Part shown: one piece after another, positions 1 through 50,874 of the stretch
How the letters are laid out: each line of letters starts with the position of its first letter
Numbering within the stretch: the stretch's first letter is position 1
Virus record (IMG/VR): IMGVR_UViG_3300025467_000022
Location: 1 to 50,874 of that record
DNA from: a virus
Length of the DNA stretch: 50,874 nt
Strand: one strand, 5' to 3'
The notes under the pieces: model-generated
The model's database searches: none
Seen by the model: only the letters and a program-made list of their open reading frames with translations
What the model was told of the DNA's origin: nothing
Program-made: the position numbers and the translations under genes

Positions 1-15
1 TTTTTGATCTTAGAA

Positions 16-101
16 TGCCCCACGAAAAGCAGCTAATACGCGACTAGTCTAGTCTGGGATGCAAACGACTTTTTATTTTTACTCACTGTAGTTTTCGGTT
101 G
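16..101 (+). repeat. Leader repeat, copy 1
   Basis: This block shares TGCCCCACGAAAAGCAGCTA and, after a divergent 20-base middle, GGGATGCAAACGAC plus a T-rich stretch with positions 732-819. Both copies end directly at a sigma70-like promoter that serves a small gene. The conserved flanks around a variable centre suggest a duplicated upstream or leader element rather than coding sequence. Confidence 0.7.
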
Positions 102-131
102 CAGCAGCCTGCGATCCTGCTAGTATAGCAG
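99..131 (+). promoter_or_regulatory. Sigma70-like promoter with dyad over the -10 box
   Basis: TTGCAG at 99-104 and TAGTAT at 121-126 are 16 bases apart. CTGCTA (117-122) and TAGCAG (126-131) form a perfect inverted repeat with a 3-base centre that covers the -10 box, so a repressor or activator could act here. It lies about 25 bases upstream of the gene at 154. Confidence 0.55.
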
Positions 132-153
132 CAACAGCAAAGGAGTAACGGAA

Positions 154-336
154 ATGGCACAATGCACCAATCCTCAGCACCGCGAGCACAGCTGGTGGCT
201 TCATGATGCCCGCGGCATTCCTGTGGGTCGCGTCTGCGATGCCTGTGAGGACACGGTCCGCGCCAAGTATCGCTTGGACATCTTCGAGAATCCGCAATAC
301 GATGCGGATGAAGAGATCGAGGAGGATCGATGGTGA
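154..336 (+). CDS. Small Cys-containing phage protein, 60 aa
   Basis: A clear AAGGAG ribosome-binding site lies 8 bases before this ATG. The 60-aa product has an N-terminal C-x(4)-H pair, the core WWLHDARGIPVGRVCDACE with a CxxC pair near residues 32-35, and an acidic tail (DADEEIEED). The CxxC suggests metal binding. From memory, similar short proteins with the WWLHDARGIP core occur in phages of proteobacteria, with no assigned function. It has its own promoter and is the first of a row of small genes that look early-expressed. The function is unknown; that it is a real gene is well supported by the start signals and codon use. Confidence 0.8.
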   Translation: MAQCTNPQHREHSWWLHDARGIPVGRVCDACEDTVRAKYRLDIFENPQYDADEEIEEDRW

Positions 337-353
337 TCTTTTGGTCTCTGTTG

Positions 354-395
354 CCCCACAGACTAGGTCTACGACCTAAGAAACCTGTTGTGGGG
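354..395 (+). other. Nested hairpin of the GTGGG type
   Basis: CCCCACA at 354-360 pairs with TGTGGGG at 389-395. Inside it TAGGTC (364-369) pairs with GACCTA (373-378). It sits just after the gene ending at 336 and could be a processing or termination structure. Related GTGGG/CCCAC stems recur elsewhere in the first 4 kb. Confidence 0.5.
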
Positions 396-529
396 ACAGT
401 CTAAAAGTGCTAGTTCTAGTTCAGGGCCGAGCTCTGACTCAAGAAAAAGTCGCTCCCAAGGTGCCTAAGTTTACGTCGTGCATTCTTCGCTGGGGCAACA
501 TTTTTTCTGCTTTTGAGCTAAAATAGTTC

Positions 530-557
530 TTGACTGCTGCGCTGTTAGTGCTAAAAC
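530..557 (+). promoter_or_regulatory. Sigma70-like promoter
   Basis: TTGACT at 530-535 and TAAAAC at 552-557 are separated by 16 bases. It would drive the short transcript ending at the terminator 691-719. Confidence 0.45.
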
Positions 558-570
558 AGACGAGTAAGCA

Positions 571-672
571 AAGGAGAACATTAACGCAGTGTTGCCAGTT
601 CCTGCGGAACATCAAATGATCCTGATCGTATCGCTGGCGCGCTCCTTTGTTCGAGGTGGTTGTTCGCGCTAA
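571..672 (+). other. Possible micro-ORF or small RNA
   Basis: A strong AAGGAG (571-576) follows a promoter, yet no ATG is correctly placed after it. In frame are an ATT at 580 (only 3 bases from the site) and a GTG at 589 (12 bases away), both reading to the TAA at 670-672 and giving 27-30 residues without recognisable features. The unit ends in a strong terminator. It may be a tiny gene with a non-ATG start or an untranslated RNA; the sequence does not decide. Confidence 0.3.
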
Positions 673-690
673 AGGATCCATGGAACTGAG

Positions 691-719
691 AAAAGCCCGG
701 CAGTGATGTCGGGCTTTTT
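691..719 (+). terminator. Rho-independent terminator
   Basis: AAAAGCCCG and CGGGCTTTTT form a stem around a 10-base loop, followed by the T run. It ends the short transcription unit starting near 564. Confidence 0.8.
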
Positions 720-731
720 GGTCTCTGTCTG

Positions 732-819
732 TGCCCCACGAAAAGCAGCTAGTATAGCGGCTATCTCCGCCGGGATGCAAACGACTTTTTATTTTTACTC
801 ACCGTATTTTCTGGTTGAC
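732..819 (+). repeat. Leader repeat, copy 2
   Basis: Second copy of the element at 16-101: identical TGCCCCACGAAAAGCAGCTA start, divergent centre, then GGGATGCAAACGAC and a T-rich stretch. It runs straight into the promoter at 815. Confidence 0.7.
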
Positions 820-843
820 AGTGTGCAGCACAGCCTTTATATA
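815..843 (+). promoter_or_regulatory. Consensus sigma70 promoter
   Basis: TTGACA at 815-820, a 17-base spacer and TATATA at 838-843. It lies 24 bases upstream of the ATG at 868. Confidence 0.75.
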
Positions 844-867
844 CAGTGCATAACAAGGAGTACCGCT

Positions 868-996
868 ATGTATACCTTTCGAGTCAGTGAACACAGCGAA
901 CTCTATGGTGCCTGCGAGGGCATTGAAGTCTGGACCATTGATGGTCAATTCCGTGGTGTGTTTCCGTTGATTGACATCATCAATTGGTTCTGCTAA
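868..996 (+). CDS. Small hypothetical protein, 42 aa
   Basis: The ATG at 868 follows AAGGAG by 8 bases and lies 24 bases after a consensus promoter, so it is preferred to upstream in-frame starts that would read through the promoter. The 42-aa product is aromatic-rich, with VWTIDGQFRGVFPLIDIINW in its second half, and has no recognised domain. The next gene starts 23 bases downstream with its own AAGGAG, so the two are probably cotranscribed. The function is unknown. Confidence 0.65.
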   Translation: MYTFRVSEHSELYGACEGIEVWTIDGQFRGVFPLIDIINWFC

Positions 997-1019
997 TACA
1001 CCAGCAAGGAGCACACGTC

Positions 1020-1169
1020 ATGGCACATGAGCAGGATCACGTTGGACTCAGCGATTGCTGCACTCAGTGCGGCGACCTCGCAGACTACGCAGAGACTCGG
1101 GCTCAGCTCTGTGTGCGCTGCGATCAGTTGCTGGCCAGCATCTACGACAACGTGGACGAGGAGGACTGA
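1020..1169 (+). CDS. Zinc-ribbon-like small protein, 49 aa
   Basis: AAGGAG lies 8 bases before the ATG at 1020. The product has two CxxC pairs, CTQC near residue 13 and CVRC near residue 30, spaced as in small zinc ribbons, then an acidic tail (DNVDEED). This predicts a compact metal-bound fold of the kind used for nucleic-acid or protein contacts; that role is inference. It follows the gene ending at 996 and leads into the gene at 1172 with a 2-base gap. Confidence 0.65.
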   Translation: MAHEQDHVGLSDCCTQCGDLADYAETRAQLCVRCDQLLASIYDNVDEED

Positions 1170-1171
1170 TC

Positions 1172-1420
1172 ATGTCACTGCAGACCTTTGACGGCGCAAA
1201 GTTCACGTGGCGAGGACAGACTGGCGCCTCAGAAGCTTCAGACCTCGGCATTCAAACATGGCCCGCGGGGTTTTACATTCGCAGTCCGCGCACACAAGAG
1301 CTGCGACTGTTCCTTGCCGCAGAGTCTCTCTATCAAGGTCAGGGAGAAGATCGCGAGCGTGTGGGACAGCGTTATATCTCTCCGGGCAACGGACTTGAAG
1401 CTGTCGTATATAACGATTGA
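1172..1420 (+). CDS. Small hypothetical protein, 82 aa
   Basis: The ATG at 1172 lies 2 bases after the preceding stop, with GAGGAGG as the ribosome-binding site inside the end of the upstream gene. The 82-aa product starts MSLQTFDGAKFTWRG and carries SPRTQELRLFLAAESLYQGQ. No domain is recognised. Its last codons overlap the -35 box of the promoter at 1417, so the next unit can be transcribed independently. Tight spacing suggests coexpression with the zinc-ribbon gene. Confidence 0.6.
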   Translation: MSLQTFDGAKFTWRGQTGASEASDLGIQTWPAGFYIRSPRTQELRLFLAAESLYQGQGEDRERVGQRYISPGNGLEAVVYND

Positions 1421-1445
1421 CTTCTACTAGTATCTTTGCTATGCT
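1417..1445 (+). promoter_or_regulatory. Sigma70-like promoter
   Basis: TTGACT at 1417-1422, a 17-base spacer and TATGCT at 1440-1445. It overlaps the 3' end of the gene ending at 1420 and lies 18 bases before the ATG at 1464. Confidence 0.65.
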
Positions 1446-1463
1446 TATGCTAGGAGAAGAGAA

Positions 1464-1616
1464 ATGCACACACTACTGATCATCGGAGGAGTAACCCTAG
1501 TATGCGCGGTCCTCACTATTATGCTGCTGATGTTCAATGCCGCTGAGGGATATGAGGACGATCAAGGATTCCATTATGGCCGACCCGAAGACCACGACGA
1601 TCAACCTCGTCCATGA
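1464..1616 (+). CDS. Small membrane protein, 50 aa
   Basis: The ATG at 1464 is preceded by TAGGAGAAGAG and a sigma70-like promoter. The 50-aa product has one hydrophobic segment, LLIIGGVTLVCAVLTIMLLM, near residues 4-23, followed by an acidic, charged tail (EGYEDDQG, EDHDDQ). This fits a single-pass inner-membrane peptide with the tail on one side. It overlaps the next gene by 41 bases in another frame. The function is unknown; small early membrane peptides are common in phages and often act on the host envelope or exclude other phages. Confidence 0.6.
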   Translation: MHTLLIIGGVTLVCAVLTIMLLMFNAAEGYEDDQGFHYGRPEDHDDQPRP

Positions 1617-1920
1617 CAACTACACTCGCGAGCGAGTAGGATACTTCGTGTTCGCACCGGCGACGCTGCACGACGACACCGTCACGCAGGCAGTGATTGT
1701 CAACGATCCTACGGCATCAGGTTGCCCGCCATATCGCTGGTCGCCCTCACCAAACAACAGTCGCGGTCACGAGTTCGCCACCCGGGAAGCTGCTGCGTCA
1801 TGGATCAAGTCAGCAGCCTGTGCCTATGGCAGCTACGACCTTGCAATGGTTGACACTGCCTCAGCAGAGATCATCGCTGTGAAGTTTGTAAACACACAGA
1901 CCGCAGAGGTCATTGAGTGA
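1576..1920 (+). CDS. Hypothetical protein, 114 aa
   Basis: The ATG at 1576 is chosen because AAGGA lies 7 bases before it; an in-frame ATG at 1537 has no such site. The product starts MADPKTTTINLVHDNYTRE and contains YFVFAPATLHDDTVTQAVI, a Cys-Pro-Pro-Tyr segment, FATREAAASWIKSA and a C-terminal half rich in small residues. No domain is recognised. It overlaps the end of the membrane-peptide gene, suggesting translational coupling. The 111-base gap after it holds a new promoter. Confidence 0.6.
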   Translation: MADPKTTTINLVHDNYTRERVGYFVFAPATLHDDTVTQAVIVNDPTASGCPPYRWSPSPNNSRGHEFATREAAASWIKSAACAYGSYDLAMVDTASAEIIAVKFVNTQTAEVIE

Positions 1921-1977
1921 CACCACTAGATCCCGCTATATAGCTCTGACGATCTAGAAATTCCTACAGGGAACAGG

Positions 1978-2006
1978 TTGACAGCCGATCTCCACGATGC
2001 TATCAA
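1978..2006 (+). promoter_or_regulatory. Consensus sigma70 promoter
   Basis: TTGACA at 1978-1983, a 17-base spacer and TATCAA at 2001-2006. It lies 26 bases before the ATG at 2033. Confidence 0.7.
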
Positions 2007-2032
2007 CACTGCATGGCAAAAGGAGACTGACA

Positions 2033-2242
2033 ATGACCATGCTGGTTCACTACAACACCAAGAAGGACCTCAAGGCTGCTGTTGGACAGCGACTCAAGTA
2101 TACCGAGACGTCGATGTTTGGTACTGAGTACAAGAGCAACGGCACGCTCACGGTCGCACACAGGCCGCACCTTACGGGCCAGGGCAGGGAGTTCTTTGCG
2201 CAGGTCACGATCAAGGACGATGTGATCACTAAGGTCTCGTAA
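2033..2242 (+). CDS. Small basic hypothetical protein, 69 aa
   Basis: AAAGGAG lies 8 bases before the ATG at 2033, and a consensus promoter precedes it. An in-frame ATG at 1997 would fall on the -10 box and is rejected. The product starts MTMLVHYNTKKDLKAAVGQR, is Lys-rich in its first third, and ends in a beta-prone QVTIKDDVITKVS stretch. The gene is monocistronic: promoter in front and a strong terminator 7 bases behind. The function is unknown; I have an impression of similar short proteins in other phages but cannot name a family. Confidence 0.7.
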   Translation: MTMLVHYNTKKDLKAAVGQRLKYTETSMFGTEYKSNGTLTVAHRPHLTGQGREFFAQVTIKDDVITKVS

Positions 2243-2249
2243 GGGAAAG

Positions 2250-2280
2250 CAAGCAGGTCTAAAAAGCCTGCTTGTTTTTT
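2250..2280 (+). terminator. Strong rho-independent terminator
   Basis: CAAGCAGG (2250-2257) pairs with CCTGCTTG (2267-2274), followed by TTTTTT. It closes the one-gene unit at 2033-2242. Confidence 0.9.
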
Positions 2281-2769
2281 AGTCTTGACTACCCCACAGA
2301 GTATTTTAAAATGTTTCTTAGTTTGTGGGACTAACAATTCTTGTCTTAGACCTAGGTCTTTGTGTAGATCACGACCTCAATGATTTCAATGACTTCCCAA
2401 GAGACTACAGTAGTGTTCTTGACTTTCTCTAGTGGGAAAGTTAGACAAAATCTTCTTAACGCTTAGACGCAGAACTTATTCTACAAATTTCTTAGAAACA
2501 TTCTAGACTATCCCACGAGCAAAGTCTATACTACATCTACACACTGTGGGAGCTAAAAAAATTCAACGCACACTGTCTCCCCGTGTAAAGCAATGTGCCC
2601 TACAAGCTAAGAAAGTGTGGCGCACACGCAATAATATTACTGTGTGTGCTTTGATTATTACACTAGCACCTGTCCCACTACAACGCAAGAGGTTTTCTAA
2701 CAAAAATGTGGGAAAACAATGTCCCACTTAAGGTCACGAAACCTTAGAATAGCCCGTGGGAAAGCTAGG
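2281..2769 (+). other. Noncoding stretch with recurring TGTGGG/CCCAC stems
   Basis: No ORF with start signals is seen. CCCCACA near 2290 pairs with TGTGGG near 2326. TCCCAC near 2513 pairs with GTGGGA near 2546. CCCAC and GTGGG repeat through 2670-2760. The sequence TAGACCTAGGTCT near 2346 is a partly palindromic patch. The stretch could be a structured RNA, a regulatory region or a replication origin; none can be shown from sequence alone. Confidence 0.4.
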
Positions 2770-2821
2770 GCCCCAAGCACGCGCAGTAGTGCATGTAGAA
2801 AAAAAGTGTGTGGCACAAAAA
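2770..2821 (+). repeat. 52-bp upstream element, copy 1
   Basis: This 52-base block starts GCCCCAAGCAC and ends GTGTGTGGCACAAAAA. It recurs at 3257-3308 with one mismatch. Each copy lies 5-6 bases before a promoter with -35 TTGC(T/A)(A/C) and -10 TATACA. It looks like a duplicated upstream activating or leader module. Confidence 0.85.
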
Positions 2822-2826
2822 ACTGC

Positions 2827-2855
2827 TTGCTAACTGCACAGCACACAGCTATACA
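2827..2855 (+). promoter_or_regulatory. Promoter for the 2899 gene
   Basis: TTGCTA at 2827-2832, a 17-base spacer and TATACA at 2850-2855. It has the same layout as the promoter at 3315. Confidence 0.6.
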
Positions 2856-2898
2856 AAACATGCAGCAACAACGCTGCTAACAACACAAAGTAAACGCT

Positions 2899-3099
2899 AT
2901 GCACACCAACTACGCGCTAACGCACACAACACTGCGCGCACACAGCTACACAGCACTGCAAGCTGCTGTTAGTGCTCTCAAAGCACAAGCACGCAAAAAC
3001 AAGCAGCACGTGAGGGAATGCTTTACGCACTGCAACAACAAAAACTGGACTGCAAAATACACGCTTGTTAGCGCAAACGCTGCAAAGCTGTTTAAGTAG
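2899..3099 (+). CDS. Small basic hypothetical protein, 66 aa
   Basis: It reads MHTNYALTHTTLRAHSYTAL and onward, with a helix-prone Ala/Lys-rich middle (ALQAAVSALKAQARKNKQ), two Cys in ECFTHC and a hydrophobic C-terminus. No good ribosome-binding site is seen, only AAAG. Support for expression is its position between a promoter at 2827-2855 and a strong terminator at 3108-3137, an arrangement mirrored by the next gene. It is basic and could bind nucleic acid, which is a guess from charge alone. Confidence 0.5.
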   Translation: MHTNYALTHTTLRAHSYTALQAAVSALKAQARKNKQHVRECFTHCNNKNWTAKYTLVSANAAKLFK

Positions 3100-3107
3100 C
3101 ACAGGAC

Positions 3108-3137
3108 AAGCGCACTAGCAATAGTGCGCTTGTTTTT
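3108..3137 (+). terminator. Strong rho-independent terminator
   Basis: AAGCGCACTA (3108-3117) pairs with TAGTGCGCTT (3122-3131) around a 4-base loop, followed by GTTTTT. It ends the unit at 2899-3099. Confidence 0.9.
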
Positions 3138-3142
3138 ACAGC

Positions 3143-3205
3143 GTGTGCTCACACCAGCACACACAGTCTACCTCTTACTGTGTGTGGGGAGGATGAGCTC
3201 CCACA
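3143..3205 (+). other. Cluster of three inverted repeats
   Basis: GTGTGCT (3143-3149) pairs with AGCACAC (3156-3162). CACACAGT (3160-3167) pairs with ACTGTGTG (3177-3184). TGTGGG (3183-3188) pairs with CCCACA (3200-3205). The stems overlap at their edges, so they are alternatives or form a compact folded region. No gene is seen between 3100 and 3369. Confidence 0.55.
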
Positions 3206-3256
3206 ACACTGTTTTATTCTGCAGAGCTTACAAGCACACAGCACTGGGACACTGAC

Positions 3257-3308
3257 GCCCCAAGCACACGCAGTAGTGCATGTAGAAAAAAAGTGTGTGG
3301 CACAAAAA
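3257..3308 (+). repeat. 52-bp upstream element, copy 2
   Basis: Near-identical to 2770-2821 with a single substitution, again placed directly before a promoter. Confidence 0.85.
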
Positions 3309-3314
3309 TAACTC

Positions 3315-3343
3315 TTGCACTACCAACACAGACACGCTATACA
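3315..3343 (+). promoter_or_regulatory. Promoter for the 3370 gene
   Basis: TTGCAC at 3315-3320, a 17-base spacer and TATACA at 3338-3343. The ATG follows 27 bases after the -10 box, with AAAAAGG between. Confidence 0.65.
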
Positions 3344-3369
3344 CACGTTAACAACAAAAAGGTATCGCT

Positions 3370-3633
3370 ATGTATAGTCCAGACTACAGCTACGGTGAGA
3401 CCAGCACCAATCCACAAGAAGCCAAACTGATGGCACTGGACAGTGCGGGCCAGGACCTGCACCATGCCATGAACAGCATCGATCCTGATCGCAGTTGGTC
3501 GCACATCGATGTGCCTGAGGACGAAGAAGAAGCAGAGCGTTACATTCGCCAGACGCTGTTTGCTATGATCCAGCACATTGAACGTGCGGGCTACGACATT
3601 GCTGCGATCAAAAAAGAGTTTGCAGCAGCTTAG
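3370..3633 (+). CDS. Acidic hypothetical protein, 87 aa
   Basis: AAAAAGG lies 7 bases before the ATG, and a promoter with a duplicated upstream element stands in front. The product starts MYSPDYSYGETSTNP, then has a helical stretch EAKLMALDSAGQDLHHAMNS, an acidic patch (VPEDEEEAERY) near residues 49-58 and a C-terminal helix with a basic end. No domain is recognised. It is followed after 48 bases by a membrane peptide gene, probably in the same transcript. Confidence 0.7.
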   Translation: MYSPDYSYGETSTNPQEAKLMALDSAGQDLHHAMNSIDPDRSWSHIDVPEDEEEAERYIRQTLFAMIQHIERAGYDIAAIKKEFAAA

Positions 3634-3681
3634 TTAGTATGCTACATACACTGCATAGCAACGCACACTAGGACACAGACA

Positions 3682-3870
3682 ATGTATTACTTGATCATGC
3701 TGTTGGGTATCATGCTTGCAGGCAGCGAAGATCCTACTGCTGTTACTGTGAGCTGGCTGGATCTCACTGTCAATGTCGTGGGCGTTGTGATGTTTGCATG
3801 GGGAGTGCGCTGTGTGCTGCAAGCACAGTCACACACTGCGCATCACGCAGGCTACGATACTAGCGTGTGA
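3682..3870 (+). CDS. Small membrane protein, 62 aa
   Basis: TAGGAC precedes the ATG by about 8 bases. There are two hydrophobic stretches: YYLIMLLGIMLAG at residues 2-14 and LTVNVVGVVMFAWGVRCVL near 28-46. The short first stretch could be a signal-like segment and the second a true membrane helix. The tail is His- and Gln-rich. The stop codon lies inside the first of the tandem hairpin repeats beginning at 3865. The function is unknown. Confidence 0.55.
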   Translation: MYYLIMLLGIMLAGSEDPTAVTVSWLDLTVNVVGVVMFAWGVRCVLQAQSHTAHHAGYDTSV

Positions 3871-3977
3871 GATCTCACACTGCGTAGTAGGAGTTGGTAG
3901 AGAGCCTGTAGTGTGAGCTGCCACACTGCGTATTTTGAGCAGGAAGAGAACGTGTAGTGGGGAGGGTGATGCCCCAC
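3865..3977 (+). repeat. 46-bp tandem hairpin repeats
   Basis: Three hairpins start at 3865, 3911 and 3957, exactly 46 bases apart. The first is the perfect palindrome GTGTGAGATCTCACAC (3865-3880). The second is GTGTG/CACAC (3911-3926). The third is GTGGGG/CCCCAC (3957-3977). Between the first two, TGCGTA after the stem and GAG..GG.AGAGA..TGTA are shared; the third copy is more diverged. The array sits at the end of the + strand small-gene region and faces the minus-strand operon. Confidence 0.7.
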
Positions 3978-4323
3978 AGGCAGAGGTAGGGATCAGAGGC
4001 CGAGGTGGTGGGGTCGGAGGTGCTTTTTTGCTTGCACACTGCTGCGCTAGCTGCTAGCTTGTCTAATTCTCTTCTCTCAAACCCCTAAAAACCCACCCCA
4101 GTTAGATGTATTTCACCAGGGGTACGGTTCTCCGGATCTCTATATTTTTGCGCGGCAATTTTTTTACACACACTATAGACCGCCCTTAAAAACTCTGGAC
4201 TAGAATAGATTCACAGTGGTAAAAATTTTGCGCGCTAATTTTTTCTCGCTTATATATGTCGGCTAGTGCGCGATGAGCGAGCGCAGTGCGGCCTCGTCGC
4301 AATCGTCGCCGGCTGAGCGAAGC
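3978..4323. other. Convergent intergenic region
   Basis: No gene is seen. Two related patches, TTTTTGCGCGGCAATTTTTTT near 4145 and ATTTTGCGCGCTAATTTTTT near 4224, form direct repeats about 79 bases apart. Near 4262-4322 the sequence is GC-rich, with GAGCGAGCGCAGTGCGGC and the short hairpin TGAGCGAAGCTCA just after the stop of the minus-strand operon. The region lies between converging transcription units and may hold termination signals for both. Confidence 0.45.
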
Positions 4324-4560
4324 TCACTTCACTACACGAAAACGGTATCTGCCAAAACCCAACACAAACAGTGTTAGATCTTGCTCACTGTGAAAATATA
4401 GTCTGAAAGTCACGTCCCATGTACTTGTACGATGCTCATATAAGTCATAGTAGAGCTCACGTTGATCACACCATGTTTCTATAGCTGTTCGCACATCTTT
4501 GGTCAGATACGGACTTCTGCTGGAAAACGGTGAACTAGTAGCGTGGAACTCTAAGTGCAT
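4324..4560 (-). CDS. Hypothetical phage protein, 78 aa
   Basis: This is the last gene of a four-gene minus-strand operon; its start overlaps the stop of the gene upstream. The product begins MHLEFHATSSPFSSRSPYLT, with a central AIETWCDQRELYYDLYEH and a beta-prone end TFRLYFHSEQDLTLFVLGFG. The end resembles that of its neighbour at 4560-4775 (pattern F-x-x-x-x-D-x-x-T-L-F-x-L), so the two may be diverged copies of one small fold. No family is recognised. Confidence 0.6.
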   Translation of the reverse strand: MHLEFHATSSPFSSRSPYLTKDVRTAIETWCDQRELYYDLYEHRTSTWDVTFRLYFHSEQDLTLFVLGFGRYRFRVVK

Positions 4561-4775
4561 TAGTCAAAGCTGTGATTGTAAGTGAGTGCAAACAATGTTG
4601 CAATCTTATCAGTGGGAAACTCTACTATAAAGTAATCTGAGTCATAGGGATCTATATAGCTAGTTGCTGTGGTATTGTAGGTTTGTGCCCACAAGTCAAT
4701 CTTGTAGTGATAACTCATTTCCACTACACGCATACCACCGGGATATGTTCGTACTCTAGGTAATCTAATGTTCAC
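4560..4775 (-). CDS. Hypothetical phage protein, 71 aa
   Basis: The product begins MNIRLPRVRTYPGGMRVVEM and ends DYFIVEFPTDKIATLFALTY, similar in pattern to the C-terminus of the next gene. It ends at the ATG of the gene at 4324-4560 and lies 18 bases from the zinc-ribbon membrane gene upstream. Alternating hydrophobic and polar residues suggest beta structure. The function is unknown. Confidence 0.55.
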   Translation of the reverse strand: MNIRLPRVRTYPGGMRVVEMSYHYKIDLWAQTYNTTATSYIDPYDSDYFIVEFPTDKIATLFALTYNHSFD

Positions 4776-4793
4776 ATACTAATTTAGTGTATA

Positions 4794-5015
4794 CTAGTCC
4801 AAGCCAAGCCAAATTAGAAATAGGCATAACCAGTGTAGTATAAAGTAAACGGGAATGGCAAAGATCACAAAGGCGATCATACAACCCACTGTTTGATCAT
4901 CTAGGCTTACTGTGGGATCACCAGCGGCCCAACCTAGTTCACTTGTACAGTGAGGGCAACGGGAGGCATTGATTTCCACGGGCATTTTGCAAGCGTAGCA
5001 TTCTATTTTGCTCAT
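4794..5015 (-). CDS. Zinc-ribbon membrane protein, 73 aa
   Basis: Two CxxC pairs (CYAC near residue 6, CPHC near residue 20) form a classic small zinc ribbon. They are followed by a hydrophobic stretch VGCMIAFVIFAIPVYFILHW and LCLFLIWLGL, one or two membrane helices covering residues 43-70. Ribbon-plus-membrane-anchor proteins of this size occur in bacteria and phages. The start codon overlaps the stop of the upstream gene (TAATG), pointing to translational coupling. The ribbon probably faces the cytoplasm; no function is known. Confidence 0.7.
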   Translation of the reverse strand: MSKIECYACKMPVEINASRCPHCTSELGWAAGDPTVSLDDQTVGCMIAFVIFAIPVYFILHWLCLFLIWLGLD

Positions 5016-5296
5016 TAGAGTGTCCTCATGGTAATGTTGCGATCAAGCCAGTGTAGCTCGCTTTCGGGTTGAGCGTCAGTGACTGTGTCTTTGTAGACGG
5101 CGCCTTCGATTTCTCTGATCATCAGTGTGGAACTAAGTTCGCTTTCGGGCCATTGTTTTTTTAGACTTTCTCGTGCTAGTCCCTCTGCTTCCGCACGACT
5201 TCGTGCCCAGCAGTGTCCAAGAACAGTTGAGGTCTCGCGGGCTTCTTGGTTATAAAGGGTACCCGCGTAGGCGAAAGGTGTATAATCTTTGTTCAT
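5015..5296 (-). CDS. Hypothetical protein, 93 aa, leaderless start predicted
   Basis: This is the first gene of the minus-strand operon. It starts MNKDYTPFAYAGTLYNQEAR, then has a helix-rich RSRAEAEGLARESLKKQWPE and a beta-like tail. No domain is recognised. A perfect-spacing promoter (TTGACA, 17, TATATT) lies directly in front: its -10 box ends 6 bases before the ATG, so transcription should begin on the A of the ATG and the mRNA would be leaderless. No ribosome-binding site is present, which agrees. Confidence 0.65.
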   Translation of the reverse strand: MNKDYTPFAYAGTLYNQEARETSTVLGHCWARSRAEAEGLARESLKKQWPESELSSTLMIREIEGAVYKDTVTDAQPESELHWLDRNITMRTL

Positions 5297-5331
5297 GCTG
5301 TTAATATAGCATGGGGGGCAGTATGTGTCAA
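5294..5331 (-). promoter_or_regulatory. Consensus sigma70 promoter with dyad and leaderless start
   Basis: On the minus strand TTGACA (5331-5326), a 17-base spacer and TATATT (5308-5303) precede the ATG at 5296. CATGCT and AGCATG (5308-5313 and 5294-5299) form a perfect 6-bp inverted repeat that spans most of the -10 box and includes the start codon. A regulator bound here would block both polymerase and initiation. Confidence 0.8.
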
Positions 5332-5428
5332 GTGTTTATTATATGCTTGGTTAATAGGGGTAAAATCTGTTTTACCGTTTTCTGCTGCGCAGGCGCTTCG
5401 CGCTCTCTGGCCTCTTACCCTGATCAGC

Positions 5429-5434
5429 TAAATA
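5429..5434 (+). promoter_or_regulatory. Late-promoter-like TAAATA
   Basis: CTAAATAAAAC lies 22 bases before the ATG of the 695-aa protein. It matches the core of the T4 late promoter TATAAATA in 6 of 8 positions. This gene keeps an AAGGA ribosome-binding site, so it has a normal leader. Confidence 0.45.
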
Positions 5435-5456
5435 AAACACTAACCAGCAAGGAACT

Positions 5457-7544
5457 ATGATGCCCGATTCTCAACGTAAAAAGACTGATGCTCCACAAAA
5501 AGCTCGTCCATATGCTGATCCACATGCAGCCTCTGATTTTGATATTCATATTGATCAGCCAGGTGGGCCGGTTCCTGCTACTGTTAATCCCTCCACAGAG
5601 AAATCAAAGAGCAGCGCAGATGAAAAGCCAAAGGGCAGTCCTGAACTAAGTCGTGCTAGTGCCACTGATACTCGTGCAAAAACTGCAGGGATTACTCCCA
5701 CAGATGATATGCGTAACATGCTTAACCGTATGCAGGACATTGATACATCTGATGAAATTGACGATGCGGAAGCGGCTCGACGTGCCGGGCACATGGATGT
5801 AGCAGACGAACTTACACCCGTTGAAGCACGTAGAGTACTTCCTGAGTATGACACATTGCCCGCAGTGATTCGACAGGACCTTGCTGTAATGAATCAAGAG
5901 ATTGTCGCTGACACTGATGTTGTTCCTGATTGGCACACTATTGCCAATCTACCGGGTTATATGCAACGAGCTATTCGTGCCATGGGACGCGGTAACTTTA
6001 AAATGTTTACCAACACTCCTTTAGAAGAAATCATTACCATTGCCAATGTGAATTCGCAGGGACCAAACAGTGATCGAGAACTTAATGCTGTCGTAGGTTG
6101 GTTAAAGAACAATGGTCAAGACATGGGAGATGTTCACATTGACTATAGTCGCATTATGCCAGGGTATGCGCCCCGTGTGCGAGAATATCGCACAGAGGAT
6201 ACTCGGTTTCATGTAGTCATGGACGATTTTGGTAAATACATCTATGCATACCCCGAGAAGGATGCAGTTTCACTAGAGCCGACTCGATCCATCGGGCATG
6301 GCAGCAATGAAATTGAATATGACGACTACGGGGCACCAATTAAGAGAATTAGAGAAACTAAATCTATGAAAAACAAAATTTCCATTAGCGAATCGATTCG
6401 CGGTCTAGCAGACAGACTAGCAGAACTCGAAGCACCCACAGACGAACAGCTCAACAACGAGATTTTTGAATCGTTGGGTATCGAAATTGACGAAGCTAAC
6501 ATTCGTAAAGTTCGTGATCCCGAAACAAAGCGTATGGGATGGAAGTCAACTGAAGAAAAGCCTTACTCTTCGTTGGAAAAGATTTTAGGTGCTGCACCGG
6601 GTGGAAAGCAACTATATCAGATGTTGCATAGAAATAAAGAACTATGGCGCTTAGACGCAGATGCACAATGGGGTTCAGTTCCGTTCCGCGGTAATGGCAA
6701 AGATGTTGCTTGGACACAGTTTAAAGATCACCCAGATAAGTTTATTGTTGTCATAGGAGAAACTGGTGTTGCCGCCGTCAAACCCAGCGAACAACAGATT
6801 GCTGCTCAGGCTGCTAAAGCAAGAGCCAAAGGTCAGATCTATAATCCAGCCCGCGATAATACACTAAAGTATCAGGTCAAAGTGTTTACTGCCAAGGGAG
6901 CTGTTCCTAACCAGTTAATTGCTGCTCCGCCCAAAGATGATGACAAAGACGATGAATATCCAATGCTTCATAGAGGTCGCGGCGGTCTTCCTACTCGTTC
7001 AGATGCCGATCGTAATCCAAACAATATCTTTGATAGACTCGCCGAAGTAATCGGTTATCCAAGTAAGATTGTTTATGCACAAGATGCTGTACCACGCGAA
7101 AAGATGGCTGCTCGTGCAGAACGCGATAAAGACACTACTAAGACTGTAGATGTTAACACAGTAATGACTAAACTACAACCAATTTTTGGTCGTATGGTAC
7201 AACAGACATTGGGCCGTATTGGTCCACAAATTGCAAGACTGTCGCAGGCCGGAAACTATGATCAAGCACAGAAATTGACACAGTCAGGTCAGAGACTACA
7301 ATTACTTTCGACTGCATTGGATACAGAAAATCCAGATTGGACCGGCGGCGGAAATAACTCACCAATGCGTGATTATGGTCGCTTAGTAGCAGCCAGCGTT
7401 ACTGAAGTCACAAATGCTATGAGCCCTCAAGAAAAGAACGATTTCTTAATTGCTATTACCAGCGGTAAAGCAGCAGAATTAAGTGATTTATTGAGTGTAA
7501 TGCGAAATAAACTATTTAAAATTTACGAACTACCGAGATATTAA
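5457..7544 (+). CDS. Large unknown phage protein, 695 aa
   Basis: AAGGA lies 5 bases before an ATGATG pair. The N-terminal 110 residues are charged and low in complexity (MMPDSQRKKTDAPQKARPYAD onward), likely disordered. A second part starts near residue 300 with KNKISISESIRGLADRLAEL, which resembles the N-termini of separate phage proteins, so this may be a fusion. The C-terminus (MSPQEKNDFLIAITSGKAAE, then LLSVMRNKLFKIYELPRY) is helical. No enzymatic motif is seen. A gene of related position and style follows after 3 bases. A virion or head-interior role is possible from size and context but not shown. Confidence 0.75.
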   Translation: MMPDSQRKKTDAPQKARPYADPHAASDFDIHIDQPGGPVPATVNPSTEKSKSSADEKPKGSPELSRASATDTRAKTAGITPTDDMRNMLNRMQDIDTSDEIDDAEAARRAGHMDVADELTPVEARRVLPEYDTLPAVIRQDLAVMNQEIVADTDVVPDWHTIANLPGYMQRAIRAMGRGNFKMFTNTPLEEIITIANVNSQGPNSDRELNAVVGWLKNNGQDMGDVHIDYSRIMPGYAPRVREYRTEDTRFHVVMDDFGKYIYAYPEKDAVSLEPTRSIGHGSNEIEYDDYGAPIKRIRETKSMKNKISISESIRGLADRLAELEAPTDEQLNNEIFESLGIEIDEANIRKVRDPETKRMGWKSTEEKPYSSLEKILGAAPGGKQLYQMLHRNKELWRLDADAQWGSVPFRGNGKDVAWTQFKDHPDKFIVVIGETGVAAVKPSEQQIAAQAAKARAKGQIYNPARDNTLKYQVKVFTAKGAVPNQLIAAPPKDDDKDDEYPMLHRGRGGLPTRSDADRNPNNIFDRLAEVIGYPSKIVYAQDAVPREKMAARAERDKDTTKTVDVNTVMTKLQPIFGRMVQQTLGRIGPQIARLSQAGNYDQAQKLTQSGQRLQLLSTALDTENPDWTGGGNNSPMRDYGRLVAASVTEVTNAMSPQEKNDFLIAITSGKAAELSDLLSVMRNKLFKIYELPRY

Positions 7545-7547
7545 TCA

Positions 7548-8822
7548 ATGCGTATTCGAGAACTAATAGTCGAGTCTAAACTTGTTCTACTTGAAAATCT
7601 TACCAAAGGTTCTCAAAATATTCTGCGTAATATTAACCTAGTTTCTGGGATTGCTGACCAATTAAGATACGATCACACTGTTCCGCATCAATTATCTAAA
7701 AAATTTCAAAAGATGCAGGACAACGAAGTAGCCGAATGGTTCTTAAATGAATTAGATCGTATGGAGCAAGAAGGTGCAAACGGAGTTAGCTACAGCCGAG
7801 ACGGTAAGCTAAACATGTGGATTGCTCTTAACTACTCCAGTGGTGCCGATGTTTGGGAAGACATCGAAGGAGAGTTGCAAGATACGTTAGCCGACTACAT
7901 AGCTCTTCGTAATCGCAATCTCTTAGATGAGCGTCATGCAGACATTCAAAAATTTAAAGGTGTTAAAGCATTACACCGCTATCTAGTTACTCATTATCAC
8001 GGTGCTCTTGCAGACCTTCGTGACACTCTCGCTAAATCTGCTCTTATTAAAAATCCTCGTTCAGTATTGATTGCAGACGAACCAGAATATAAAATTTATC
8101 TATTACAAAACAGAGCAGCAGCAATCATTCACGGAAAAGGTGCAACATTCTGCACTGCAAATTCTCAAAGTGATGCTAACTGGAAAAGTTATTCTTCTAG
8201 AGGTCCAATTTTTGGATTAATTCCAAAAGGTTCGATGGTTAAAGGTCCTGCAGGAATGTTTCGTGTTGATCCAAACGCAGGAATGGTTCCTGAAAAATTC
8301 CAATTCGATGCTCCGTCGCATAGTTTTAAAGACTATCTAGATCATCAATGCAAGCCTATTACCATTAAAGAACGGTTTCCTTATTTGTTAGACGATCTAA
8401 TTAAAGGTATGGAAGCTAACCGAGCAGCAATAGAAACTCCTAGTGAGGATCCGAAAAACCCAATTCTAACCTACGATGTCACTAAAGCAATTCAAGATCT
8501 TAAGTCGAAACTAGCGGAATTTTGGACTGATAAAAAACGCCCTGCTCCTATGTCAGAAGAAGATCAAGCAACTATTGCTTGGTTCGAAGAACATTTCCAA
8601 CCTGGTGATATGCTTGTTATGACAAATCCTCGAGCAACTCCGCGAGTTGAATTTGTAGGTATTACCCAAGAAGGCTACGAGTTACGCAAACCAAATGATC
8701 CGGATATTTACATAATGCCGAAACTGCGTATTGCTAAGAGAAATAAAGAAGCTTGGGAATTAAGAAATAACCCGGAAGCCGCAGCCCAAGGCGAGCCAGA
8801 AGGCGAAGAACCTAACTTATAA
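7548..8822 (+). CDS. Unknown phage protein with ATFCTA motif, 424 aa
   Basis: It begins MRIRELIVESKLVLLENLTK; the M-x-I-R-E-L-x-x-E-S tag recurs in the protein at 12689. Residues 165-250 hold ADEPEYKIYLLQNRAAAI, then GKGATFCTANSQSDANWKSY. The latter resembles a motif (gly-rich, Thr-x-Trp/Phe-Cys-Thr, then Trp/Phe-x-x-Tyr) that I recall from uncharacterised phage and prophage proteins; this is recollection, not a search result. The tail is acidic. It ends 11 bases inside the convergent Nudix gene. A conserved CT(A) core could be a catalytic or folding element; the activity is unknown. Confidence 0.7.
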   Translation: MRIRELIVESKLVLLENLTKGSQNILRNINLVSGIADQLRYDHTVPHQLSKKFQKMQDNEVAEWFLNELDRMEQEGANGVSYSRDGKLNMWIALNYSSGADVWEDIEGELQDTLADYIALRNRNLLDERHADIQKFKGVKALHRYLVTHYHGALADLRDTLAKSALIKNPRSVLIADEPEYKIYLLQNRAAAIIHGKGATFCTANSQSDANWKSYSSRGPIFGLIPKGSMVKGPAGMFRVDPNAGMVPEKFQFDAPSHSFKDYLDHQCKPITIKERFPYLLDDLIKGMEANRAAIETPSEDPKNPILTYDVTKAIQDLKSKLAEFWTDKKRPAPMSEEDQATIAWFEEHFQPGDMLVMTNPRATPRVEFVGITQEGYELRKPNDPDIYIMPKLRIAKRNKEAWELRNNPEAAAQGEPEGEEPNL

Positions 8823-9312
8823 TTTGTAAGATAGTTTCGATCTTTGTCCGAGTAGTACGATTCTGCAATGTTGTCTTAACACCTTGATGTAGGGGTTTTG
8901 GCCAAGCATCAAGGCTGACCCAAGCATAGCCTGCATGTTCCTCATTTAGTAAAGGAATGAATTCGTCAGGTGTGATTAATATATAAGTGTTGTAATAGAA
9001 TAGTTCATCGTTGGAACTGTATAGTTCTATGGGAATGGTCTTTTCTATTGCGGGTCTTACACCTAGTTCTTCTTGAATTTCTCGTAGCAATGTATCGTAG
9101 GGAGTGGTATCGCAGGGTTCTTTTTTACCGCCTGCTATTCCCCAAGTGCCTGCTGTGCGGCCCTGTGTTCGCAACAAGAATAAGAAACGTTTAGTGGATC
9201 GAGAAAGAAACAGACCGCCCGCGCAGGTAATCTGCTTTTTTATAGCACCAGTCTCCACTGTATCGCTTCGTAAACTCCTTCGTAACTTTTCATCCATGAT
9301 TCGCCGTTCCAC
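8812..9312 (-). CDS. Nudix hydrolase
   Basis: Members of the Nudix family hydrolyse nucleoside diphosphates linked to another group, often oxidised dNTPs or dinucleotides. Residues around 55-85 carry the Nudix signature: GIAGGKKEPCD followed by LLREIQEELGV, with the REIQEE metal site complete. Compared with the usual G-x5-E-x7-REUxEExGU pattern there is an Asp in place of the first Glu and one extra residue before REIQEE. The annotated start overlaps the upstream gp15-like gene by 73 bases; a GTG at 9258 would reduce this to 19 but has no better ribosome-binding site. The 3' end overlaps a convergent gene by 11 bases. Confidence 0.8.
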   Translation of the reverse strand: MERRIMDEKLRRSLRSDTVETGAIKKQITCAGGLFLSRSTKRFLFLLRTQGRTAGTWGIAGGKKEPCDTTPYDTLLREIQEELGVRPAIEKTIPIELYSSNDELFYYNTYILITPDEFIPLLNEEHAGYAWVSLDAWPKPLHQGVKTTLQNRTTRTKIETILQIIS

Positions 9313-10676
9313 ATATATTGTACACCAGTACGACTGTTAGTTATATATGTAGGACCTTGATTTATCGCACTTGTGAATATGGTATTCCATTTTGTGCCGT
9401 CCCATTGTACAATATCATTGGCGTTGGCAGTGAAATAACTGTTATCTTGATTTTGCCAAGCAGCTACTTCGCTGTTTAAATCTTCTAATAACAGATATCT
9501 AGTATCAGTGGTAGGCCAACCTAATGAACCATTTTCCTGTATAGGACGCGGATCATAAGTTTGAGGATTAATGATTGCGTCAATGGTTCCTCGAGGATTA
9601 AGGTCATTGCGATCAGTTAACAGCGTATTCATCGGAATAGTATCGGAGTCCCAAGTCACTTGCATAACAGTTTCGTCTGTGGGATTAAGAGTGATACGAC
9701 CTACAATTTCATTACCGTCGGGTTTCATTAGTCGTATCTGACTCAATCCAGCAGTGAATACTCCTGGATATTGATCAAGAATGCTGTTCCAATTCACAAT
9801 AGGACCTAACACAGACGGAACACTTATTGGATCTGAATTTAAATTCGTTCTTGATGACTTTGGACTGACTAACTTAGCAGTATTATCTAGAACTAGTAAT
9901 CCAAGATCTCCCAGTGTGGTTCCTTGTATACTAATAGGATTATTGCCGGCGAAGAAGTCCATAGTCTGTCCGTCTACAATGGGTTGTAGTCCAGCAGCAG
10001 TTCCTGGTGGTTCATCGAATATAGAGGAAATAATTTTAGTAATAATTCCCAACTTCTTAACTTTGGCCGGAGGAGTGATCCATATCGGTGTAGTAAAATT
10101 CAGTGTGGCGATATCAATATCTTGCTCGACTCCCTGCGGAATCTGTCTGGATGAAAACGTCATATCTGTTAATTCTACAAGACTGAGACTGGTCCAATCG
10201 AGAAAATTGTTACTGGATTGAATTTCCATTGAAGGATTAAACAATACTAATAATTGTTCTAATATCTGCAGTTTTTGATCAGTGTTAGTTGTCCATATAT
10301 CTGCATTAAATTTCAAATTAAATGGAGTAGGCATAATACGCTCAATGGTATAATTTGCTCCCTGCACATTTAGATATTCTTGACCGTGTTCATCATAGGC
10401 ACGTTCACGTATATTAAATTTGCTTACATAAGTAGGATCTGCTAGTCTATTACGATCATATTCCATTGCTTTAATATAGCAGGCAATAAATGGTGCGCTC
10501 TGCACAACATTTTCCGAGTTCTTCTTTAAAATCTGACCAACTTGTCGATTCATATCTCCGTAGCGCACAGGAATCTGTACTAGATTACCTTGTCCGTCTT
10601 TATATGAGAAATTGCTCATCAATCGCATAAACTGCGTTAGATATCGTTTGATCTGAAAATCGTAAAAATATTCCAT
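9240..10676 (-). CDS. 15: Tail sheath stabiliser/completion protein, gp15-like, extended
   Basis: The first ~215 residues match the T4 gp15 pattern: an N-terminal FYDFQIKRYLTQFMRLMSN, a VPVRYGD-type strand (QIPVRYGDMNRQ), NYTIERIMPTPFNLKFNADI, a QILEQLLVLFNPS helix and a strand ending PIWITPPAKV. gp15 caps the tail after sheath assembly and joins it to the neck. T4 gp15 is 272 aa; this one is 478. The extra C-terminal half holds two W-x-G-x-x-W units (VQWDGTKWNTI and MWNGESWMKSY) also seen in gp14 and gp18 here. It begins at the stop of the gp14-like gene, so the two are coupled. Confidence 0.7.
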   Translation of the reverse strand: MEYFYDFQIKRYLTQFMRLMSNFSYKDGQGNLVQIPVRYGDMNRQVGQILKKNSENVVQSAPFIACYIKAMEYDRNRLADPTYVSKFNIRERAYDEHGQEYLNVQGANYTIERIMPTPFNLKFNADIWTTNTDQKLQILEQLLVLFNPSMEIQSSNNFLDWTSLSLVELTDMTFSSRQIPQGVEQDIDIATLNFTTPIWITPPAKVKKLGIITKIISSIFDEPPGTAAGLQPIVDGQTMDFFAGNNPISIQGTTLGDLGLLVLDNTAKLVSPKSSRTNLNSDPISVPSVLGPIVNWNSILDQYPGVFTAGLSQIRLMKPDGNEIVGRITLNPTDETVMQVTWDSDTIPMNTLLTDRNDLNPRGTIDAIINPQTYDPRPIQENGSLGWPTTDTRYLLLEDLNSEVAAWQNQDNSYFTANANDIVQWDGTKWNTIFTSAINQGPTYITNSRTGVQYMWNGESWMKSYEGVYEAIQWRLVL

Positions 10677-11902
10677 TAATTATCGGCCTTGGGTTTGAGT
10701 ATTTGACTTAGTGCTTGACGTTCTTGTACTACCTTCCCTGCGATAGTAGCTGTATTATTGTTGTTAATAAATCCAGTACGTTGAGTTTGTCTTAGCTTTG
10801 TTGAATATACACTTACAGAAGTATCTTCATTAGGTACTGAAGGATCATAATTGTTGGTCATTGTCATACGTACACTTTCATCAAATTTAATCCAATGTGT
10901 ACCGCTCCAGCGGAATAGAACATTAGGAAAGAAATCTGTTCTTAAATGAAACTGCCCAGTTACTGTTTTGTCAGTAGGAAAACTAGTACCAAATGTATAT
11001 GGAGCACCATTAGGTGGTCGACCAGTACCTGTAAGATATCCTACATAGTAGTTTTTAGTAGGACTTCTTAAAGTCATCGAAGCATCAACAATTCCTTCCA
11101 ATGAATCAATCGAAGCATCAGCATCAGTTTGCGAAGCATCTTCATGTGCTATAGTACCATCGGGATTTAATGGAACAACATAGTATTGATGAGTATCATA
11201 ACCGCTGAGTGCTGCGTCTGCTTCTGCTTGTGCAATAATTGAATTGTTGATTTCAATGCTGGTATTATACGTTGAGATGAGATCTCTCAGAGTCGAACCG
11301 TCACCTGCGCCTGCATCAGCACCTAGTATCTGACTGTATTCTTGACTATCAACTAAAGGTACACATTTAACACGCAATAAGTGAGGATGCCAAGTCGGGC
11401 TATATCCGTTAGCAGCACGAGTCACATCTTGTACTACATAAAATCTTTTAAGAGCAACCATAGCGTCATCTAGGGTGTATTCATCCTTTAAGTGAGGCAA
11501 TTCGATAACATCACCTGACATAAGTTTACGTTCAATGGTATCTACACAATTTCTTAGATGGAAATGAATAAAAATGTTATCATTATTCAACATTATACCA
11601 AACTGACTTAGATTAAAATCTAAGTCCTGCATAGTATAAATTCCTCGCATTACGAATACATTAGGATCATAACTGCGATCCCGGTTTTCCATTAGTATCA
11701 CATCTTGAATTCCAAGTTCGCCGAGGGGATTGCTTTGATTAGGAACTCCTGGAGATGCATCGCCCGCTGATGGCTCAACAGGGCCAAGGTACTTGTGTAC
11801 AAAAACATCAGTACCACCAATCTGAAACTGTTGTTCGATCATACGATCGATATATCTAAAATTATTTCCCTTCTCGGGCCGGTACATTGATAGTCTTGGC
11901 AT
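10676..11902 (-). CDS. 14: Neck protein, gp14-like
   Basis: gp14 and gp13 form the neck that closes the filled head and receives the tail. The call rests on position (between gp13 and gp15, as in T4) and on a gp14-like middle: FGIMLNNDNIFIHFHLR, a GDVIELPHLKDEYTLDD segment and KRFYVVQDVTRAANG. At 408 aa it is longer than T4 gp14 (256). Residues ~285-345 carry an added module with GQFHLRTDFFPNVLFRWSG and THWIKF. TAAATA lies 5 bases before the ATG in a palindrome shared with the divergent gp13 gene; a GGAG touches the ATG too closely for normal use. Confidence 0.6.
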   Translation of the reverse strand: MPRLSMYRPEKGNNFRYIDRMIEQQFQIGGTDVFVHKYLGPVEPSAGDASPGVPNQSNPLGELGIQDVILMENRDRSYDPNVFVMRGIYTMQDLDFNLSQFGIMLNNDNIFIHFHLRNCVDTIERKLMSGDVIELPHLKDEYTLDDAMVALKRFYVVQDVTRAANGYSPTWHPHLLRVKCVPLVDSQEYSQILGADAGAGDGSTLRDLISTYNTSIEINNSIIAQAEADAALSGYDTHQYYVVPLNPDGTIAHEDASQTDADASIDSLEGIVDASMTLRSPTKNYYVGYLTGTGRPPNGAPYTFGTSFPTDKTVTGQFHLRTDFFPNVLFRWSGTHWIKFDESVRMTMTNNYDPSVPNEDTSVSVYSTKLRQTQRTGFINNNNTATIAGKVVQERQALSQILKPKADN

Positions 11903-11907
11903 ACTCC

Positions 11908-11921
11908 TATTTAGCTAAATA
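11908..11921. promoter_or_regulatory. Palindromic bidirectional late promoter
   Basis: TATTTAGCTAAATA is a perfect 14-bp palindrome. Read on either strand it presents TAAATA exactly 5 bases before an ATG: 11927 on the + strand and 11902 on the minus strand. By T4 late-promoter spacing both transcripts would begin on their start codons. Confidence 0.75.
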
Positions 11922-11926
11922 ATTGT

Positions 11927-12685
11927 ATGAGCACAATTGAACAAGCACGCCAACCTATAGTTGATTACATCAAGGCTATGCTAGGTGACGGTATGATTGA
12001 CGTTGAACTAGATCCAGTTCACTACAATACCGCTATTGATAAAGCATTTGCCAAATATCGTCAACGATCATCAAATGCTGTAGAGGAAAGTTGGGCGTTC
12101 CTTACAATGGAACAAGATACCAACGAATATACACTAAGCCAAGATGTTATCGAAGTGCGAGATGTATTTCGCCGATCGATTGGTTCTAGAACAGGTGGTG
12201 GAGATACAGGTTCATTATTTGAACCATTTAACTTGGCTTATTCAAATACCTATCTACTAAGTTCTAGCAACATGGGCGGATTAGCTACTTACTATGCGTT
12301 TGCTTCTTATCAAAAATTAGTTGGTAAGATGTTCGGTAGTTACATTATGTTTACTTGGAACCCTAGCACCAAGAAGCTAGTGGTTCAACAAAGACCTAGA
12401 GGCGAAGAAACTCTATTAATTTGGTGCTATAACTACAAACCAGACTTTGTTCTGCTCAACGATCCATATGCAGGCATTTGGCTCAAGGATTATGCACTTG
12501 CACAATCGAAAATTATCCTAGGACAAGCACGTTCGATGTTTTCTCAGATTGCTAGTCCGCAGGGCGGAACTACACTCAACGGCGATGCTCTTAAACAAGA
12601 AGGCGAAGCTGCTATTGAACGATTAGAAACTGAATTGATTAATTATTCGGAAGGTGGCAAACCAATGTGGTTTGTTGTAGGATAA
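11927..12685 (+). CDS. 13: Neck protein, gp13-like
   Basis: Recognised by its C-terminal half, WLKDYALAQSKIILGQARSM, then SPQGGTTLNGDALKQEGEAA and IERLETEL, a pattern shared by gp13 proteins of T4-like environmental phages. The first part includes YRQRSSNAVEESWAFLTM and a strand-rich middle. It is 252 aa against 309 in T4. gp13 works with gp14 to seal the packaged head. No ribosome-binding site precedes the ATG; TAAATA lies 5 bases before it, predicting a leaderless message. Unlike T4, gp13 and gp14 here are divergent rather than cotranscribed. Confidence 0.75.
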   Translation: MSTIEQARQPIVDYIKAMLGDGMIDVELDPVHYNTAIDKAFAKYRQRSSNAVEESWAFLTMEQDTNEYTLSQDVIEVRDVFRRSIGSRTGGGDTGSLFEPFNLAYSNTYLLSSSNMGGLATYYAFASYQKLVGKMFGSYIMFTWNPSTKKLVVQQRPRGEETLLIWCYNYKPDFVLLNDPYAGIWLKDYALAQSKIILGQARSMFSQIASPQGGTTLNGDALKQEGEAAIERLETELINYSEGGKPMWFVVG

Positions 12686-12688
12686 CCG

Positions 12689-13048
12689 ATGAAAATTAGA
12701 GAACTTTTTGAATCTAAGCACGAACTTTCGCACAGTGCCAAAGGTGCCCTGCCTAACCTAACCACCTGGAATGATGTTAACAATAACAACGATCCATACA
12801 AAGCATTGAGATTCGGAATGATGATTGCAGGTGCACCTGATTTTGAAGCAGACACACATCACGAAGGTCCTGTCGGCGGTCAGTTTGCTACTCTATCATA
12901 TAGCAATGCAGACGACACAATTTTAAATGCAGCTGGCAAGAAAATGGGCATTAAAGGTAAAAGAATAACTGCTCGGTATTCTACAGAGCACGAATCCACA
13001 GGTAAAACAAGTCCTGTTGCAGATTGGCAAAAGAAAACAAAAAAGTAA
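12689..13048 (+). CDS. Conserved-type phage protein, 119 aa
   Basis: It starts MKIRELFESKHELSHSAKGA, sharing the M-(K/R)-I-R-E-L-x-x-E-S head with the protein at 7548. A helix with FGMMIAGAPDFEA follows, then PVGGQFATLSYSNADDTILN and a basic end. I recall short proteins with similar heads in environmental T4-like phages; no function is assigned. It follows gp13 by 3 bases and is probably coexpressed with it. The shared head could be a packaging, assembly or protease signal, which is inference. Confidence 0.6.
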   Translation: MKIRELFESKHELSHSAKGALPNLTTWNDVNNNNDPYKALRFGMMIAGAPDFEADTHHEGPVGGQFATLSYSNADDTILNAAGKKMGIKGKRITARYSTEHESTGKTSPVADWQKKTKK

Positions 13049-13090
13049 TTGACCGTTGATTCTTAATCATGTATAATGCAAACATGATTA
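13049..13090 (+). promoter_or_regulatory. Perfect sigma70 promoter with dyad and leaderless start
   Basis: TTGACC (13049-13054), a 17-base spacer and TATAAT (13072-13077). The predicted start is 13084, the A of the kinase ATG. TAATCATG (13064-13071) and CATGATTA (13083-13090) form a perfect 8-bp inverted repeat enclosing the -10 box and the start codon. Confidence 0.8.
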
Positions 13091-13737
13091 TAGGAATTTC
13101 TGGCCTGATTGGATCAGGCAAAGACACTGCCGCAGACTATCTCTGCACAGTACACGGTTTTAAGCGCATGAGCTTCGGGGCATCTCTTAAAGATGCAATC
13201 TCTGTTATATTCGGATGGGATAGAGATCTTCTCGAAGGGTCAACTAAGCACAGCCGAGAATGGCGTGAGCAAGTTGACGAATGGTGGGCAACTCGATTAA
13301 ACATTCCCGATCTCACTCCTCGTTGGGTTCTACAGCAATGGGGAACAGAAGTTGCTCGCCGAGGATTTCACGACGAAATTTGGGTAGCATCAGTCGAACG
13401 AAAACTTCTTAATGTCAAAGACGACATTGTTATCACAGACTGTCGGTTTATCAACGAAATGATAGCAATTAAAAATGCAGGCGGCATCACTGTTCGAACA
13501 CATCGAGGTACGGATCCGACCTGGTTAGAGTTTGCTGCTGTGTTAAACAATACCGAAGACGAAGCAATAAAATCTCGGTGTTTAGAAATTCTCAATGAAC
13601 GAAATGTCCATGCTAGCGAATATTCTAGTGTCGGTTTTGAGTATGATGTTCATTTAGACAATGACGGATCAATTGATGATCTTCACCGTCAGATTAGAAG
13701 TCAGGTACTAGGTCTCCCTGACGCCACGGAAGTCTAA
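13084..13737 (+). CDS. 1: Deoxynucleoside monophosphate kinase, T4 gp1-like
   Basis: It transfers phosphate from ATP to dNMPs for phage DNA synthesis. A P-loop GLIGSGKDTAADYL covers residues 7-20. Further features typical of this family are RMSFGASLKDAIS, LTPRWVLQQWGTEVARR and VITDCRFINE, with a probable catalytic Arg/Asp. An in-frame ATG at 13069 exists but lies before the -10 box TATAAT, so the ATG at 13084 is the sensible start and lies exactly on the predicted transcript start. The gene has no ribosome-binding site. Its 3' end overlaps the convergent gene at 13694 by 44 bases. Confidence 0.85.
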   Translation: MIIGISGLIGSGKDTAADYLCTVHGFKRMSFGASLKDAISVIFGWDRDLLEGSTKHSREWREQVDEWWATRLNIPDLTPRWVLQQWGTEVARRGFHDEIWVASVERKLLNVKDDIVITDCRFINEMIAIKNAGGITVRTHRGTDPTWLEFAAVLNNTEDEAIKSRCLEILNERNVHASEYSSVGFEYDVHLDNDGSIDDLHRQIRSQVLGLPDATEV

Positions 13738-14029
13738 GAATATGCAGTATGCGTTGACAATTAGCGCATACTGTTTTTAAATTAGTAATATGACAATTTG
13801 ATGGTTCTCCGTCTAAATAAAAGACGTTAAACTGTTGTGGATACCGGCTTTCGAATCCACATTTATCACATTTACATTTCATTCTGTATCCGGACTGGTA
13901 CCACAAAGGTTTTCCAGTTTTTCTTTTGCGACCGCAGTGATCACACTTGGTACGATAAAACGTCCTCCCATCTCGATGATAGTTGATTGCCACGGGTCGA
14001 GTACCACATATTTTACATAGAGTTCGCAT
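13694..14029 (-). CDS. HNH-like zinc protein, 111 aa
   Basis: Cys pairs are present throughout: CKIC, CDHC, CKCDKC and CANC. The C-terminal half contains FYLDGEPSNCHITNLKTVCA then NCQRIL, which follows the pattern of HNH endonucleases (Asp-Gly, then Asn-Leu-x-x-x-Cys-x-x-Cys), although the first catalytic His of the motif is not obvious. It may be a structural zinc protein or an HNH nuclease, possibly involved in packaging as in other tailed phages. It lies antisense between the dNMP kinase and the sheath gene and overlaps the kinase 3' end. Confidence 0.65.
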   Translation of the reverse strand: MRTLCKICGTRPVAINYHRDGRTFYRTKCDHCGRKRKTGKPLWYQSGYRMKCKCDKCGFESRYPQQFNVFYLDGEPSNCHITNLKTVCANCQRILHILRLPWRQGDLVPDF

Positions 14030-14089
14030 TTAAGCCCTTTTTGGTTCCCTTTCATTGTATTTAACTGGTATATTTTTTACCAACGGCAC

Positions 14090-14095
14090 TAAATA
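14090..14095 (+). promoter_or_regulatory. Late-promoter-like TAAATA for the sheath gene
   Basis: ACTAAATACTG lies 33 bases before the sheath ATG. This very highly expressed gene keeps a leader with GGGAG, in contrast to the leaderless late genes. Confidence 0.5.
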
Positions 14096-14128
14096 CTGAC
14101 AACGAAACCATATTTGGGAGAAATACTA

Positions 14129-17100
14129 ATGGCCACATTACAATCACCAGGCGTATCAGTTACAGTAGTAGATGAAAGCTTCTATACTCCAGCTGCACCA
14201 GGAACTGTACCTCTAATTTTTGTTGCTTCGGCACAAGATAAAACTAATCCATCGGGTACAGTTGCAGTAGGCACTCAAGCTGCTAACGCTGGCACAGTTT
14301 ACCTGATCACCAGTCAGAGAGATCTTACCGATACATTCGGTACTCCACTATTCTACACAGATGCGGGCGGAAACCCAATCAACGGTGGCGAAATTAACGA
14401 ATACGGCCTACAAGCTGCTTACAGTTTGCTAGGCGTAAGTTCACAGGCTTATGTTGTAAGAGCACCTGTAGACTTAGCTTCCTTAGCTGCTAGCTCTTCT
14501 GCACCTGCTGGCAATCCATCGGACGGCAGTTATTGGTTAGATACTACGAATACTGTATGGGGTATTTTTGAATGGAACCAAGCAACTGGTACATTCACTA
14601 ACAAGACTCCGATCGTAATCGACGACAGCAATTACGCTACTAGCACACTCGGCGGTCTTCCTGTAAATGGTCCTGCAGCAAGCATTGGTACAAAAGGTCA
14701 ATATGCAATTGTTGCTACCAGCGCACTAGATACAAACGTTGTTTGGTACAAGAACAGCGATGGTAACTGGGTACAGGTAGGATCGTCTGCCAACGAAGCA
14801 TGGAGCAATAGCAATACTTCTACTTTTGTAAGTACGGTATATGCTACAAGCTGGCCAGCAGTTGTTGGTACTACTACACCTACAACAATTACTACAGGTA
14901 GCACTTTTGTTATTAACAATTCGACTGCTACTATTACAGTTACTAACGGCGAAACACTTACCGCAGTTGCTTCAAGCATTAACAACGTTATGCGTTCGCA
15001 AGGCGTAGGTGCTAAAATCCTTAACGGTTCATTGGCATTGTATGCAACTAGTGCGGCTGCTTCAAATGGTACAACTAAAGACGGTAACATTGTTATTGCA
15101 TCGACTACAACTGCAACTTCGTTGTTGCTATCGGAATTAGGTCTTACACCAGGAACTTATACAGGTCCGACAGTATTTGTTGGTCCGCACACACAGTATC
15201 CGAACTTTACATCAGATCCAACTGGTAGTGTTTACATGAAGACTACCAGTCCTAATTCGGGACAGATTTGGACAGTTAAGAAATGGTCAGCAAGCTCAGA
15301 TGTGTTTACAACTGTTTCGGCTCCGGTATACAGCGGCGCCGCCGCCGCAATTTATGGTATCGATCCAATCGGCGGTGGTGCAAATATTCCAGTAGGCACA
15401 GTATACGTAGAAAGCAATTTTGATCACGGTAATAATACTTTCAATAGCCTAGGTACTAAACTTCCTACACTTGCTGAATTTAAAATCCATCAACGTGCTG
15501 CGGTTTCACCTACTACTATCACAAGTGCAGTAACAACAGGAACTATTTCGCTAACTTCAGGTACAATCGTTCTTGATGTGTCGATTCCGGGGTCAACTGG
15601 ACATTTTAACACTACTACAATTTCAGTATCTTCGGGCACTAATTTAGTACCATTAGTTACTGCTATTAATAACAGTGGTGTTCCGTACGTTAGTGCTACA
15701 CTCAATGCAAACGGTACTGTATCAATTTCGCATAGCACAGGTGGTGAAATTCGATTTACTGATGCCGGTAACATCTTAGGATCGGCGTTGTTTAATGAAA
15801 ATTCTACTCCTAACTTCTATGCTGTTGGTAATTATGATCCATCAGGTAGAACTGCAAAAGCAAGTAACTGGACTACATTAAGCTATACTGCATCACCTAC
15901 TGCACCGAGCACACAGCCAGCAAATGGTCAGCTATGGTACAGCTCAATTGTCGATCAGGTAGACGTATTGTATAATAATGGTACTTCGTGGGTTGGTTAT
16001 CTAAATGCATTCCCTACTACAGATCCAAACGGTCCACAGGTAGCAGCACTTGCTCCAACTACGCAAAGCGATGGTACTCCACTAGTTAATGGTGATATTT
16101 GGATCAGCACTGCCGATTTAGAAATGTACGGACATGAGATTTATGTTTGGAATAGTAGTTCACTACAGTGGATACTACAAGATCCAACAGATCAAACTTC
16201 GCCAAATGGTTGGGTCTTTGCAGATGCACGTTGGGCAACATCAGGTCAGTCAGTTACTGCTTCGCCGATTACATCGTTGCTAGCTTCTAACTACGTCGAC
16301 CCAGATGCTCCGGATCCTTCGCTATATCCACGAGGAACTCGACTATGGAATCTACGTCGTTCAGGATTCAACGTTAAGCAGTATGTGACAAATTACATCA
16401 ATGTCAATGCTAATGGCGGATACAACCTTCGTGTAGCAGGCGATCCGTTGGCCACTTACAATACAAACCGTTGGGTTTCTGTAAGTCCAAATAATAACGA
16501 CGGATCGGGTACATTTGGACGCAAAGCACAGCGTTCATATGTTGTTAAAACAATGAAGGCGTTAATTGACGGTAATATCGCAGTTAGAGATACAGATTCA
16601 TTGAACTTTAATTTGATTGCGTGCCCAGGCTACGTTGAAACAGTTCAAAACCTAATTGGTCTTAACACTGATCGTGGTATTACTGCATTTGTTGTTGGTG
16701 ACACTCCATTCCGCTTGCCATCTGATGCAACATCATTGAAAGCATGGGGCGACAACACAAATGGTGCATTTGACAATGGTGATGTTGGCGCAGTTAGTTA
16801 TGATCAATACACTGCACTATATTATCCAAGTGGATTTACCAATGACTTAACTGGTAACAACATTGTTGTTCCACCAAGTCACATGATGCTTCGCACAATT
16901 GCACTCAGCGATCAGCAAAGCTATCCATGGTTTGCTCCTGCAGGTGTTCGTCGAGGTGTTGTCGATAACGCTACTTCGGTAGGATATGTTGACGGTCAAA
17001 CTGGTGAGTTTGTATTAGCTTCATTGCCACAACCTACTAGAGACGTGCTAGCTTCGGTTAAAGTTAATCCGATTGCTACACTAACTGGAGTTGGTATTGT

Positions 17101-17476
17101 TGCATTTGGACAATACACTCGTGCTAATGTAGCAAGTTCGTTGGATCGTATCAATGTTGCTCGACTAGTAGCACATCTACGTCGTCAGTTAGATATCTTG
17201 TCCAGACCATACTTGTTTGAACCAAATGACAAGATCACACGCGATGAAATTAAGAATGCTGCACAAAGTATGCTACTTGAACTAGTAGGACAGCGTGCAA
17301 TTTACGACTTCATTGTTGTTTGTGACGAATCGAATAACACCCCTGATAGAATTGATCGTTCAGAACTTTGGATGGACATTGCTATCGAACCAGTTAAAGC
17401 AGTTGAATTTATTTACATTCCACTTCGCTTAGTCAACACTGGAGCAATCCAAGCTGGAACTTACACTCTAGCATAA
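14129..17476 (+). CDS. 18: Tail sheath protein gp18, enlarged
   Basis: gp18 forms the contractile outer tube of the tail. The ATG at 14129 follows GGGAG by 8 bases; an upstream TTG at 14114 is not needed. The N-terminus (LQSPGVSVTVVDESFYTPAA) and the C-terminal ~380 residues, with DRINVARLVAHLRRQLD and FIYIPLRLVNTG, are sheath core. It has 1115 aa against 659 in T4; the extra ~450 residues lie between about 120 and 690. They hold Trp/Gly/Pro modules such as DGSYWLDTTNTVWGIFEW, NGQLWYSSIVDQVDVLY and NGDIWISTADLEMYGHEIYV. In T4 the outer domains are also N-terminal insertions, so these probably decorate the tail surface. Confidence 0.9.
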   Translation: MATLQSPGVSVTVVDESFYTPAAPGTVPLIFVASAQDKTNPSGTVAVGTQAANAGTVYLITSQRDLTDTFGTPLFYTDAGGNPINGGEINEYGLQAAYSLLGVSSQAYVVRAPVDLASLAASSSAPAGNPSDGSYWLDTTNTVWGIFEWNQATGTFTNKTPIVIDDSNYATSTLGGLPVNGPAASIGTKGQYAIVATSALDTNVVWYKNSDGNWVQVGSSANEAWSNSNTSTFVSTVYATSWPAVVGTTTPTTITTGSTFVINNSTATITVTNGETLTAVASSINNVMRSQGVGAKILNGSLALYATSAAASNGTTKDGNIVIASTTTATSLLLSELGLTPGTYTGPTVFVGPHTQYPNFTSDPTGSVYMKTTSPNSGQIWTVKKWSASSDVFTTVSAPVYSGAAAAIYGIDPIGGGANIPVGTVYVESNFDHGNNTFNSLGTKLPTLAEFKIHQRAAVSPTTITSAVTTGTISLTSGTIVLDVSIPGSTGHFNTTTISVSSGTNLVPLVTAINNSGVPYVSATLNANGTVSISHSTGGEIRFTDAGNILGSALFNENSTPNFYAVGNYDPSGRTAKASNWTTLSYTASPTAPSTQPANGQLWYSSIVDQVDVLYNNGTSWVGYLNAFPTTDPNGPQVAALAPTTQSDGTPLVNGDIWISTADLEMYGHEIYVWNSSSLQWILQDPTDQTSPNGWVFADARWATSGQSVTASPITSLLASNYVDPDAPDPSLYPRGTRLWNLRRSGFNVKQYVTNYINVNANGGYNLRVAGDPLATYNTNRWVSVSPNNNDGSGTFGRKAQRSYVVKTMKALIDGNIAVRDTDSLNFNLIACPGYVETVQNLIGLNTDRGITAFVVGDTPFRLPSDATSLKAWGDNTNGAFDNGDVGAVSYDQYTALYYPSGFTNDLTGNNIVVPPSHMMLRTIALSDQQSYPWFAPAGVRRGVVDNATSVGYVDGQTGEFVLASLPQPTRDVLASVKVNPIATLTGVGIVAFGQYTRANVASSLDRINVARLVAHLRRQLDILSRPYLFEPNDKITRDEIKNAAQSMLLELVGQRAIYDFIVVCDESNNTPDRIDRSELWMDIAIEPVKAVEFIYIPLRLVNTGAIQAGTYTLA

Positions 17477-17508
17477 TAGAATTAAAAGAAAGATAGGAGC
17501 ATTATAAA

Positions 17509-18135
17509 ATGGCAGTAGCTAGTTTAAGCAAATTAACGGTACCGCTACCAGCGGGTCAGAGTTCAGCCAGCCAAGGCTTGTTAATGCCAAAGCTCAAGTA
17601 TCGCTTTAGAGTGACGCTACAGAACTTTGGTGTAACAAGTCCGACTACGGAACTCACTAAGCAGGTTATGAGTTGCACACGACCAGAAATTTCATTCGAA
17701 ACAATTGTTCTCGATGTTTATAACAGCAAGGTAAAACTTGCTGGCAAGTATAACTTCACTGAAGTTACACTTAAGGTCCGTGACGACGCAACAGGCGCTG
17801 TTAGTAAATTGGTCGGCGAGCAGGTTCAGAAACAATACGATTTCTTCGAACAGGCATCAGCTGCATCAGGTATCGATTACAAATTTACTACAATGATCGA
17901 AATTCTCGACGGCGGTAACGGAGCATATACTCCTACTGTACTAGAAACTTTCGAACTTACGGGTGCTTGGTTGAGCAAAGTAACTTATTCGGATGTTGAT
18001 TACAAATCAAATGATCCTGTAGATATTTCGATGAGCATTGTATTCGATAACGCTACACAGCTTGATGCAGGTGGTAACCCAGTTGGCATCGGTGAAAATG
18101 TCGGTCGTACTGTACGTACAATGGCTACCGGTTAA
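17509..18135 (+). CDS. 19: Tail tube protein gp19
   Basis: gp19 polymerises into the inner tail tube through which DNA passes. It has 208 aa, beginning MAVASLSKLTVPLPAGQSSA, with the tube-fold strands YRFRVTLQNFG, MSCTRPEISFETIVLDVYNS and a conserved-type FELTGAWLSKVTYSDVDYKS then DISMSIVFDNA. T4 gp19 is 163 aa. AGGAG lies 9 bases before the ATG. It lies 32 bases after the sheath gene, as in T4, and is followed by a strong terminator, so sheath and tube form one late unit. Confidence 0.9.
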   Translation: MAVASLSKLTVPLPAGQSSASQGLLMPKLKYRFRVTLQNFGVTSPTTELTKQVMSCTRPEISFETIVLDVYNSKVKLAGKYNFTEVTLKVRDDATGAVSKLVGEQVQKQYDFFEQASAASGIDYKFTTMIEILDGGNGAYTPTVLETFELTGAWLSKVTYSDVDYKSNDPVDISMSIVFDNATQLDAGGNPVGIGENVGRTVRTMATG

Positions 18136-18157
18136 TAATTTATTATCTTCCACCACT

Positions 18158-18187
18158 AAAGGCCCGGCTAATAACCGGGCCTTTTTT
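18158..18187 (+). terminator. Strong terminator after gp19
   Basis: AAAGGCCCGG pairs with CCGGGCC(TTT) around a 7-base loop, followed by six T. It separates the sheath/tube unit from the next gene, whose own late promoter begins 5 bases on. Confidence 0.9.
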
Positions 18188-18191
18188 GTGA

Positions 18192-18199
18192 TATAAATA
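18192..18199 (+). promoter_or_regulatory. Perfect T4-type late promoter TATAAATA
   Basis: A full 8/8 match to the T4 late consensus, ending 5 bases before the ATG at 18205. The predicted transcript start falls on the A of the ATG. Confidence 0.75.
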
Positions 18200-18204
18200 A
18201 TAAT

Positions 18205-19884
18205 ATGCCACTAGGTTCATATATTCAATCCAACGGAAGAGAGGTAATGCGAGATTACCAGCACGCAAGTCGCTTATACATCGGCGGCGGCGAATACACT
18301 CGTATGCCGAAAAACAGTTGGATATATTATGTAGTATTCAATATCAATACATCTGCTGTTATTAACACATCTTGGCTGGGTCAGAATCAGCACAACGAAG
18401 TTGGGGTATTAGTTAAAAACGTCGAACTTCCTAAATTTCAAATATCTACAGAAGTAATTAATCAGTATAATAGAAAAACATTAATTCAAAAAAATATTGC
18501 ATATCAGTCAGTATCATTTTCATTGCACGATGATAATTCAAATATTGTGCATAACATGTGGTTAAATTATTTCAAATATTATTACAATGATTCTAACCTA
18601 GGCGGCACCGGGCCCTTAGGAACTGCTAGAGATAATCCAACAGGAGCATATTCGAATAATAAGTATAGTCCTTCTACTACTTTATATTCATCTACTGATT
18701 ATGGTTTAAATTCAGGTAGAGTTAAAGATCCGTTCTTTCGATCGATTACAATTTATCAACTTAGCAAACAGGTATTCACAAGTTACCAATTAGTTAATCC
18801 TCTGGTGAAAAATTGGGAACACGATAAATTAGATCAAACACAGGGCAATAAATTAGCCGAAAGTAAAATGAATGTAGACTACGAAACAGTATTCTACGGA
18901 TCGGGTAGAATACAAGTGGATAACCCTGCAGGATTTGCAGAATTATATTATGATAATACTCCTAGTCCATTAGGTGTAGGAAGCCAAGGATCATTATCAT
19001 CTCAAGCAGGAGTATTCGGAGCATTATCAGGCCTTGCTAATCCAAATTCTCAATTAACGCAATCGGACGTTCTTAATTCATTATTATCAAACGCTACTAA
19101 CAACCTTCTTAGTAATGTTTCAGGAGTTACTAGAAAATTAAAAAATAATAACGGATATTCGACCCTTAATAGTGCAGCAGGAATTGCACAATCTGCTCTC
19201 AATGGTCTAGGTATTAATTTAAATTTAAATCTAGGTAGTAGTATAGCAACCGCTGGTCAATTTGTAGCTAATCAAATTTCTGCGTTAACAGGATCTAGTC
19301 AACCATTAGAATCAATTGGCGGAACATATAGTCAAGATTTATCATTAAATGGAACACCACCGTTATCGGCAGATCCTAATAGCATAGCCGACGATTTTCT
19401 ATTATCTGTTAACGACTCCGAAACTGATATATCAGATGCAGCCTTTACTGAATCTTCATATGATTCAACCCCCGACGGATCGACAATTACGTCCGGAAAT
19501 TATTTCAATCCTGTGTCACCGCTCGACGATAGTAGTCCGTATACTGCTAGCAGTGATATTACGATAGATAGTAACCCTGCTGATGTACAATCAGCAATTG
19601 ATAATTTGAATACATCATGGTCGACTGATAATGATTTTGTAGCAAGTCAAACTATTGATCCAAATGATGTGCAAACACTTCTTGGGCAAGCTTCGTCACC
19701 AGAAGAATTTTCTGCAATTCAAAACGAAGCAACTGCTTCTTATAATGCAGTCACAAGTTTACAAACAACGGTCGATGCCAAATATTCAGATGAATATAAT
19801 AGATTAACTACTATTCAGGTTTCTCAACAAACAGATACTGCAGGATCTCCATTACTATCATCCGGTGATTCCACATTAACTTAA
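18205..19884 (+). CDS. Tail-tube-fold or baseplate tube protein, gp54-like
   Basis: Residues 40-200 contain IYYVVFNINTSAVINTS, VLVKNVELPKFQISTEVINQ then YNRK, and YQSVSFSLHDDNSNIVHNMW. These resemble tube proteins and tube-initiator proteins such as T4 gp54/gp19. The rest of the 559 residues is Ser/Asn-rich and low in complexity. A baseplate tube initiator or a second tube-like virion protein is likely from context just after gp19; which of these cannot be settled here. It starts without a ribosome-binding site behind a TATAAATA late promoter. Confidence 0.55.
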   Translation: MPLGSYIQSNGREVMRDYQHASRLYIGGGEYTRMPKNSWIYYVVFNINTSAVINTSWLGQNQHNEVGVLVKNVELPKFQISTEVINQYNRKTLIQKNIAYQSVSFSLHDDNSNIVHNMWLNYFKYYYNDSNLGGTGPLGTARDNPTGAYSNNKYSPSTTLYSSTDYGLNSGRVKDPFFRSITIYQLSKQVFTSYQLVNPLVKNWEHDKLDQTQGNKLAESKMNVDYETVFYGSGRIQVDNPAGFAELYYDNTPSPLGVGSQGSLSSQAGVFGALSGLANPNSQLTQSDVLNSLLSNATNNLLSNVSGVTRKLKNNNGYSTLNSAAGIAQSALNGLGINLNLNLGSSIATAGQFVANQISALTGSSQPLESIGGTYSQDLSLNGTPPLSADPNSIADDFLLSVNDSETDISDAAFTESSYDSTPDGSTITSGNYFNPVSPLDDSSPYTASSDITIDSNPADVQSAIDNLNTSWSTDNDFVASQTIDPNDVQTLLGQASSPEEFSAIQNEATASYNAVTSLQTTVDAKYSDEYNRLTTIQVSQQTDTAGSPLLSSGDSTLT

Positions 19885-19897
19885 CATTGGATTAAAA

Positions 19898-20278
19898 ATG
19901 TCTAATTATTATAATAATCTTCCACAACCAAATCAAAATCGAGACAGTACACAGTCTACACTTCAAATTTTTGATACATATAATCAAAAACCAGTTAGCA
20001 TCGATGCAGCAACTTACGATGCAATGACTGGATTTTTTGCCAGTAGGGGATTCGGAAAAGACTCTGCACAGAGCATGGCCTATGTTATTTTAAAACAGGC
20101 ACTAATTGATAAAATTAAACCTTTTGAATTAATCAGTTCATTAAAAGGGTTAGACGATCTACAGTTAAGCAATTTAATCACCGAGTTACTAAATTATAAT
20201 AGATACAAATCTAGCAGCTTGGGAACTGCTTCTCCTTTTACTCCTGCAGAAGAAGTGGCTAGGAATATCGTTGCATGA
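19898..20278 (+). CDS. Conserved phage structural-type protein, 126 aa
   Basis: Signature pieces are YDAMTGFFASRGFGKDSAQS, KIKPFELISSLKGLDDLQLS and ITELLNYNRYKSSSLG, a helical protein pattern I recall from environmental T4-like phages between tail and head-completion genes. The function is not known; a virion protein is likely from position. The stop overlaps the start of the gp4-like gene by 4 bases (ATGA), so the two are translationally coupled. Confidence 0.65.
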   Translation: MSNYYNNLPQPNQNRDSTQSTLQIFDTYNQKPVSIDAATYDAMTGFFASRGFGKDSAQSMAYVILKQALIDKIKPFELISSLKGLDDLQLSNLITELLNYNRYKSSSLGTASPFTPAEEVARNIVA

Positions 20279-20718
20279 GTATGAAATTCGCCAAGGATTT
20301 TTTCAAATTAAAGAATCCTGAAAAATATGTAGGGTTAGGTACTCCGATGTATAGATCGTCATGGGAATTAGCAGTAATGAAAATGTGCGACGAGAATCCT
20401 TCTATACAAAATTGGGCAAGTGAATCTATTAAAATACCTTACAGAGATCCCTTAACTGGAAAAAATACTGTTTATGTTCCAGATTTTCTAGTTGTATATG
20501 TTGATCGCAATCAAAAACATCATACAGAACTTTGGGAGATAAAACCAAAGAATCAAGCGGTATTAGAATCTGTAGGGAAGAATCCCTACAATCAAGCACA
20601 ATATATTAAAAATATGGCCAAGTGGCAAGTTGCTCGACAATGGTCAAAAAAACACGGCATTACATTTAGAGTTCTTACAGAAGATGATATTTTCCATTTA
20701 GGCGGTAAAAGACGATAA
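20275..20718 (+). CDS. 4: Head completion protein, gp4-like
   Basis: T4 gp4 (also called gp50/65) acts on the filled head before tail joining and has a nuclease-like fold. Here YRSSWELAVMKMCDENPSI, ESIKIPYRDPLTGK, VYVPDFLVVYVD (from about residue 67) and TELWEIKPKNQ (from about 84) form a PD-(D/E)xK pattern: PD, then E-x-K. The length of 147 aa matches the family (T4, 150). It may trim or check DNA ends at the portal. An in-frame ATG at 20281 is also possible. Confidence 0.75.
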   Translation: MSMKFAKDFFKLKNPEKYVGLGTPMYRSSWELAVMKMCDENPSIQNWASESIKIPYRDPLTGKNTVYVPDFLVVYVDRNQKHHTELWEIKPKNQAVLESVGKNPYNQAQYIKNMAKWQVARQWSKKHGITFRVLTEDDIFHLGGKRR

Positions 20719-20726
20719 GTAATGTT

Positions 20727-21203
20727 ATGACTAAAAAATTAGAAACCCTTTTAAATATCGATCCTGTCGAAGAGAAAAAGATAGTCAAGCCGACCAAAGA
20801 AACACCTGTAGTTATTAATCTACAAGATAAATTGGAAGAGTTTGATAAAATTAGTGCTGCACTACCTAGAGTTAAAGGTTTAGGTGATATCAGTGATTCT
20901 GAACTTGATACATTAGCTGACAAAGCTGAAAAAGCGTTTGACGATCTCATGGATCTAGGAATGAACGTCGAAGCTAAGTATGGTAGTAGAATGTTCGAAG
21001 TTGCAGGAACTATGCTCAAAACAGCGGTAGATGCTAAGTCGGCCAAGATCGATAAAAAATTAAAAATGGTAGAATTGCAGTTAAAGAAACTAGCAATTGA
21101 TAAGAAAAATAGCAACGATTCTGAAGATCCAGTCGAAGGCAAAGGGTTCATTGTTACCGATCGCAACAGTCTCCTGGAAAAACTTAAAAAAGTAGATAAA
21201 TAA
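20727..21203 (+). CDS. 16: Small terminase subunit, gp16-like
   Basis: The small subunit recognises DNA for packaging and stimulates the gp17 ATPase. The 158-aa product has an N-terminal strand-poor region (LLNIDPVEEKKIVKPTKETP). A long helical section follows: AEKAFDDLMDLGMNVEAKYG, SRMFEVAGTMLKTAVDAKSA and KIDKKLKMVELQLKKLAID. This layout (RxFEVxxxMLKxAxD, then coiled coil) matches small terminases of T4-like phages, and the size matches T4 gp16 (164). It is separated from gp17 by two genes instead of adjoining it. Confidence 0.65.
   Translation: MTKKLETLLNIDPVEEKKIVKPTKETPVVINLQDKLEEFDKISAALPRVKGLGDISDSELDTLADKAEKAFDDLMDLGMNVEAKYGSRMFEVAGTMLKTAVDAKSAKIDKKLKMVELQLKKLAIDKKNSNDSEDPVEGKGFIVTDRNSLLEKLKKVDK
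21197..21202 (+). promoter_or_regulatory. Late-promoter-like TAAATA
   Basis: GATAAATAATATAC overlaps the stop of the gp16-like gene and lies 17 bases before the next ATG, which has its own AGGA. Confidence 0.4.
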
Positions 21204-21219
21204 TATACAGGAAAACAAC

Positions 21220-21831
21220 ATGAAAACTCTCAATGATTATCTTCTACAGACTAAAAAGACCTATTCATTTAAGGTCAAAATTGCTGGCGAAATTACAAAC
21301 GAAGCCGAAGGTACTCTTAAATCTCTATTAGAAAAATATCAAATTTTAGAATTTACTAAAACTGCAAAAACTCCGGTACAGGCACTACCATTGGATTTTC
21401 CTAGATTACAGAACTCAGAAGTAAATATTTGGGATGTTACCCTTGATTATCCTGTTACATCACACGAATTAATCAACTATATTGGCAACGGTTTGAGAAT
21501 TAACGAGCAACGAATTGTTGTTCGCAATCCTAGTGAACCATCAGAAGAATATCAACAACCAGGCAAAACCTACGAAGGCGCTCTATTAAACGATCCAAAT
21601 TTTAAAGAATCTCCGAGTGCAGATTTTAATGATTATTACGGTGACAAATATAATATGAGCTTTGTAAAAGCATTAAACGATGACCTAACAGCACAGCAAA
21701 AAGCTCGCGGAGAAGTAAGGCCAACAGCTGGCATCGCAGAAACAACCAGCGATCTTCCACAAGGAAATGTTAGTCCTATTGCTAAAGGCAACGAAAAGAC
21801 CTGGGTCGCTAAAACGAAAAACGGAAGATAA
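21220..21831 (+). CDS. Conserved-type phage protein, 203 aa
   Basis: It begins MKTLNDYLLQTKKTYSFKVK, followed by a small alpha/beta part: IAGEITNEAEGTLKSLLEKY, FTKTAKTPVQALPLDFPRLQ, VNIWDVTLDYPVTSHELINY, ending near residue 110 with RIVVRNPSEPSEEYQ. This repeated beta-alpha-beta pattern looks like a ferredoxin-like fold. The second half (residues 115-203) is polar and probably disordered. CAGGA precedes the ATG. It lies between gp16 and gp17, so a packaging or head role is possible, but nothing specific is visible. Confidence 0.65.
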   Translation: MKTLNDYLLQTKKTYSFKVKIAGEITNEAEGTLKSLLEKYQILEFTKTAKTPVQALPLDFPRLQNSEVNIWDVTLDYPVTSHELINYIGNGLRINEQRIVVRNPSEPSEEYQQPGKTYEGALLNDPNFKESPSADFNDYYGDKYNMSFVKALNDDLTAQQKARGEVRPTAGIAETTSDLPQGNVSPIAKGNEKTWVAKTKNGR

Positions 21832-21835
21832 GAAT

Positions 21836-22468
21836 ATGCAAATGATCGATGTACTTAAAAGATTAGCAGAATTAGATGCAGCTAATCCCACTGTAGCTGG
21901 CGCATCAATGACAAACGAGCAAACATTAGTTACTATGTCTAATGTAGAATCCGACCGTCCCCTTAATGAAAGCATTGCAGAATGCGGAGAAATGGGCATG
22001 ATCGGTTCTCAACCTCAGCATACTCCTGCTAGTTTTAGTGTTAGTGCATCAACTGGACCTGAACTAAGCGGAATCTTGAAAGACATTATGTCACTTGCAG
22101 GCGTTAAGCCAGTTAGCCAAGAACCGGCAATGATGCGACATATGAGTCCGGAATTTTCTCCAGCTCACGTTGCAGAACCGGATATGGCAAAGTCAATTAG
22201 CATTATTGATCAAATTGAAGGCGACGAAGGCGACGAAGAAATGGCTGCCGAAGCACAGGCAGATAGAATCTATACAAATAGCCCAGAAGAAGAAATCGAA
22301 GCACACGATTTCGGTGACAAACAAGTAACTCCTCGACAGAACGAACCGACTAAGAAAAATGGCGGCGGCAATCCTTATGTACCAACTCACGAAGGAGTTG
22401 AACAGATTGCAAATCGTTTATTGCAAGATTACAGAGAGTTTGTTAACGAATCAAATAAGGGCAAGTAA
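21836..22468 (+). CDS. Acidic phage protein, 210 aa
   Basis: The ATG at 21836 lies 4 bases after the preceding stop, with GGAAG nearby; upstream in-frame codons overlap the previous gene and are not used. Residues 1-20 form a helix (MIDVLKRLAELDAANPTV). The middle is Met/Pro-rich and then acidic (EGDEGDEEMAAEAQ). The C-terminus ends in a helix EQIANRLLQDYREFVNES, a tail I recall on other environmental phage proteins. Mostly disordered; it could be a scaffold or internal head protein. A strong terminator follows. Confidence 0.6.
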   Translation: MQMIDVLKRLAELDAANPTVAGASMTNEQTLVTMSNVESDRPLNESIAECGEMGMIGSQPQHTPASFSVSASTGPELSGILKDIMSLAGVKPVSQEPAMMRHMSPEFSPAHVAEPDMAKSISIIDQIEGDEGDEEMAAEAQADRIYTNSPEEEIEAHDFGDKQVTPRQNEPTKKNGGGNPYVPTHEGVEQIANRLLQDYREFVNESNKGK

Positions 22469-22486
22469 TTCAACAGATCAGGAATC

Positions 22487-22515
22487 AGAACAGACTCTCC
22501 GGAGTCTGTTCTTTT
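22487..22515 (+). terminator. Hairpin terminator before gp17
   Basis: AGAACAGACTC (22487-22497) pairs perfectly with GAGTCTGTTCT (22502-22512) around TCCG, then a short T run. It insulates gp17, whose TAAATA begins a few bases later. Confidence 0.8.
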
Positions 22516-22518
22516 GAG

Positions 22519-22524
22519 TAAATA
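22519..22524 (+). promoter_or_regulatory. Late promoter of gp17, leaderless
   Basis: AGTAAATAACTAT, with TAAATA ending 5 bases before the ATG at 22530. No ribosome-binding site is present. Confidence 0.6.
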
Positions 22525-22529
22525 ACTAT

Positions 22530-24092
22530 ATGGCAGCCGACAATTCACTAATCAAATCTGCTCACAAGAAGCAGAAATTCACAGAACAGGATCTTCTAGA
22601 CATTGCAAATTGCATGGCGGATCCTCATTATTTTTTAGATAATTTCTTTTATATTCAACATGCCATGAAGGGCAAGATGAAATATCAAGCGTTTGATTAT
22701 CAAAAAAAGTTAATCGATAGTTATCATAATTATCGATCTAACATTAACATGCTTGCGCGACAAACTGGTAAAACTACTACCGCAGCTGGTTATTTGTTAT
22801 GGTACGCAATGTTTGTACCGGATAGTACAATCTTAATTGCTGCACACAAATACACCGGTGCAAGAGAAATTATGAGTAGAATACGATATGCATACGAATT
22901 ATGCCCAGATCATATTCGTGCAGGTGTAACTAGTTATAATAAGGAAAGTATCGAATTCGATAATGGTAGTCGCATTATGGCACAGACTACAACCGAAACA
23001 ACCGGTCGTGGTATGTCTCTGTCCTTGTTATATTGTGACGAATTTGCATTCGTTCCGCCAAACATTGCTGTTGAATTTTGGACTTCAATTTCACCTACTC
23101 TTGCTACAGGTGGTAAAGCAATTATTACGTCAACGCCAAACAGTGACGAGGACCAATTTGCGCAAATTTGGAAAGAAGCAAATAAAACTGAAGACGAATT
23201 TGGAAATACTCAAGAGTTAGGTAGAAACGGTTTCCATTCTTATATGGCGCTGTGGAACGAACATCCCGATCGTGACGAAAAATGGAAAAATGAAGAAATA
23301 GCCAAAATCGGTGAAGAAAGATTCCGACGTGAACATAATTGCGAATTCTTAGTATTTGACGAAACTCTTGTTAATTCTATCTGTCTTGCAGGTTTAGAAG
23401 GTAAAGAACCTATAATGAATATGGGGCAAGTTCGCTGGTATAAAAAAATTAATCCAGATGCTACATATATTCTTAGCCTAGATCCTAGCCTCGGAACAGG
23501 TGGAGATTTCGCAGGAATTCAGGTATTAGAATTGCCAACATTCGAACAAGTAGCAGAATGGCATCATAACACTACGCCAGTACAGTCACAGGTCCGCATC
23601 CTTCGAGATATTGCCAAATATATCGACGATCAGTGTTCGCTAGGTGGGAGAGCATCTAGCATTTATTATTCCGTAGAAAATAATACGCTAGGAGAAGCTG
23701 CGCTAGTTGCAATTAATGAATTAGGTGAAGAAACTTATCCCGGATTATTCTTAAGCGAACCTATTAAAAAGGGACATGTTCGTAGATTTCGTAAAGGATT
23801 CAATACTACACACAAAGCTAAAATTTCAATTTGTGCAAAACTCAAACACCTAATCGAAAATAATACTCTTAAGTTATATTCAAAGCCTTTGATCACGCAA
23901 TTAAAAGCATATGTAGCCAAAGGATTGAGCTTCGAAGCCAAGGTCGGCGAACATGATGACCTTGTTGCATCATTACTTTTAAATTTACGAATGGTGATGT
24001 TATTACAAGATTGGGATCCGAGCGTTTACGAAAAGATGCATGAATATACCACTGAAGATTACGATCTTCCAATGCCTGTGTTTATAGGATAA
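22530..24092 (+). CDS. 17: Large terminase subunit gp17
   Basis: This is the packaging motor: an ATPase that drives DNA into the head and a nuclease that cuts the concatemer. ATPase motifs: Walker A LARQTGKTTTAAGYLL (about residues 74-89) and Walker B LLYCDEFAF (about 165), followed by a coupling STPNS motif. Nuclease motifs: YILSLDPSLGTGGDFAGI (about 312), an acidic YYSVENNTLGE and HDDLVASLLL (about 474). The length of 520 is somewhat shorter than T4 gp17 (610). The start is set by frame and the leaderless promoter; no earlier start fits after the terminator. Confidence 0.95.
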   Translation: MAADNSLIKSAHKKQKFTEQDLLDIANCMADPHYFLDNFFYIQHAMKGKMKYQAFDYQKKLIDSYHNYRSNINMLARQTGKTTTAAGYLLWYAMFVPDSTILIAAHKYTGAREIMSRIRYAYELCPDHIRAGVTSYNKESIEFDNGSRIMAQTTTETTGRGMSLSLLYCDEFAFVPPNIAVEFWTSISPTLATGGKAIITSTPNSDEDQFAQIWKEANKTEDEFGNTQELGRNGFHSYMALWNEHPDRDEKWKNEEIAKIGEERFRREHNCEFLVFDETLVNSICLAGLEGKEPIMNMGQVRWYKKINPDATYILSLDPSLGTGGDFAGIQVLELPTFEQVAEWHHNTTPVQSQVRILRDIAKYIDDQCSLGGRASSIYYSVENNTLGEAALVAINELGEETYPGLFLSEPIKKGHVRRFRKGFNTTHKAKISICAKLKHLIENNTLKLYSKPLITQLKAYVAKGLSFEAKVGEHDDLVASLLLNLRMVMLLQDWDPSVYEKMHEYTTEDYDLPMPVFIG

Positions 24093-24095
24093 ATA
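24090..24095 (+). promoter_or_regulatory. Late promoter of the 24101 gene, leaderless
   Basis: GATAAATATTTGA overlaps the end of gp17, with TAAATA ending 5 bases before the ATG at 24101. Confidence 0.6.
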
Positions 24096-24100
24096 TTTGA

Positions 24101-26113
24101 ATGAAACCGATTGAAATCATAGCCAACGACCTATTTGAAAAAGTTAGAAGTCGTTTCTCTAATCTACAAATGGGAGACGAAAATGGTACAGTTACCACTA
24201 ATTCTAAAGATGCAAGATTCTTTGATTTTGATTTTGTCGTCGAAGGAAATAATCTCGGACGGGTTAGTATATCAATCAATGATATGGGTAATTTAAAAAT
24301 CTTCTACGGACAGGGAATTACAGAAGGTACCGATTCGATTGTTCAAGGTATGTGGTATGACTTTCTTAGAGAAATGAGATTCTTTGCTAAACGCAGGCTT
24401 CTGCGTTTTGATACTCGAGATATCGCTAAAGGTAATTTAGATAAAAACGATTTTCGATTTCTTTCTCAACAAAAATCAAGCGAAGTAACAGAGTCTTCGA
24501 TGTTTGGAAGCTCAAAAACTTCTTATAGGAAATTAGAAGACACCAGTCTTATCATACGTCATACAGAAGCAATCGACCCAGAAAAGACCGGTGCCCGCAG
24601 TCGAAAAATTAAAAATCTGTTTATTCAAAATAAAGACGGGGAAAGATTTAAATTTCCATTTAAGTATCTCCCTGGTGCCCGCGCAATGCAGCGTCACGTT
24701 GCTAACGGAGGATATCCGCATGATGATGCAGGTAAAAAGATTATTAAAACCTGTGAAGAAATACTTAAATTAAGTGATTTTGGAAAAAAGGTAAAATATT
24801 CTTCACTCAACGATTCTGCATATAATATTGTAGAAAAGGCAGGGCAAAAATTAGGCCAGCTCAGACACCACATGGAAAGTATGAGCAAGCAAAAATATTA
24901 TGAATCCTGGATGGAATCTCAACAAAATGATAACGGATCTTTAATTGAATTAGACGAAGTTACGTTAGAAACTTATAAAAATACATTTACTGTTCAGAAA
25001 TTTGACGAAACTTTGTCAGACGTATTTCCTATCCTACATGCCATTATGCAGGAAACTAATGAGCTTGATTTAGAAAACTACGTAGGTGAAGTACACGAAG
25101 AGATAACCGGAGAAGACGAAATGCCAATTGATGAATTTACCAATTTCGACGAATGGACTAATAGTCTTACTAACGAAGGTTACTCAGATGATGAACTAGA
25201 AAGTCTACAAGATTTAGTGACTCAACCGTTACCAGTCGGCGCAAACGGCGAAGCTGTTCAAGCACTTGCAGGAATTGGAATTACTGATCCTAGCTTAGTA
25301 AATGCATTGCAGGCTATTGCTAAAATGCCAAATGGTGCAGATGCAGACGCTAGAGAAACTATTAAATCATATCTCGGTGCAGATGCTGACAAGTTAGATT
25401 GGGGTGATTTAGACGCTGCTCCTGTTGCGCCGGAACCTGCTCCTGCTCCTGAACCTTCAGACATGGCAGAACCTGCTCCTGACATGGTAGAACCTGTTGC
25501 CGAACCTTCAGACATGGCAGAACCTGCCCCTGCAGGTCCAGAAGAGCCTGCCCCTGCACCAACTGAAGAAGATTCAGATGAGGATTTTGTTGCATCATTA
25601 CGTAATAAAATGAAGCGTCATAAGAATGATAATATTGATCCAGATTCAAAAGATCGGCTAATTGAACCGGACTCTTCTCCTAAGAATAGTAAAATGAAGG
25701 AAGTTGCCGACATTGTTAGCGGATTCTATAATAGAGAAGACGGTACTTGGACTAAGGGAGAACATGGGGTAGTAACTCATGTTAAGCGTTGCTTTAGTAA
25801 TGACAGCGGAAAGGGCGGCGAAAAAGAAGCTGCACTTGCTGCTAAATTAATCCAACACCTAAATCAAAAAAACGAAGCCCAACAAACATTCGAAGATATT
25901 CGCAAACTTGCCGGACTGTCGATGTCCGAAGCTAAAAAGCCAAGCGCAGGGCTTTCTAAAAAAGAAAAGTCTGCCACAGTTAAGAAAGCAAAGGCAGGCG
26001 GCGATATTGGTAAGAAAGGTAAGAGCTTCGATACTGTAGCTAAAGCTGCTGGCGGCGGCGAAAAAGGCAAGAAAATTGCTGCTGCTGCAATGTGGAAAAA
26101 TATCAAAAGATAA
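24101..26113 (+). CDS. Large unknown phage protein, 670 aa
   Basis: Residues 1-140 form an alpha/beta domain starting MKPIEIIANDLFEKVRSRFS, with FDFDFVVEGNNLGRVSISIN and MWYDFLREMRFFAKRRLLRF. Residues 140-430 are mixed and helical. Residues ~445-505 are a Pro/Ala/Glu linker with repeats of EPSDMAEPAP. The C-terminus has EDGTWTKGEHGVVTHVKRCF, then a Lys/Ala/Gly tail ending KKIAAAAMWKNIKR. I recall this kind of tail on proteins of environmental phages. It has a leaderless late promoter and sits between gp17 and gp32. Abundance and late control suggest a virion or packaging-related protein; no enzyme motif is seen. Confidence 0.75.
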   Translation: MKPIEIIANDLFEKVRSRFSNLQMGDENGTVTTNSKDARFFDFDFVVEGNNLGRVSISINDMGNLKIFYGQGITEGTDSIVQGMWYDFLREMRFFAKRRLLRFDTRDIAKGNLDKNDFRFLSQQKSSEVTESSMFGSSKTSYRKLEDTSLIIRHTEAIDPEKTGARSRKIKNLFIQNKDGERFKFPFKYLPGARAMQRHVANGGYPHDDAGKKIIKTCEEILKLSDFGKKVKYSSLNDSAYNIVEKAGQKLGQLRHHMESMSKQKYYESWMESQQNDNGSLIELDEVTLETYKNTFTVQKFDETLSDVFPILHAIMQETNELDLENYVGEVHEEITGEDEMPIDEFTNFDEWTNSLTNEGYSDDELESLQDLVTQPLPVGANGEAVQALAGIGITDPSLVNALQAIAKMPNGADADARETIKSYLGADADKLDWGDLDAAPVAPEPAPAPEPSDMAEPAPDMVEPVAEPSDMAEPAPAGPEEPAPAPTEEDSDEDFVASLRNKMKRHKNDNIDPDSKDRLIEPDSSPKNSKMKEVADIVSGFYNREDGTWTKGEHGVVTHVKRCFSNDSGKGGEKEAALAAKLIQHLNQKNEAQQTFEDIRKLAGLSMSEAKKPSAGLSKKEKSATVKKAKAGGDIGKKGKSFDTVAKAAGGGEKGKKIAAAAMWKNIKR

Positions 26114-26124
26114 CTTATTTTTCA

Positions 26125-26163
26125 TTGACTTGATAAATAAAAGAGCATATAATTCGTATATGC
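26125..26163 (+). promoter_or_regulatory. Strong promoter of gp32 with dyad
   Basis: TTGACT (26125-26130), a 17-base spacer and TATAAT (26148-26153). The spacer also contains GATAAATAAA, a late-type core. GCATATA and TATATGC (26145-26151 and 26157-26163) form a perfect 7-bp inverted repeat over the -10 box. Leader is about 75 bases, enough for autogenous control, known for T4 gp32. Confidence 0.75.
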
Positions 26164-26234
26164 AAAAACGTTCTTTACTGTGTAGTAGCACAGAAAGATA
26201 CAGGCATACATAGGCATAAAAAAGGAAAATAATC

Positions 26235-27230
26235 ATGGCCTCATTAGCAGAAATCCGCGCGAAGCTTCAGGCTTCTAGCAACCAAAATAACAACAACTCG
26301 GGCGGCGGCGACAACGCAATCTTCCCACACTGGAACGCAGCTGAAGGTACTACTTCAATGGTGCGTTTTCTTCCAGACGCAGATCCAAACAACACATTTT
26401 TCTGGGTAGAACGTGCAATGATCAAGTTGCCGTTTGCAGGTGTTAAGGGTGAAGCAAATTCCAAACCAGTTACTGTACAAGTTCCTTGCATGGAAATGTG
26501 GGGTGAAACTTGCCCAATTCTTACAGAGGTTCGTCCTTGGTTTAAGGATAAGAGTCTTGAAGACCTGGGGCGTAAGTATTGGAAGAAGCGTTCATATCTC
26601 TTCCAGGGTCTTGTTGTTAATTCTGATCTTAAGGAAGACAAGGTTCCAGAGAACCCAATTCGTCGATTCATTATCGGATCGCAGATTTTTAACATTGTTA
26701 AGAATGCTCTTATGGACAGCGAAATTGAAGAACTACCGACTGATTACGTCCGTGGTTTAGATTTTAAGATCGCTAAGACCACTAAGGGTGGATATGCAGA
26801 CTATTCCACTTCAACTTGGGCACGTCGTGAACGCGCTCTTAACGACGAAGAAAAGGCTGCAATTGAACAGTATGGTCTGTTCAATCTTCAGGACTTCCTG
26901 CCTAAGAAGCCAGGCGAAGTCGAACTCAAGGTCATGAAGGAAATGTTCGAAGCGTCAGTAGACGGTGAAGCATTTGACATGGACCGTTGGGGTCAGTACT
27001 TTAAGCCAGCAGGTATGGGCGGTAGCGGTTCGCAGACTGGTGAAAACACATCAACACCTGCTTCAACTCCTGCACAAACTCGTGCTACATCACAGGCTGC
27101 TTCTGTAGATGCAGACGACGACGTACCGTTTGAAGCAGATAATAAAGTAGAAACATCTTCTGGTAGCGATGCTAGCGCACGAGCCCAGGATATTTTGGCG
27201 ATGATTCGCAACCGTCAGCAATCAAATTAA
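26235..27230 (+). CDS. 32: Single-stranded DNA-binding protein gp32
   Basis: gp32 coats single-stranded DNA in replication, recombination and repair. N-terminal LAST-like basic region MASLAEIRAKLQAS; core with TTSMVRFLPDADPNNTFFWV, VPCMEMWGETCPIL, KYWKKRSYLFQGLVV and NPIRRFIIGSQIFNIV; acidic C-terminal tail VDADDDVPFEADN that in T4 contacts partner proteins. It has 331 aa against 301 in T4. In the region of the T4 zinc site (His64, Cys77, Cys87, Cys90) only two Cys are present (85 and 93), so the metal site is altered or lost. AAGGA precedes the ATG. Confidence 0.95.
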   Translation: MASLAEIRAKLQASSNQNNNNSGGGDNAIFPHWNAAEGTTSMVRFLPDADPNNTFFWVERAMIKLPFAGVKGEANSKPVTVQVPCMEMWGETCPILTEVRPWFKDKSLEDLGRKYWKKRSYLFQGLVVNSDLKEDKVPENPIRRFIIGSQIFNIVKNALMDSEIEELPTDYVRGLDFKIAKTTKGGYADYSTSTWARRERALNDEEKAAIEQYGLFNLQDFLPKKPGEVELKVMKEMFEASVDGEAFDMDRWGQYFKPAGMGGSGSQTGENTSTPASTPAQTRATSQAASVDADDDVPFEADNKVETSSGSDASARAQDILAMIRNRQQSN

Positions 27231-27246
27231 GTTAGGGAGATAACAT

Positions 27247-28305
27247 ATGTCTAAGGCATTTGATATCTCTAAGTTCCGCAAATCCATTACCAAGTCCATT
27301 GACGGACTTGGTATTGGGTTTAACGATCCTACAGATTGGATTTCTACTGGTAACTACGCACTCAACTATCTTATCTCCGGAGATTTCTTTAAGGGAATTC
27401 CGATGGGTAAGGTTACAGTGTTTGCTGGAGAATCTGGTGCAGGTAAATCATATATCTGTTCAGGTAACATCATTAAACATGCACAATCACAAGGCATTTA
27501 CGTTGTTCTTATCGACAGCGAAAATGCACTCGACGAAGCATGGTTGCAGGCGTTAGATGTAGATACTTCTGAAGATAAACTTCTTAAGTTAAACATGGCA
27601 ATGATCGACGACGTTGCAAAGACCATTTCGGAGTTCATGAAAGAATATAAGACCATGGAACCCGAGACTCGTCCGAAGGTTCTCTTTGTTGTAGATTCTC
27701 TCGGAATGTTGTTAACACCGACTGACGTTAATCAGTTCGAAGCAGGTGAGATGAAGGGCGATATGGGTCGAAAGCCTAAAGCACTCACTGCACTTGTTCG
27801 TAACTGCGTAAACATGTTTGGTAGTTATAACGTAGGTCTTGTTGCTACTAATCACACGTATGCTTCGCAAGATATGTTTGATCCGGACGACAAGATCTCA
27901 GGCGGTCAAGGCTTCATTTATGCGTCATCGATTGTTGTTGCAATGAAGAAGCTTAAACTAAAAGAAGACGAAAACGGTAATAAGATCAGCGATGTTGTTG
28001 GAATTCGATCAGCTTGCAAGATCATGAAAACTCGTTATGCAAAGCCATTTGAATCAGTACAAGTACAGATTCCATATTCCACAGGCATGAAGCCAACCTC
28101 AGGGTTAGTTGATATGTTCGAGAAGATGGGTGTACTATCTAAAGTAGGTAATAAGCTAGCTTACACAGACAAGGAAACTGGTGAAATTATCGCCGAATTC
28201 CGAAAAAACTGGAGTGAGGATAAACTCAGACTAATTATGGAACAATGGGATGAAAAACTAGTTTCTCCCATTGACGATACTTTAGAGAAAGCTGAAACAG
28301 AATAA
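27247..28305 (+). CDS. uvsX: UvsX recombinase (RecA-like)
   Basis: UvsX forms filaments on single-stranded DNA and exchanges strands. Walker A GESGAGKS at about residues 61-68, followed by Walker B VLFVVDSLGML near 145-155 and the DNA-binding region with GLVATNHTYASQDMFDPDD. The C-terminus is acidic. At 352 aa it is close to T4 UvsX (391). AGGGAG precedes the ATG. It follows gp32 by 16 bases and ends in a TAATG overlap with the next gene, so gp32, uvsX, the acidic gene and uvsY form one recombination operon. Confidence 0.95.
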   Translation: MSKAFDISKFRKSITKSIDGLGIGFNDPTDWISTGNYALNYLISGDFFKGIPMGKVTVFAGESGAGKSYICSGNIIKHAQSQGIYVVLIDSENALDEAWLQALDVDTSEDKLLKLNMAMIDDVAKTISEFMKEYKTMEPETRPKVLFVVDSLGMLLTPTDVNQFEAGEMKGDMGRKPKALTALVRNCVNMFGSYNVGLVATNHTYASQDMFDPDDKISGGQGFIYASSIVVAMKKLKLKEDENGNKISDVVGIRSACKIMKTRYAKPFESVQVQIPYSTGMKPTSGLVDMFEKMGVLSKVGNKLAYTDKETGEIIAEFRKNWSEDKLRLIMEQWDEKLVSPIDDTLEKAETE

Positions 28306-28544
28306 TGGAAGAACAAGATATTATGAATATTTGGGATATCTTTTTAGAGTTTATCCCAGAAAAAAATCGAGATGCAGCAGCCGCACGGTATGTTACATAT
28401 TTGGTTAATCATGATACAGACTTAGACGAATTAGAATCGATTCTCGGAAATGATGATCATCTAGACAATGCAATCGAAGAAGTTCTCGAAGAGCATGATA
28501 ATGATCACGACGAAGATGACGATGACGACGATAAGGATTGGTAA
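28305..28544 (+). CDS. Small acidic protein, 79 aa
   Basis: It starts in a TAATG overlap with uvsX. The first half is helical (IWDIFLEFIPEKNRDAAAAR, then a YLVNHDTDLDELESIL stretch). The end is extremely acidic (EEHDNDHDEDDDDDDKDW). The acidic tail resembles the C-terminal tail of gp32 or a DNA mimic, and could modulate UvsX or UvsY; this is inference from charge and position between their genes. Its stop overlaps the ATG of uvsY. Confidence 0.7.
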   Translation: MEEQDIMNIWDIFLEFIPEKNRDAAAARYVTYLVNHDTDLDELESILGNDDHLDNAIEEVLEEHDNDHDEDDDDDDKDW

Positions 28545-28999
28545 TGAATTGGTACTCAAAAGTCAGTAAAGACATAAGTCATTTACCAGATTGCATTGAG
28601 TACTACTACGACGAATTAGCTGATGCAAAAAAGGAAACTAAAGTTTATGGCAACCTTGAAAAAGCATCAGCTAGTTTGCCTGGTATTGTAGAACATCGAT
28701 TTAATCAACTTCAAGAAATCGAAGCGGTATTAGAATACCTCAACATCGAATTACGTCGAACACGCAGCAAAGCATTTAAGAAATATTTAGAAAACTATCA
28801 ACGTGCATTGAGCAGTAGAGACTGTGAAAAGTATGTCGACGGTGAAGCAGACGTAGTCGATCTTGAAAAAATTGTCAACGAATTTGCATTATTACGTAAC
28901 CAGTGGTTAGGTATTATTAAAGCCTTAGATATCAAAGGGTATCAAATTAATAATATCATTCGTCTTAGGGTAAGCGGAATGGAAGATGTATCAGTTTAG
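28544..28999 (+). CDS. uvsY: Recombination mediator UvsY
   Basis: UvsY helps UvsX displace gp32 from single-stranded DNA. The 151-aa product has a helical middle (EAVLEYLNIELRRTRSKAFK). A C-terminal segment VDLEKIVNEFALLRNQWLGI then ALDIKGYQINNIIRLR parallels the T4 UvsY end, where a similar W-G-I and I-x-x-I/M-R pattern occurs. T4 UvsY is 137 aa. The ATG at 28544 overlaps the preceding TAA, with AAGGA before it; a TTG at 28538 is not needed. Context between uvsX and uvsW supports the call. Confidence 0.8.
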   Translation: MNWYSKVSKDISHLPDCIEYYYDELADAKKETKVYGNLEKASASLPGIVEHRFNQLQEIEAVLEYLNIELRRTRSKAFKKYLENYQRALSSRDCEKYVDGEADVVDLEKIVNEFALLRNQWLGIIKALDIKGYQINNIIRLRVSGMEDVSV

Positions 29000-29036
29000 T
29001 TATGTATAATAAATAGATTAGATAAAGGACACTATT

Positions 29037-29852
29037 ATGAATATCTATTATGTATATAAACTATTAGACCCAGATAGCTTAGAACCATTTTATGTAGGAA
29101 AAGGCAAAGGACAACGAGCCTGCTCTCATTTTAAAATTAAAAAGAACTCAGATAATCCTAGAAAAGATGCGGTAATCTTAGATATTTTTTCAAGAAATAA
29201 ATTGCCTTTAATAGAATATGCTTATCAAAATTTATCAGAAATAGATGCATATGAAAAAGAAGAGCTTCTTATCGCAGAATATGGTAGAGAGGGATTCGAT
29301 ATTAATGGAATTTTAACTAATATTACTATCAATTCTAGGCCTCCGAGTCAGCTCGGAAAAAAACGAATATTTACTGAATCCCATAAAAAGAATCTTTCAA
29401 TCGCTCTAAAAGGCAAATCAAAAACTGTACCCGGTTGGAATAAAGGTCTTACAAAAGAAACTGACGTAAGATTGAAAAAATCTGCAGAAACTAGAAAACA
29501 AACTGGCAATAATCATCAAATAGGCCAGAAATATGATCAAGCAAGAATTGATAAAATAAGATCTAAATTAAAAGGTAGAAATATTCCAGAAAGCCAAAGA
29601 CAAAAAATGTCTTTGGCAAAAAAAGGAAAAACTTGGGAAGAAATTTTTGGTAATGACGGTGCAACAATTCGCAGGGAATCTGTAATCAGGGGCGAAAAAC
29701 ATCACAATGCTAAAACGATACACACACCCGATGGCATTTTTCAAACTATAACGTCAGCAGCTGAATTTTATAAATTATCCGATTATTCTATTCGTAAAAG
29801 ATGTATGAATACAAAAGAAAAATGGAAGAATTGGTATTATGTTCACATTTAA
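29037..29852 (+). CDS. GIY-YIG homing endonuclease, Seg-like
   Basis: This is a selfish DNA endonuclease that spreads by cutting relatives lacking it. N-terminal GIY-YIG domain: YYVYKLLDP with FYVGKGKGQR (residues 5-27), then a conserved Glu in YEKEELLIAEYG. The rest has NUMOD3-type repeats (SQLGKKRIFTESHKKNLSIA, ESQRQKMSLAKKGK) and a C-terminal helix-turn-helix-like NUMOD1 piece, TSAAEFYKLSDYSIRKRC. It is free-standing, not in an intron, and lies between uvsY and the HARP-like gene. AAAGGA precedes the ATG. Its base composition is more A-rich than its neighbours, in line with transfer. Confidence 0.9.
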   Translation: MNIYYVYKLLDPDSLEPFYVGKGKGQRACSHFKIKKNSDNPRKDAVILDIFSRNKLPLIEYAYQNLSEIDAYEKEELLIAEYGREGFDINGILTNITINSRPPSQLGKKRIFTESHKKNLSIALKGKSKTVPGWNKGLTKETDVRLKKSAETRKQTGNNHQIGQKYDQARIDKIRSKLKGRNIPESQRQKMSLAKKGKTWEEIFGNDGATIRRESVIRGEKHHNAKTIHTPDGIFQTITSAAEFYKLSDYSIRKRCMNTKEKWKNWYYVHI

Positions 29853-29855
29853 CAA

Positions 29856-29896
29856 TTGATTTTTTAATACATCTGTTGTATAATACACGATACAAC
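29856..29896 (+). promoter_or_regulatory. Strong promoter with dyad upstream of the HARP-like gene
   Basis: TTGATT (29856-29861), a 17-base spacer and TATAAT (29879-29884). GTTGTAT (29875-29881) and ATACAAC (29890-29896) form a perfect 7-bp inverted repeat over the -10 box. The left arm lies before the transcript start, so it acts as DNA, not as an RNA hairpin. Leader of about 30 bases with AGGAAGG. Confidence 0.75.
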
Positions 29897-29919
29897 ACCG
29901 AGTTTGCAGGAAGGCAATC

Positions 29920-31131
29920 ATGTATATTGAAGATCTAATCAAGTTAGTAACGAATAATTTTGGTCACCTTATTTCCTATAGAGACATGGAAATAATGCAG
30001 AGCATTTGTGATCAACTTTATCTAAATGATAGCGTTACTGAAAAGCAAGGATCTTTAATCCTTCGCATATTGAATACTCATAAAGATTCTCTGCGATCGG
30101 TAATTCACGATATTTCTGAAATTCTAGAAGCTGCTAACTGGCAAAAGCCATTTCGGACTTTGAATAATATTAGAAAAATTTCTATCGAAAAAAGAAAATC
30201 TCCGAACACAGGTATCGAAGGATCTAGTATAGTTGTTAGATTTCCGTTTGATAAAGAGTTAGTAGAACATTTCCGTTCTTTAAATTCGTCGGTTCATCAA
30301 TTGCATCGAGGTGCGTTTGATCAGAATGACAAGGTTTGGGTATTCAGTTTAACTGAGCACAACATTCTTAAGATCGGAGATTCTGTTCTATCTAGGGATT
30401 TTCAGTCATCGGAAGAGTTTCTAGAATATTATAACGAATGCAATAGCATTAGATCGAATATTGAAAAAAATATTCCATTATTAGTACATCGCGACGGACA
30501 ATATTCTATCGACAATGCTCATGCGTTGATCCTCCAACCAAATACTGATAACCTAGTCGAAGCACTATTCCATGCAAGATCTTATGGTATCACTACTTGG
30601 TGTGACGACATTGAAGACAAAATTAATAAAGAAGTAAACGCTGTTACTAAGACAGTATTGCTATCTACTAAGAAAAACAGACCGTGGTTTAACAGCGATG
30701 TCGTAGATATCAACGAATTTGAAAATTTGTTAATGCATAACAAACCAATTCTTATCATTGTCCCTGGGGGTAGCGAATTAGAACTCACAAAAAAGTGGGT
30801 TAAGTTTGCCCAAAGGTTGGGCATTGATAATACAGAGATTAGTGTTATGTTTAGATTGCCAAATGATCAAAATGCATTTAATCAATATGTTAAAGATCAC
30901 CGACTTAACACTGCACCTGATCACAATACAAGAATAGTGTTTGTAAGCACTAAAATTACCAAGCCGTTAATCAAGGCAGGTATTAAATTTAACACTATAA
31001 TTAATCTAGGATATTACCAGTATATGCATTTTTCAATGAACGCAGTGGTTGAAAATTCCTGTAATCTAGTGTATTATAGCATAACACAACCGGTAGTATT
31101 AAACAAATGGCAACAGCAAGAATTATTATAA
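29920..31131 (+). CDS. HARP-like/degenerate helicase partner of UvsW, 403 aa
   Basis: Residues ~100-155 read SIVVRFPFDKELVEHFRSLN, then DQNDKVWVFSLTEHNI, the pattern of the HARP domain of annealing helicases such as SMARCAL1 (phi-x-F-x-Y/F-x-x-x-L-hydrophobic, then W-x-F-x-L). The later part resembles the second half of an SF2 helicase: KPILIIVPGG, TRIVFVSTKITKPLIKAGIK and FNTIINLGYYQYMHFS. No Walker A is visible, so it is probably not an ATPase. Its end overlaps uvsW by 25 bases, a tight pairing that suggests the two act together on forked or recombining DNA. The function is inferred. Confidence 0.55.
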   Translation: MYIEDLIKLVTNNFGHLISYRDMEIMQSICDQLYLNDSVTEKQGSLILRILNTHKDSLRSVIHDISEILEAANWQKPFRTLNNIRKISIEKRKSPNTGIEGSSIVVRFPFDKELVEHFRSLNSSVHQLHRGAFDQNDKVWVFSLTEHNILKIGDSVLSRDFQSSEEFLEYYNECNSIRSNIEKNIPLLVHRDGQYSIDNAHALILQPNTDNLVEALFHARSYGITTWCDDIEDKINKEVNAVTKTVLLSTKKNRPWFNSDVVDINEFENLLMHNKPILIIVPGGSELELTKKWVKFAQRLGIDNTEISVMFRLPNDQNAFNQYVKDHRLNTAPDHNTRIVFVSTKITKPLIKAGIKFNTIINLGYYQYMHFSMNAVVENSCNLVYYSITQPVVLNKWQQQELL

Positions 31132-32591
31132 AAGACGAAATTAACGTCAAAATAGAAGGACTAGACTTAGATACTAGAAAAGAACTAGTAAAGAAGTTTA
31201 AGTATTTTCAACAGAGTGCAAGATATCAGCCAGCTTATCGGTTAGGAAGATGGGACGGGTGTGTTAGTTTCTTTGGTCTCGGCGGAACTACTTATATTAG
31301 TACACTAGATCGAGTACTTCCATTATTAGAACAATGGGGATACTATATCGAAGTCGAAGACCAAAGAACTAACGAACCCTTAGAGTTTGATAAAATTACA
31401 GAAGAGTTCTGGGGCGATCAAACTTGGCCCACTGGACATCGATTCGAAGGCGAGCCTATTAGATTGCGTGAAGATCAAGTTCGCGCAATCAATACATTTT
31501 TAGAAAATCCACAATCTCTCCAGGCACTTGCTACAGGTTTTGGAAAAACCATCGTAACTGCCACAATGAGCAAAATTTGCGAAAAATACGGAAGAACAAT
31601 TACAATTGTTCCAAACAAAAGTCTAGTTGAGCAAACTGAAGAAGACTTTGTTAATGTAGGATTAGATGTAGGCGTATACTACGGTGATCGCAAAGATTTA
31701 GATAAAACTCATACTATATGCACTTGGCAGAGTCTTAACATATTAGACAAGAAGAGTAAGAATCACGAACATGATATTATTTCTCTTGCTGAGTTTCTAG
31801 AAAATGTCAATACCGTTATTGTTGACGAAGTCCACCAAGCCAAAGCAGAAGTATTAAAAAATCTTCTTACTCAGAATTTACGAAATGCTCCGATTAGATG
31901 GGGGCTCACAGGAACTATTCCCAAAGATGAGCTAGAATTCGAAAGCATCAAGTGCAGCCTAGGAGATGTTGTAGGTCAAGTTAACGCACATGAGCTACAA
32001 GAAAAAGGAATTCTTAGCAATTGTCATGTAAACATTATTCAAACACAGGAATTTAGAGAGTTTTCTTCATATCCTGAAGAATTAAAATACTTAGTTACAG
32101 ACAAAGAAAGAATAGAATGGCTATCGAAGTTTATTAAGGAAGTATCTGTTTCGGGAAATACATTGGTATTAGTTGACCGAATCGAATGTGGCAAAAAGCT
32201 TCAACTCGAATTGAGTAATCTATTTTCTATTCTAAAAGAAGATCCAGATGTTAAGTTTATATCCGGCGCAGTTAAATCAAAAGATCGAAAAGAAGCATAC
32301 GCAGAAGTTGCATCATCTGATAATAAAATCACGATTGCAACGTACGGTGTAGCTGCGGTAGGAATCAATATTCCTAGAATTTTTAATCTTGTGTTAGTTG
32401 AACCAGGAAAATCGTTTGTAAGAGTTATCCAAAGTATCGGCCGAGGCCTGCGTAAAGCTAATGATAAAGATCATGTCGAGATCTACGATTTTACTGCGAA
32501 TACGAAATATGCTAAGAAGCATCTAACAGAAAGAAAACGGTATTATAAAGAAGCAAAATACCAATTTACAATCGAGAAAGTTAAAATATAG
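31107..32591 (+). CDS. uvsW: UvsW helicase (RNA-DNA and branch helicase)
   Basis: In T4, UvsW unwinds branched recombination intermediates and R-loops, and shuts off origin-dependent replication. SF2 motifs: I ATGFGKT (about 142-148), II VIVDEVHQAK (about 237-246), III WGLTGTIP, V ATYGVAAVGINIP and VI QSIGRGLRKA (about 441-450). The N-terminal domain has FQQSARYQPAYRLGRWDGCV, the DNA-contacting part of T4 UvsW. It has 494 aa, slightly shorter than T4. Its start lies inside the preceding gene. Confidence 0.9.
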   Translation: MATARIIIKDEINVKIEGLDLDTRKELVKKFKYFQQSARYQPAYRLGRWDGCVSFFGLGGTTYISTLDRVLPLLEQWGYYIEVEDQRTNEPLEFDKITEEFWGDQTWPTGHRFEGEPIRLREDQVRAINTFLENPQSLQALATGFGKTIVTATMSKICEKYGRTITIVPNKSLVEQTEEDFVNVGLDVGVYYGDRKDLDKTHTICTWQSLNILDKKSKNHEHDIISLAEFLENVNTVIVDEVHQAKAEVLKNLLTQNLRNAPIRWGLTGTIPKDELEFESIKCSLGDVVGQVNAHELQEKGILSNCHVNIIQTQEFREFSSYPEELKYLVTDKERIEWLSKFIKEVSVSGNTLVLVDRIECGKKLQLELSNLFSILKEDPDVKFISGAVKSKDRKEAYAEVASSDNKITIATYGVAAVGINIPRIFNLVLVEPGKSFVRVIQSIGRGLRKANDKDHVEIYDFTANTKYAKKHLTERKRYYKEAKYQFTIEKVKI

Positions 32592-32595
32592 TACC

Positions 32596-32780
32596 TTAGC
32601 TAGATAATTTAGAATACTTTTCTTTTCGAGATTCTGATAGTTTTTTTCGGGTTTCTTGACTCATAGGCTTTTTGGAATAATATGATGCTTTTCTGTATAA
32701 GTACCAGGAGATAATGTTCTTGACTTAGCTCGTTCGATTATGCTATTATATACACTAGAATATTTATTTTGCAGAAACAC
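32596..32780 (-). pseudogene. Remnant of an HNH homing endonuclease
   Basis: On the minus strand a GTG ORF at 32780-32661 encodes 39 residues with VYNSIIERAKSRTL and TYTEKHHIIPKSL, then stops. This is the N-terminal signature of phage HNH homing endonucleases (Y-T-E-x-H-H-I-I-P-K-S-L-G-G). In another frame, overlapping its end, 32664-32596 encodes MSQETRKKLSESRKEKYSKL, the NUMOD3 DNA-binding motif found at their C-terminal side. The catalytic core between them is missing and the frames do not match, so this is a deleted, frame-broken gene. It lies after uvsW and before the ATT-start gene. Confidence 0.8.
32720..32749 (+). promoter_or_regulatory. Possible promoter inside the HNH remnant
   Basis: TTGACT (32720-32725), an 18-base spacer and TATTAT (32744-32749), about 90 bases before the ATT start at 32839. 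Could be a chance match in remnant coding sequence. Confidence 0.35.
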
Positions 32781-32838
32781 TTAATAATCTCCGTACAATG
32801 GATGGTTGCAATTTATATATTATTTATGGAGAATTAAC

Positions 32839-33342
32839 ATTCAAATCCTTACATTAGAAAACAAAACGTTTTTCCTAAATGATTTACCAGATATTGTAGA
32901 TGACGATCTTAGATTTGCGGTGCTCGACAATAGCGATAATCAAAATCCAGATTATTTCTTTTTGCCGCTGATATTTTTAGAATCATTTACAGGCCCGGCA
33001 GTGGTACTAAGAATAGGCAAACATGAAATCACTATGCCTCTAGATTGGTGTACTATTGTAGGCGACCCGGCAGGTCCGGAATTAGAAGTGTTACCATTGA
33101 CTAGTTTAAACGATCGCGGATTTAAGACTTTTACATTTAATCCGTTAAGCTCATTTAGACCAGAATTCTATGACATTGATATCATTAATGTCTATCAAGA
33201 TGTTAAATGGTATTTTCCTAAAATGAAACCAGGACAACTTTTATGTGCCCCATTGCACGGCGGAGAAAATCCAATCTGTGCATATTTTGTTAAAGAAGTT
33301 AGTCGCCAGTGTGAGCTGGTACACTATACCCGTTGCTGGTAA
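32839..33342 (+). CDS. Conserved phage protein with ATT start, 167 aa
   Basis: Reading from an ATT at 32839 the product begins (M)QILTLENKTFFLNDLPDIVD, then DYFFLPLIFLESFTGPAVVL, ITMPLDWCTIVGDPAGP and DVKWYFPKMKPGQLLCAPLH. From memory, relatives in T4-like marine phages begin Met-x-Ile-Leu-Thr-Leu-Glu-Asn-Lys, so the ATT stands where they have ATG. GGAG lies 7 bases before it and no in-frame ATG is near; the alternative is a TTG at 32806 with no ribosome-binding site. It precedes the gp62-like gene and so may be part of replication. The function is not known. Confidence 0.7.
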   Translation: MQILTLENKTFFLNDLPDIVDDDLRFAVLDNSDNQNPDYFFLPLIFLESFTGPAVVLRIGKHEITMPLDWCTIVGDPAGPELEVLPLTSLNDRGFKTFTFNPLSSFRPEFYDIDIINVYQDVKWYFPKMKPGQLLCAPLHGGENPICAYFVKEVSRQCELVHYTRCW

Positions 33343-33357
33343 AAGAAAGGTAAACTA

Positions 33358-33552
33358 ATGCTTACTAAAGAAAAACTCAATCATCATATTAATCACCTAC
33401 AAGAAAAGCATGCCGTGTTAGATCGACAGATTGATTTAATGGAATCAAACGGGCATTTCGAAGATACAGATATTACACATCTTAAGAAAAAGCGTCTTGC
33501 AATCAATGACGAAATCAATTTGGTCAAATCACAGATTGTAAATCTAACATAA
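33358..33552 (+). CDS. YdcH-like (DUF465) coiled-coil protein, 64 aa
   Basis: The whole protein is a helical hairpin: HHINHLQEKHAVLDRQIDLM, ESNGHFEDTDITHLKKKRLA and INDEINLVKSQI. The spacing H-x-L-x(4)-H-x-x-L-D-x-x-I, then LKK-x-R-L, matches the small bacterial YdcH/DUF465 family. Family members are about 70 aa with no firmly known role. AAAGG precedes the ATG. It lies between the ATT-start gene and the gp62-like gene. The match is by pattern only. Confidence 0.65.
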   Translation: MLTKEKLNHHINHLQEKHAVLDRQIDLMESNGHFEDTDITHLKKKRLAINDEINLVKSQIVNLT

Positions 33553-33575
33553 AATTAGTATAATAGGAACTGAAT

Positions 33576-34031
33576 ATGGCATTAGATATCAAACGAGAAT
33601 TAGCGGGGGTCGATCTTAGGAATTATAATTTCTATGATAAACTCACCGACGAAGAGAAGAAATCATTCAGTCCCTATATTTTAATGCGATATGTCAGTAA
33701 TGTAGAGGGCGATCAAGAGTTGCAGGAATGGTTCCTAGAGATGACTAATGAGCTAGTTAATAAAGATCATTGGATATTAAGCAAGAATCATAAAGCACTA
33801 TTGTGGAAACTTTTTGCAAGTTGCGGCGGCGGAATTAAAGTATATCATCCGTATCTTAAAGCTGGAACTAAGGAAAAAGCAGTTAAGATTGAAAAGCTGT
33901 TGGCAGAAATTTATCCAGCAATGAAACTCGAAGATATCAAGTTAATGGCCAGTATGATGACCAAAACTGATAAAAATGAATTATTTGACAAAATGGGCTT
34001 TGATAAAAAGCAGCGCAAGGAATATGAATAA
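33576..34031 (+). CDS. 62: Sliding clamp loader small subunit, gp62-like
   Basis: gp62 with gp44 loads the gp45 clamp. The order of features parallels gp62 proteins of T4-like environmental phages as I recall them: a short YDKLTDEEKKSFSPYILMRY segment (in the family Y-x-x-F-M-V-N-R-x-L-S), a WFLEMTNELVNKDHWILSK stretch, KALLWKLFASCGGG, then IEKLLAEIYPAMKLEDIKLM and a basic tail. Length 151 aa against 187 in T4. The genes for gp44 and gp45 are not in the window, so the assignment is moderate. AGGA precedes the ATG; the stop overlaps the next start (TAATG). Confidence 0.55.
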   Translation: MALDIKRELAGVDLRNYNFYDKLTDEEKKSFSPYILMRYVSNVEGDQELQEWFLEMTNELVNKDHWILSKNHKALLWKLFASCGGGIKVYHPYLKAGTKEKAVKIEKLLAEIYPAMKLEDIKLMASMMTKTDKNELFDKMGFDKKQRKEYE

Positions 34032-34261
34032 TGAAGGATAAACTAGGATTTGCATTCAACTTAGGATGTAAAGTTGCTCGCGCAATATCAGTTGGTCGTA
34101 GTAGCACAGACCTCGCAATCTGTACTGTGACAAGAATCGAAGATGGAAAAATTTATCTCGATGATAGTAAAGTTCATATTAGATTCCCCGAACGGTTGTT
34201 AATTATTGAACAAGACCCGTTATATCGCATGGTTAAAAACTATGAGAATTCTAAACCGTGA
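34031..34261 (+). CDS. Small conserved-type phage protein, 76 aa
   Basis: A compact beta-rich protein: LGFAFNLGCKVARAISVGRS, CTVTRIEDGKIYLDDSKVHI and RFPERLLIIEQD. The pattern (basic GR, then TVT-x-I-x-D/N-G-K-I/M-Y-L-D-x-S-K) is one I recall from other T4-like phages near replication genes. The start overlaps the gp62-like stop and the stop overlaps the next GTG start, so translation is coupled on both sides. The function is unknown; a small SH3-like barrel would fit. Confidence 0.65.
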   Translation: MKDKLGFAFNLGCKVARAISVGRSSTDLAICTVTRIEDGKIYLDDSKVHIRFPERLLIIEQDPLYRMVKNYENSKP

Positions 34262-34953
34262 TCAATTTAGAGGCACAACCATTTAACTGTGTGCATTGCG
34301 GCAAGAGTTTTATGAAAGAGCGCACACTCATATCCCACCTCTGTGAGCAGAAGCGTCGTGCTCTTCAAAAAGATGAGAAGCGTGTCCAGGCTGGTTATAT
34401 GGCATTCAATAGATTTTTCCAACTTACACAAAATGCAAAGAAGAAAAAAAGTTATGAAGAATTTTGCAAAACTAGCTATTATAATGCTTTCGTCAAGTTT
34501 GGTAGCTTTGTCAATAATGTTAATCCTCTTTATCCCGATAAGTTTATTGATTATGTTATTAAAAGCGGAGTAAAGTTAGATCATTGGTGCAGAGACGAAC
34601 TTTATGAAAAATATCTTTATGATATGCTTAAAGTAGAACCTGTAGAAGCTGCGGTACAGCGTACTATTGCTACAATGATCGAATGGGGAGAAGTTAACTC
34701 TGCAAATTATACACATTATTTTAACTATGTTAATTTAAATCGTGCAGTACATGATATCAAAAATGGAAAAATCAGTTGTTGGGTAATGTTAAATTGCCGC
34801 AGTGGCAAGGAAATGTTGAGTAAGTTTAGTGACGATCAACTAGATATGATAGCTCCAGCATTAGACATGCCGCATTGGGTAAAGCGTTTTAGAGAAACGC
34901 CAGCAGATGTTGCGTTAGTTAAAGAAATATGCAAAGAGACCGGAATAGCATGA
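34258..34953 (+). CDS. Zinc-finger phage protein, 231 aa, GTG start
   Basis: Starts at a GTG overlapping the previous stop (GTGA). N-terminal zinc finger FNCVHCGKSFMKERTLISHL then C (residues 9-29, C-x2-C-x12-H-x2-C type), followed by EQKRRALQKDEKRVQAGYMA. The rest is helical: YNAFVKFGSFVNNVNPLYPD, WCRDELYEKYLYDMLKVEP and ISCWVMLNCRSGKEMLSKFS. I recall proteins with this finger and body as conserved in T4-like environmental phages; none has a known role. Position among replication genes suggests nucleic-acid binding. The stop overlaps the next ATG. Confidence 0.7.
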   Translation: MINLEAQPFNCVHCGKSFMKERTLISHLCEQKRRALQKDEKRVQAGYMAFNRFFQLTQNAKKKKSYEEFCKTSYYNAFVKFGSFVNNVNPLYPDKFIDYVIKSGVKLDHWCRDELYEKYLYDMLKVEPVEAAVQRTIATMIEWGEVNSANYTHYFNYVNLNRAVHDIKNGKISCWVMLNCRSGKEMLSKFSDDQLDMIAPALDMPHWVKRFRETPADVALVKEICKETGIA

Positions 34954-35336
34954 CTACACTTAATAAAGCCAGAGAATTTTTATCTAGATGGCGAATGACC
35001 ATTGTCGATTCTAACCGCAGGACACCTTCCTATCCGAAACATATCACTTATTATCGATATGATGATATCAACAATATGCCAACTCACTACGAAACTGAAA
35101 TTCTACATACTATTCAAATTCCCGAAAGTGCATTAGAAGCATTGGTAGACTTCTATGAACGGGTAGAAGAGAGTATGAAATACACAGGTAGTATGGATGT
35201 TTTCAATCATTATATTGAACGGCAAAACGCAGATAAAGCGATAAGAGAGAAATATCCTACAGTGCAAAAAGCCTACGATCAATATATGATGCTGCATAAG
35301 CTCGCAAAATCAGGCGAAAATAATGCCAGACGTTGA
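34950..35336 (+). CDS. Hypothetical phage protein, 128 aa
   Basis: The ATG at 34950 overlaps the previous stop (ATGA); upstream in-frame codons are ignored. The product begins MTTLNKAREFLSRWRMTIVD, has a central strand region with HYETEILHTIQIPESALEAL and a helical C-terminus (NADKAIREKYPTVQKAYDQY). No domain is recognised. It overlaps the DnaE-like gene by 14 bases, so the two are expressed together. Confidence 0.65.
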   Translation: MTTLNKAREFLSRWRMTIVDSNRRTPSYPKHITYYRYDDINNMPTHYETEILHTIQIPESALEALVDFYERVEESMKYTGSMDVFNHYIERQNADKAIREKYPTVQKAYDQYMMLHKLAKSGENNARR

Positions 35337-35892
35337 TTTAGATTTTGCTAACAGAGACGAAGTGCTATCAATTATACCACATATTCCGGCAATGATTAAC
35401 GGTAACAAGAAGCATAATACAGGTGTATATTGTCATGAAATTCCAGTTAATCCTCTCACAGGTTTATCTGCAATCGAGTATAATGAAGCAGAAGAGCGTG
35501 GATATTTTAAGATCGACTTTCTAAATGTCAATGTATATAAAGATATTCAAAACGAAGCACACTTACAAAAACTAATGGAGCAAGAACCATTATGGGATTT
35601 GTTAAAACAGGATGATTTCGTAAATCTACTATTTCACCTAAACGGACACGGAGATATTTTGAAAAAGACTTGCCCTACCTCTGTAGAACAATTAGCTGCT
35701 GTGCTAGCGATGATTCGTCCGGCTAAGAGGCATTTGATTGGAAAAGATTGGTCGACAATTATGAGTGAGGTTTGGACAAAACCCGTCGACGGAAGCTATT
35801 ACTTCAAGCGATCTCATGCAATCAGCTACGCAATGGTAGTAGTAGTTCACATGAACTTACTCTGTCAGAAATTTAGCGAATCTTCTTGTTAG
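35323..35892 (+). CDS. Mini DnaE-like protein (Pol III alpha palm and finger motifs), 189 aa
   Basis: It begins MPDVDLDFANRDEV, equivalent to the P-D-x-D-x-D-F motif of bacterial DNA polymerase III alpha, whose first two Asp (E. coli 401, 403) bind catalytic metal. Residues 61-72, YFKIDFLNVNVY, match the K-F-D-F-L-G-L segment with the third catalytic Asp (here D65). Residues 116-135 (KTCPTS, LAAVLAMIRPAK) match the ...ALYRPGP finger segment, and 161-170 FKRSHAISYA matches F-N-K-S-H-A-x-x-Y-A. The PHP, thumb, clamp-binding and OB parts are absent. From memory, close relatives occur in T4-like marine phages. Whether it polymerises is unknown. Ends 20 bases inside the convergent gene. Confidence 0.75.
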   Translation: MPDVDLDFANRDEVLSIIPHIPAMINGNKKHNTGVYCHEIPVNPLTGLSAIEYNEAEERGYFKIDFLNVNVYKDIQNEAHLQKLMEQEPLWDLLKQDDFVNLLFHLNGHGDILKKTCPTSVEQLAAVLAMIRPAKRHLIGKDWSTIMSEVWTKPVDGSYYFKRSHAISYAMVVVVHMNLLCQKFSESSC

Positions 35893-36262
35893 GGTTACGA
35901 ACGAGTTGAATAGATTTTCTTTTAATTCGTTTCTCAGCTATTTCGCTTAGATTAACTGTAGGTCCGAATATGATGTTTACATCTTTACTATTAAATGTCT
36001 TAATGATAGGACGGTATGGGGTCATATCTAGCTTTAAAAATATATTAATAGGAATCTTACGATTCGACTCCCACCACCATACTTCGCCTAATTCTAAGAA
36101 TCGTTGCTTATCATCATCTGATTTAAGCAATGAATAATCATAGATGCTAGTTACTTGCATATCATTGTTAATAATGATGCCGACATATTCTTCATCGCCA
36201 CACTGAATGCAGGTAATAAAGGGGAAATTCTGTTGGAATTCTTCTGTTTTGTTATGTTTCAT
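35873..36262 (-). CDS. Conserved phage protein, 129 aa
   Basis: Features: FITCIQCGDEEYVGIIINND, a WWWESNRKIPINIFLKLDM segment with three Trp, FNSKDVNIIFGPTVNLSEIA and a basic end KRIKRKSIQLVRNPNKK. The WWWESNRxIPINIFL motif is one I recall as conserved in T4-like marine phages, unassigned in function. It is the only minus-strand gene inside the replication block and lies between the DnaE-like gene and a virion-type gene, overlapping the former by 20 bases at the 3' ends. Confidence 0.65.
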   Translation of the reverse strand: MKHNKTEEFQQNFPFITCIQCGDEEYVGIIINNDMQVTSIYDYSLLKSDDDKQRFLELGEVWWWESNRKIPINIFLKLDMTPYRPIIKTFNSKDVNIIFGPTVNLSEIAEKRIKRKSIQLVRNPNKKIR

Positions 36263-36282
36263 TTTTCAATAAATATAATGCT

Positions 36283-37383
36283 ATGAACAAGTTACCAGTC
36301 TATTTATATTCAAATCAATTCGACGTAATATTGGATCTGGACCAAAACAGGGGAATCAATCAGATTATGTACCAGAGAAAGCTAAAAATCCAAAAAGGAT
36401 TTAAGGATTATATTCAAATCCAATTTAAAAACTCCGATCAAAAACCTGTATCATTATCGACCTCTAGTAATTATTGGTTCGATTTAATCGATTCCTATGG
36501 CAGACAACTTGTTCTTACTAAACCGTTAACTATTATAGATGACACTGTAACTTTCGCTGTTTCTCAAGCGCAAACCTCGACTAACACATTGCTTAATTTT
36601 GCCGATACTAGTAAAATTACTGTTGGTCAATCTGCATCTGGCTTCGGCATTCCTATTAATTCTACAGTAGTTGGCGTAACAACCAACACTGTAACTTTGA
36701 GTAAACCGACAAATTATCTCATAACTACTGCAACTTCAGTAACATTTAATACCCTTGCACTAAGAGGCGTAGCAAAATTAGAATTAGATCCACAAGATAC
36801 TATTAATTTAACTGCTGCTAGTTATAAAATTGTAGTCAAACAAGCAAATAATGACGGCACTTTTACTCCTGCTTATGCAAATACCTACTACGGAATTGCA
36901 GGAGATATTGAAATTCAAGAAGACGGCTATCCGATCGGATTCCCAGTACAAACTGTTAATCGAGCTCAACTCGAAGCAGGCAAAGAATACGACTATGATA
37001 TTAACAATTTGGGTTATATTTTCTTCACAGGCTGGTTGCGCCCATATCCGAGTGCAATGACTACTAGCTCAACTCAATGTGTTTCAATTAATTTGAATAA
37101 CTTTGCCGGTACGATTACTGTACAAGGGACGCTAGATAACAATCCGAGTCCGGCAGGCCAAGCCAATGCCGAGGCATTTACTATTACTAATTACGTATCA
37201 GCAACTCCTACACAAGCAACAATTCAGCTTTCATGGAACACTGTAGTAACCGCAGTTCGATTCTCAGTAAAACCATTTAACGATGCGTTCGGTGTTAACT
37301 ATTATCCAACTGGAAATCCTATTGGTTCAGAAATGAACAAATTTCCAAATGGATTTATTGACATGTTCTCATATTTCAGCTAA
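36283..37383 (+). CDS. Probable virion structural protein, 366 aa
   Basis: It begins MNKLPVYLYSNQFDVILDLD, then YQRKLKIQKGFKDYIQIQFK and NSDQKPVSL. This N-terminal pattern (PVYLYxN, then RxLKIxxGxxxxIxIxxxNSDQK) I recall in virion proteins of T4-like environmental phages. The middle (residues 95-160) has a Thr/Val-rich beta region. The C-terminal third (NLNNFAGTITVQGTLDNNPS) looks like a jelly-roll or carbohydrate-binding-type beta sandwich. TAAATA lies 7 bases before the ATG and overlaps a TATAAT-like string. It lies oddly amid replication genes. Confidence 0.6.
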   Translation: MNKLPVYLYSNQFDVILDLDQNRGINQIMYQRKLKIQKGFKDYIQIQFKNSDQKPVSLSTSSNYWFDLIDSYGRQLVLTKPLTIIDDTVTFAVSQAQTSTNTLLNFADTSKITVGQSASGFGIPINSTVVGVTTNTVTLSKPTNYLITTATSVTFNTLALRGVAKLELDPQDTINLTAASYKIVVKQANNDGTFTPAYANTYYGIAGDIEIQEDGYPIGFPVQTVNRAQLEAGKEYDYDINNLGYIFFTGWLRPYPSAMTTSSTQCVSINLNNFAGTITVQGTLDNNPSPAGQANAEAFTITNYVSATPTQATIQLSWNTVVTAVRFSVKPFNDAFGVNYYPTGNPIGSEMNKFPNGFIDMFSYFS

Positions 37384-37392
37384 AATAGTAGA

Positions 37393-38403
37393 ATGAACCT
37401 AATAGTGGCTACTTTACAGGCCGTCTTGCCGAGTGATCGTAAGATGACACCTACTGGCTGGGAAAGCTTCGATGCCCCCTGCTGTATCCATCGTGGCGAA
37501 ACTCGTGATACTAAAAAACGCGGTGGTGTTATCTTCAAAGGCGACGGATTTACATTTCATTGTTTTAATTGCAACTTTAAAGCAGGCTGGACTCCTGGTC
37601 ACGTATTAACTAATAACACACGTAGTTTAATGTTATGGTTAGGAGTTCCTGATAGTGAGGTACAGAAACTTTCTTTGGAGGTAATTCGGGTCAAAAACGA
37701 CCTCAAACCAGCAGAAAAGACCCTAGATTTTGTCCTAAAACCTAAGGATTTGCCTCAAAATAGCAAGACTTTTGCCGAATGGGTACACGAGGGCTGCGAA
37801 GATGAAAATTTACTTGCTACAATCGCCTATGTTTTAGATAGAGGAATGCAACTCGATTGGTATAAGTGGATGTGGACTGATGCACCTGGATATCAAGATC
37901 GGTTAATCATACCGTATTATCATGAAAAGAAAATAGTAGGTTGGACTGCTCGTAAAATAACTGAGGGTAAACCTAAATACCTAACGTCAGCACAGCCTAG
38001 TTATGTGTTCAATTTAGATGAACAAAATTATAACCGACGTTATGTAATTGTTGTCGAAGGACCGATCGATGCAATCACAGTAGACGGCGTTGCTGTTATG
38101 AGCAATGAAATTAATGAGACTCAGCTAATGAGGATAAATTCGTTAGGCAAAGAAGTGATCCTTGTTCCAGATCGAGATTTACCCGGATCTAAGATGTTGA
38201 ACACAGCAATAGCTCAAGGATGGTCTGCGAGTTTGCCCGATTGGGGAGATGACGTTAAGGACGTTGCGGATGCTGTGCGTAAATTTGGCAGAGTATATAC
38301 GCTTTTCACTATATTAAAATATCGAGAACATGGTGAAATAAAACTGACTATGATGAGGAAAAGAATAGAAAAATATGCAGAAGAACAACAACGCAACACC
38401 TAA
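37393..38403 (+). CDS. 61: DNA primase gp61
   Basis: gp61 makes RNA primers for lagging-strand synthesis together with helicase gp41. N-terminal zinc site: C30, H33 (in PCCIHRGE) with C57 and C60 (FHCFNCNF). Core: LIIPYYHEKKIVGWTARKI. TOPRIM motifs: VIVVEGPIDAITVDG (about 218-232, catalytic Glu) and VILVPDRDLPG (about 256, Asp-x-Asp). 336 aa; T4 gp61 has 342. No ribosome-binding site; AAAATA lies 5 bases before the ATG, a one-base variant of the leaderless late pattern. Its 3' end overlaps gp41. Confidence 0.9.
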   Translation: MNLIVATLQAVLPSDRKMTPTGWESFDAPCCIHRGETRDTKKRGGVIFKGDGFTFHCFNCNFKAGWTPGHVLTNNTRSLMLWLGVPDSEVQKLSLEVIRVKNDLKPAEKTLDFVLKPKDLPQNSKTFAEWVHEGCEDENLLATIAYVLDRGMQLDWYKWMWTDAPGYQDRLIIPYYHEKKIVGWTARKITEGKPKYLTSAQPSYVFNLDEQNYNRRYVIVVEGPIDAITVDGVAVMSNEINETQLMRINSLGKEVILVPDRDLPGSKMLNTAIAQGWSASLPDWGDDVKDVADAVRKFGRVYTLFTILKYREHGEIKLTMMRKRIEKYAEEQQRNT

Positions 38404-39823
38404 TTATAGTTATGAAATACAAAAATTGTATCTAGAAATGTTTATGAGCGATGCTATTACATTTATTCGCTGTGCTAACATTTTTGATCCAGAAAATTTT
38501 GATAGAAAACTCCAAGAAACTGCAGGGTTTATTAAGACATATGTCGACCAATACAAGGTTATGCCAGAAGCACAGATTGTTAATGCAAGCTGCGGAATGG
38601 AATTAAACCCTGCAGCACTTCCTGCAGAAAATTATGAATGGTTAATGAACGAATTCGAACAGTTTTCCAGACATAAAGGCCTAGAACGAGCGATTCTAAA
38701 ATCGGCAGATTTACTGGAAAAAGGTGAATACGGACCAGTTGAGAAGATGATTAAAGATGCTGTGCAAATATCACTACAAAAAGATATGGGTACAGACTAC
38801 TTTGAAGATCCTCGAGGCCGTCTAGAAGGACTTAAAAATTCCAATGGTCAGATTAGCACAGGTTGGCCAAGCGTAGATAAGAAGCTTTACGGCGGATTTA
38901 ATCGTGGCGAACTTAACATTTGGTGTGCAGCATCGGGTGGTGGTAAGTCACTATTCCTTGCAAATCTAGGATGTAACTGGGCATTAGCAGGGCTTAATGT
39001 TCTTTATTTAACGTTCGAACTTAGTGAAGCATTGGTTGCTATGCGTATGGATAGTATGTTAACCGGTGTTGCAACTCGTGAGGTATTTAAAAACCTTGAC
39101 GATGTTGAACTCAAAGTTAAGATGATGGGCAAACAGTCTGGTAGCATACAGATCAAGTACATGCCCAGCGGCAAAACGGCCAATGATCTTCGAGCATATC
39201 TAAAAGAATATCAGGTTAAGAAAGGGTTTAAACCGGATATTTTGCTAATTGACTACTTGGATCTTATGATGCCAATGTCAGTTAAAGTTAGTCCCAGCGA
39301 TTTGTTTGTCAAGGACAAATATGTTTCTGAAGAATTGCGTAACCTAGCAATGGAAACACAGGCAATTGTTGTTACAGCATCTCAGCTTAACCGTGCAGCA
39401 GTAGAAGAAATCGAATTCGATCACAGTCACATCTCAGGCGGACTTTCGAAGATTCAGACAGCAGACAATGTTATCGGTATTTTTACAAGTCGAGCAATGA
39501 AGGAACGAGGCCGTTATCAAATTCAGTTTATGAAAACACGTAGTTCTAGCGGTGTTGGACAAAAAGTTGATTTGGAATTTGATCTCGATACATTGCGTAT
39601 TAGAGATCTAGGAGAAGAAGAAGCTTATAATTCTGCGCCAAAACCTAGTGTATATGAAGGTTTAAAGAAAACTTCAACAATTAAATCAAATGTTGAATAC
39701 GACGGTACTACAGGCGAAATACGAGATCCTACTGAAGGTATAAATGTAGGAAAGGTTAGAGCCACAACAGGTAGCTCAAAAATACGAGAAATGATTGCTG
39801 GATTAAATTCTGAAAAAGATTAA
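38375..39823 (+). CDS. 41: Replicative helicase gp41 (DnaB-like)
   Basis: A hexameric 5'-3' helicase at the fork. The N-terminal ~160 residues are the helical collar domain. RecA-type motor: Walker A AASGGGKSLFLANLG (about 187-201), VLYLTFELSEALVAMRMD, Walker B DILLIDYLDLMMP (about 287-299), VVTASQLNRAAVEE and the arginine-finger region YQIQFMKTRSSSGVG. 482 aa against 475 in T4. It starts inside the primase gene (29-base overlap), matching their joint role as primosome. Its stop overlaps the convergent AlgH-like gene by 4 bases. Confidence 0.95.
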   Translation: MQKNNNATPNYSYEIQKLYLEMFMSDAITFIRCANIFDPENFDRKLQETAGFIKTYVDQYKVMPEAQIVNASCGMELNPAALPAENYEWLMNEFEQFSRHKGLERAILKSADLLEKGEYGPVEKMIKDAVQISLQKDMGTDYFEDPRGRLEGLKNSNGQISTGWPSVDKKLYGGFNRGELNIWCAASGGGKSLFLANLGCNWALAGLNVLYLTFELSEALVAMRMDSMLTGVATREVFKNLDDVELKVKMMGKQSGSIQIKYMPSGKTANDLRAYLKEYQVKKGFKPDILLIDYLDLMMPMSVKVSPSDLFVKDKYVSEELRNLAMETQAIVVTASQLNRAAVEEIEFDHSHISGGLSKIQTADNVIGIFTSRAMKERGRYQIQFMKTRSSSGVGQKVDLEFDLDTLRIRDLGEEEAYNSAPKPSVYEGLKKTSTIKSNVEYDGTTGEIRDPTEGINVGKVRATTGSSKIREMIAGLNSEKD

Positions 39824-40380
39824 AATAAATCAGCTATACGGTGGCTTACGCAACGGTCGATTGACCGTTGCCACTGTTCTTCTCCGGCACCAGTGAGGCA
39901 TAAATCTACAGTAGCAGGTGCAGTTAACCAACGATGACTAGCTGTCCACGGATCTAACCCGCTTTGTTCACCATCTAGTTGTCCCGCACTCCATACTGCT
40001 AGACCAACTCCTGCCCTGTATAACTTAGGACCTTCTCCTTGGCTAATGGCAGAAAGAATAGATACATCACCTGTGATCCCAATTTTATCTGTGATTTTTA
40101 GTGTGCTTGCACTGGTCCAATCTAAAGTGTGAATAACATGAACTCGAGTTGATTCAACCGGACCACCTATATAAACTAATTCAGGTCCTTGATAATCAAT
40201 TCCCGCAGCTTCCATAATAGTTTGCATTGTTACTGCTTTCGAGGGTCGATTAACTACGACTCCCCAAGCACCGGTTAAGCTGTGTTGAGCAATTAATACA
40301 ACACTTTTGGCAAAATGGTAGTCTGAATTCCTAGGTTGCGAGACCAGAATTTGCCCGTTTAAAAAGTTATTCTCATTCAT
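39820..40380 (-). CDS. AlgH/YqgE-family protein
   Basis: The UPF0301 fold is a bacterial protein of ~185 aa, whose members (AlgH, YqgE) are of unclear biochemical role. Here 186 aa with FLNGQILVSQPRNSDYHFAK (N-terminal family motif), SVVLIAQHSLTGAWGVVVNR with PS, YIGGPVESTRVHVIHTLDW, RAGVGLAVWSAGQLDGE (A-G-W-x-x-x-Q-L-x-x-E) and HRWLTAPATVDL. The ATG at 40380 is chosen: TAAATA ends 5 bases before it, so a leaderless late transcript is predicted; a TTG one codon upstream has no support. AlgH in a phage is unusual and suggests capture from a proteobacterial host. Confidence 0.9.
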   Translation of the reverse strand: MNENNFLNGQILVSQPRNSDYHFAKSVVLIAQHSLTGAWGVVVNRPSKAVTMQTIMEAAGIDYQGPELVYIGGPVESTRVHVIHTLDWTSASTLKITDKIGITGDVSILSAISQGEGPKLYRAGVGLAVWSAGQLDGEQSGLDPWTASHRWLTAPATVDLCLTGAGEEQWQRSIDRCVSHRIADLF

Positions 40381-40385
40381 CAATC

Positions 40386-40391
40386 TATTTA
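40386..40391 (-). promoter_or_regulatory. Late promoter of the AlgH-like gene, leaderless
   Basis: On the minus strand TAAATAGATTG runs to the ATG at 40380; the TAAATA ends exactly 5 bases before it. Confidence 0.6.
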
Positions 40392-40429
40392 ATTAATGTG
40401 TAATACAAAATGAGATATTTTGGAATTTT

Positions 40430-41047
40430 CTATTTATAGATCCATATAGTCAACGGACTAACTGGTTCTATATAATCTAAGCATGGCACATTATATGAAG
40501 TAATCAATTCAAACCTATTATCTAATTCTACTCGACTTCCAACTAAGATTTCTTTGCCGTGTAGTTTAGCGTTAGCTAACCAATTAGTTTGATCATCTTT
40601 TTGTTCAGGATCGCCAGATATAATTATGTCAACCTCGGGATATATTTTCTCTTCTACTAAATTTTTACAAAGAGTTTTTACATCGGTATTGTTTATTGCT
40701 GCATTCATTGTTACTGGAATTTCAAATAACTCATTTGAATCAACACACATTACTGACCGAGCACCATTCATAGACGCAGATATCCCCGCAATGCCCGAGC
40801 CCGACGCAAAGTCTAAAACTTTTTTATCGGTAACTACGTCGGGATTATCAAAAATATAACGAGCAATTGCTTGACCTCCTGGAAAATAATATGCCCACGC
40901 CGGAAACGGAATAGTATTATCATTTAGATGTTGATAGAGGTAAGATCGAATTTGACGATCATGTCTTACGTATAATTTCATTTCATTTACGAACAACACC
41001 GGTTGTACGCGATTACATCTTAAAATAAATTCTTGTTGATTAAACAT
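40430..41047 (-). CDS. Class I SAM methyltransferase, lysine-methyltransferase-like
   Basis: SAM-binding motif I VLDFASGSGIAGISA (about residues 77-91), then MCVDSNELFEIPVTMNAAIN (motif II acidic residue and helix) and the substrate-side motif DIIISGDP (motif IV D-P/N-P-P-x type). The pattern resembles ETFB/PrmA-type protein lysine methyltransferases, in which N-A-x-x-N and a GD motif occur. 205 aa. It overlaps the cupin gene by 8 bases. The target is unknown; a fibre or host protein is possible from context. Confidence 0.75.
   Translation of the reverse strand: MFNQQEFILRCNRVQPVLFVNEMKLYVRHDRQIRSYLYQHLNDNTIPFPAWAYYFPGGQAIARYIFDNPDVVTDKKVLDFASGSGIAGISASMNGARSVMCVDSNELFEIPVTMNAAINNTDVKTLCKNLVEEKIYPEVDIIISGDPEQKDDQTNWLANAKLHGKEILVGSRVELDNRFELITSYNVPCLDYIEPVSPLTIWIYK
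40431..40438 (-). promoter_or_regulatory. Perfect TATAAATA on the minus strand
   Basis: A full match to the T4 late consensus overlapping the end of the methyltransferase gene, about 50 bases before the AlgH-like ATG. It may be a second late promoter for that gene. Confidence 0.5.
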
Positions 41048-41312
41048 TAACTGTTGGGATGTTTAAGACTCTAGCATTGTCTGTTAACGCTTTGATCGAA
41101 TGCCACTGGTTTTTTTGAAAACGTATAATATTACCTTCTTTTAAAATTTTAATCCATTCGGGTGTTTCAATTTCGATCTCTCCGCGGACACATATTGTTA
41201 TATGTTGATCATCTGCAGTATGCCGATGATTTGGCAGAAGATCGCCAGCAAATTCAAAATCATACATAGTTATTTTAAGATTATCAAATTCTAATAACTT
41301 ATCGAGTAGCAT
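41040..41312 (-). CDS. Small cupin-domain protein, 90 aa
   Basis: Single cupin barrel: NHRHTADDQHITICVRGEIE carries the metal-ligand motif (H-x-H, with a later H), followed by IKILKEGNIIRFQKNQWHSI with the distal Pro-less W-H. Cupins bind Fe, Mn or Zn and have diverse activities including oxygenases. It begins exactly where the upstream gene stops and overlaps the methyltransferase. The metal-site residues look intact (H29, H31, H37 region, H68 region), so it is probably metal-bound. The substrate is unknown. Confidence 0.75.
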   Translation of the reverse strand: MLLDKLLEFDNLKITMYDFEFAGDLLPNHRHTADDQHITICVRGEIEIETPEWIKILKEGNIIRFQKNQWHSIKALTDNARVLNIPTVNV

Positions 41313-41626
41313 TAAATTACCTCACTATCGGGAAAAGATTCTAAATTATAATTTATTTCTAAACCTACTAACGATCGGAGAGAAGATAATTCATCTTGTT
41401 TTTGCGAAATCTCGGTAATTTTTTTATTCTGTTCATGAAAAAATAAATGCGGAGTATGATCGATAATTAATTGTTTAAGATCTGCCTCGGTTGAATTATG
41501 AGAAAATCTGACCCCTAATCTTATATTATTATGTCCGTGAGGATCAATGTACTCTACAATCATCTGTAATTGCTCAGTATCAATCGATTCGATAGTAGCG
41601 TTAAATGTCATCTGATATGTTTGCAT
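41312..41626 (-). CDS. Hypothetical protein, 104 aa
   Basis: It begins MQTYQMTFNATIESIDTEQL, then MIVEYIDPHGHNNIRLGVRF and a helical end (NKKITEISQKQDELSSLRSL). The PHGHNN segment has two His. It is placed just after a glycine-rich fibre gene and may be a fibre chaperone or attachment protein, from position only. AGGAG precedes the ATG. Confidence 0.55.
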   Translation of the reverse strand: MQTYQMTFNATIESIDTEQLQMIVEYIDPHGHNNIRLGVRFSHNSTEADLKQLIIDHTPHLFFHEQNKKITEISQKQDELSSLRSLVGLEINYNLESFPDSEVI

Positions 41627-41637
41627 AAAATCTCCTA

Positions 41638-42504
41638 TTAAGTAACTGCAATTCTCACAAGTCCTGCACCGCCGACTCCTTCAAGCGACGATCTAACAGG
41701 CGGATTGGCTACCTGAATTGTTAAAACAGTGCCTCCAGGAAAAGGGGAACTAGATCCCGAAAACACAGACCTACAATATCCTCCGGCGCCGCCTCCGCTG
41801 CCGTCGTGATAGGCGCCGCCGCAACCGTGTCCGCCAGCATTTTCTTGTGCTTCGCCGCCGCCGCCAGCGCCGGGTGCTGTACCATTATTCCCTGGGGCCG
41901 CGCCGATACCTATGCTATTAACTGCTGCGCCGCCGGTTCCTCCAGTAATAGTTAATCCAGAAGTGCCGTTTGCTCCTGCACCCGAAACTGATCCTACAAC
42001 AGAATTAGTGCCGTTTCCGCCAGTAATATTTGCAGCATTTCCCCCCGTTGCGGTACCTCCTGTGCCGCCGATGGTACTAGAGCTAGCAGTTGCAATACCA
42101 CCATTCCCTCCGTTTGCGGTCATAGTAGTCATACCGTACCCTGATACAGAAGAGGCAGGACCGTTGACAACAGTAGCAAGAGCTCCGCCGCCGCCGGATC
42201 CCCCTGCTCCCCACACTTCGATAGTAATAGTATTCCAAGAATTTGGTACAGTAAATGTATACATAGATTGCGATGTGGTACTTGCTGATGCGTATTGTGT
42301 ATCACTAGTTGATAGCGCCGCAGTTCCGTAGAAATTATAAATTGAGATAGGTCCGGAGGCGGGTACTATTGTATTTGATCCGGTGCAATAACTAGGCACA
42401 TAACTTCCGCCGGCATAATATTCATTCATACCGATGGGATTTGAGCCTCCAAATGTAGTTTGAATATCGTTTAATGATAATGCACCTGATGTCGGCAGTG
42501 TCAT
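41638..42504 (-). CDS. Glycine-rich tail fibre/adhesin protein, 288 aa
   Basis: The N-terminus TLPTSGALSLNDIQTTFGGS, followed by NPIGMNEYYAGG, is a signature of phage tail fibre proteins (P-x-S-G-x-I/L-S-x-x-D-I/V-x-x-x-F-G-G-S). From about residue 75 there is a beta strand QSMYTFTVPNSWNTITIEVW, then long glycine-rich runs (WGAGGSGGG, GAGGGGEAQENAGGHGCGGA) and a C-terminal strand. Glycine-rich domains of this kind form receptor-binding adhesins of T4-like phages, folded as packed polyglycine helices. GAGGA precedes the ATG. Confidence 0.75.
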   Translation of the reverse strand: MTLPTSGALSLNDIQTTFGGSNPIGMNEYYAGGSYVPSYCTGSNTIVPASGPISIYNFYGTAALSTSDTQYASASTTSQSMYTFTVPNSWNTITIEVWGAGGSGGGGALATVVNGPASSVSGYGMTTMTANGGNGGIATASSSTIGGTGGTATGGNAANITGGNGTNSVVGSVSGAGANGTSGLTITGGTGGAAVNSIGIGAAPGNNGTAPGAGGGGEAQENAGGHGCGGAYHDGSGGGAGGYCRSVFSGSSSPFPGGTVLTIQVANPPVRSSLEGVGGAGLVRIAVT

Positions 42505-42521
42505 AATAAATTCCTCAAAAA

Positions 42522-42656
42522 TTATCGATCAGTGTTGTCTTTTTTATTATCAACGGGTTTTTTACTTAGTTCAAATACAAGTCGTTCCCATTCAATGGTT
42601 TTCCAAAAACGCTCATCGACCTTGTCCATTTCTTCATCAGAAAGCTTCATAATCAT
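42522..42656 (-). CDS. Small phage protein, 44 aa
   Basis: Reads MIMKLSDEEMDKVDERFWKT, IEWERLVFELSKKPVDNKK and a polar tail. GAGG lies 5 bases before this ATG; an ATG one codon earlier and another two codons later are also possible. It overlaps the end of the upstream gene by 20 bases. Charged, helical, without a domain. It sits in the 132-base gap before the glycine-rich fibre gene. Codon use and the ribosome-binding site support it as real; the function is unknown. Confidence 0.6.
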   Translation of the reverse strand: MIMKLSDEEMDKVDERFWKTIEWERLVFELSKKPVDNKKDNTDR

Positions 42657-43530
42657 CATATCCTCTATTATTATAATATTCTTGACAAAAATCTCTGTTA
42701 ACTTTGAGTATGTAAGTTTTTACTTTTAGTATTTCTAGTGTATCTTTATGATAAACAAAACTGAAACAGAATTCTGCGCGCCCGGAAAAAAATGTGCCAG
42801 GAACTGAATCTCTTTGAAAAATTTCCATTTCCTTGCCTCTAGGAGTATATCCACAATGTAGATTATTCGATCGACAATATTCTTCAGTATTTCTAAAAAA
42901 CTCTTCGTAATTCGGATTTTCCATCTTTCCTATAACCCCAGGCACATACCTACGGTCCCAGTTATGAACAAATCTACGATCTAGCTGAACATATACATCG
43001 ACGTAATCCTGTAGTTGGGGATCACCAAATGAAGTAGCATAATACGGTACATAATCGGGATATTTGACAAGATAGTCTTCGACGACTTTTGGTAAATTGT
43101 AATTGTGAGCAAGATCGACTATTTTCCAAGAAATCTTCTTATCCACAGAATCATACTTCTTACCATACCAATAAGCAGGAATGAAATTTTTAGATAATCC
43201 CTTCGATAAAAAATAATCTATCGCCTCTTGTTTAGGAGGATTTTCTTTAATATATGCAGACCAAGATCTATTTCGATAGTTAAATCCAGATTTAGTAGAA
43301 CCAATCCTAAAAGTAGTTACATCTCCGTTTAATAACTCGTCGCGAAGTCTATATCCGTTTTCAGGAAAATCTAGGTTAGCTTCGAAATCTTTATAAAAGG
43401 TCGGAGTGTTAAATACTTCCTTCAGTTGCTGTGTTTGCTTAATACCGGTTAGTGAATCAGATTCGTAGTCTAAACGATAAATTTTATCGTTAGCCATAGT
43501 AAAATCAACCCAATTATCAATATTCCACAC
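42637..43530 (-). CDS. Hypothetical phage protein, 297 aa, GTG start
   Basis: The GTG at 43530 is 2 bases after the preceding stop, with AAAGGGA 8 bases before it; the next in-frame ATG is 12 codons on. Features: KIYRLDYESDSLTGIKQTQQ, a Tyr/Trp-rich FNYRNRSWSAYIKENPPKQ, PAYWYGKKYDSVDKKISWKI and YPDYVPYYATSFGDPQLQDY. The richness in aromatic residues suggests a folded globular protein. No family is recognised. It lies between a fibre chaperone and a small gene in the fibre block, so a fibre or receptor-related role is possible. Confidence 0.65.
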   Translation of the reverse strand: MWNIDNWVDFTMANDKIYRLDYESDSLTGIKQTQQLKEVFNTPTFYKDFEANLDFPENGYRLRDELLNGDVTTFRIGSTKSGFNYRNRSWSAYIKENPPKQEAIDYFLSKGLSKNFIPAYWYGKKYDSVDKKISWKIVDLAHNYNLPKVVEDYLVKYPDYVPYYATSFGDPQLQDYVDVYVQLDRRFVHNWDRRYVPGVIGKMENPNYEEFFRNTEEYCRSNNLHCGYTPRGKEMEIFQRDSVPGTFFSGRAEFCFSFVYHKDTLEILKVKTYILKVNRDFCQEYYNNRGYDDYEAF

Positions 43531-43532
43531 AA

Positions 43533-44051
43533 TTACGTCCCTTTATTATTCGGATCAACTGCTGTTCCGTCTTTAACTGATTCAATAAAATCATTATATT
43601 TGGCTAAAGAATCATTAATAGCAGGTAGAGCGGGCCAAATTACGTCGGCTGGATCTGTAAAGTTTATGGTAATATCTCTTAGAGCTTTACGATATGCAAT
43701 CCATTCAGCAGGAACAGGTTCACCGGTTTCAAACGAGCGAATCACTACCCAATCAGATTCTTGTAATAGCCTATTTCTATGAATAAGACTTTTTTCAACA
43801 TCTACATCTATCGTTGTTGAAATAAGTCTCTGCGACATCATGGTGCTTTTACTCTTTGCAATAAAAGTACCAGACTCAACATCGTAAGTATAAAACATCG
43901 GAGAGACTACTACGTCATCATCTAACTCGATAATTTTATCAGCCTCGGGCAATAAATGTATCTGAGTTGCAAGAAGTCGCTCTTTAGTTTCGTCGAGCCA
44001 TTCTTCAATTACAACGTTTTCGTCACCGGTATATCGTATTACTTTGGTCAT
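43533..44051 (-). CDS. Tail fibre assembly chaperone-like protein, 172 aa
   Basis: The C-terminal half reads RNRLLQESDWVVIRSFETGE, PVPAEWIAYRKALRDITINF and DPADVIWPALP. This matches the phage tail assembly chaperone pattern (R-x-x-L-L-x-x-S-D-W, W-x-x-Y-R-x-A-L-R-D-I, then W-P-x-x-P; the Phage_tail_APC family). The N-terminal half (YTGDENVVIEEWLDETKERL) is beta-like. It lies 1 base after the large tail fibre gene, the usual place for a fibre chaperone. Such proteins help fold or attach fibres and may stay on the fibre. Confidence 0.8.
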   Translation of the reverse strand: MTKVIRYTGDENVVIEEWLDETKERLLATQIHLLPEADKIIELDDDVVVSPMFYTYDVESGTFIAKSKSTMMSQRLISTTIDVDVEKSLIHRNRLLQESDWVVIRSFETGEPVPAEWIAYRKALRDITINFTDPADVIWPALPAINDSLAKYNDFIESVKDGTAVDPNNKGT

Positions 44052-44052
44052 A

Positions 44053-46428
44053 TTAGGATTTCCAAATTCTTAGTGTTGCATATTCTGACGTAGCGGATTC
44101 ACCGTATCCAGTACCCGGAGCGTTAGGCCATAATCCGCCATCAAAGCTAAACGGAGTAAACAAATATTGTCCAGAACTATTTGAACTAGTTCCAGTAAGC
44201 ATTAATTGAACAGTTTTTGTTCCGCCTAATGTAAAATATGTGCGGCCAGCTGTATGGTGCGTATTATAAGTATTGCATTCTGTTTGAAAACCTGTACCAG
44301 ATTGAATAACTACCGAATCTGTAACATTATACAAGAATGAATAGCCCTGTTGGATATCAGTAGTATTTGAATATGTATTTGCTCCTGCAACATCCCATTC
44401 TGCATAATAATTTCCTGCTGGAAGAGAAATAGTAGTGCTGTTATACAAAGTATAAAAGTAAGTAACATATCCACTGTTATATGATCCAGTAGATGAGGTG
44501 TTAACAATTGACCAACTTTGTGCATTTCTTTCAGTGGTGGAAAATCCTACAATTCTCGATACATAAGTCGATGCAGTGGCGATAAAATAAACACCTGATG
44601 GTTCTTTTAATCTTATCATAAGGTCAGGAGATGCTACTGATAGTGGAGTATAACCTAGTGCAGTTGTTATTTGGCCTGATGTAAAGCCAGTTAATCCTGC
44701 GCCTGATCCTACAAACGATGTTGCATTAACTTGTCCTGCTGTACCTGATGCAGCCGTGCCTACTCCTAATGAGTTTATTTGTGTGTTACCTAATCCTGCG
44801 CCACCGGTGAGATATCCCGAACTTCCGAAATATTGTCTCCAATAGCTAGGAGACCCGCCGTCCGAGATAAGCATAATACTATTTTGTGGCTGTAATGTAG
44901 AAGGTCCATCGCTACCGTTTGTACCAGTATATGACAAAGTAACGTTGGTACTAGAAATATTTGATAATGAAATTACTGTGCCCGAGGGTGCCGATGCTGG
45001 CAGTGTAATAGTAAGATTTGTTCCATTAAGGAGTACGTTTGCACCGTAATGTGTTGAGGATAGAGTTATACTAGTTGTAACTACTATTTGACCAAATTTA
45101 ACCGCAGTTAAATAACTCGATGCAGCAACACCACCTAAGTTATTTGCATTATTTGCTGTACCAGCAACGATATTCCACGTGCCGGTGGCATTTGCTCCAG
45201 TTGTGCTTGGTGCACCTACGGTATTATATGAAATAGTTACAGCACCACTTCCGTTAAAGGTACTGCCACTTGCTGCTCCCGAACCACCATTATTAATTGT
45301 TAACGCATTAGATACTGATCCTGCGCTACCTGCAGAAGTTGCAATATTTGCTGCACCAGCAACAATATTCCATGTGCCGGTGGCATTTGCTCCAGTGGTA
45401 CTCGGTGCACCGACTGTGTTATATGAAACAGTTAATGCACCACTGCCATTAAATGTGCTACCACTTGCTGCACCTGATCCGCCATTATTAAATGTTACTG
45501 CATTATTAACACTACCTGCAATATTTGCTGTACCAGCAACGATATTCCATGTGCCGGTGGCATTTGCACCACTGGTACTAGGAGCACCTACAGTATTGTA
45601 CGAGATAGTCACAGCGCCACTGCCATTAAATGTGCTACCACTTGCAGCGCCTGCTCCGCCATTATTGATTGTCAATGCGTTGGATACTGAACCTGCGCTA
45701 CCTACAGTTAATGATGCAGCGGTTCCAGTAAGACCTGTACCAGCACCACTAAATTGACCAGTAACGTTAACGGATCCGCCAACATATAAACTTTGACCAA
45801 TACCTGCGCCGCCGACAACTTGTAGTGCTCCTGTAATAGTTGAGCTTGCAGAGGTAGCATTAGTAATAGTAAAGATGCTACTATATGGACTAATGGATCC
45901 TACTGCACCTCCGCCGATACCTAACGACGAAGTGCTAACCCATGTAGCAGTAGTACCATTACTCTGTAATACATAACCACTAGTACCGATAGGTAACATT
46001 GTGGTTGCGCCTGCGCCTGATTGGATGTGAAGTGAACCTGCTGCGCCGCCGGCAATGTTAAGGCTTGATCCGACTACAACACTGGCAGTATTAGTATAAA
46101 CTGGTGCAGCAGCACCATTACTTAATAATACTTGACCTGCGGAGCCGGGACCTACATATCCAGAAACACCGAATGCTGACTGATAAACAAGCTGACCAGC
46201 TGATCCGCCGCCTAAATTGGTAGCAGTAGAAATACTACCAGTAATAGTAATGTTAGTGGAACCACCGATATTTAAATTGCCGCCGACAAATAAATTACCA
46301 GCAACGCCGATACCGCCTGCGACTACTAATGCACCAGTAGAGGACGACACTGAAGTTGTAGTATTTGTAACGGTAATTACACCGTTAGCATTTTCTAAAA
46401 ATGATAATTGTCCGGCTTGAGTGGTCAT
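44053..46428 (-). CDS. Large tail fibre protein, 791 aa
   Basis: Long fibre for host attachment. The N-terminal part has TNTTTSVSSSTGALVVAGGI then GVAGNLFVGG, and near residues 190-225 TSASSTITGALQVVGGAGIG then QSLYVGGSVNVTG, typical shaft repeats. In residues 240-430 a unit SNALTINNGG(A/S)GAASGS, TFNGSGAVTISYNTVGAPST and GANATGTWNIVAG repeats three times (59-65 residues each). The C-terminal 200 residues (SWSIVNTSSTGSYNSGYVTY, LMLTGTSSNSSGQYLF) are the likely tip or intramolecular chaperone. A late-type TAAATA lies 24 bases upstream, with AGGAAA. Confidence 0.85.
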   Translation of the reverse strand: MTTQAGQLSFLENANGVITVTNTTTSVSSSTGALVVAGGIGVAGNLFVGGNLNIGGSTNITITGSISTATNLGGGSAGQLVYQSAFGVSGYVGPGSAGQVLLSNGAAAPVYTNTASVVVGSSLNIAGGAAGSLHIQSGAGATTMLPIGTSGYVLQSNGTTATWVSTSSLGIGGGAVGSISPYSSIFTITNATSASSTITGALQVVGGAGIGQSLYVGGSVNVTGQFSGAGTGLTGTAASLTVGSAGSVSNALTINNGGAGAASGSTFNGSGAVTISYNTVGAPSTSGANATGTWNIVAGTANIAGSVNNAVTFNNGGSGAASGSTFNGSGALTVSYNTVGAPSTTGANATGTWNIVAGAANIATSAGSAGSVSNALTINNGGSGAASGSTFNGSGAVTISYNTVGAPSTTGANATGTWNIVAGTANNANNLGGVAASSYLTAVKFGQIVVTTSITLSSTHYGANVLLNGTNLTITLPASAPSGTVISLSNISSTNVTLSYTGTNGSDGPSTLQPQNSIMLISDGGSPSYWRQYFGSSGYLTGGAGLGNTQINSLGVGTAASGTAGQVNATSFVGSGAGLTGFTSGQITTALGYTPLSVASPDLMIRLKEPSGVYFIATASTYVSRIVGFSTTERNAQSWSIVNTSSTGSYNSGYVTYFYTLYNSTTISLPAGNYYAEWDVAGANTYSNTTDIQQGYSFLYNVTDSVVIQSGTGFQTECNTYNTHHTAGRTYFTLGGTKTVQLMLTGTSSNSSGQYLFTPFSFDGGLWPNAPGTGYGESATSEYATLRIWKS
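45161..45700 (-). repeat. Three imperfect DNA repeats in the fibre gene
   Basis: Copies of the segment encoding GTWNIVAG and neighbours start near 45161, 45356 and 45533, spaced 195 and 177 bases. They are in frame and can expand or contract by recombination, changing fibre length. Confidence 0.75.
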
Positions 46429-46452
46429 ACGTGTTTCCTGTAAATCTACAGT

Positions 46453-46458
46453 TATTTA
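46453..46458 (-). promoter_or_regulatory. Late-promoter-like TAAATA for the fibre gene
   Basis: On the minus strand CGATAAATAACTG lies about 24 bases before the fibre ATG at 46428, with AGGAAA between. A normal leader is present. Confidence 0.5.
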
Positions 46459-46486
46459 TCGTACTACTTAGCAAGGGAATATATGA

Positions 46487-47095
46487 TTACTTGATTACTT
46501 TGATGTTACCAGCAATTGATATACGGTGAGAATCTGATGTCTGAAAAGGATACACTTGATGTTTAAGATACGCAGGAAACATCATTAATACTCCTTCCCA
46601 AGTGTTATCAATATCAAGTTCGTATGTTGTGATTCCACCATCTAATTTGTTATAAACAAATTGAAATTTAGAGGCCACTTCTGTATTTGCACTTTTTGCA
46701 TTGGGCATCTGAAGTTCATCTTTTAAATTGTAAGGAATAGTAATCCAAACAACCCAAGATACATCTAGATAATGATAATGCAGAGGATTGTATTCATGTT
46801 TTTTTTGAAAATTAACCCAAGATACTGAATCAATTACATAATCATTGTTCTGATAAAAATCAAACATTTTTCTATATTCTAAAAATGTTTGTTCTACACA
46901 ATTTTTAAATGATCCTTGTATGTTGTAAGTTAGTTCCGTTTCGATGTGTCCTGCAAGATCGTGATTATATGACTGCGGCTTTAAATCTACTTGTCGTTGA
47001 AGGTCTTTGGTTAATTCCGCAAATATTCTAACCGGTATTCTAGTTTTAATTACGCCCGGATTTGGTAATCTTACCTCTGAAAATTCTAAATTCAT
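46487..47095 (-). CDS. 2-oxoglutarate/Fe(II) oxygenase-like protein, 202 aa
   Basis: Double-stranded beta-helix features: YNPLHYHYLDVSWVVWITIP with the H-x-H...D type facial triad start, a strand-turn FVYNKLDGGITTYELDID, then MMFPAYLKHQVYPFQTSDSH and RISIAGNI, holding the distal His and the Arg that binds 2-oxoglutarate. It resembles the phage-common 2OG-FeII_Oxy_5 group. The exact ligands need a model. It is the third such protein in the fibre block and overlaps the neighbour by 4 bases. Hydroxylation of a phage or host protein is a guess. Confidence 0.7.
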   Translation of the reverse strand: MNLEFSEVRLPNPGVIKTRIPVRIFAELTKDLQRQVDLKPQSYNHDLAGHIETELTYNIQGSFKNCVEQTFLEYRKMFDFYQNNDYVIDSVSWVNFQKKHEYNPLHYHYLDVSWVVWITIPYNLKDELQMPNAKSANTEVASKFQFVYNKLDGGITTYELDIDNTWEGVLMMFPAYLKHQVYPFQTSDSHRISIAGNIKVIK

Positions 47096-47322
47096 ATATT
47101 TTTCACAATCTTAATAGTTGACGTTTCTCGGTCGACAATCATTTCGCCTTCGCAACATATGCTCCAGTCTCCATCAGTTTCGGCACCATAACTAGAAACA
47201 TCAATTATTATATTTTTACAAATGTATTCTTTTCCATCTTTGAACACTCGCCATACGTGATCCATTGTACCACGATTCGGCTCTCCTCGCGACTTGTTAA
47301 ATCGAATTTGAAAATTTGCCAT
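47092..47322 (-). CDS. Small conserved-type phage protein, 76 aa
   Basis: Beta-rich: FQIRFNKSRGEPNRGTMDHV, WRVFKDGKEYICKNIIIDVS and GDWSICCEGEMIVDRETSTI with a double Cys. I recall this kind of protein (RFNxSRGxPxRGTxDHVWRV) from T4-like marine phages, of unknown role. It lies between the YkgJ-like gene and an oxygenase with overlaps at both ends, so it is coupled to both. This suggests a joint job with these metal proteins. Confidence 0.7.
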   Translation of the reverse strand: MANFQIRFNKSRGEPNRGTMDHVWRVFKDGKEYICKNIIIDVSSYGAETDGDWSICCEGEMIVDRETSTIKIVKNI

Positions 47323-47753
47323 TAAAATTTTATTTCCAAAAATTCCGGGCTACCTATTTGGTTCCACCCTCCATTAATCTGATAATTTATATTTAGATTG
47401 TTGTTTAGAGCATATTGTATAGCCCAACTAAGTACATCGGCTCTTAATATTTCGCCTGCTTCTATCAATTCAAAATATTCAATATCACCGATTTTCCTCC
47501 AAGTTAATATTGCATTCACTTCGTCAGGTTTCATCCAAGCAGGAATAGTGTCTTTATCTAATGGAAAATTATCATCCCCTAACCACATGCATTTATACGA
47601 TTTACAAGGATTATCCGGACGAGTTGGATATATCGAACAGCCTGTTTTATTTAAAAAATGGCATTTTCTACTTTTCCAAAAAGTATAGCCATGTGCCACT
47701 CCGTGGAGATGACCTTCGCAACATTTCTGACACGAACCACATTCTCTCATCAA
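47322..47753 (-). CDS. YkgJ-like Cys-cluster protein, 143 aa
   Basis: N-terminal Cys motif CGSCQKCCEGHLH (C5, C8, C11, C12) followed by KCHFLNKTGCSIYPTRPDNP and CKSYKCMWL. This is the pattern of the YkgJ/CxxCxxCC family, proposed to bind zinc or an iron-sulphur cluster. The C-terminal half is helical. It overlaps genes on both sides, one of which is an oxygenase. Such proteins are often found near 2-oxoglutarate oxygenases in phages; a role in metal delivery or modification is inference. Confidence 0.8.
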   Translation of the reverse strand: MMRECGSCQKCCEGHLHGVAHGYTFWKSRKCHFLNKTGCSIYPTRPDNPCKSYKCMWLGDDNFPLDKDTIPAWMKPDEVNAILTWRKIGDIEYFELIEAGEILRADVLSWAIQYALNNNLNINYQINGGWNQIGSPEFLEIKF

Positions 47754-48388
47754 ATGATCTCCGCAGTTGCTGGATAGATCATCTTCTCAGATATCGGTCG
47801 AGTAGCAATATTCATATGAATAAATTTAAAAGGTTTAGATGACGGATTTCTTGTAAAACTGTGTGGTAGCCAAGAATTAGCATACATTAATGTACCCGGT
47901 TCTGGAGTAAAATTAATTGTAGATGATGCCATGGTTAACTGTGTAGAGTCACGTTCTACCATTTCATTCATTATTTTTGTAGGTCTCGGATCGTGTACAA
48001 CTAATCTCGGTGGATCTTTAGGACATTCTAAAAAATAAAAAGCTACAAGTTGTGAATCGTTGTGAACATGATACTCCATCGAGGAATACTTATGATGCTC
48101 TTGGCACCATCCTTCGGTAAAATATGTTTCGAATTTTTCCATATCGTACCCTTGATCATTTAATAAATTCCAAGAGGTATTCACTACATATTCTAAGAAC
48201 GGTGTTAATCGAGGATCTGATAAAATATCAATTTGAAGTACTGGATAAACATCGTCGATTTTATTTGATTTACGATGTAAAGAGAGAGATTCATTGCTTA
48301 CTGTCCTGGCAATATCTAAAAATTCAGGTTTTTTAATACTGTATATCGGTGAAACAAAATAATGCCACTGATCGAGGACGTCTGTCAT
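47750..48388 (-). CDS. 2-oxoglutarate/Fe(II) oxygenase-like protein, 212 aa
   Basis: DSBH motif: SMEYHVHNDSQLVAFYFLEC with the first ligands (H-x-H/N-D), a strand DPPRLVVHDPRPTKI and the distal part PEPGTLMYANSWLPHSFTRN, then FKFIHMNI. The cluster resembles 2OG-FeII_Oxy_5; where most relatives have R-I-S-I-x-F-N for 2-oxoglutarate binding, this has KFIHMNI, so cosubstrate binding may differ. TAGGA precedes the ATG. It overlaps the YkgJ-like gene by 4 bases. Confidence 0.75.
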   Translation of the reverse strand: MTDVLDQWHYFVSPIYSIKKPEFLDIARTVSNESLSLHRKSNKIDDVYPVLQIDILSDPRLTPFLEYVVNTSWNLLNDQGYDMEKFETYFTEGWCQEHHKYSSMEYHVHNDSQLVAFYFLECPKDPPRLVVHDPRPTKIMNEMVERDSTQLTMASSTINFTPEPGTLMYANSWLPHSFTRNPSSKPFKFIHMNIATRPISEKMIYPATAEII

Positions 48389-48395
48389 AAAATTC

Positions 48396-48992
48396 CTACT
48401 TGAATCTCGGGCCAGTTAGCCAAACGACTAATGTTTTTCGAGTTCCGTTAGTAACAGGAGTTACTCTGTGTAGTATAAACGATGGAAACGCAGAAATCAA
48501 CCCCTTTTCTTTGTCGACCTTACTCGGAACAGGTCCATCAAAAATTTCTAAATCTCCGCCTTCGTATTCTGAGGGATCAGATAATTGTAATACTAAACTT
48601 AGTTTACGAGGAGTATCAGAGGTCGAACCTCCACGATCTAGATGCCAGGTATAATGCCCGCCTGTGTCGTCATAGATTGTGTACTGTAAATCTTCAACGA
48701 ATCCCCAAATATCAAAGTCAAAAAATTGTCCATTTAGTTGCCTTGCAACATATCCTAATCGATCATATATAAATTGTGTGTCTTCAGTTAGTGCCATCCA
48801 TCCAGTATTCGATTGTCGAATACTGTCATCTACGTTTCCTCGGCCACCTATAGTTGCAGAAGTAATAGTGAGCCGATCACCGATTTCAATTATGCGAGCA
48901 AGTTCGCTTTCATTGAACCCATTTTTCCAAGTTGCAAATGAAATTTCTGGAATAGCAATCGATGGTGGCGGCGTAAGTTGATACACTGACAT
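48396..48992 (-). CDS. Prolyl-4-hydroxylase-type 2OG-Fe(II) oxygenase, 198 aa
   Basis: Strong match to the P4H/PKHD pattern: TWHLDRGGSTSDTPRKLSLV with the H-x-D pair, LQLSDPSEYEGGDLEIFDG, then LISAFPSFILHRVTPVTNGT with the distal His, and RKTLVVWLTGPRF with the 2-oxoglutarate-binding Arg. The family hydroxylates proline or related residues, or small molecules. All catalytic residues appear present. It lies upstream of the other oxygenases, at a tight junction with the 49705 gene. Fibre or glycine-rich proteins nearby are plausible substrates. Confidence 0.9.
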   Translation of the reverse strand: MSVYQLTPPPSIAIPEISFATWKNGFNESELARIIEIGDRLTITSATIGGRGNVDDSIRQSNTGWMALTEDTQFIYDRLGYVARQLNGQFFDFDIWGFVEDLQYTIYDDTGGHYTWHLDRGGSTSDTPRKLSLVLQLSDPSEYEGGDLEIFDGPVPSKVDKEKGLISAFPSFILHRVTPVTNGTRKTLVVWLTGPRFK

Positions 48993-49705
48993 TACTTACG
49001 TTTCCAAATATTATCTCTATAATGAGATTCATGACTTTGTCGTTTTCTTTGCGTATCTCTTAGATCTTTATAGTCCTCAGAAGTAAAGGAACGAATGACG
49101 TGATCGGTGAACAGTGTATCTCGTTTAACAGGAATTACCTGCATTAATGGAGTGCCTGCAGGAATAATTCCGTGAAAATTTGGAACATTCCAAACAAATG
49201 GAAAATTAATAAATTCAAAATATTCATCAACATCAACTAACCCAGAAAAGCAAGTAAATCGATCATCTGCTCTATTCAAGGGAGGAACAAACAACAGAGA
49301 ATATCCTTTCGGGCATTTAATAGCCCAATAATTCATCCATTTAATAGGTGGTTTAGGTAAATGAGGGGCAGGACACTTGTCCGAAGTTAATTGTTTTTCT
49401 CCATGATTTTCGATCATAGGTCTAGGATATTTTGTATCATAAGAAATATGAGAACAATCTTCGTTGGATTTAATCTCTACATCAGCCACTAATGGTATGA
49501 TCCATCCAGTTACCATTGCATCTAAAAACGGTGGACATCGCTTTACGGTTGATTGTTCAAATCCGCTGCCAAGCTTCATTGGTAATGATTTATACCACGA
49601 CGGAATAAGTTTTCTAGCAGGATACGGTTCTGGTATATTACCTAGATCATCTTCAAAACATAAAAATTCTAATTTTTGTTTTTTTGTTTTAAAAAAGGAA
49701 AACAT
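48992..49705 (-). CDS. DUF6065-like conserved phage protein, 237 aa
   Basis: Signature pieces: PYPARKLIPSWYKSLPMKL, STVKRCPPFLDAMVTGWIIP, NYWAIKCPKGYSLLFVPPLN and RDTLFTDHVIRSFTSEDY. I recall this as a conserved protein in T4-like environmental phages and some bacteria (DUF6065), with no known function. The strand-rich middle with repeated Pro and two Cys suggests a compact fold. It overlaps neighbours by 1 base at both ends, so it is in the same operon as the oxygenases. The family assignment is from memory of its motifs. Confidence 0.65.
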   Translation of the reverse strand: MFSFFKTKKQKLEFLCFEDDLGNIPEPYPARKLIPSWYKSLPMKLGSGFEQSTVKRCPPFLDAMVTGWIIPLVADVEIKSNEDCSHISYDTKYPRPMIENHGEKQLTSDKCPAPHLPKPPIKWMNYWAIKCPKGYSLLFVPPLNRADDRFTCFSGLVDVDEYFEFINFPFVWNVPNFHGIIPAGTPLMQVIPVKRDTLFTDHVIRSFTSEDYKDLRDTQRKRQSHESHYRDNIWKRK

Positions 49706-49908
49706 TAATTCTGTCCATTTCCGTGTTTTTCGTAATGAATGCCACCGGATTCTATAAAAATTTTACACCGTTCAACTTCTGCTGCACCTCTTAAGATATG
49801 GTCATCGTGCAGACTAAAATGTAATTCAGAGATCCATTCTCGCAGATGTATAGGCAATTTATCGTAGCAACTCATGACGATTGCCATTCGTTGACCATCA
49901 ACACACAT
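49705..49908 (-). CDS. Small hypothetical protein, 67 aa
   Basis: Helical: MCVDGQRMAIVMSCYDKLPI, HLREWISELHFSLHDDHILR and GAAEVERCKIFIESGGIHYE. No domain is recognised. The start overlaps the stop of the upstream gene and the stop overlaps the next start, so it is translated as part of the chain leading to the oxygenases. Confidence 0.55.
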   Translation of the reverse strand: MCVDGQRMAIVMSCYDKLPIHLREWISELHFSLHDDHILRGAAEVERCKIFIESGGIHYEKHGNGQN

Positions 49909-50222
49909 TAACTAGGCTTTAAGGATGATAATTCTACTAAATTACTGCTAGTAATTGCATCTAACCCAATAAGTGCTCTAGTAACAGAAGTATTATCATC
50001 ATGTAACTCTTCATAGGTTACAAATGGGAAATCTGTAAAAGTTCCGATTTCCCATGTGTTCATTGCAGCAAATACGCCTTCATGATGTGATGGTTCACCG
50101 TACCATAAGTGTTGATATTGAATATTATTAGCATCTAACCATTGTAATGCCAGTGCAGAATTATTGCCACCAGTCGGTGTTAATCCTGTATAAAGATAAA
50201 TTTGTGAAATACCGACGATCAT
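49908..50222 (-). CDS. Thioredoxin-fold-like protein without active Cys, 104 aa
   Basis: The order strand (GISQIYLYTGL), helix (NNSALALQWLDANNI), strand (YQHLWYGEPSH), then DFPFVTYEELHDD follows a glutaredoxin-like layout, with FPFV resembling the cis-Pro loop. The place of CxxC holds TPTG, so it would lack redox activity. This is a guess from secondary structure. GGAG lies about 8 bases before the ATG and a TAAATA lies further upstream. Confidence 0.4.
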   Translation of the reverse strand: MIVGISQIYLYTGLTPTGGNNSALALQWLDANNIQYQHLWYGEPSHHEGVFAAMNTWEIGTFTDFPFVTYEELHDDNTSVTRALIGLDAITSSNLVELSSLKPS

Positions 50223-50244
50223 TCTTAACTCCTAGATCTAGTGA

Positions 50245-50250
50245 TATTTA
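50245..50250 (-). promoter_or_regulatory. Late-promoter-like TAAATA
   Basis: On the minus strand TAATAAATATC lies about 23 bases before the ATG at 50222. It may be the start of the 50222-to-46487 transcription unit. Confidence 0.45.
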
Positions 50251-50285
50251 TTAGCCTAGATTTTAATAATTATAATATATGAAAT

Positions 50286-50874
50286 TTACCAATTAATAGT
50301 AATCGACCCGCTGGCGCTTCCTGTACCGACGGTTACTGTTATGATTTCAAAGGGATATACTTGTACTGATGATGTGTTAACTGCCGATGCAGAACTTCCG
50401 GGATTTCCTGCATTACCAGAAGTAAAAGATCCTGCTGTTCCTGGAGTGGCTCCTGTGCCAGCGGCGCCTGATGTACCTGCCGTACCAGCTGTACCTGTTT
50501 TACCTGCCCAACATGTAGGTGCTGCTCCGCCTGCTGTGGCACCTGTACCTGCTGCACCTGATGTACCAGCTGTGCCCGCAGTTCCGCACTTACCTGCCCA
50601 CGTAGTCGGTGCAGCACCACCTGCAGTAGCACCTGTACCTGCTGCACCTGATGTACCTATTGTACCAGCTGTGCCGGCTTTACCTGACCAACAAGTCGGT
50701 GCAGCACCACCTGCAGTAGCACCTGTACCTGCTGCACCTGCTGTGCCTGCTACACCCGGTGTGCCTGCGTTACCTGCACCACCTGCGGTTGCTGTAGCAG
50801 CTTTACCACCTGCACCCGCAGTACCTCCAGTACCATTTGTTTGACTCGGTGAAGTACCGGCAGTTCCTGCTACC
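50286..50874 (-). CDS. Glycine-rich fibre/adhesin protein, C-terminal part
   Basis: Open from the window edge, so the start is unseen; 195 residues are visible. A 30-residue unit GAAGTGATAGGAAPTCWSGK plus AGTAGTIGTS repeats three times (encoded at 50738-50469), then partly once more. It ends with a beta strand VQVYPFEIITVTVGTGSASG and SITINW. Each unit has one Pro, and a Cys or Thr followed by Trp. Glycine at nearly every third position suggests packed polyglycine helices as in phage adhesins. The matching + strand frame is open by chance of composition. Confidence 0.75.
   Translation of the reverse strand, partial: VAGTAGTSPSQTNGTGGTAGAGGKAATATAGGAGNAGTPGVAGTAGAAGTGATAGGAAPTCWSGKAGTAGTIGTSGAAGTGATAGGAAPTTWAGKCGTAGTAGTSGAAGTGATAGGAAPTCWAGKTGTAGTAGTSGAAGTGATPGTAGSFTSGNAGNPGSSASAVNTSSVQVYPFEIITVTVGTGSASGSITINW
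50469..50738 (-). repeat. Three 90-bp tandem repeats
   Basis: Three in-frame 90-bp units in the glycine-rich gene, with a partial fourth after them. They differ by a few bases each and could vary in number between strains. Confidence 0.85.

Follow-up and report, generated by a model that had tools for sequence, protein, structure and literature searches.

Six genes in the window, by which is meant the whole 50,874-nucleotide stretch of viral DNA analysed (IMG/VR record IMGVR_UViG_3300025467_000022), begin with TAAATA exactly five bases before the ATG, and these sites are very probably late-type promoters whose transcription start (+1) falls at or near the AUG, such that the messages would be leaderless. 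The arrangement, its conservation and specificity, its two spacing classes and the occurrence of gp55 in relatives are direct observations, while the 5' ends, the use of gp55 at these boxes and leaderless translation are deduced from sequence. TAAATA would act as the -10 box of a T4-late-like promoter, recognised by host RNA polymerase carrying a gp55-type sigma factor, with +1 set directly on the A of the AUG or no more than about three bases away. Messages of the neck, terminase, tail-tube-like and AlgH-like genes and of a further virion gene would then carry neither a 5' leader nor a Shine-Dalgarno (SD) motif, and ribosomes would have to initiate at their 5'-terminal AUG. Some sigma-70 genes (primase and, in some phages, dNMP kinase) would be built likewise, but with N6 rather than N5, because the sigma-70 -10 box ends at -7 and not at -6; late genes of another kind, such as sheath and main tube, would be served by promoters about 20-35 bases upstream, with an SD. 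The leaderless late-promoter reading fits all comparative tests made. It is supported by the fixed spacing with varied spacer letters, the restriction to ATG, the pyrimidine before the ATG, the scarcity of spacings whose leaders would have no room for an SD, the terminators just 5' of 18205 and 22530, the late-gene specificity and the gp55 of relatives, and on these grounds we strongly infer leaderless transcripts.

The six starts named in the first-pass annotation, 11902 and 40380 on the minus strand and 11927, 18205, 22530 and 24101 on the plus strand, are all present, and the observation is confirmed. TAAATA-N5-ATG occurs eight times in the window vs 1.4 expected (dinucleotide-shuffle mean 1.38; highest among 100 shuffles, 4), an excess above shuffled sequence; the other matches, at 6233(+) and 45109(+), mark no gene start, each being within a long ORF or antisense to one. 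At called gene starts the spacing is 5 in six cases and 7 in one, and 0-4, 6 and 8-16 do not occur. The seventh site precedes a gene of unknown function (ATG 36283), whose relatives show spacings of 5, 6 and 6, with the start not assignable in one, and whose message is predicted to have a leader of 2-3 nt. As annotated, 18205 has the full late-promoter sequence, the 8-bp TATAAATA, and is alone among the six in doing so. The claimed lack of a normally spaced ribosome-binding site holds, with the nuance that the five-base spacer at 11902 contains GGAG, too near the ATG for a normal SD. The base preceding the ATG is T at four of the six sites, A at 24101 and G at 40380, where the ORF also has an in-frame TTG directly 5' of its ATG.

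Features of the window (coordinates in window positions; promoter assignments are predictions)
Feature	Position	Strand	Remark
Sigma-70-type promoter TTGACA-17-TATATT-N6 and 93-aa gene, function unknown	5015..5331	-	ATG 5296
gp14-like virion protein gene	10676..11902	-	TAAATA (11913-11908) N5 ATG
Palindrome TATTTAGCTAAATA	11908..11921	.	putative back-to-back late-type -10 boxes, divergent gp14-like (-) / gp13 (+)
TAAATA-N5 and gp13 head-tail adaptor gene	11916..12685	+	ATG 11927
Sigma-70-type promoter TTGACC-17-TATAAT-N6 and dNMP kinase gene	13049..13737	+	
Tail sheath gene	14090..17476	+	TAAATA 33 bases before ATG 14129, SD-like GGGAG
Terminator hairpin and T-run	18158..18187	+	ends a few bases 5' of TATAAATA
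TATAAATA-N5 and second tail-tube-like gene	18192..19884	+	ATG 18205
Terminator hairpin and T-run	22487..22515	+	directly 5' of gp17 promoter
TAAATA-N5 and gp17 terminase large subunit gene	22519..24092	+	ATG 22530; spacing 4 or 5 in 6/6 relatives
TAAATA-N5 and virion structural gene	24090..26113	+	ATG 24101
TAAATA-N7 and unknown gene	36270..37383	+	ATG 36283
Sigma-70-type promoter TTGACA-17-TAAAAT-N6 and primase gene	37358..38403	+	ATG 37393
TAAATA-N5 and AlgH-like (DUF179) gene	39820..40391	-	ATG 40380

About 25 bp separate the start codon of the gp14-like gene from that of the divergent gp13, and the TATTTA...TAAATA arrangement between them is kept in most gp13 loci; the gp14-like orthologues of six relatives have spacing 5 in one and 7 in five. 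The second tail-tube-like gene shows spacing 5 in 6/6 relatives, and judged by eye all six also have a hairpin-like stretch and a T-run ahead of it; the AlgH-like gene shows spacing 5-7 in the 4/4 relatives found. The stretch with the terminator before gp17 folds at -19.5 kcal/mol (z -3.7), and a similar layout is visible in many relatives. At 24101 the TAA of TAAATA doubles as the gp17 stop codon. Altogether, five virion/packaging genes keep spacings of 4-7 in 6/6 relatives, and replication genes never have the close TAAATA layout. The sheath gene has the same core with a normal leader, as had been claimed. An explanation by copy number (proteins of few copies leaderless, of many copies SD-led) fits the window, where sheath and main tube are led, and was dropped on account of the N5 before the tail tube gene of Pelagibacter phage HTVC008M.

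Counting in related phages gave a sharp spacing-5 peak (59 sites) in the window pooled with six related IMG/VR contigs, pieces of G002, G014 and G029 being kept out of the pool. The sequence covered was G015 without 20001-40000, G007 to 320,000 of 322,512, G013 to 200,000 of 200,604, G020 to 200,000 of 206,751, PA5oct to 280,000 of 286,783, 140 kb of KVP40 and 220 kb of Atu_ph07; genes were called with a simple longest-ORF script, by which one gene may contribute several ATGs. Distances from TAAATA to ATG have a bimodal distribution: past the peak there are few sites at 8-16, then a second class at 17 bases or more, whose genes mostly have an SD. At spacing 5 there are 59 ATG, no GTG and one TTG, vs 892/122/201 (ATG/GTG/TTG) when the first start codons of the called ORFs are counted. 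SD-like motifs precede 2/97 close-promoter starts, 87/133 starts with a distant TAAATA and 247/531 others, the low count near close promoters being partly forced, as TAAATA occupies that space. Since the pooled sites are for the most part orthologous, binomial P values make them look more independent than they are. Where the spacing is 7, A or G stands five bases past TAAATA in 94% of 19 sites, which fits initiation 3 nt before the AUG.

Single genes were followed through 80 IMG/VR loci. For gp13 the spacing is exactly N5 in 76/80, and the 74 non-identical sites have 43 different spacers. A purine precedes the ATG at 0/71 gp13 sites and 0/37 gp17 sites vs 54% of 680 control starts, as a +1 on the A of the AUG would predict for gp13. 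For gp17, counted in 76 of the 80 loci (L023, L025, L026 and L030, matched without the N-terminus, were omitted), exactly N5 is found in 38/76, and neither TAAATA nor TAAGTA lies close by in 19/76.

It might be argued that TAAATA is no promoter box but acts in the RNA, as an AU-rich translation signal just before the AUG of leadered or polycistronic mRNAs; it does occupy the SD position, and 13/59 N5 sites lie within 20 bases of a same-strand gene upstream. However, the same box recurs at least 17 bases 5' of genes that have an SD, sigma-70 promoters show the same layout with an offset differing by one base, the sites are placed divergently and after terminators with a pyrimidine before the ATG, and the box serves T4 as a late promoter (PMC2988020), all of which makes this explanation improbable. 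Chance in an A+T-rich genome could draw on the 36 TAAATA hexamers of the window's two strands, but the shuffles, a reversed-pattern control and the conservation count against it, as does the absence of the peak from the A+T-richer T4 and PA5oct, and it can practically be dismissed.

Two further alternatives accept the promoters. Translation might start at a downstream internal codon, which would leave the messages with leaders, and the gene starts are indeed predicted ones; yet in gp17 the next possible start is 28 codons further in, whereas the alignment of PA5oct gp17 begins at residue 1, the spacing peak is tied to ATG, with GTG and TTG excluded, and the database starts of HTVC008M are the N5 ATGs, so that this is very improbable as well. 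Mixed use, with translation also from upstream read-through mRNAs and the leaderless form in the minority, is unlikely but has to be reckoned with. The 13 sites close behind a same-strand gene could be covered by such mRNAs too, and the TAA of TAAATA is the stop codon of the upstream gene at 8/59 sites, including 24101, which might be reached by restart after the gp17 stop. On the other hand, a divergent position is found at 16 of the 59 N5 sites and a terminator-like hairpin ahead of the site at 16, and there an upstream mRNA is not expected.

Turning to the leaderless reading of sigma-70 genes, the AAAATA-N5-ATG string that the first-pass annotation placed before primase does exist, but it belongs to a sigma-70-type promoter (TAAAAT -10 box with TTGACA 17 bp upstream, ATG at N6), and a late promoter was rejected for this gene. 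The label "late genes" was thus too narrow, some sigma-70 genes having the same layout. Among further assessable loci, primase has spacing 5 or 6 in 4/4. The dNMP kinase probably starts at ATG 13084 and not 13069; most of its orthologues have a leader containing a GGAG-like motif, the others a close promoter and no SD. A built-in promoter scan found 46 promoters where 41 were expected, close to the level of shuffled sequence, so a stricter scan tied to the ATG distance was used, which in the same genomes peaks at N6 (14 sites vs 0.4 expected); SD-like motifs occur at 0/19 sigma-70 close-promoter starts vs 62/88 leadered genes. Both promoter classes appear to aim their own +1 at the AUG.

As to promoter type, the T4 late box is numbered -13 to -6 (PMC2988020), and its end at -6 is what puts +1 on the A of the ATG at N5; the TAAATA core stands roughly one helical turn before that predicted start, the place expected for the T4 type. 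The TA at -13/-12 is mostly absent, -13 being A in 54%, G in 32% and T in 6-7% of the 59 N5 sites and -12 mixed, hence the label "T4-late-like" and not strict T4-type member; Aeromonas phage Aeh1 also departs at -13/-12 (same paper). No -35 element is conserved, no base exceeding 42% at -38 to -23 of these sites. The gp55 profile phrog_234 matches 10/12 records (9/11 IMG/VR contigs and PA5oct), the window, a fragment, lying outside that search. For gp33, PF16805 matched T4 and HTVC008M, with no match in nine IMG/VR contigs, PA5oct and Atu_ph07, where a short divergent protein could escape; for gp45, phrog_223 matched no record, and PF02916 matched T4 only, missing HTVC008M too. Phage bS21, considered as a ribosome factor favouring leaderless mRNAs, was discarded, as its profile matches 6/24 records (HTVC008M and G007, but also PA5oct, Atu_ph07, Phosso and Vibrio phage 2.275) and does not track the trait. 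Scans of genome contigs for the host gave no confirmed relative.

Late transcription in T4 and leaderless translation both belong to the textbooks; phages that systematically join both on essential virion genes were not found in the literature searched. In the accessible portions of open-access work on leaderless mRNAs, late promoters, T4-like and jumbo phages, cyanophages and Pelagibacter phages, no report of this layout was found, nor, in the sources available in part, a 5'-end map for the close relative PA5oct. A word search of the SAR11 transcriptome paper PMC12753301 found no mention of HTVC008M, promoters or transcription start, and PMC5312081 notes as an aside that transcripts of phages are "often leaderless", while the AR9 leaders it describes measure 26-491 nt. 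The layout occurs in many aquatic contigs, from uncultured T4-related viruses of aquatic bacteria, and offers an exact and cheap prediction of transcript starts by which gene starts can be corrected, as for dNMP kinase at 13084. More speculatively, and with considerable doubt, such phages might sort genes into leaderless and SD-led translation classes by promoter placement alone, in sigma-70 and late programmes, host ribosomes being shifted towards 5'-AUG initiation during infection and the message class setting the timing or amount of translation, and two distant T4-superfamily lineages might have come to this independently.

Among cultured phages, HTVC008M resembles the window in carrying the N5 layout, including the back-to-back divergent pair; its database gene starts coincide with the N5 ATGs at 7/7 sites in the stretch read (HTVC008M-type counts cover 42 of 44 loci, L362 and L371 being omitted as partial). 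It is a remote relative, its UvsX being 30% identical vs 63-67% for PA5oct and Atu_ph07, and with its SAR11 host it provides a cultured system in which to ask what leads a virus to use leaderless mRNAs. The spacing-5 layout was not seen in T4, Syn9, PA5oct and Atu_ph07. TAAATA late-type boxes are shared by Syn9, S-CRM01, HTVC008M and the window, but in Syn9 and S-CRM01 they are mostly distant. With T4 late promoters the present ones share the -10-only TAAATA without -35, the virion/packaging genes served, a gp55 homologue in relatives and a predicted +1 five bases past the box; the T4 box, however, lies mostly at least 16 bases 5' of the ATG, with zero spacing-5 sites at called starts, whereas here the predicted +1 coincides with the ATG, most sites have lost the TA at -13/-12 and gp33 was not detected. 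The late TATG promoters of phiKZ likewise have an ATG within the motif at the start site, but their transcripts start at the G of TATG, which leaves an incomplete AUG at the 5' end, and the polymerase is phage-encoded (PMC4666361). Known leaderless mRNAs (lambda cI; many in mycobacteria) have in common with the predicted messages the 5'-terminal AUG, the missing SD and the choice of AUG over GUG/UUG, a preference described for leaderless mRNAs of E. coli in PMC9031893. Unlike these, the arrangement described here is maintained at orthologous virion genes in many phages and extends over two promoter classes.

The TAAATA-N5-ATG arrangement is real: eight matches are present on the two strands of the window, against a mean of 1.38 and a maximum of 4 in 100 dinucleotide shuffles, the control proposed in the first-pass annotation, and 2 matches to the reversed pattern. 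The six gene starts to which that annotation had drawn attention were all recovered (see table), and the matches at 6233 and 45109 are not gene starts, lying inside or antisense to long ORFs. Among spacings of 0-16 at called gene starts of the window, six fall at 5 and one at 7. The window, an IMG/VR virus record of 50,874 bases that is treated as part of some larger genome, resembles the Pseudomonas jumbo phage PA5oct in gene order, which is also the closest isolate for gp17 (55% amino acid identity) and gp13 (48%).

Genes of the window that start five bases after TAAATA
Product	Position	Strand
gp14-like virion protein	11902	-
gp13 adaptor	11927	+
Second tail-tube-like protein	18205	+
gp17 terminase	22530	+
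Virion structural protein	24101	+
AlgH-like (DUF179) protein	40380	-

When the window and six related IMG/VR contigs were pooled, TAAATA-Nk-ATG was counted 0, 0, 1 and 2 times for k = 0-3, 9, 59, 10 and 19 times for k = 4-7, 22 times in total for k = 8-16, and 133 times for k = 17-40. The trough at k = 8-16 is expected if +1 follows N5, because leaders would then be 3-11 nt, too short for a Shine-Dalgarno (SD) sequence. SD-like words, scored at -16 to -5, precede 2/97 starts at k = 4-7, a value partly forced because the box occupies that space, compared with 87/133 at k = 17-40 and 247/531 other ATG genes. Of non-ATG starts, the spacing-5 peak holds no GTG and one TTG.

Bacterial start sites favour a pyrimidine-purine step. 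A pyrimidine stands directly before ATG at 92% of the 59 N5 sites in the pool, and at 71/71 gp13 and 37/37 gp17 non-identical N5 sites, while a purine precedes 54% of 680 control start codons; these counts come from orthologues, so that the sites are not independent and their very small binomial probabilities carry no weight. Of the 19 sites with k = 7, 94% have A or G, and none has T, as the fifth base downstream of the box, which offers a start 3 nt upstream of ATG; the sequence tracks the shift in spacing. PMC2988020 assigns positions -13 to -6 to the late box of T4, and on that numbering N5 places +1 on the A of ATG. The interpretation of the first-pass annotation, late-type promoters with +1 on this A, is well supported by the box numbering, the preceding pyrimidine and the base shift at k = 7, the 5' ends themselves being deduced from sequence. 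Both ingredients, T4-late-like promoters and leaderless mRNAs, are already known; searches of open-access papers found no published description of this layout.

The layout recurs in related phages, whose survey had likewise been suggested. In 80 IMG/VR gp13 loci (58-96% amino acid identity), TAAATA lies 4-6 bases upstream of ATG in 79 and exactly 5 in 76, and box and distance are constant while the spacers differ (43 distinct among 74 non-identical sites). For gp17, 46 of 76 assessable loci carry TAAATA at 4-7 (38 at 5), 11 carry TAAGTA at 5-8, and 19 have neither. TAAGTA replaces TAAATA at similar spacing in some of the more distant gp17 orthologues (among loci L048-L079), possibly a shift in late-sigma specificity. 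In the six contigs, of which 72-320 kb each were examined, TAAATA stands at 4-7 in 6/6 for the gp14-like, gp13, 18205, gp17 and 24101 genes, and in 4/4 relatives where the AlgH-like gene was found; it stands there in none of the SSB (gp32), UvsX, helicase and primase genes with an assignable start. The AlgH-like gene (window 39820 to 40380) is a phage DUF179 gene with a late-type promoter, retained in relatives.

The 59 pooled N5 sites comprise 16 divergent ones, 16 after terminator-like hairpins, 13 within 20 bases of an upstream same-strand gene, and a remainder at edges or in other intergenic settings. A strong hairpin with a T-run stops just short of the box at both 18205 and 22530. The divergent gp14-like and gp13 genes share the 14-bp palindrome TATTTAGCTAAATA (window 11908-11921), with back-to-back late-type boxes; since the two -10 boxes almost touch, two polymerases probably cannot bind simultaneously. 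In the fetched locus L132 these boxes overlap (TATTTATAAATA). The gp17 reading frame ends on the first three bases, TAA, of the box for the 24101 gene (window 24090-24101), and box and upstream stop codon coincide in this way at 8/59 N5 sites of the clade.

A second class is of sigma-70 type. The AAAATA noted at primase is indeed close to its ATG, but it belongs to TTGACA-17-TAAAAT-N6-ATG and not to a late box; four further loci have the same arrangement at N5 or N6. A near-consensus scan of the pooled clade (at least 10/12 matches) gave 14 promoters at k = 6, 2 at k = 5, 3 at k = 7 and none at k = 1-4, where shuffled sequence yields 0.4 at each position. None of these 19 close starts has an SD-like word, versus 62/88 with the promoter 17-45 bases upstream, and a pyrimidine precedes ATG in 18/19. 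The sigma-70 -10 box ends at -7, so that a peak one base beyond that of TAAATA is expected if +1 on AUG is conserved. The dNMP kinase loci act as an internal control: among 76 non-identical loci the sigma-70 box lies at N5-N6 in 7 and is absent from that position in 69, most of the latter showing, by eye, a GGAG- or GGGG-like word ahead of the same ATG. The kinase start in the window is probably 13084, because the alternative in-frame ATG, upstream at 13069, shares bases with the promoter's -10 region (window 13049-13084), because relatives start at the ATG equivalent to 13084, and because close-box and mostly SD-like-led loci use the same ATG.

As to the late-transcription machinery, a gp55 (late sigma factor) profile matches 10/12 records, namely 9/11 IMG/VR contigs and PA5oct, and gp33 (co-activator) matches were found in T4 and HTVC008M only among 13 records; profile searches missed the sliding clamp gp45 even where it is expected. 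A 322-kb relative has a gene for a bS21-like ribosomal protein (G007:C1:37144-37296), and bS21 also occurs in PA5oct, Atu_ph07, Phosso, Vibrio phage 2.275 and HTVC008M.

No more than one site at k = 5 occurs in any of T4, Syn9, PA5oct, Atu_ph07, KVP40 (140 kb) and S-CRM01, whose boxes lie mostly at 16 or more; P-SSM2 has 4 at k = 5, three with A preceding ATG. The cultured Pelagibacter phage HTVC008M has 10, in genes for tape measure, head closure, tail tube, baseplate and others, and its database gene starts coincide with the N5 ATGs at 7/7 sites in 6-20 kb. Its curli assembly genes (annotated CsgF and CsgG; 7562-8887 of its locus, L242) start at an N5 late-type box. Relatives of its head-closure gene, in 42 assessable IMG/VR loci, show spacing 5 in 29, spacing 6 in 6 and neither in 7, many with a back-to-back divergent box. 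HTVC008M-type marine contigs (L328-L352) retain a similar divergent pair of boxes, with the DNA end protector gene on one side and the head closure gene on the other. UvsX identity to the window clade is 30% for HTVC008M, 63% for PA5oct and 67% for Atu_ph07; since HTVC008M is remote while the nearer PA5oct and Atu_ph07 are without the layout, it probably arose at least twice.

Follow-up and report, generated by a model that had tools for sequence, protein, structure and literature searches.

Comparative analysis of jumbo phage genomes previously uncovered a “phage-specific minimal version” of the bacterial Pol III alpha subunit in the phages of group 2.2 (Iyer et al. 2021; PMC7824862). From genome data, these authors described two distantly encoded proteins that accompany a family B polymerase (PolB), and suggested that the two proteins together reconstitute an enzyme (PMC7824862). 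A truncated Pol III alpha had been noted earlier in CBB (PMC5259590), as had a Pol III alpha subunit in Atu_ph07 (PMC6102473). In this split Pol III alpha, which occurs in PolB-carrying phages, an NTP-binding protein (N-unit) and a Mg2+- and DNA-binding protein (C-unit) are encoded far apart, whereas cellular Pol III alpha carries the front of the palm, including its GRGS loop, upstream of the DxD motif in the same chain. Our literature search found no experimental work on either unit.

The 50.9-kb window examined herein (the whole stretch of 50,874 nucleotides from a metagenomic virus) carries a genuine ORF with a single in-frame ATG start, whose 189-aa product comprises the second half of a Pol III palm plus reduced fingers. 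We consider it probable, at odds of roughly two in three, that this protein is one half, the C-terminal one, of a mini Pol III alpha made up of two proteins, and that it assembles with an N-unit as a probable distributive accessory enzyme beside PolB. Together, the two units would provide a Pol III catalytic core in two parts that is devoid of the PHP, thumb, and C-terminal domains. The relevant features of the window are listed in Table 1.

Table 1. The C-unit gene, its Pol III motifs, and neighboring genes (window coordinates; residue numbers with one-letter codes refer to the C-unit unless marked E. coli).
Feature	Position	Strand	Support or remark
C-terminal unit (C-unit) of split mini Pol III alpha, 189 aa	35323..35892	+	PHROG_11778 5.5e-63; profile and fold match to Pol III alpha
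P2-D3-V4-D5 codons, equivalent to E. coli P400-D403; metal ligands D401 and D403	35326..35337	+	D3 and D5 invariant in 23 relatives
H31-N-T-G34 codons, equivalent to E. coli H511-G514, just past the thumb	35413..35424	+	H31 and G34 invariant; E. coli GKHAGG at 509-514
K63-I-D65-F-L67 codons, equivalent to E. coli K553-L557; third metal ligand D555	35509..35523	+	K63, D65, and L67 invariant; hhalign
AVLAMIRP, residues 126-133, fingers segment equivalent to E. coli ...ALFRP (R639-P640)	35698..35721	+	I131, R132, and P133 invariant
FKRSHAISYA, residues 161-170, equivalent to E. coli FNKSHSAAYA; H165 = steric-gate H760, Y169 = Y764	35803..35832	+	H165 and Y169 invariant
UvsW-like helicase, upstream end of conserved replication block	31107..32591	+	phrog_16 6.2e-74
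C2H2-like zinc-finger protein, upstream neighbor kept in several relatives	34258..34953	+	phrog_11058 1.4e-56
135-aa ORF, no assigned function, 14-nt overlap with the C-unit	34929..35336	+	small ORF immediately upstream in relatives too
Converging small gene, directly downstream of the C-unit in most relatives	35873..36262	-	phrog_11637 6.2e-34
DNA primase, T4 gp61-like position	37393..38403	+	phrog_47 1.2e-35
DnaB-like replicative helicase, T4 gp41-like position	38375..39823	+	phrog_19 6.2e-77

Family profiles are required to place this protein, because searches with its single sequence point toward Pol III alpha but are too weak on their own (Pfam, 0.1, below cut-off; PDB phmmer, 0.71). In a PHROG profile search, the family PHROG_11778, annotated as “DNA polymerase,” matches residues 3-182 with E = 5.5e-63, and the full-length Pol III family phrog_405 matches at 1.2e-6. 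A family profile and a structure prediction point the same way. Specifically, a profile built from 23 C-unit sequences retrieves only Pol III alpha chains from the PDB (nine of nine matches, best 0.0058), and an AlphaFold2 model of the C-unit (mean pLDDT 83.5, pTM 0.72) has Pol III alpha or PolC at places 1-15 of a PDB fold search, the first seven with probabilities of 0.99-1.00. A model of the N-unit (pLDDT 90.2) likewise returns Pol III alpha or PolC at places 1-16; Foldseek E-values for the two models do not pass 0.001, and the TM-scores are modest. On the strength of these profile comparisons, the resemblance of the 189-aa protein to Pol III alpha is homology, and chance is excluded.

Four motifs had been recognized in the protein by the first-pass annotation, namely PDVD (residues 2-5), KIDFL (63-67), AVLAMIRP (126-133), and FKRSHAISYA (161-170), and three of its aspartates had been equated with the catalytic aspartates of the E. 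coli enzyme. The motifs are indeed located at these residues, and the assignment holds. In full, M1 corresponds to E. coli M399, D3 to D401, D5 to D403, H31 to H511, G34 to G514, K63 to K553, D65 to D555, R132-P133 to R639-P640, H165 to H760, and Y169 to Y764. Every one of these residues except M1 is invariant in the 23 sequences, among which identity falls to 36%. Invariant columns number 19 of 189 in this set, and they include the equivalents of D401, D403, K553, D555, and H760 (hypergeometric 6e-6), the last of which is the proposed steric gate by which E. coli Pol III alpha rejects ribonucleotides (PMC8485763). An hhalign comparison with the E. coli sequence was correct between the KHxxG region and the IRP segment; outside this stretch, the DxD end and the C-terminal end of the C-unit were misplaced owing to the deletions in the thumb and fingers. 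These two ends were therefore placed by motif, by PDB profile alignment, and by the junction between N-unit and C-unit.

The absence of most of DnaE, which had also been remarked on at first reading, is borne out for the PHP, thumb, and C-terminal parts, whereas the front of the palm proves to be encoded by a separate gene in relatives. The thumb (about 433-510 in E. coli) is absent from the C-unit, such that 23 residues from F8 to H31 stand in place of about 105 in E. coli (406-510, thumb). Similarly, about 27 residues link IRP to FKRSHA, compared to about 115 in E. coli, and the RRAMGKK fingers segment (E. coli 709-715) is missing, a loss for which we found no published description. The 189-aa C-unit thus falls short of the canonical DnaE/PolC domain set (PHP, thumb, complete fingers, clamp-binding, and C-terminal domains). 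PF07733 has no match in the window, and DNA_pol3_finger (PF17657) has only a sub-threshold match, to C-unit residues 86-135. A PF17657 search of nine complete phages for another protein that might supply the missing part of the fingers recovered only the C-units and one weak, probably unrelated frame.

With neither thumb nor RRAMGKK segment, templated synthesis may be weak or absent, and high processivity is unlikely given that the thumb and the clamp-binding parts are missing. The main rival to our interpretation starts from the same losses: the halves would assemble, but the product would be a nucleotidyltransferase rather than a template-directed polymerase, active for example in untemplated end addition or in nucleotide or protein modification. 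Loss of the DNA-gripping thumb and of the RRAMGKK fingers segment, with active-site residues kept, is what such an enzyme might look like. Against it stand the invariant steric-gate histidine, proposed to reject ribonucleotides at the polymerase active site, and the location of the gene inside the replication block in most relatives; we regard this alternative as unlikely but worth serious consideration.

The small size of the C-unit, far below that of every cellular Pol III alpha, might also be explained if the gene were a decayed or truncated fragment or an assembly artefact, but this is highly implausible and is ruled out by conservation. The C-unit has matches in 37 IMG/VR loci and in 107 phage records, and in 88 of the latter the match spans 80% or more of the protein; length, ends, and context are similar in dozens of independent phages. 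The identical window sequence of the C-unit was recovered in several independent assemblies. In addition, comparison with the 97%-identical C-unit of relative L005 yields a dN/dS of about 0.05 (dN 0.012, dS 0.236), indicating that the gene is under purifying selection.

The front of the palm is supplied by the N-unit, a member of PHROG_11127 about 170-210 aa in length (~175 aa). In each of the nine examined phage records that carry a C-unit (Phosso, RaK2, Atu_ph07, Cassandra, GAP32, XacN1, SCTP-2, Ec-M-J, and Vibrio 2.275.O, the last a 349-kb record titled partial), the N-unit is a separate ORF that matches PF07733 above cut-off at positions of about 16-98 only. Its C-terminus reads “...GRGSSVASYvLYLIGvHkvdSikYdLDiEFLK-stop.” The N-unit profile aligns with residues 217-393 of E. 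coli DnaE (7e-5), and hhalign (3e-8) ends at residue 394. Thus, the N-unit ends at about N393 in E. coli numbering, and the C-unit starts six residues on, at M399. About 80 metagenomic N-units stop at, or a few residues from, an EFL[KR]-type end (equivalent to E. coli FLN391-393), and C-units across the group begin at or near the M399 equivalent. Judging from these alignments, all members of the group split a single Pol III palm across two genes at a common position.

In XacN1 the two genes lie about 15 kb apart, and in Atu_ph07 and Phosso, at the other extreme, more than 150 kb; direct adjacency or fusion was sought among the N-unit loci and not found. A single N-unit query against viral contigs returned nothing, and an N-unit alignment returned hundreds of matches. 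Among nine N-unit-bearing virus contigs of at least 190 kb, seven also carry a C-unit. The two others (191 and 359 kb) also lack a recognizable helicase of the type found in the window, so they may have no such replication block or a divergent one. Four more contigs of this kind were examined later; a C-unit was seen in two of them and not in the other two, which exceed 200 kb. As these contigs are fragments, absence of the C-unit from them is weak evidence. Searches of the window by family and by motif revealed neither an N-unit nor other Pol III parts, so for this virus we infer the pair from its relatives. One sample yielded both a contig with an identical C-unit and a 116-kb contig (G067, locus L345) that encodes an N-unit and an apparent T4-type PolB, and no C-unit. 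The 116-kb contig is a candidate for another part of the window's virus: its composition is compatible, and the tetranucleotide profiles are not decisive.

Many marine relatives offer a further comparison, in that they encode an unsplit, PHP-less Pol III of ~551 aa (PF07733 4e-43, PF17657 2e-14) directly or shortly downstream of the DnaB-like helicase. This version was confirmed in 221 IMG/VR loci (for example L066:532-2187:- on contig G008, L167 8001-9653, and L166-L245); none is present in the 11 kb that follow the helicase in the window. It resembles the split enzyme in being minimal, in lacking PHP, in its position in the same replication block, and in its DVDID and KVD catalytic motifs. 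It differs from the C-unit in being a single chain with a longer stretch between DxD and KHxGG and in keeping MYRRAFAKK. The C-unit is also present in all 20 unsplit-Pol III loci that extend at least 2.2 kb upstream of the primase. In 15 unsplit-Pol III contigs of 37-144 kb, no PolB was seen and there was no separate N-unit, the N-unit profile matching only the mini Pol III itself. The huge phage LR756508.1 has a 575-aa unsplit version together with PolB and no separate C-unit.

These arrangements bear on whether the C-unit could be a non-catalytic accessory or regulatory protein, such as a replisome-docking factor or a decoy for host Pol III partners, with the N-unit acting independently. Each unit does appear apart from the other, because some N-unit-bearing contigs show no C-unit and the unsplit-Pol III contigs have a C-unit with no N-unit within 37-144 kb. 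However, metal ligands that are invariant across very divergent members, a palm shared by two proteins with a fixed division point, and the lack of any retained region for binding host partners (clamp, tau, or epsilon) make such a role improbable. The first-pass proposal of a stand-alone repurposed mini-protein, decoy, or regulator is likewise not supported. Relatives encode the complementary palm half, the break is fixed, and the catalytic residues and the steric-gate histidine are invariant, which half of a two-chain enzyme explains better. For the marine relatives in particular, we tentatively suggest, as a rather doubtful option, that the C-unit may need no N-unit and may instead serve the full-length phage Pol III as a partner, a regulator, or an exchangeable half. 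A brief literature search found no description of this pairing. If true, as many as three polymerase systems (PolB, mini Pol III, and split Pol III) would operate in this phage group.

The gene context is that of a T4-like replication region, and UvsW, primase, and DnaB helicase are present in the window in an order shared with relatives. Specifically, the block reads SSB, UvsX, UvsW, zinc-finger protein, small ORF, C-unit, converging small gene, structural protein, primase, and DnaB helicase. The C-unit lies between UvsW and primase/helicase in most relatives, and the order around it is common to RaK2, GAP32, Phosso, Cassandra, Atu_ph07, and the Vibrio phage; in XacN1, primase and helicase are not directly downstream. 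The first-pass annotation had read the protein as a palm/fingers piece of Pol III alpha from a T4-like phage, a kind of phage that uses a family B polymerase, and the complete relatives agree with it: PolB accompanies both units in nine of nine phage records. No PolB gene was recognized in the window, which is part of the genome only.

Several other genes of the window deserve mention. Between UvsX and UvsW lies a GIY-YIG domain protein (29037-29852; PF22945 5e-7), probably a homing endonuclease inserted in the block. Just before UvsW, a 403-aa protein (29920-31131) has a weak HARP match (PF07443 8e-4, below cut-off) and no PHROG match. The tail sheath protein (14114-17476; phrog_10581 1e-213) is 1120 aa long, far above the usual sheath length. 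A protein with a TnsA-like endonuclease N-terminal domain (20275-20718; PF08722 1e-22) adjoins a putative small terminase, and three 2OG-Fe(II) oxygenase genes are clustered at 46487-47095, 47750-48388, and 48396-48992, all on the minus strand.

We propose that the split enzyme most likely works as follows. The C-unit would bring the three catalytic aspartates, the active-site lysine, and the steric-gate histidine, and the N-unit would bring the front of the same palm with its GRGSS nucleotide-binding loop. Association of the two is predicted to create a Pol-beta-type two-metal nucleotidyltransferase site that uses dNTPs and Mg2+. Because PHP, thumb, clamp-binding, OB, and tau-binding parts are missing, the product is most likely not a processive replicase. 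It would probably act distributively in gap filling, repair, or priming hand-off together with the phage PolB, in keeping with the C-unit gene's place in the replication block.

It is unusual for a bacterial-type replicase to be cut to about 365 residues in two chains and kept beside an unrelated PolB. If active, the enzyme would be a very small family C polymerase and a means of testing which parts of Pol III catalysis requires, and two unrelated polymerases would share one replisome. Since both units are small and directly expressible, the 2021 proposal is testable.

Compared to bacterial DnaE and PolC, the C-unit has the same order of palm and fingers motifs and retains the equivalents of D401, D403, K553, and D555, of R639-P640, of the steric-gate H760, and of Y764. 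In contrast to DnaE and PolC, the split enzyme has no PHP, thumb, RRAMGKK segment, clamp-binding, HhH, OB, or C-terminal domain, and its chain is broken between E. coli positions 393 and 399. The window protein belongs to the same family as the C-unit of the jumbo-phage split Pol III alpha (PHROG_11778, with the N-unit in PHROG_11127; PMC7824862) and probably represents the same split, although it comes from a metagenomic virus whose own N-unit would lie outside the fragment. Thus, this kind of enzyme was already described in 2021, and the C-unit reported here is a further member, for which our analysis defines precisely where the chain is broken and shows that the steric gate is retained and the RRAMGKK segment lost.
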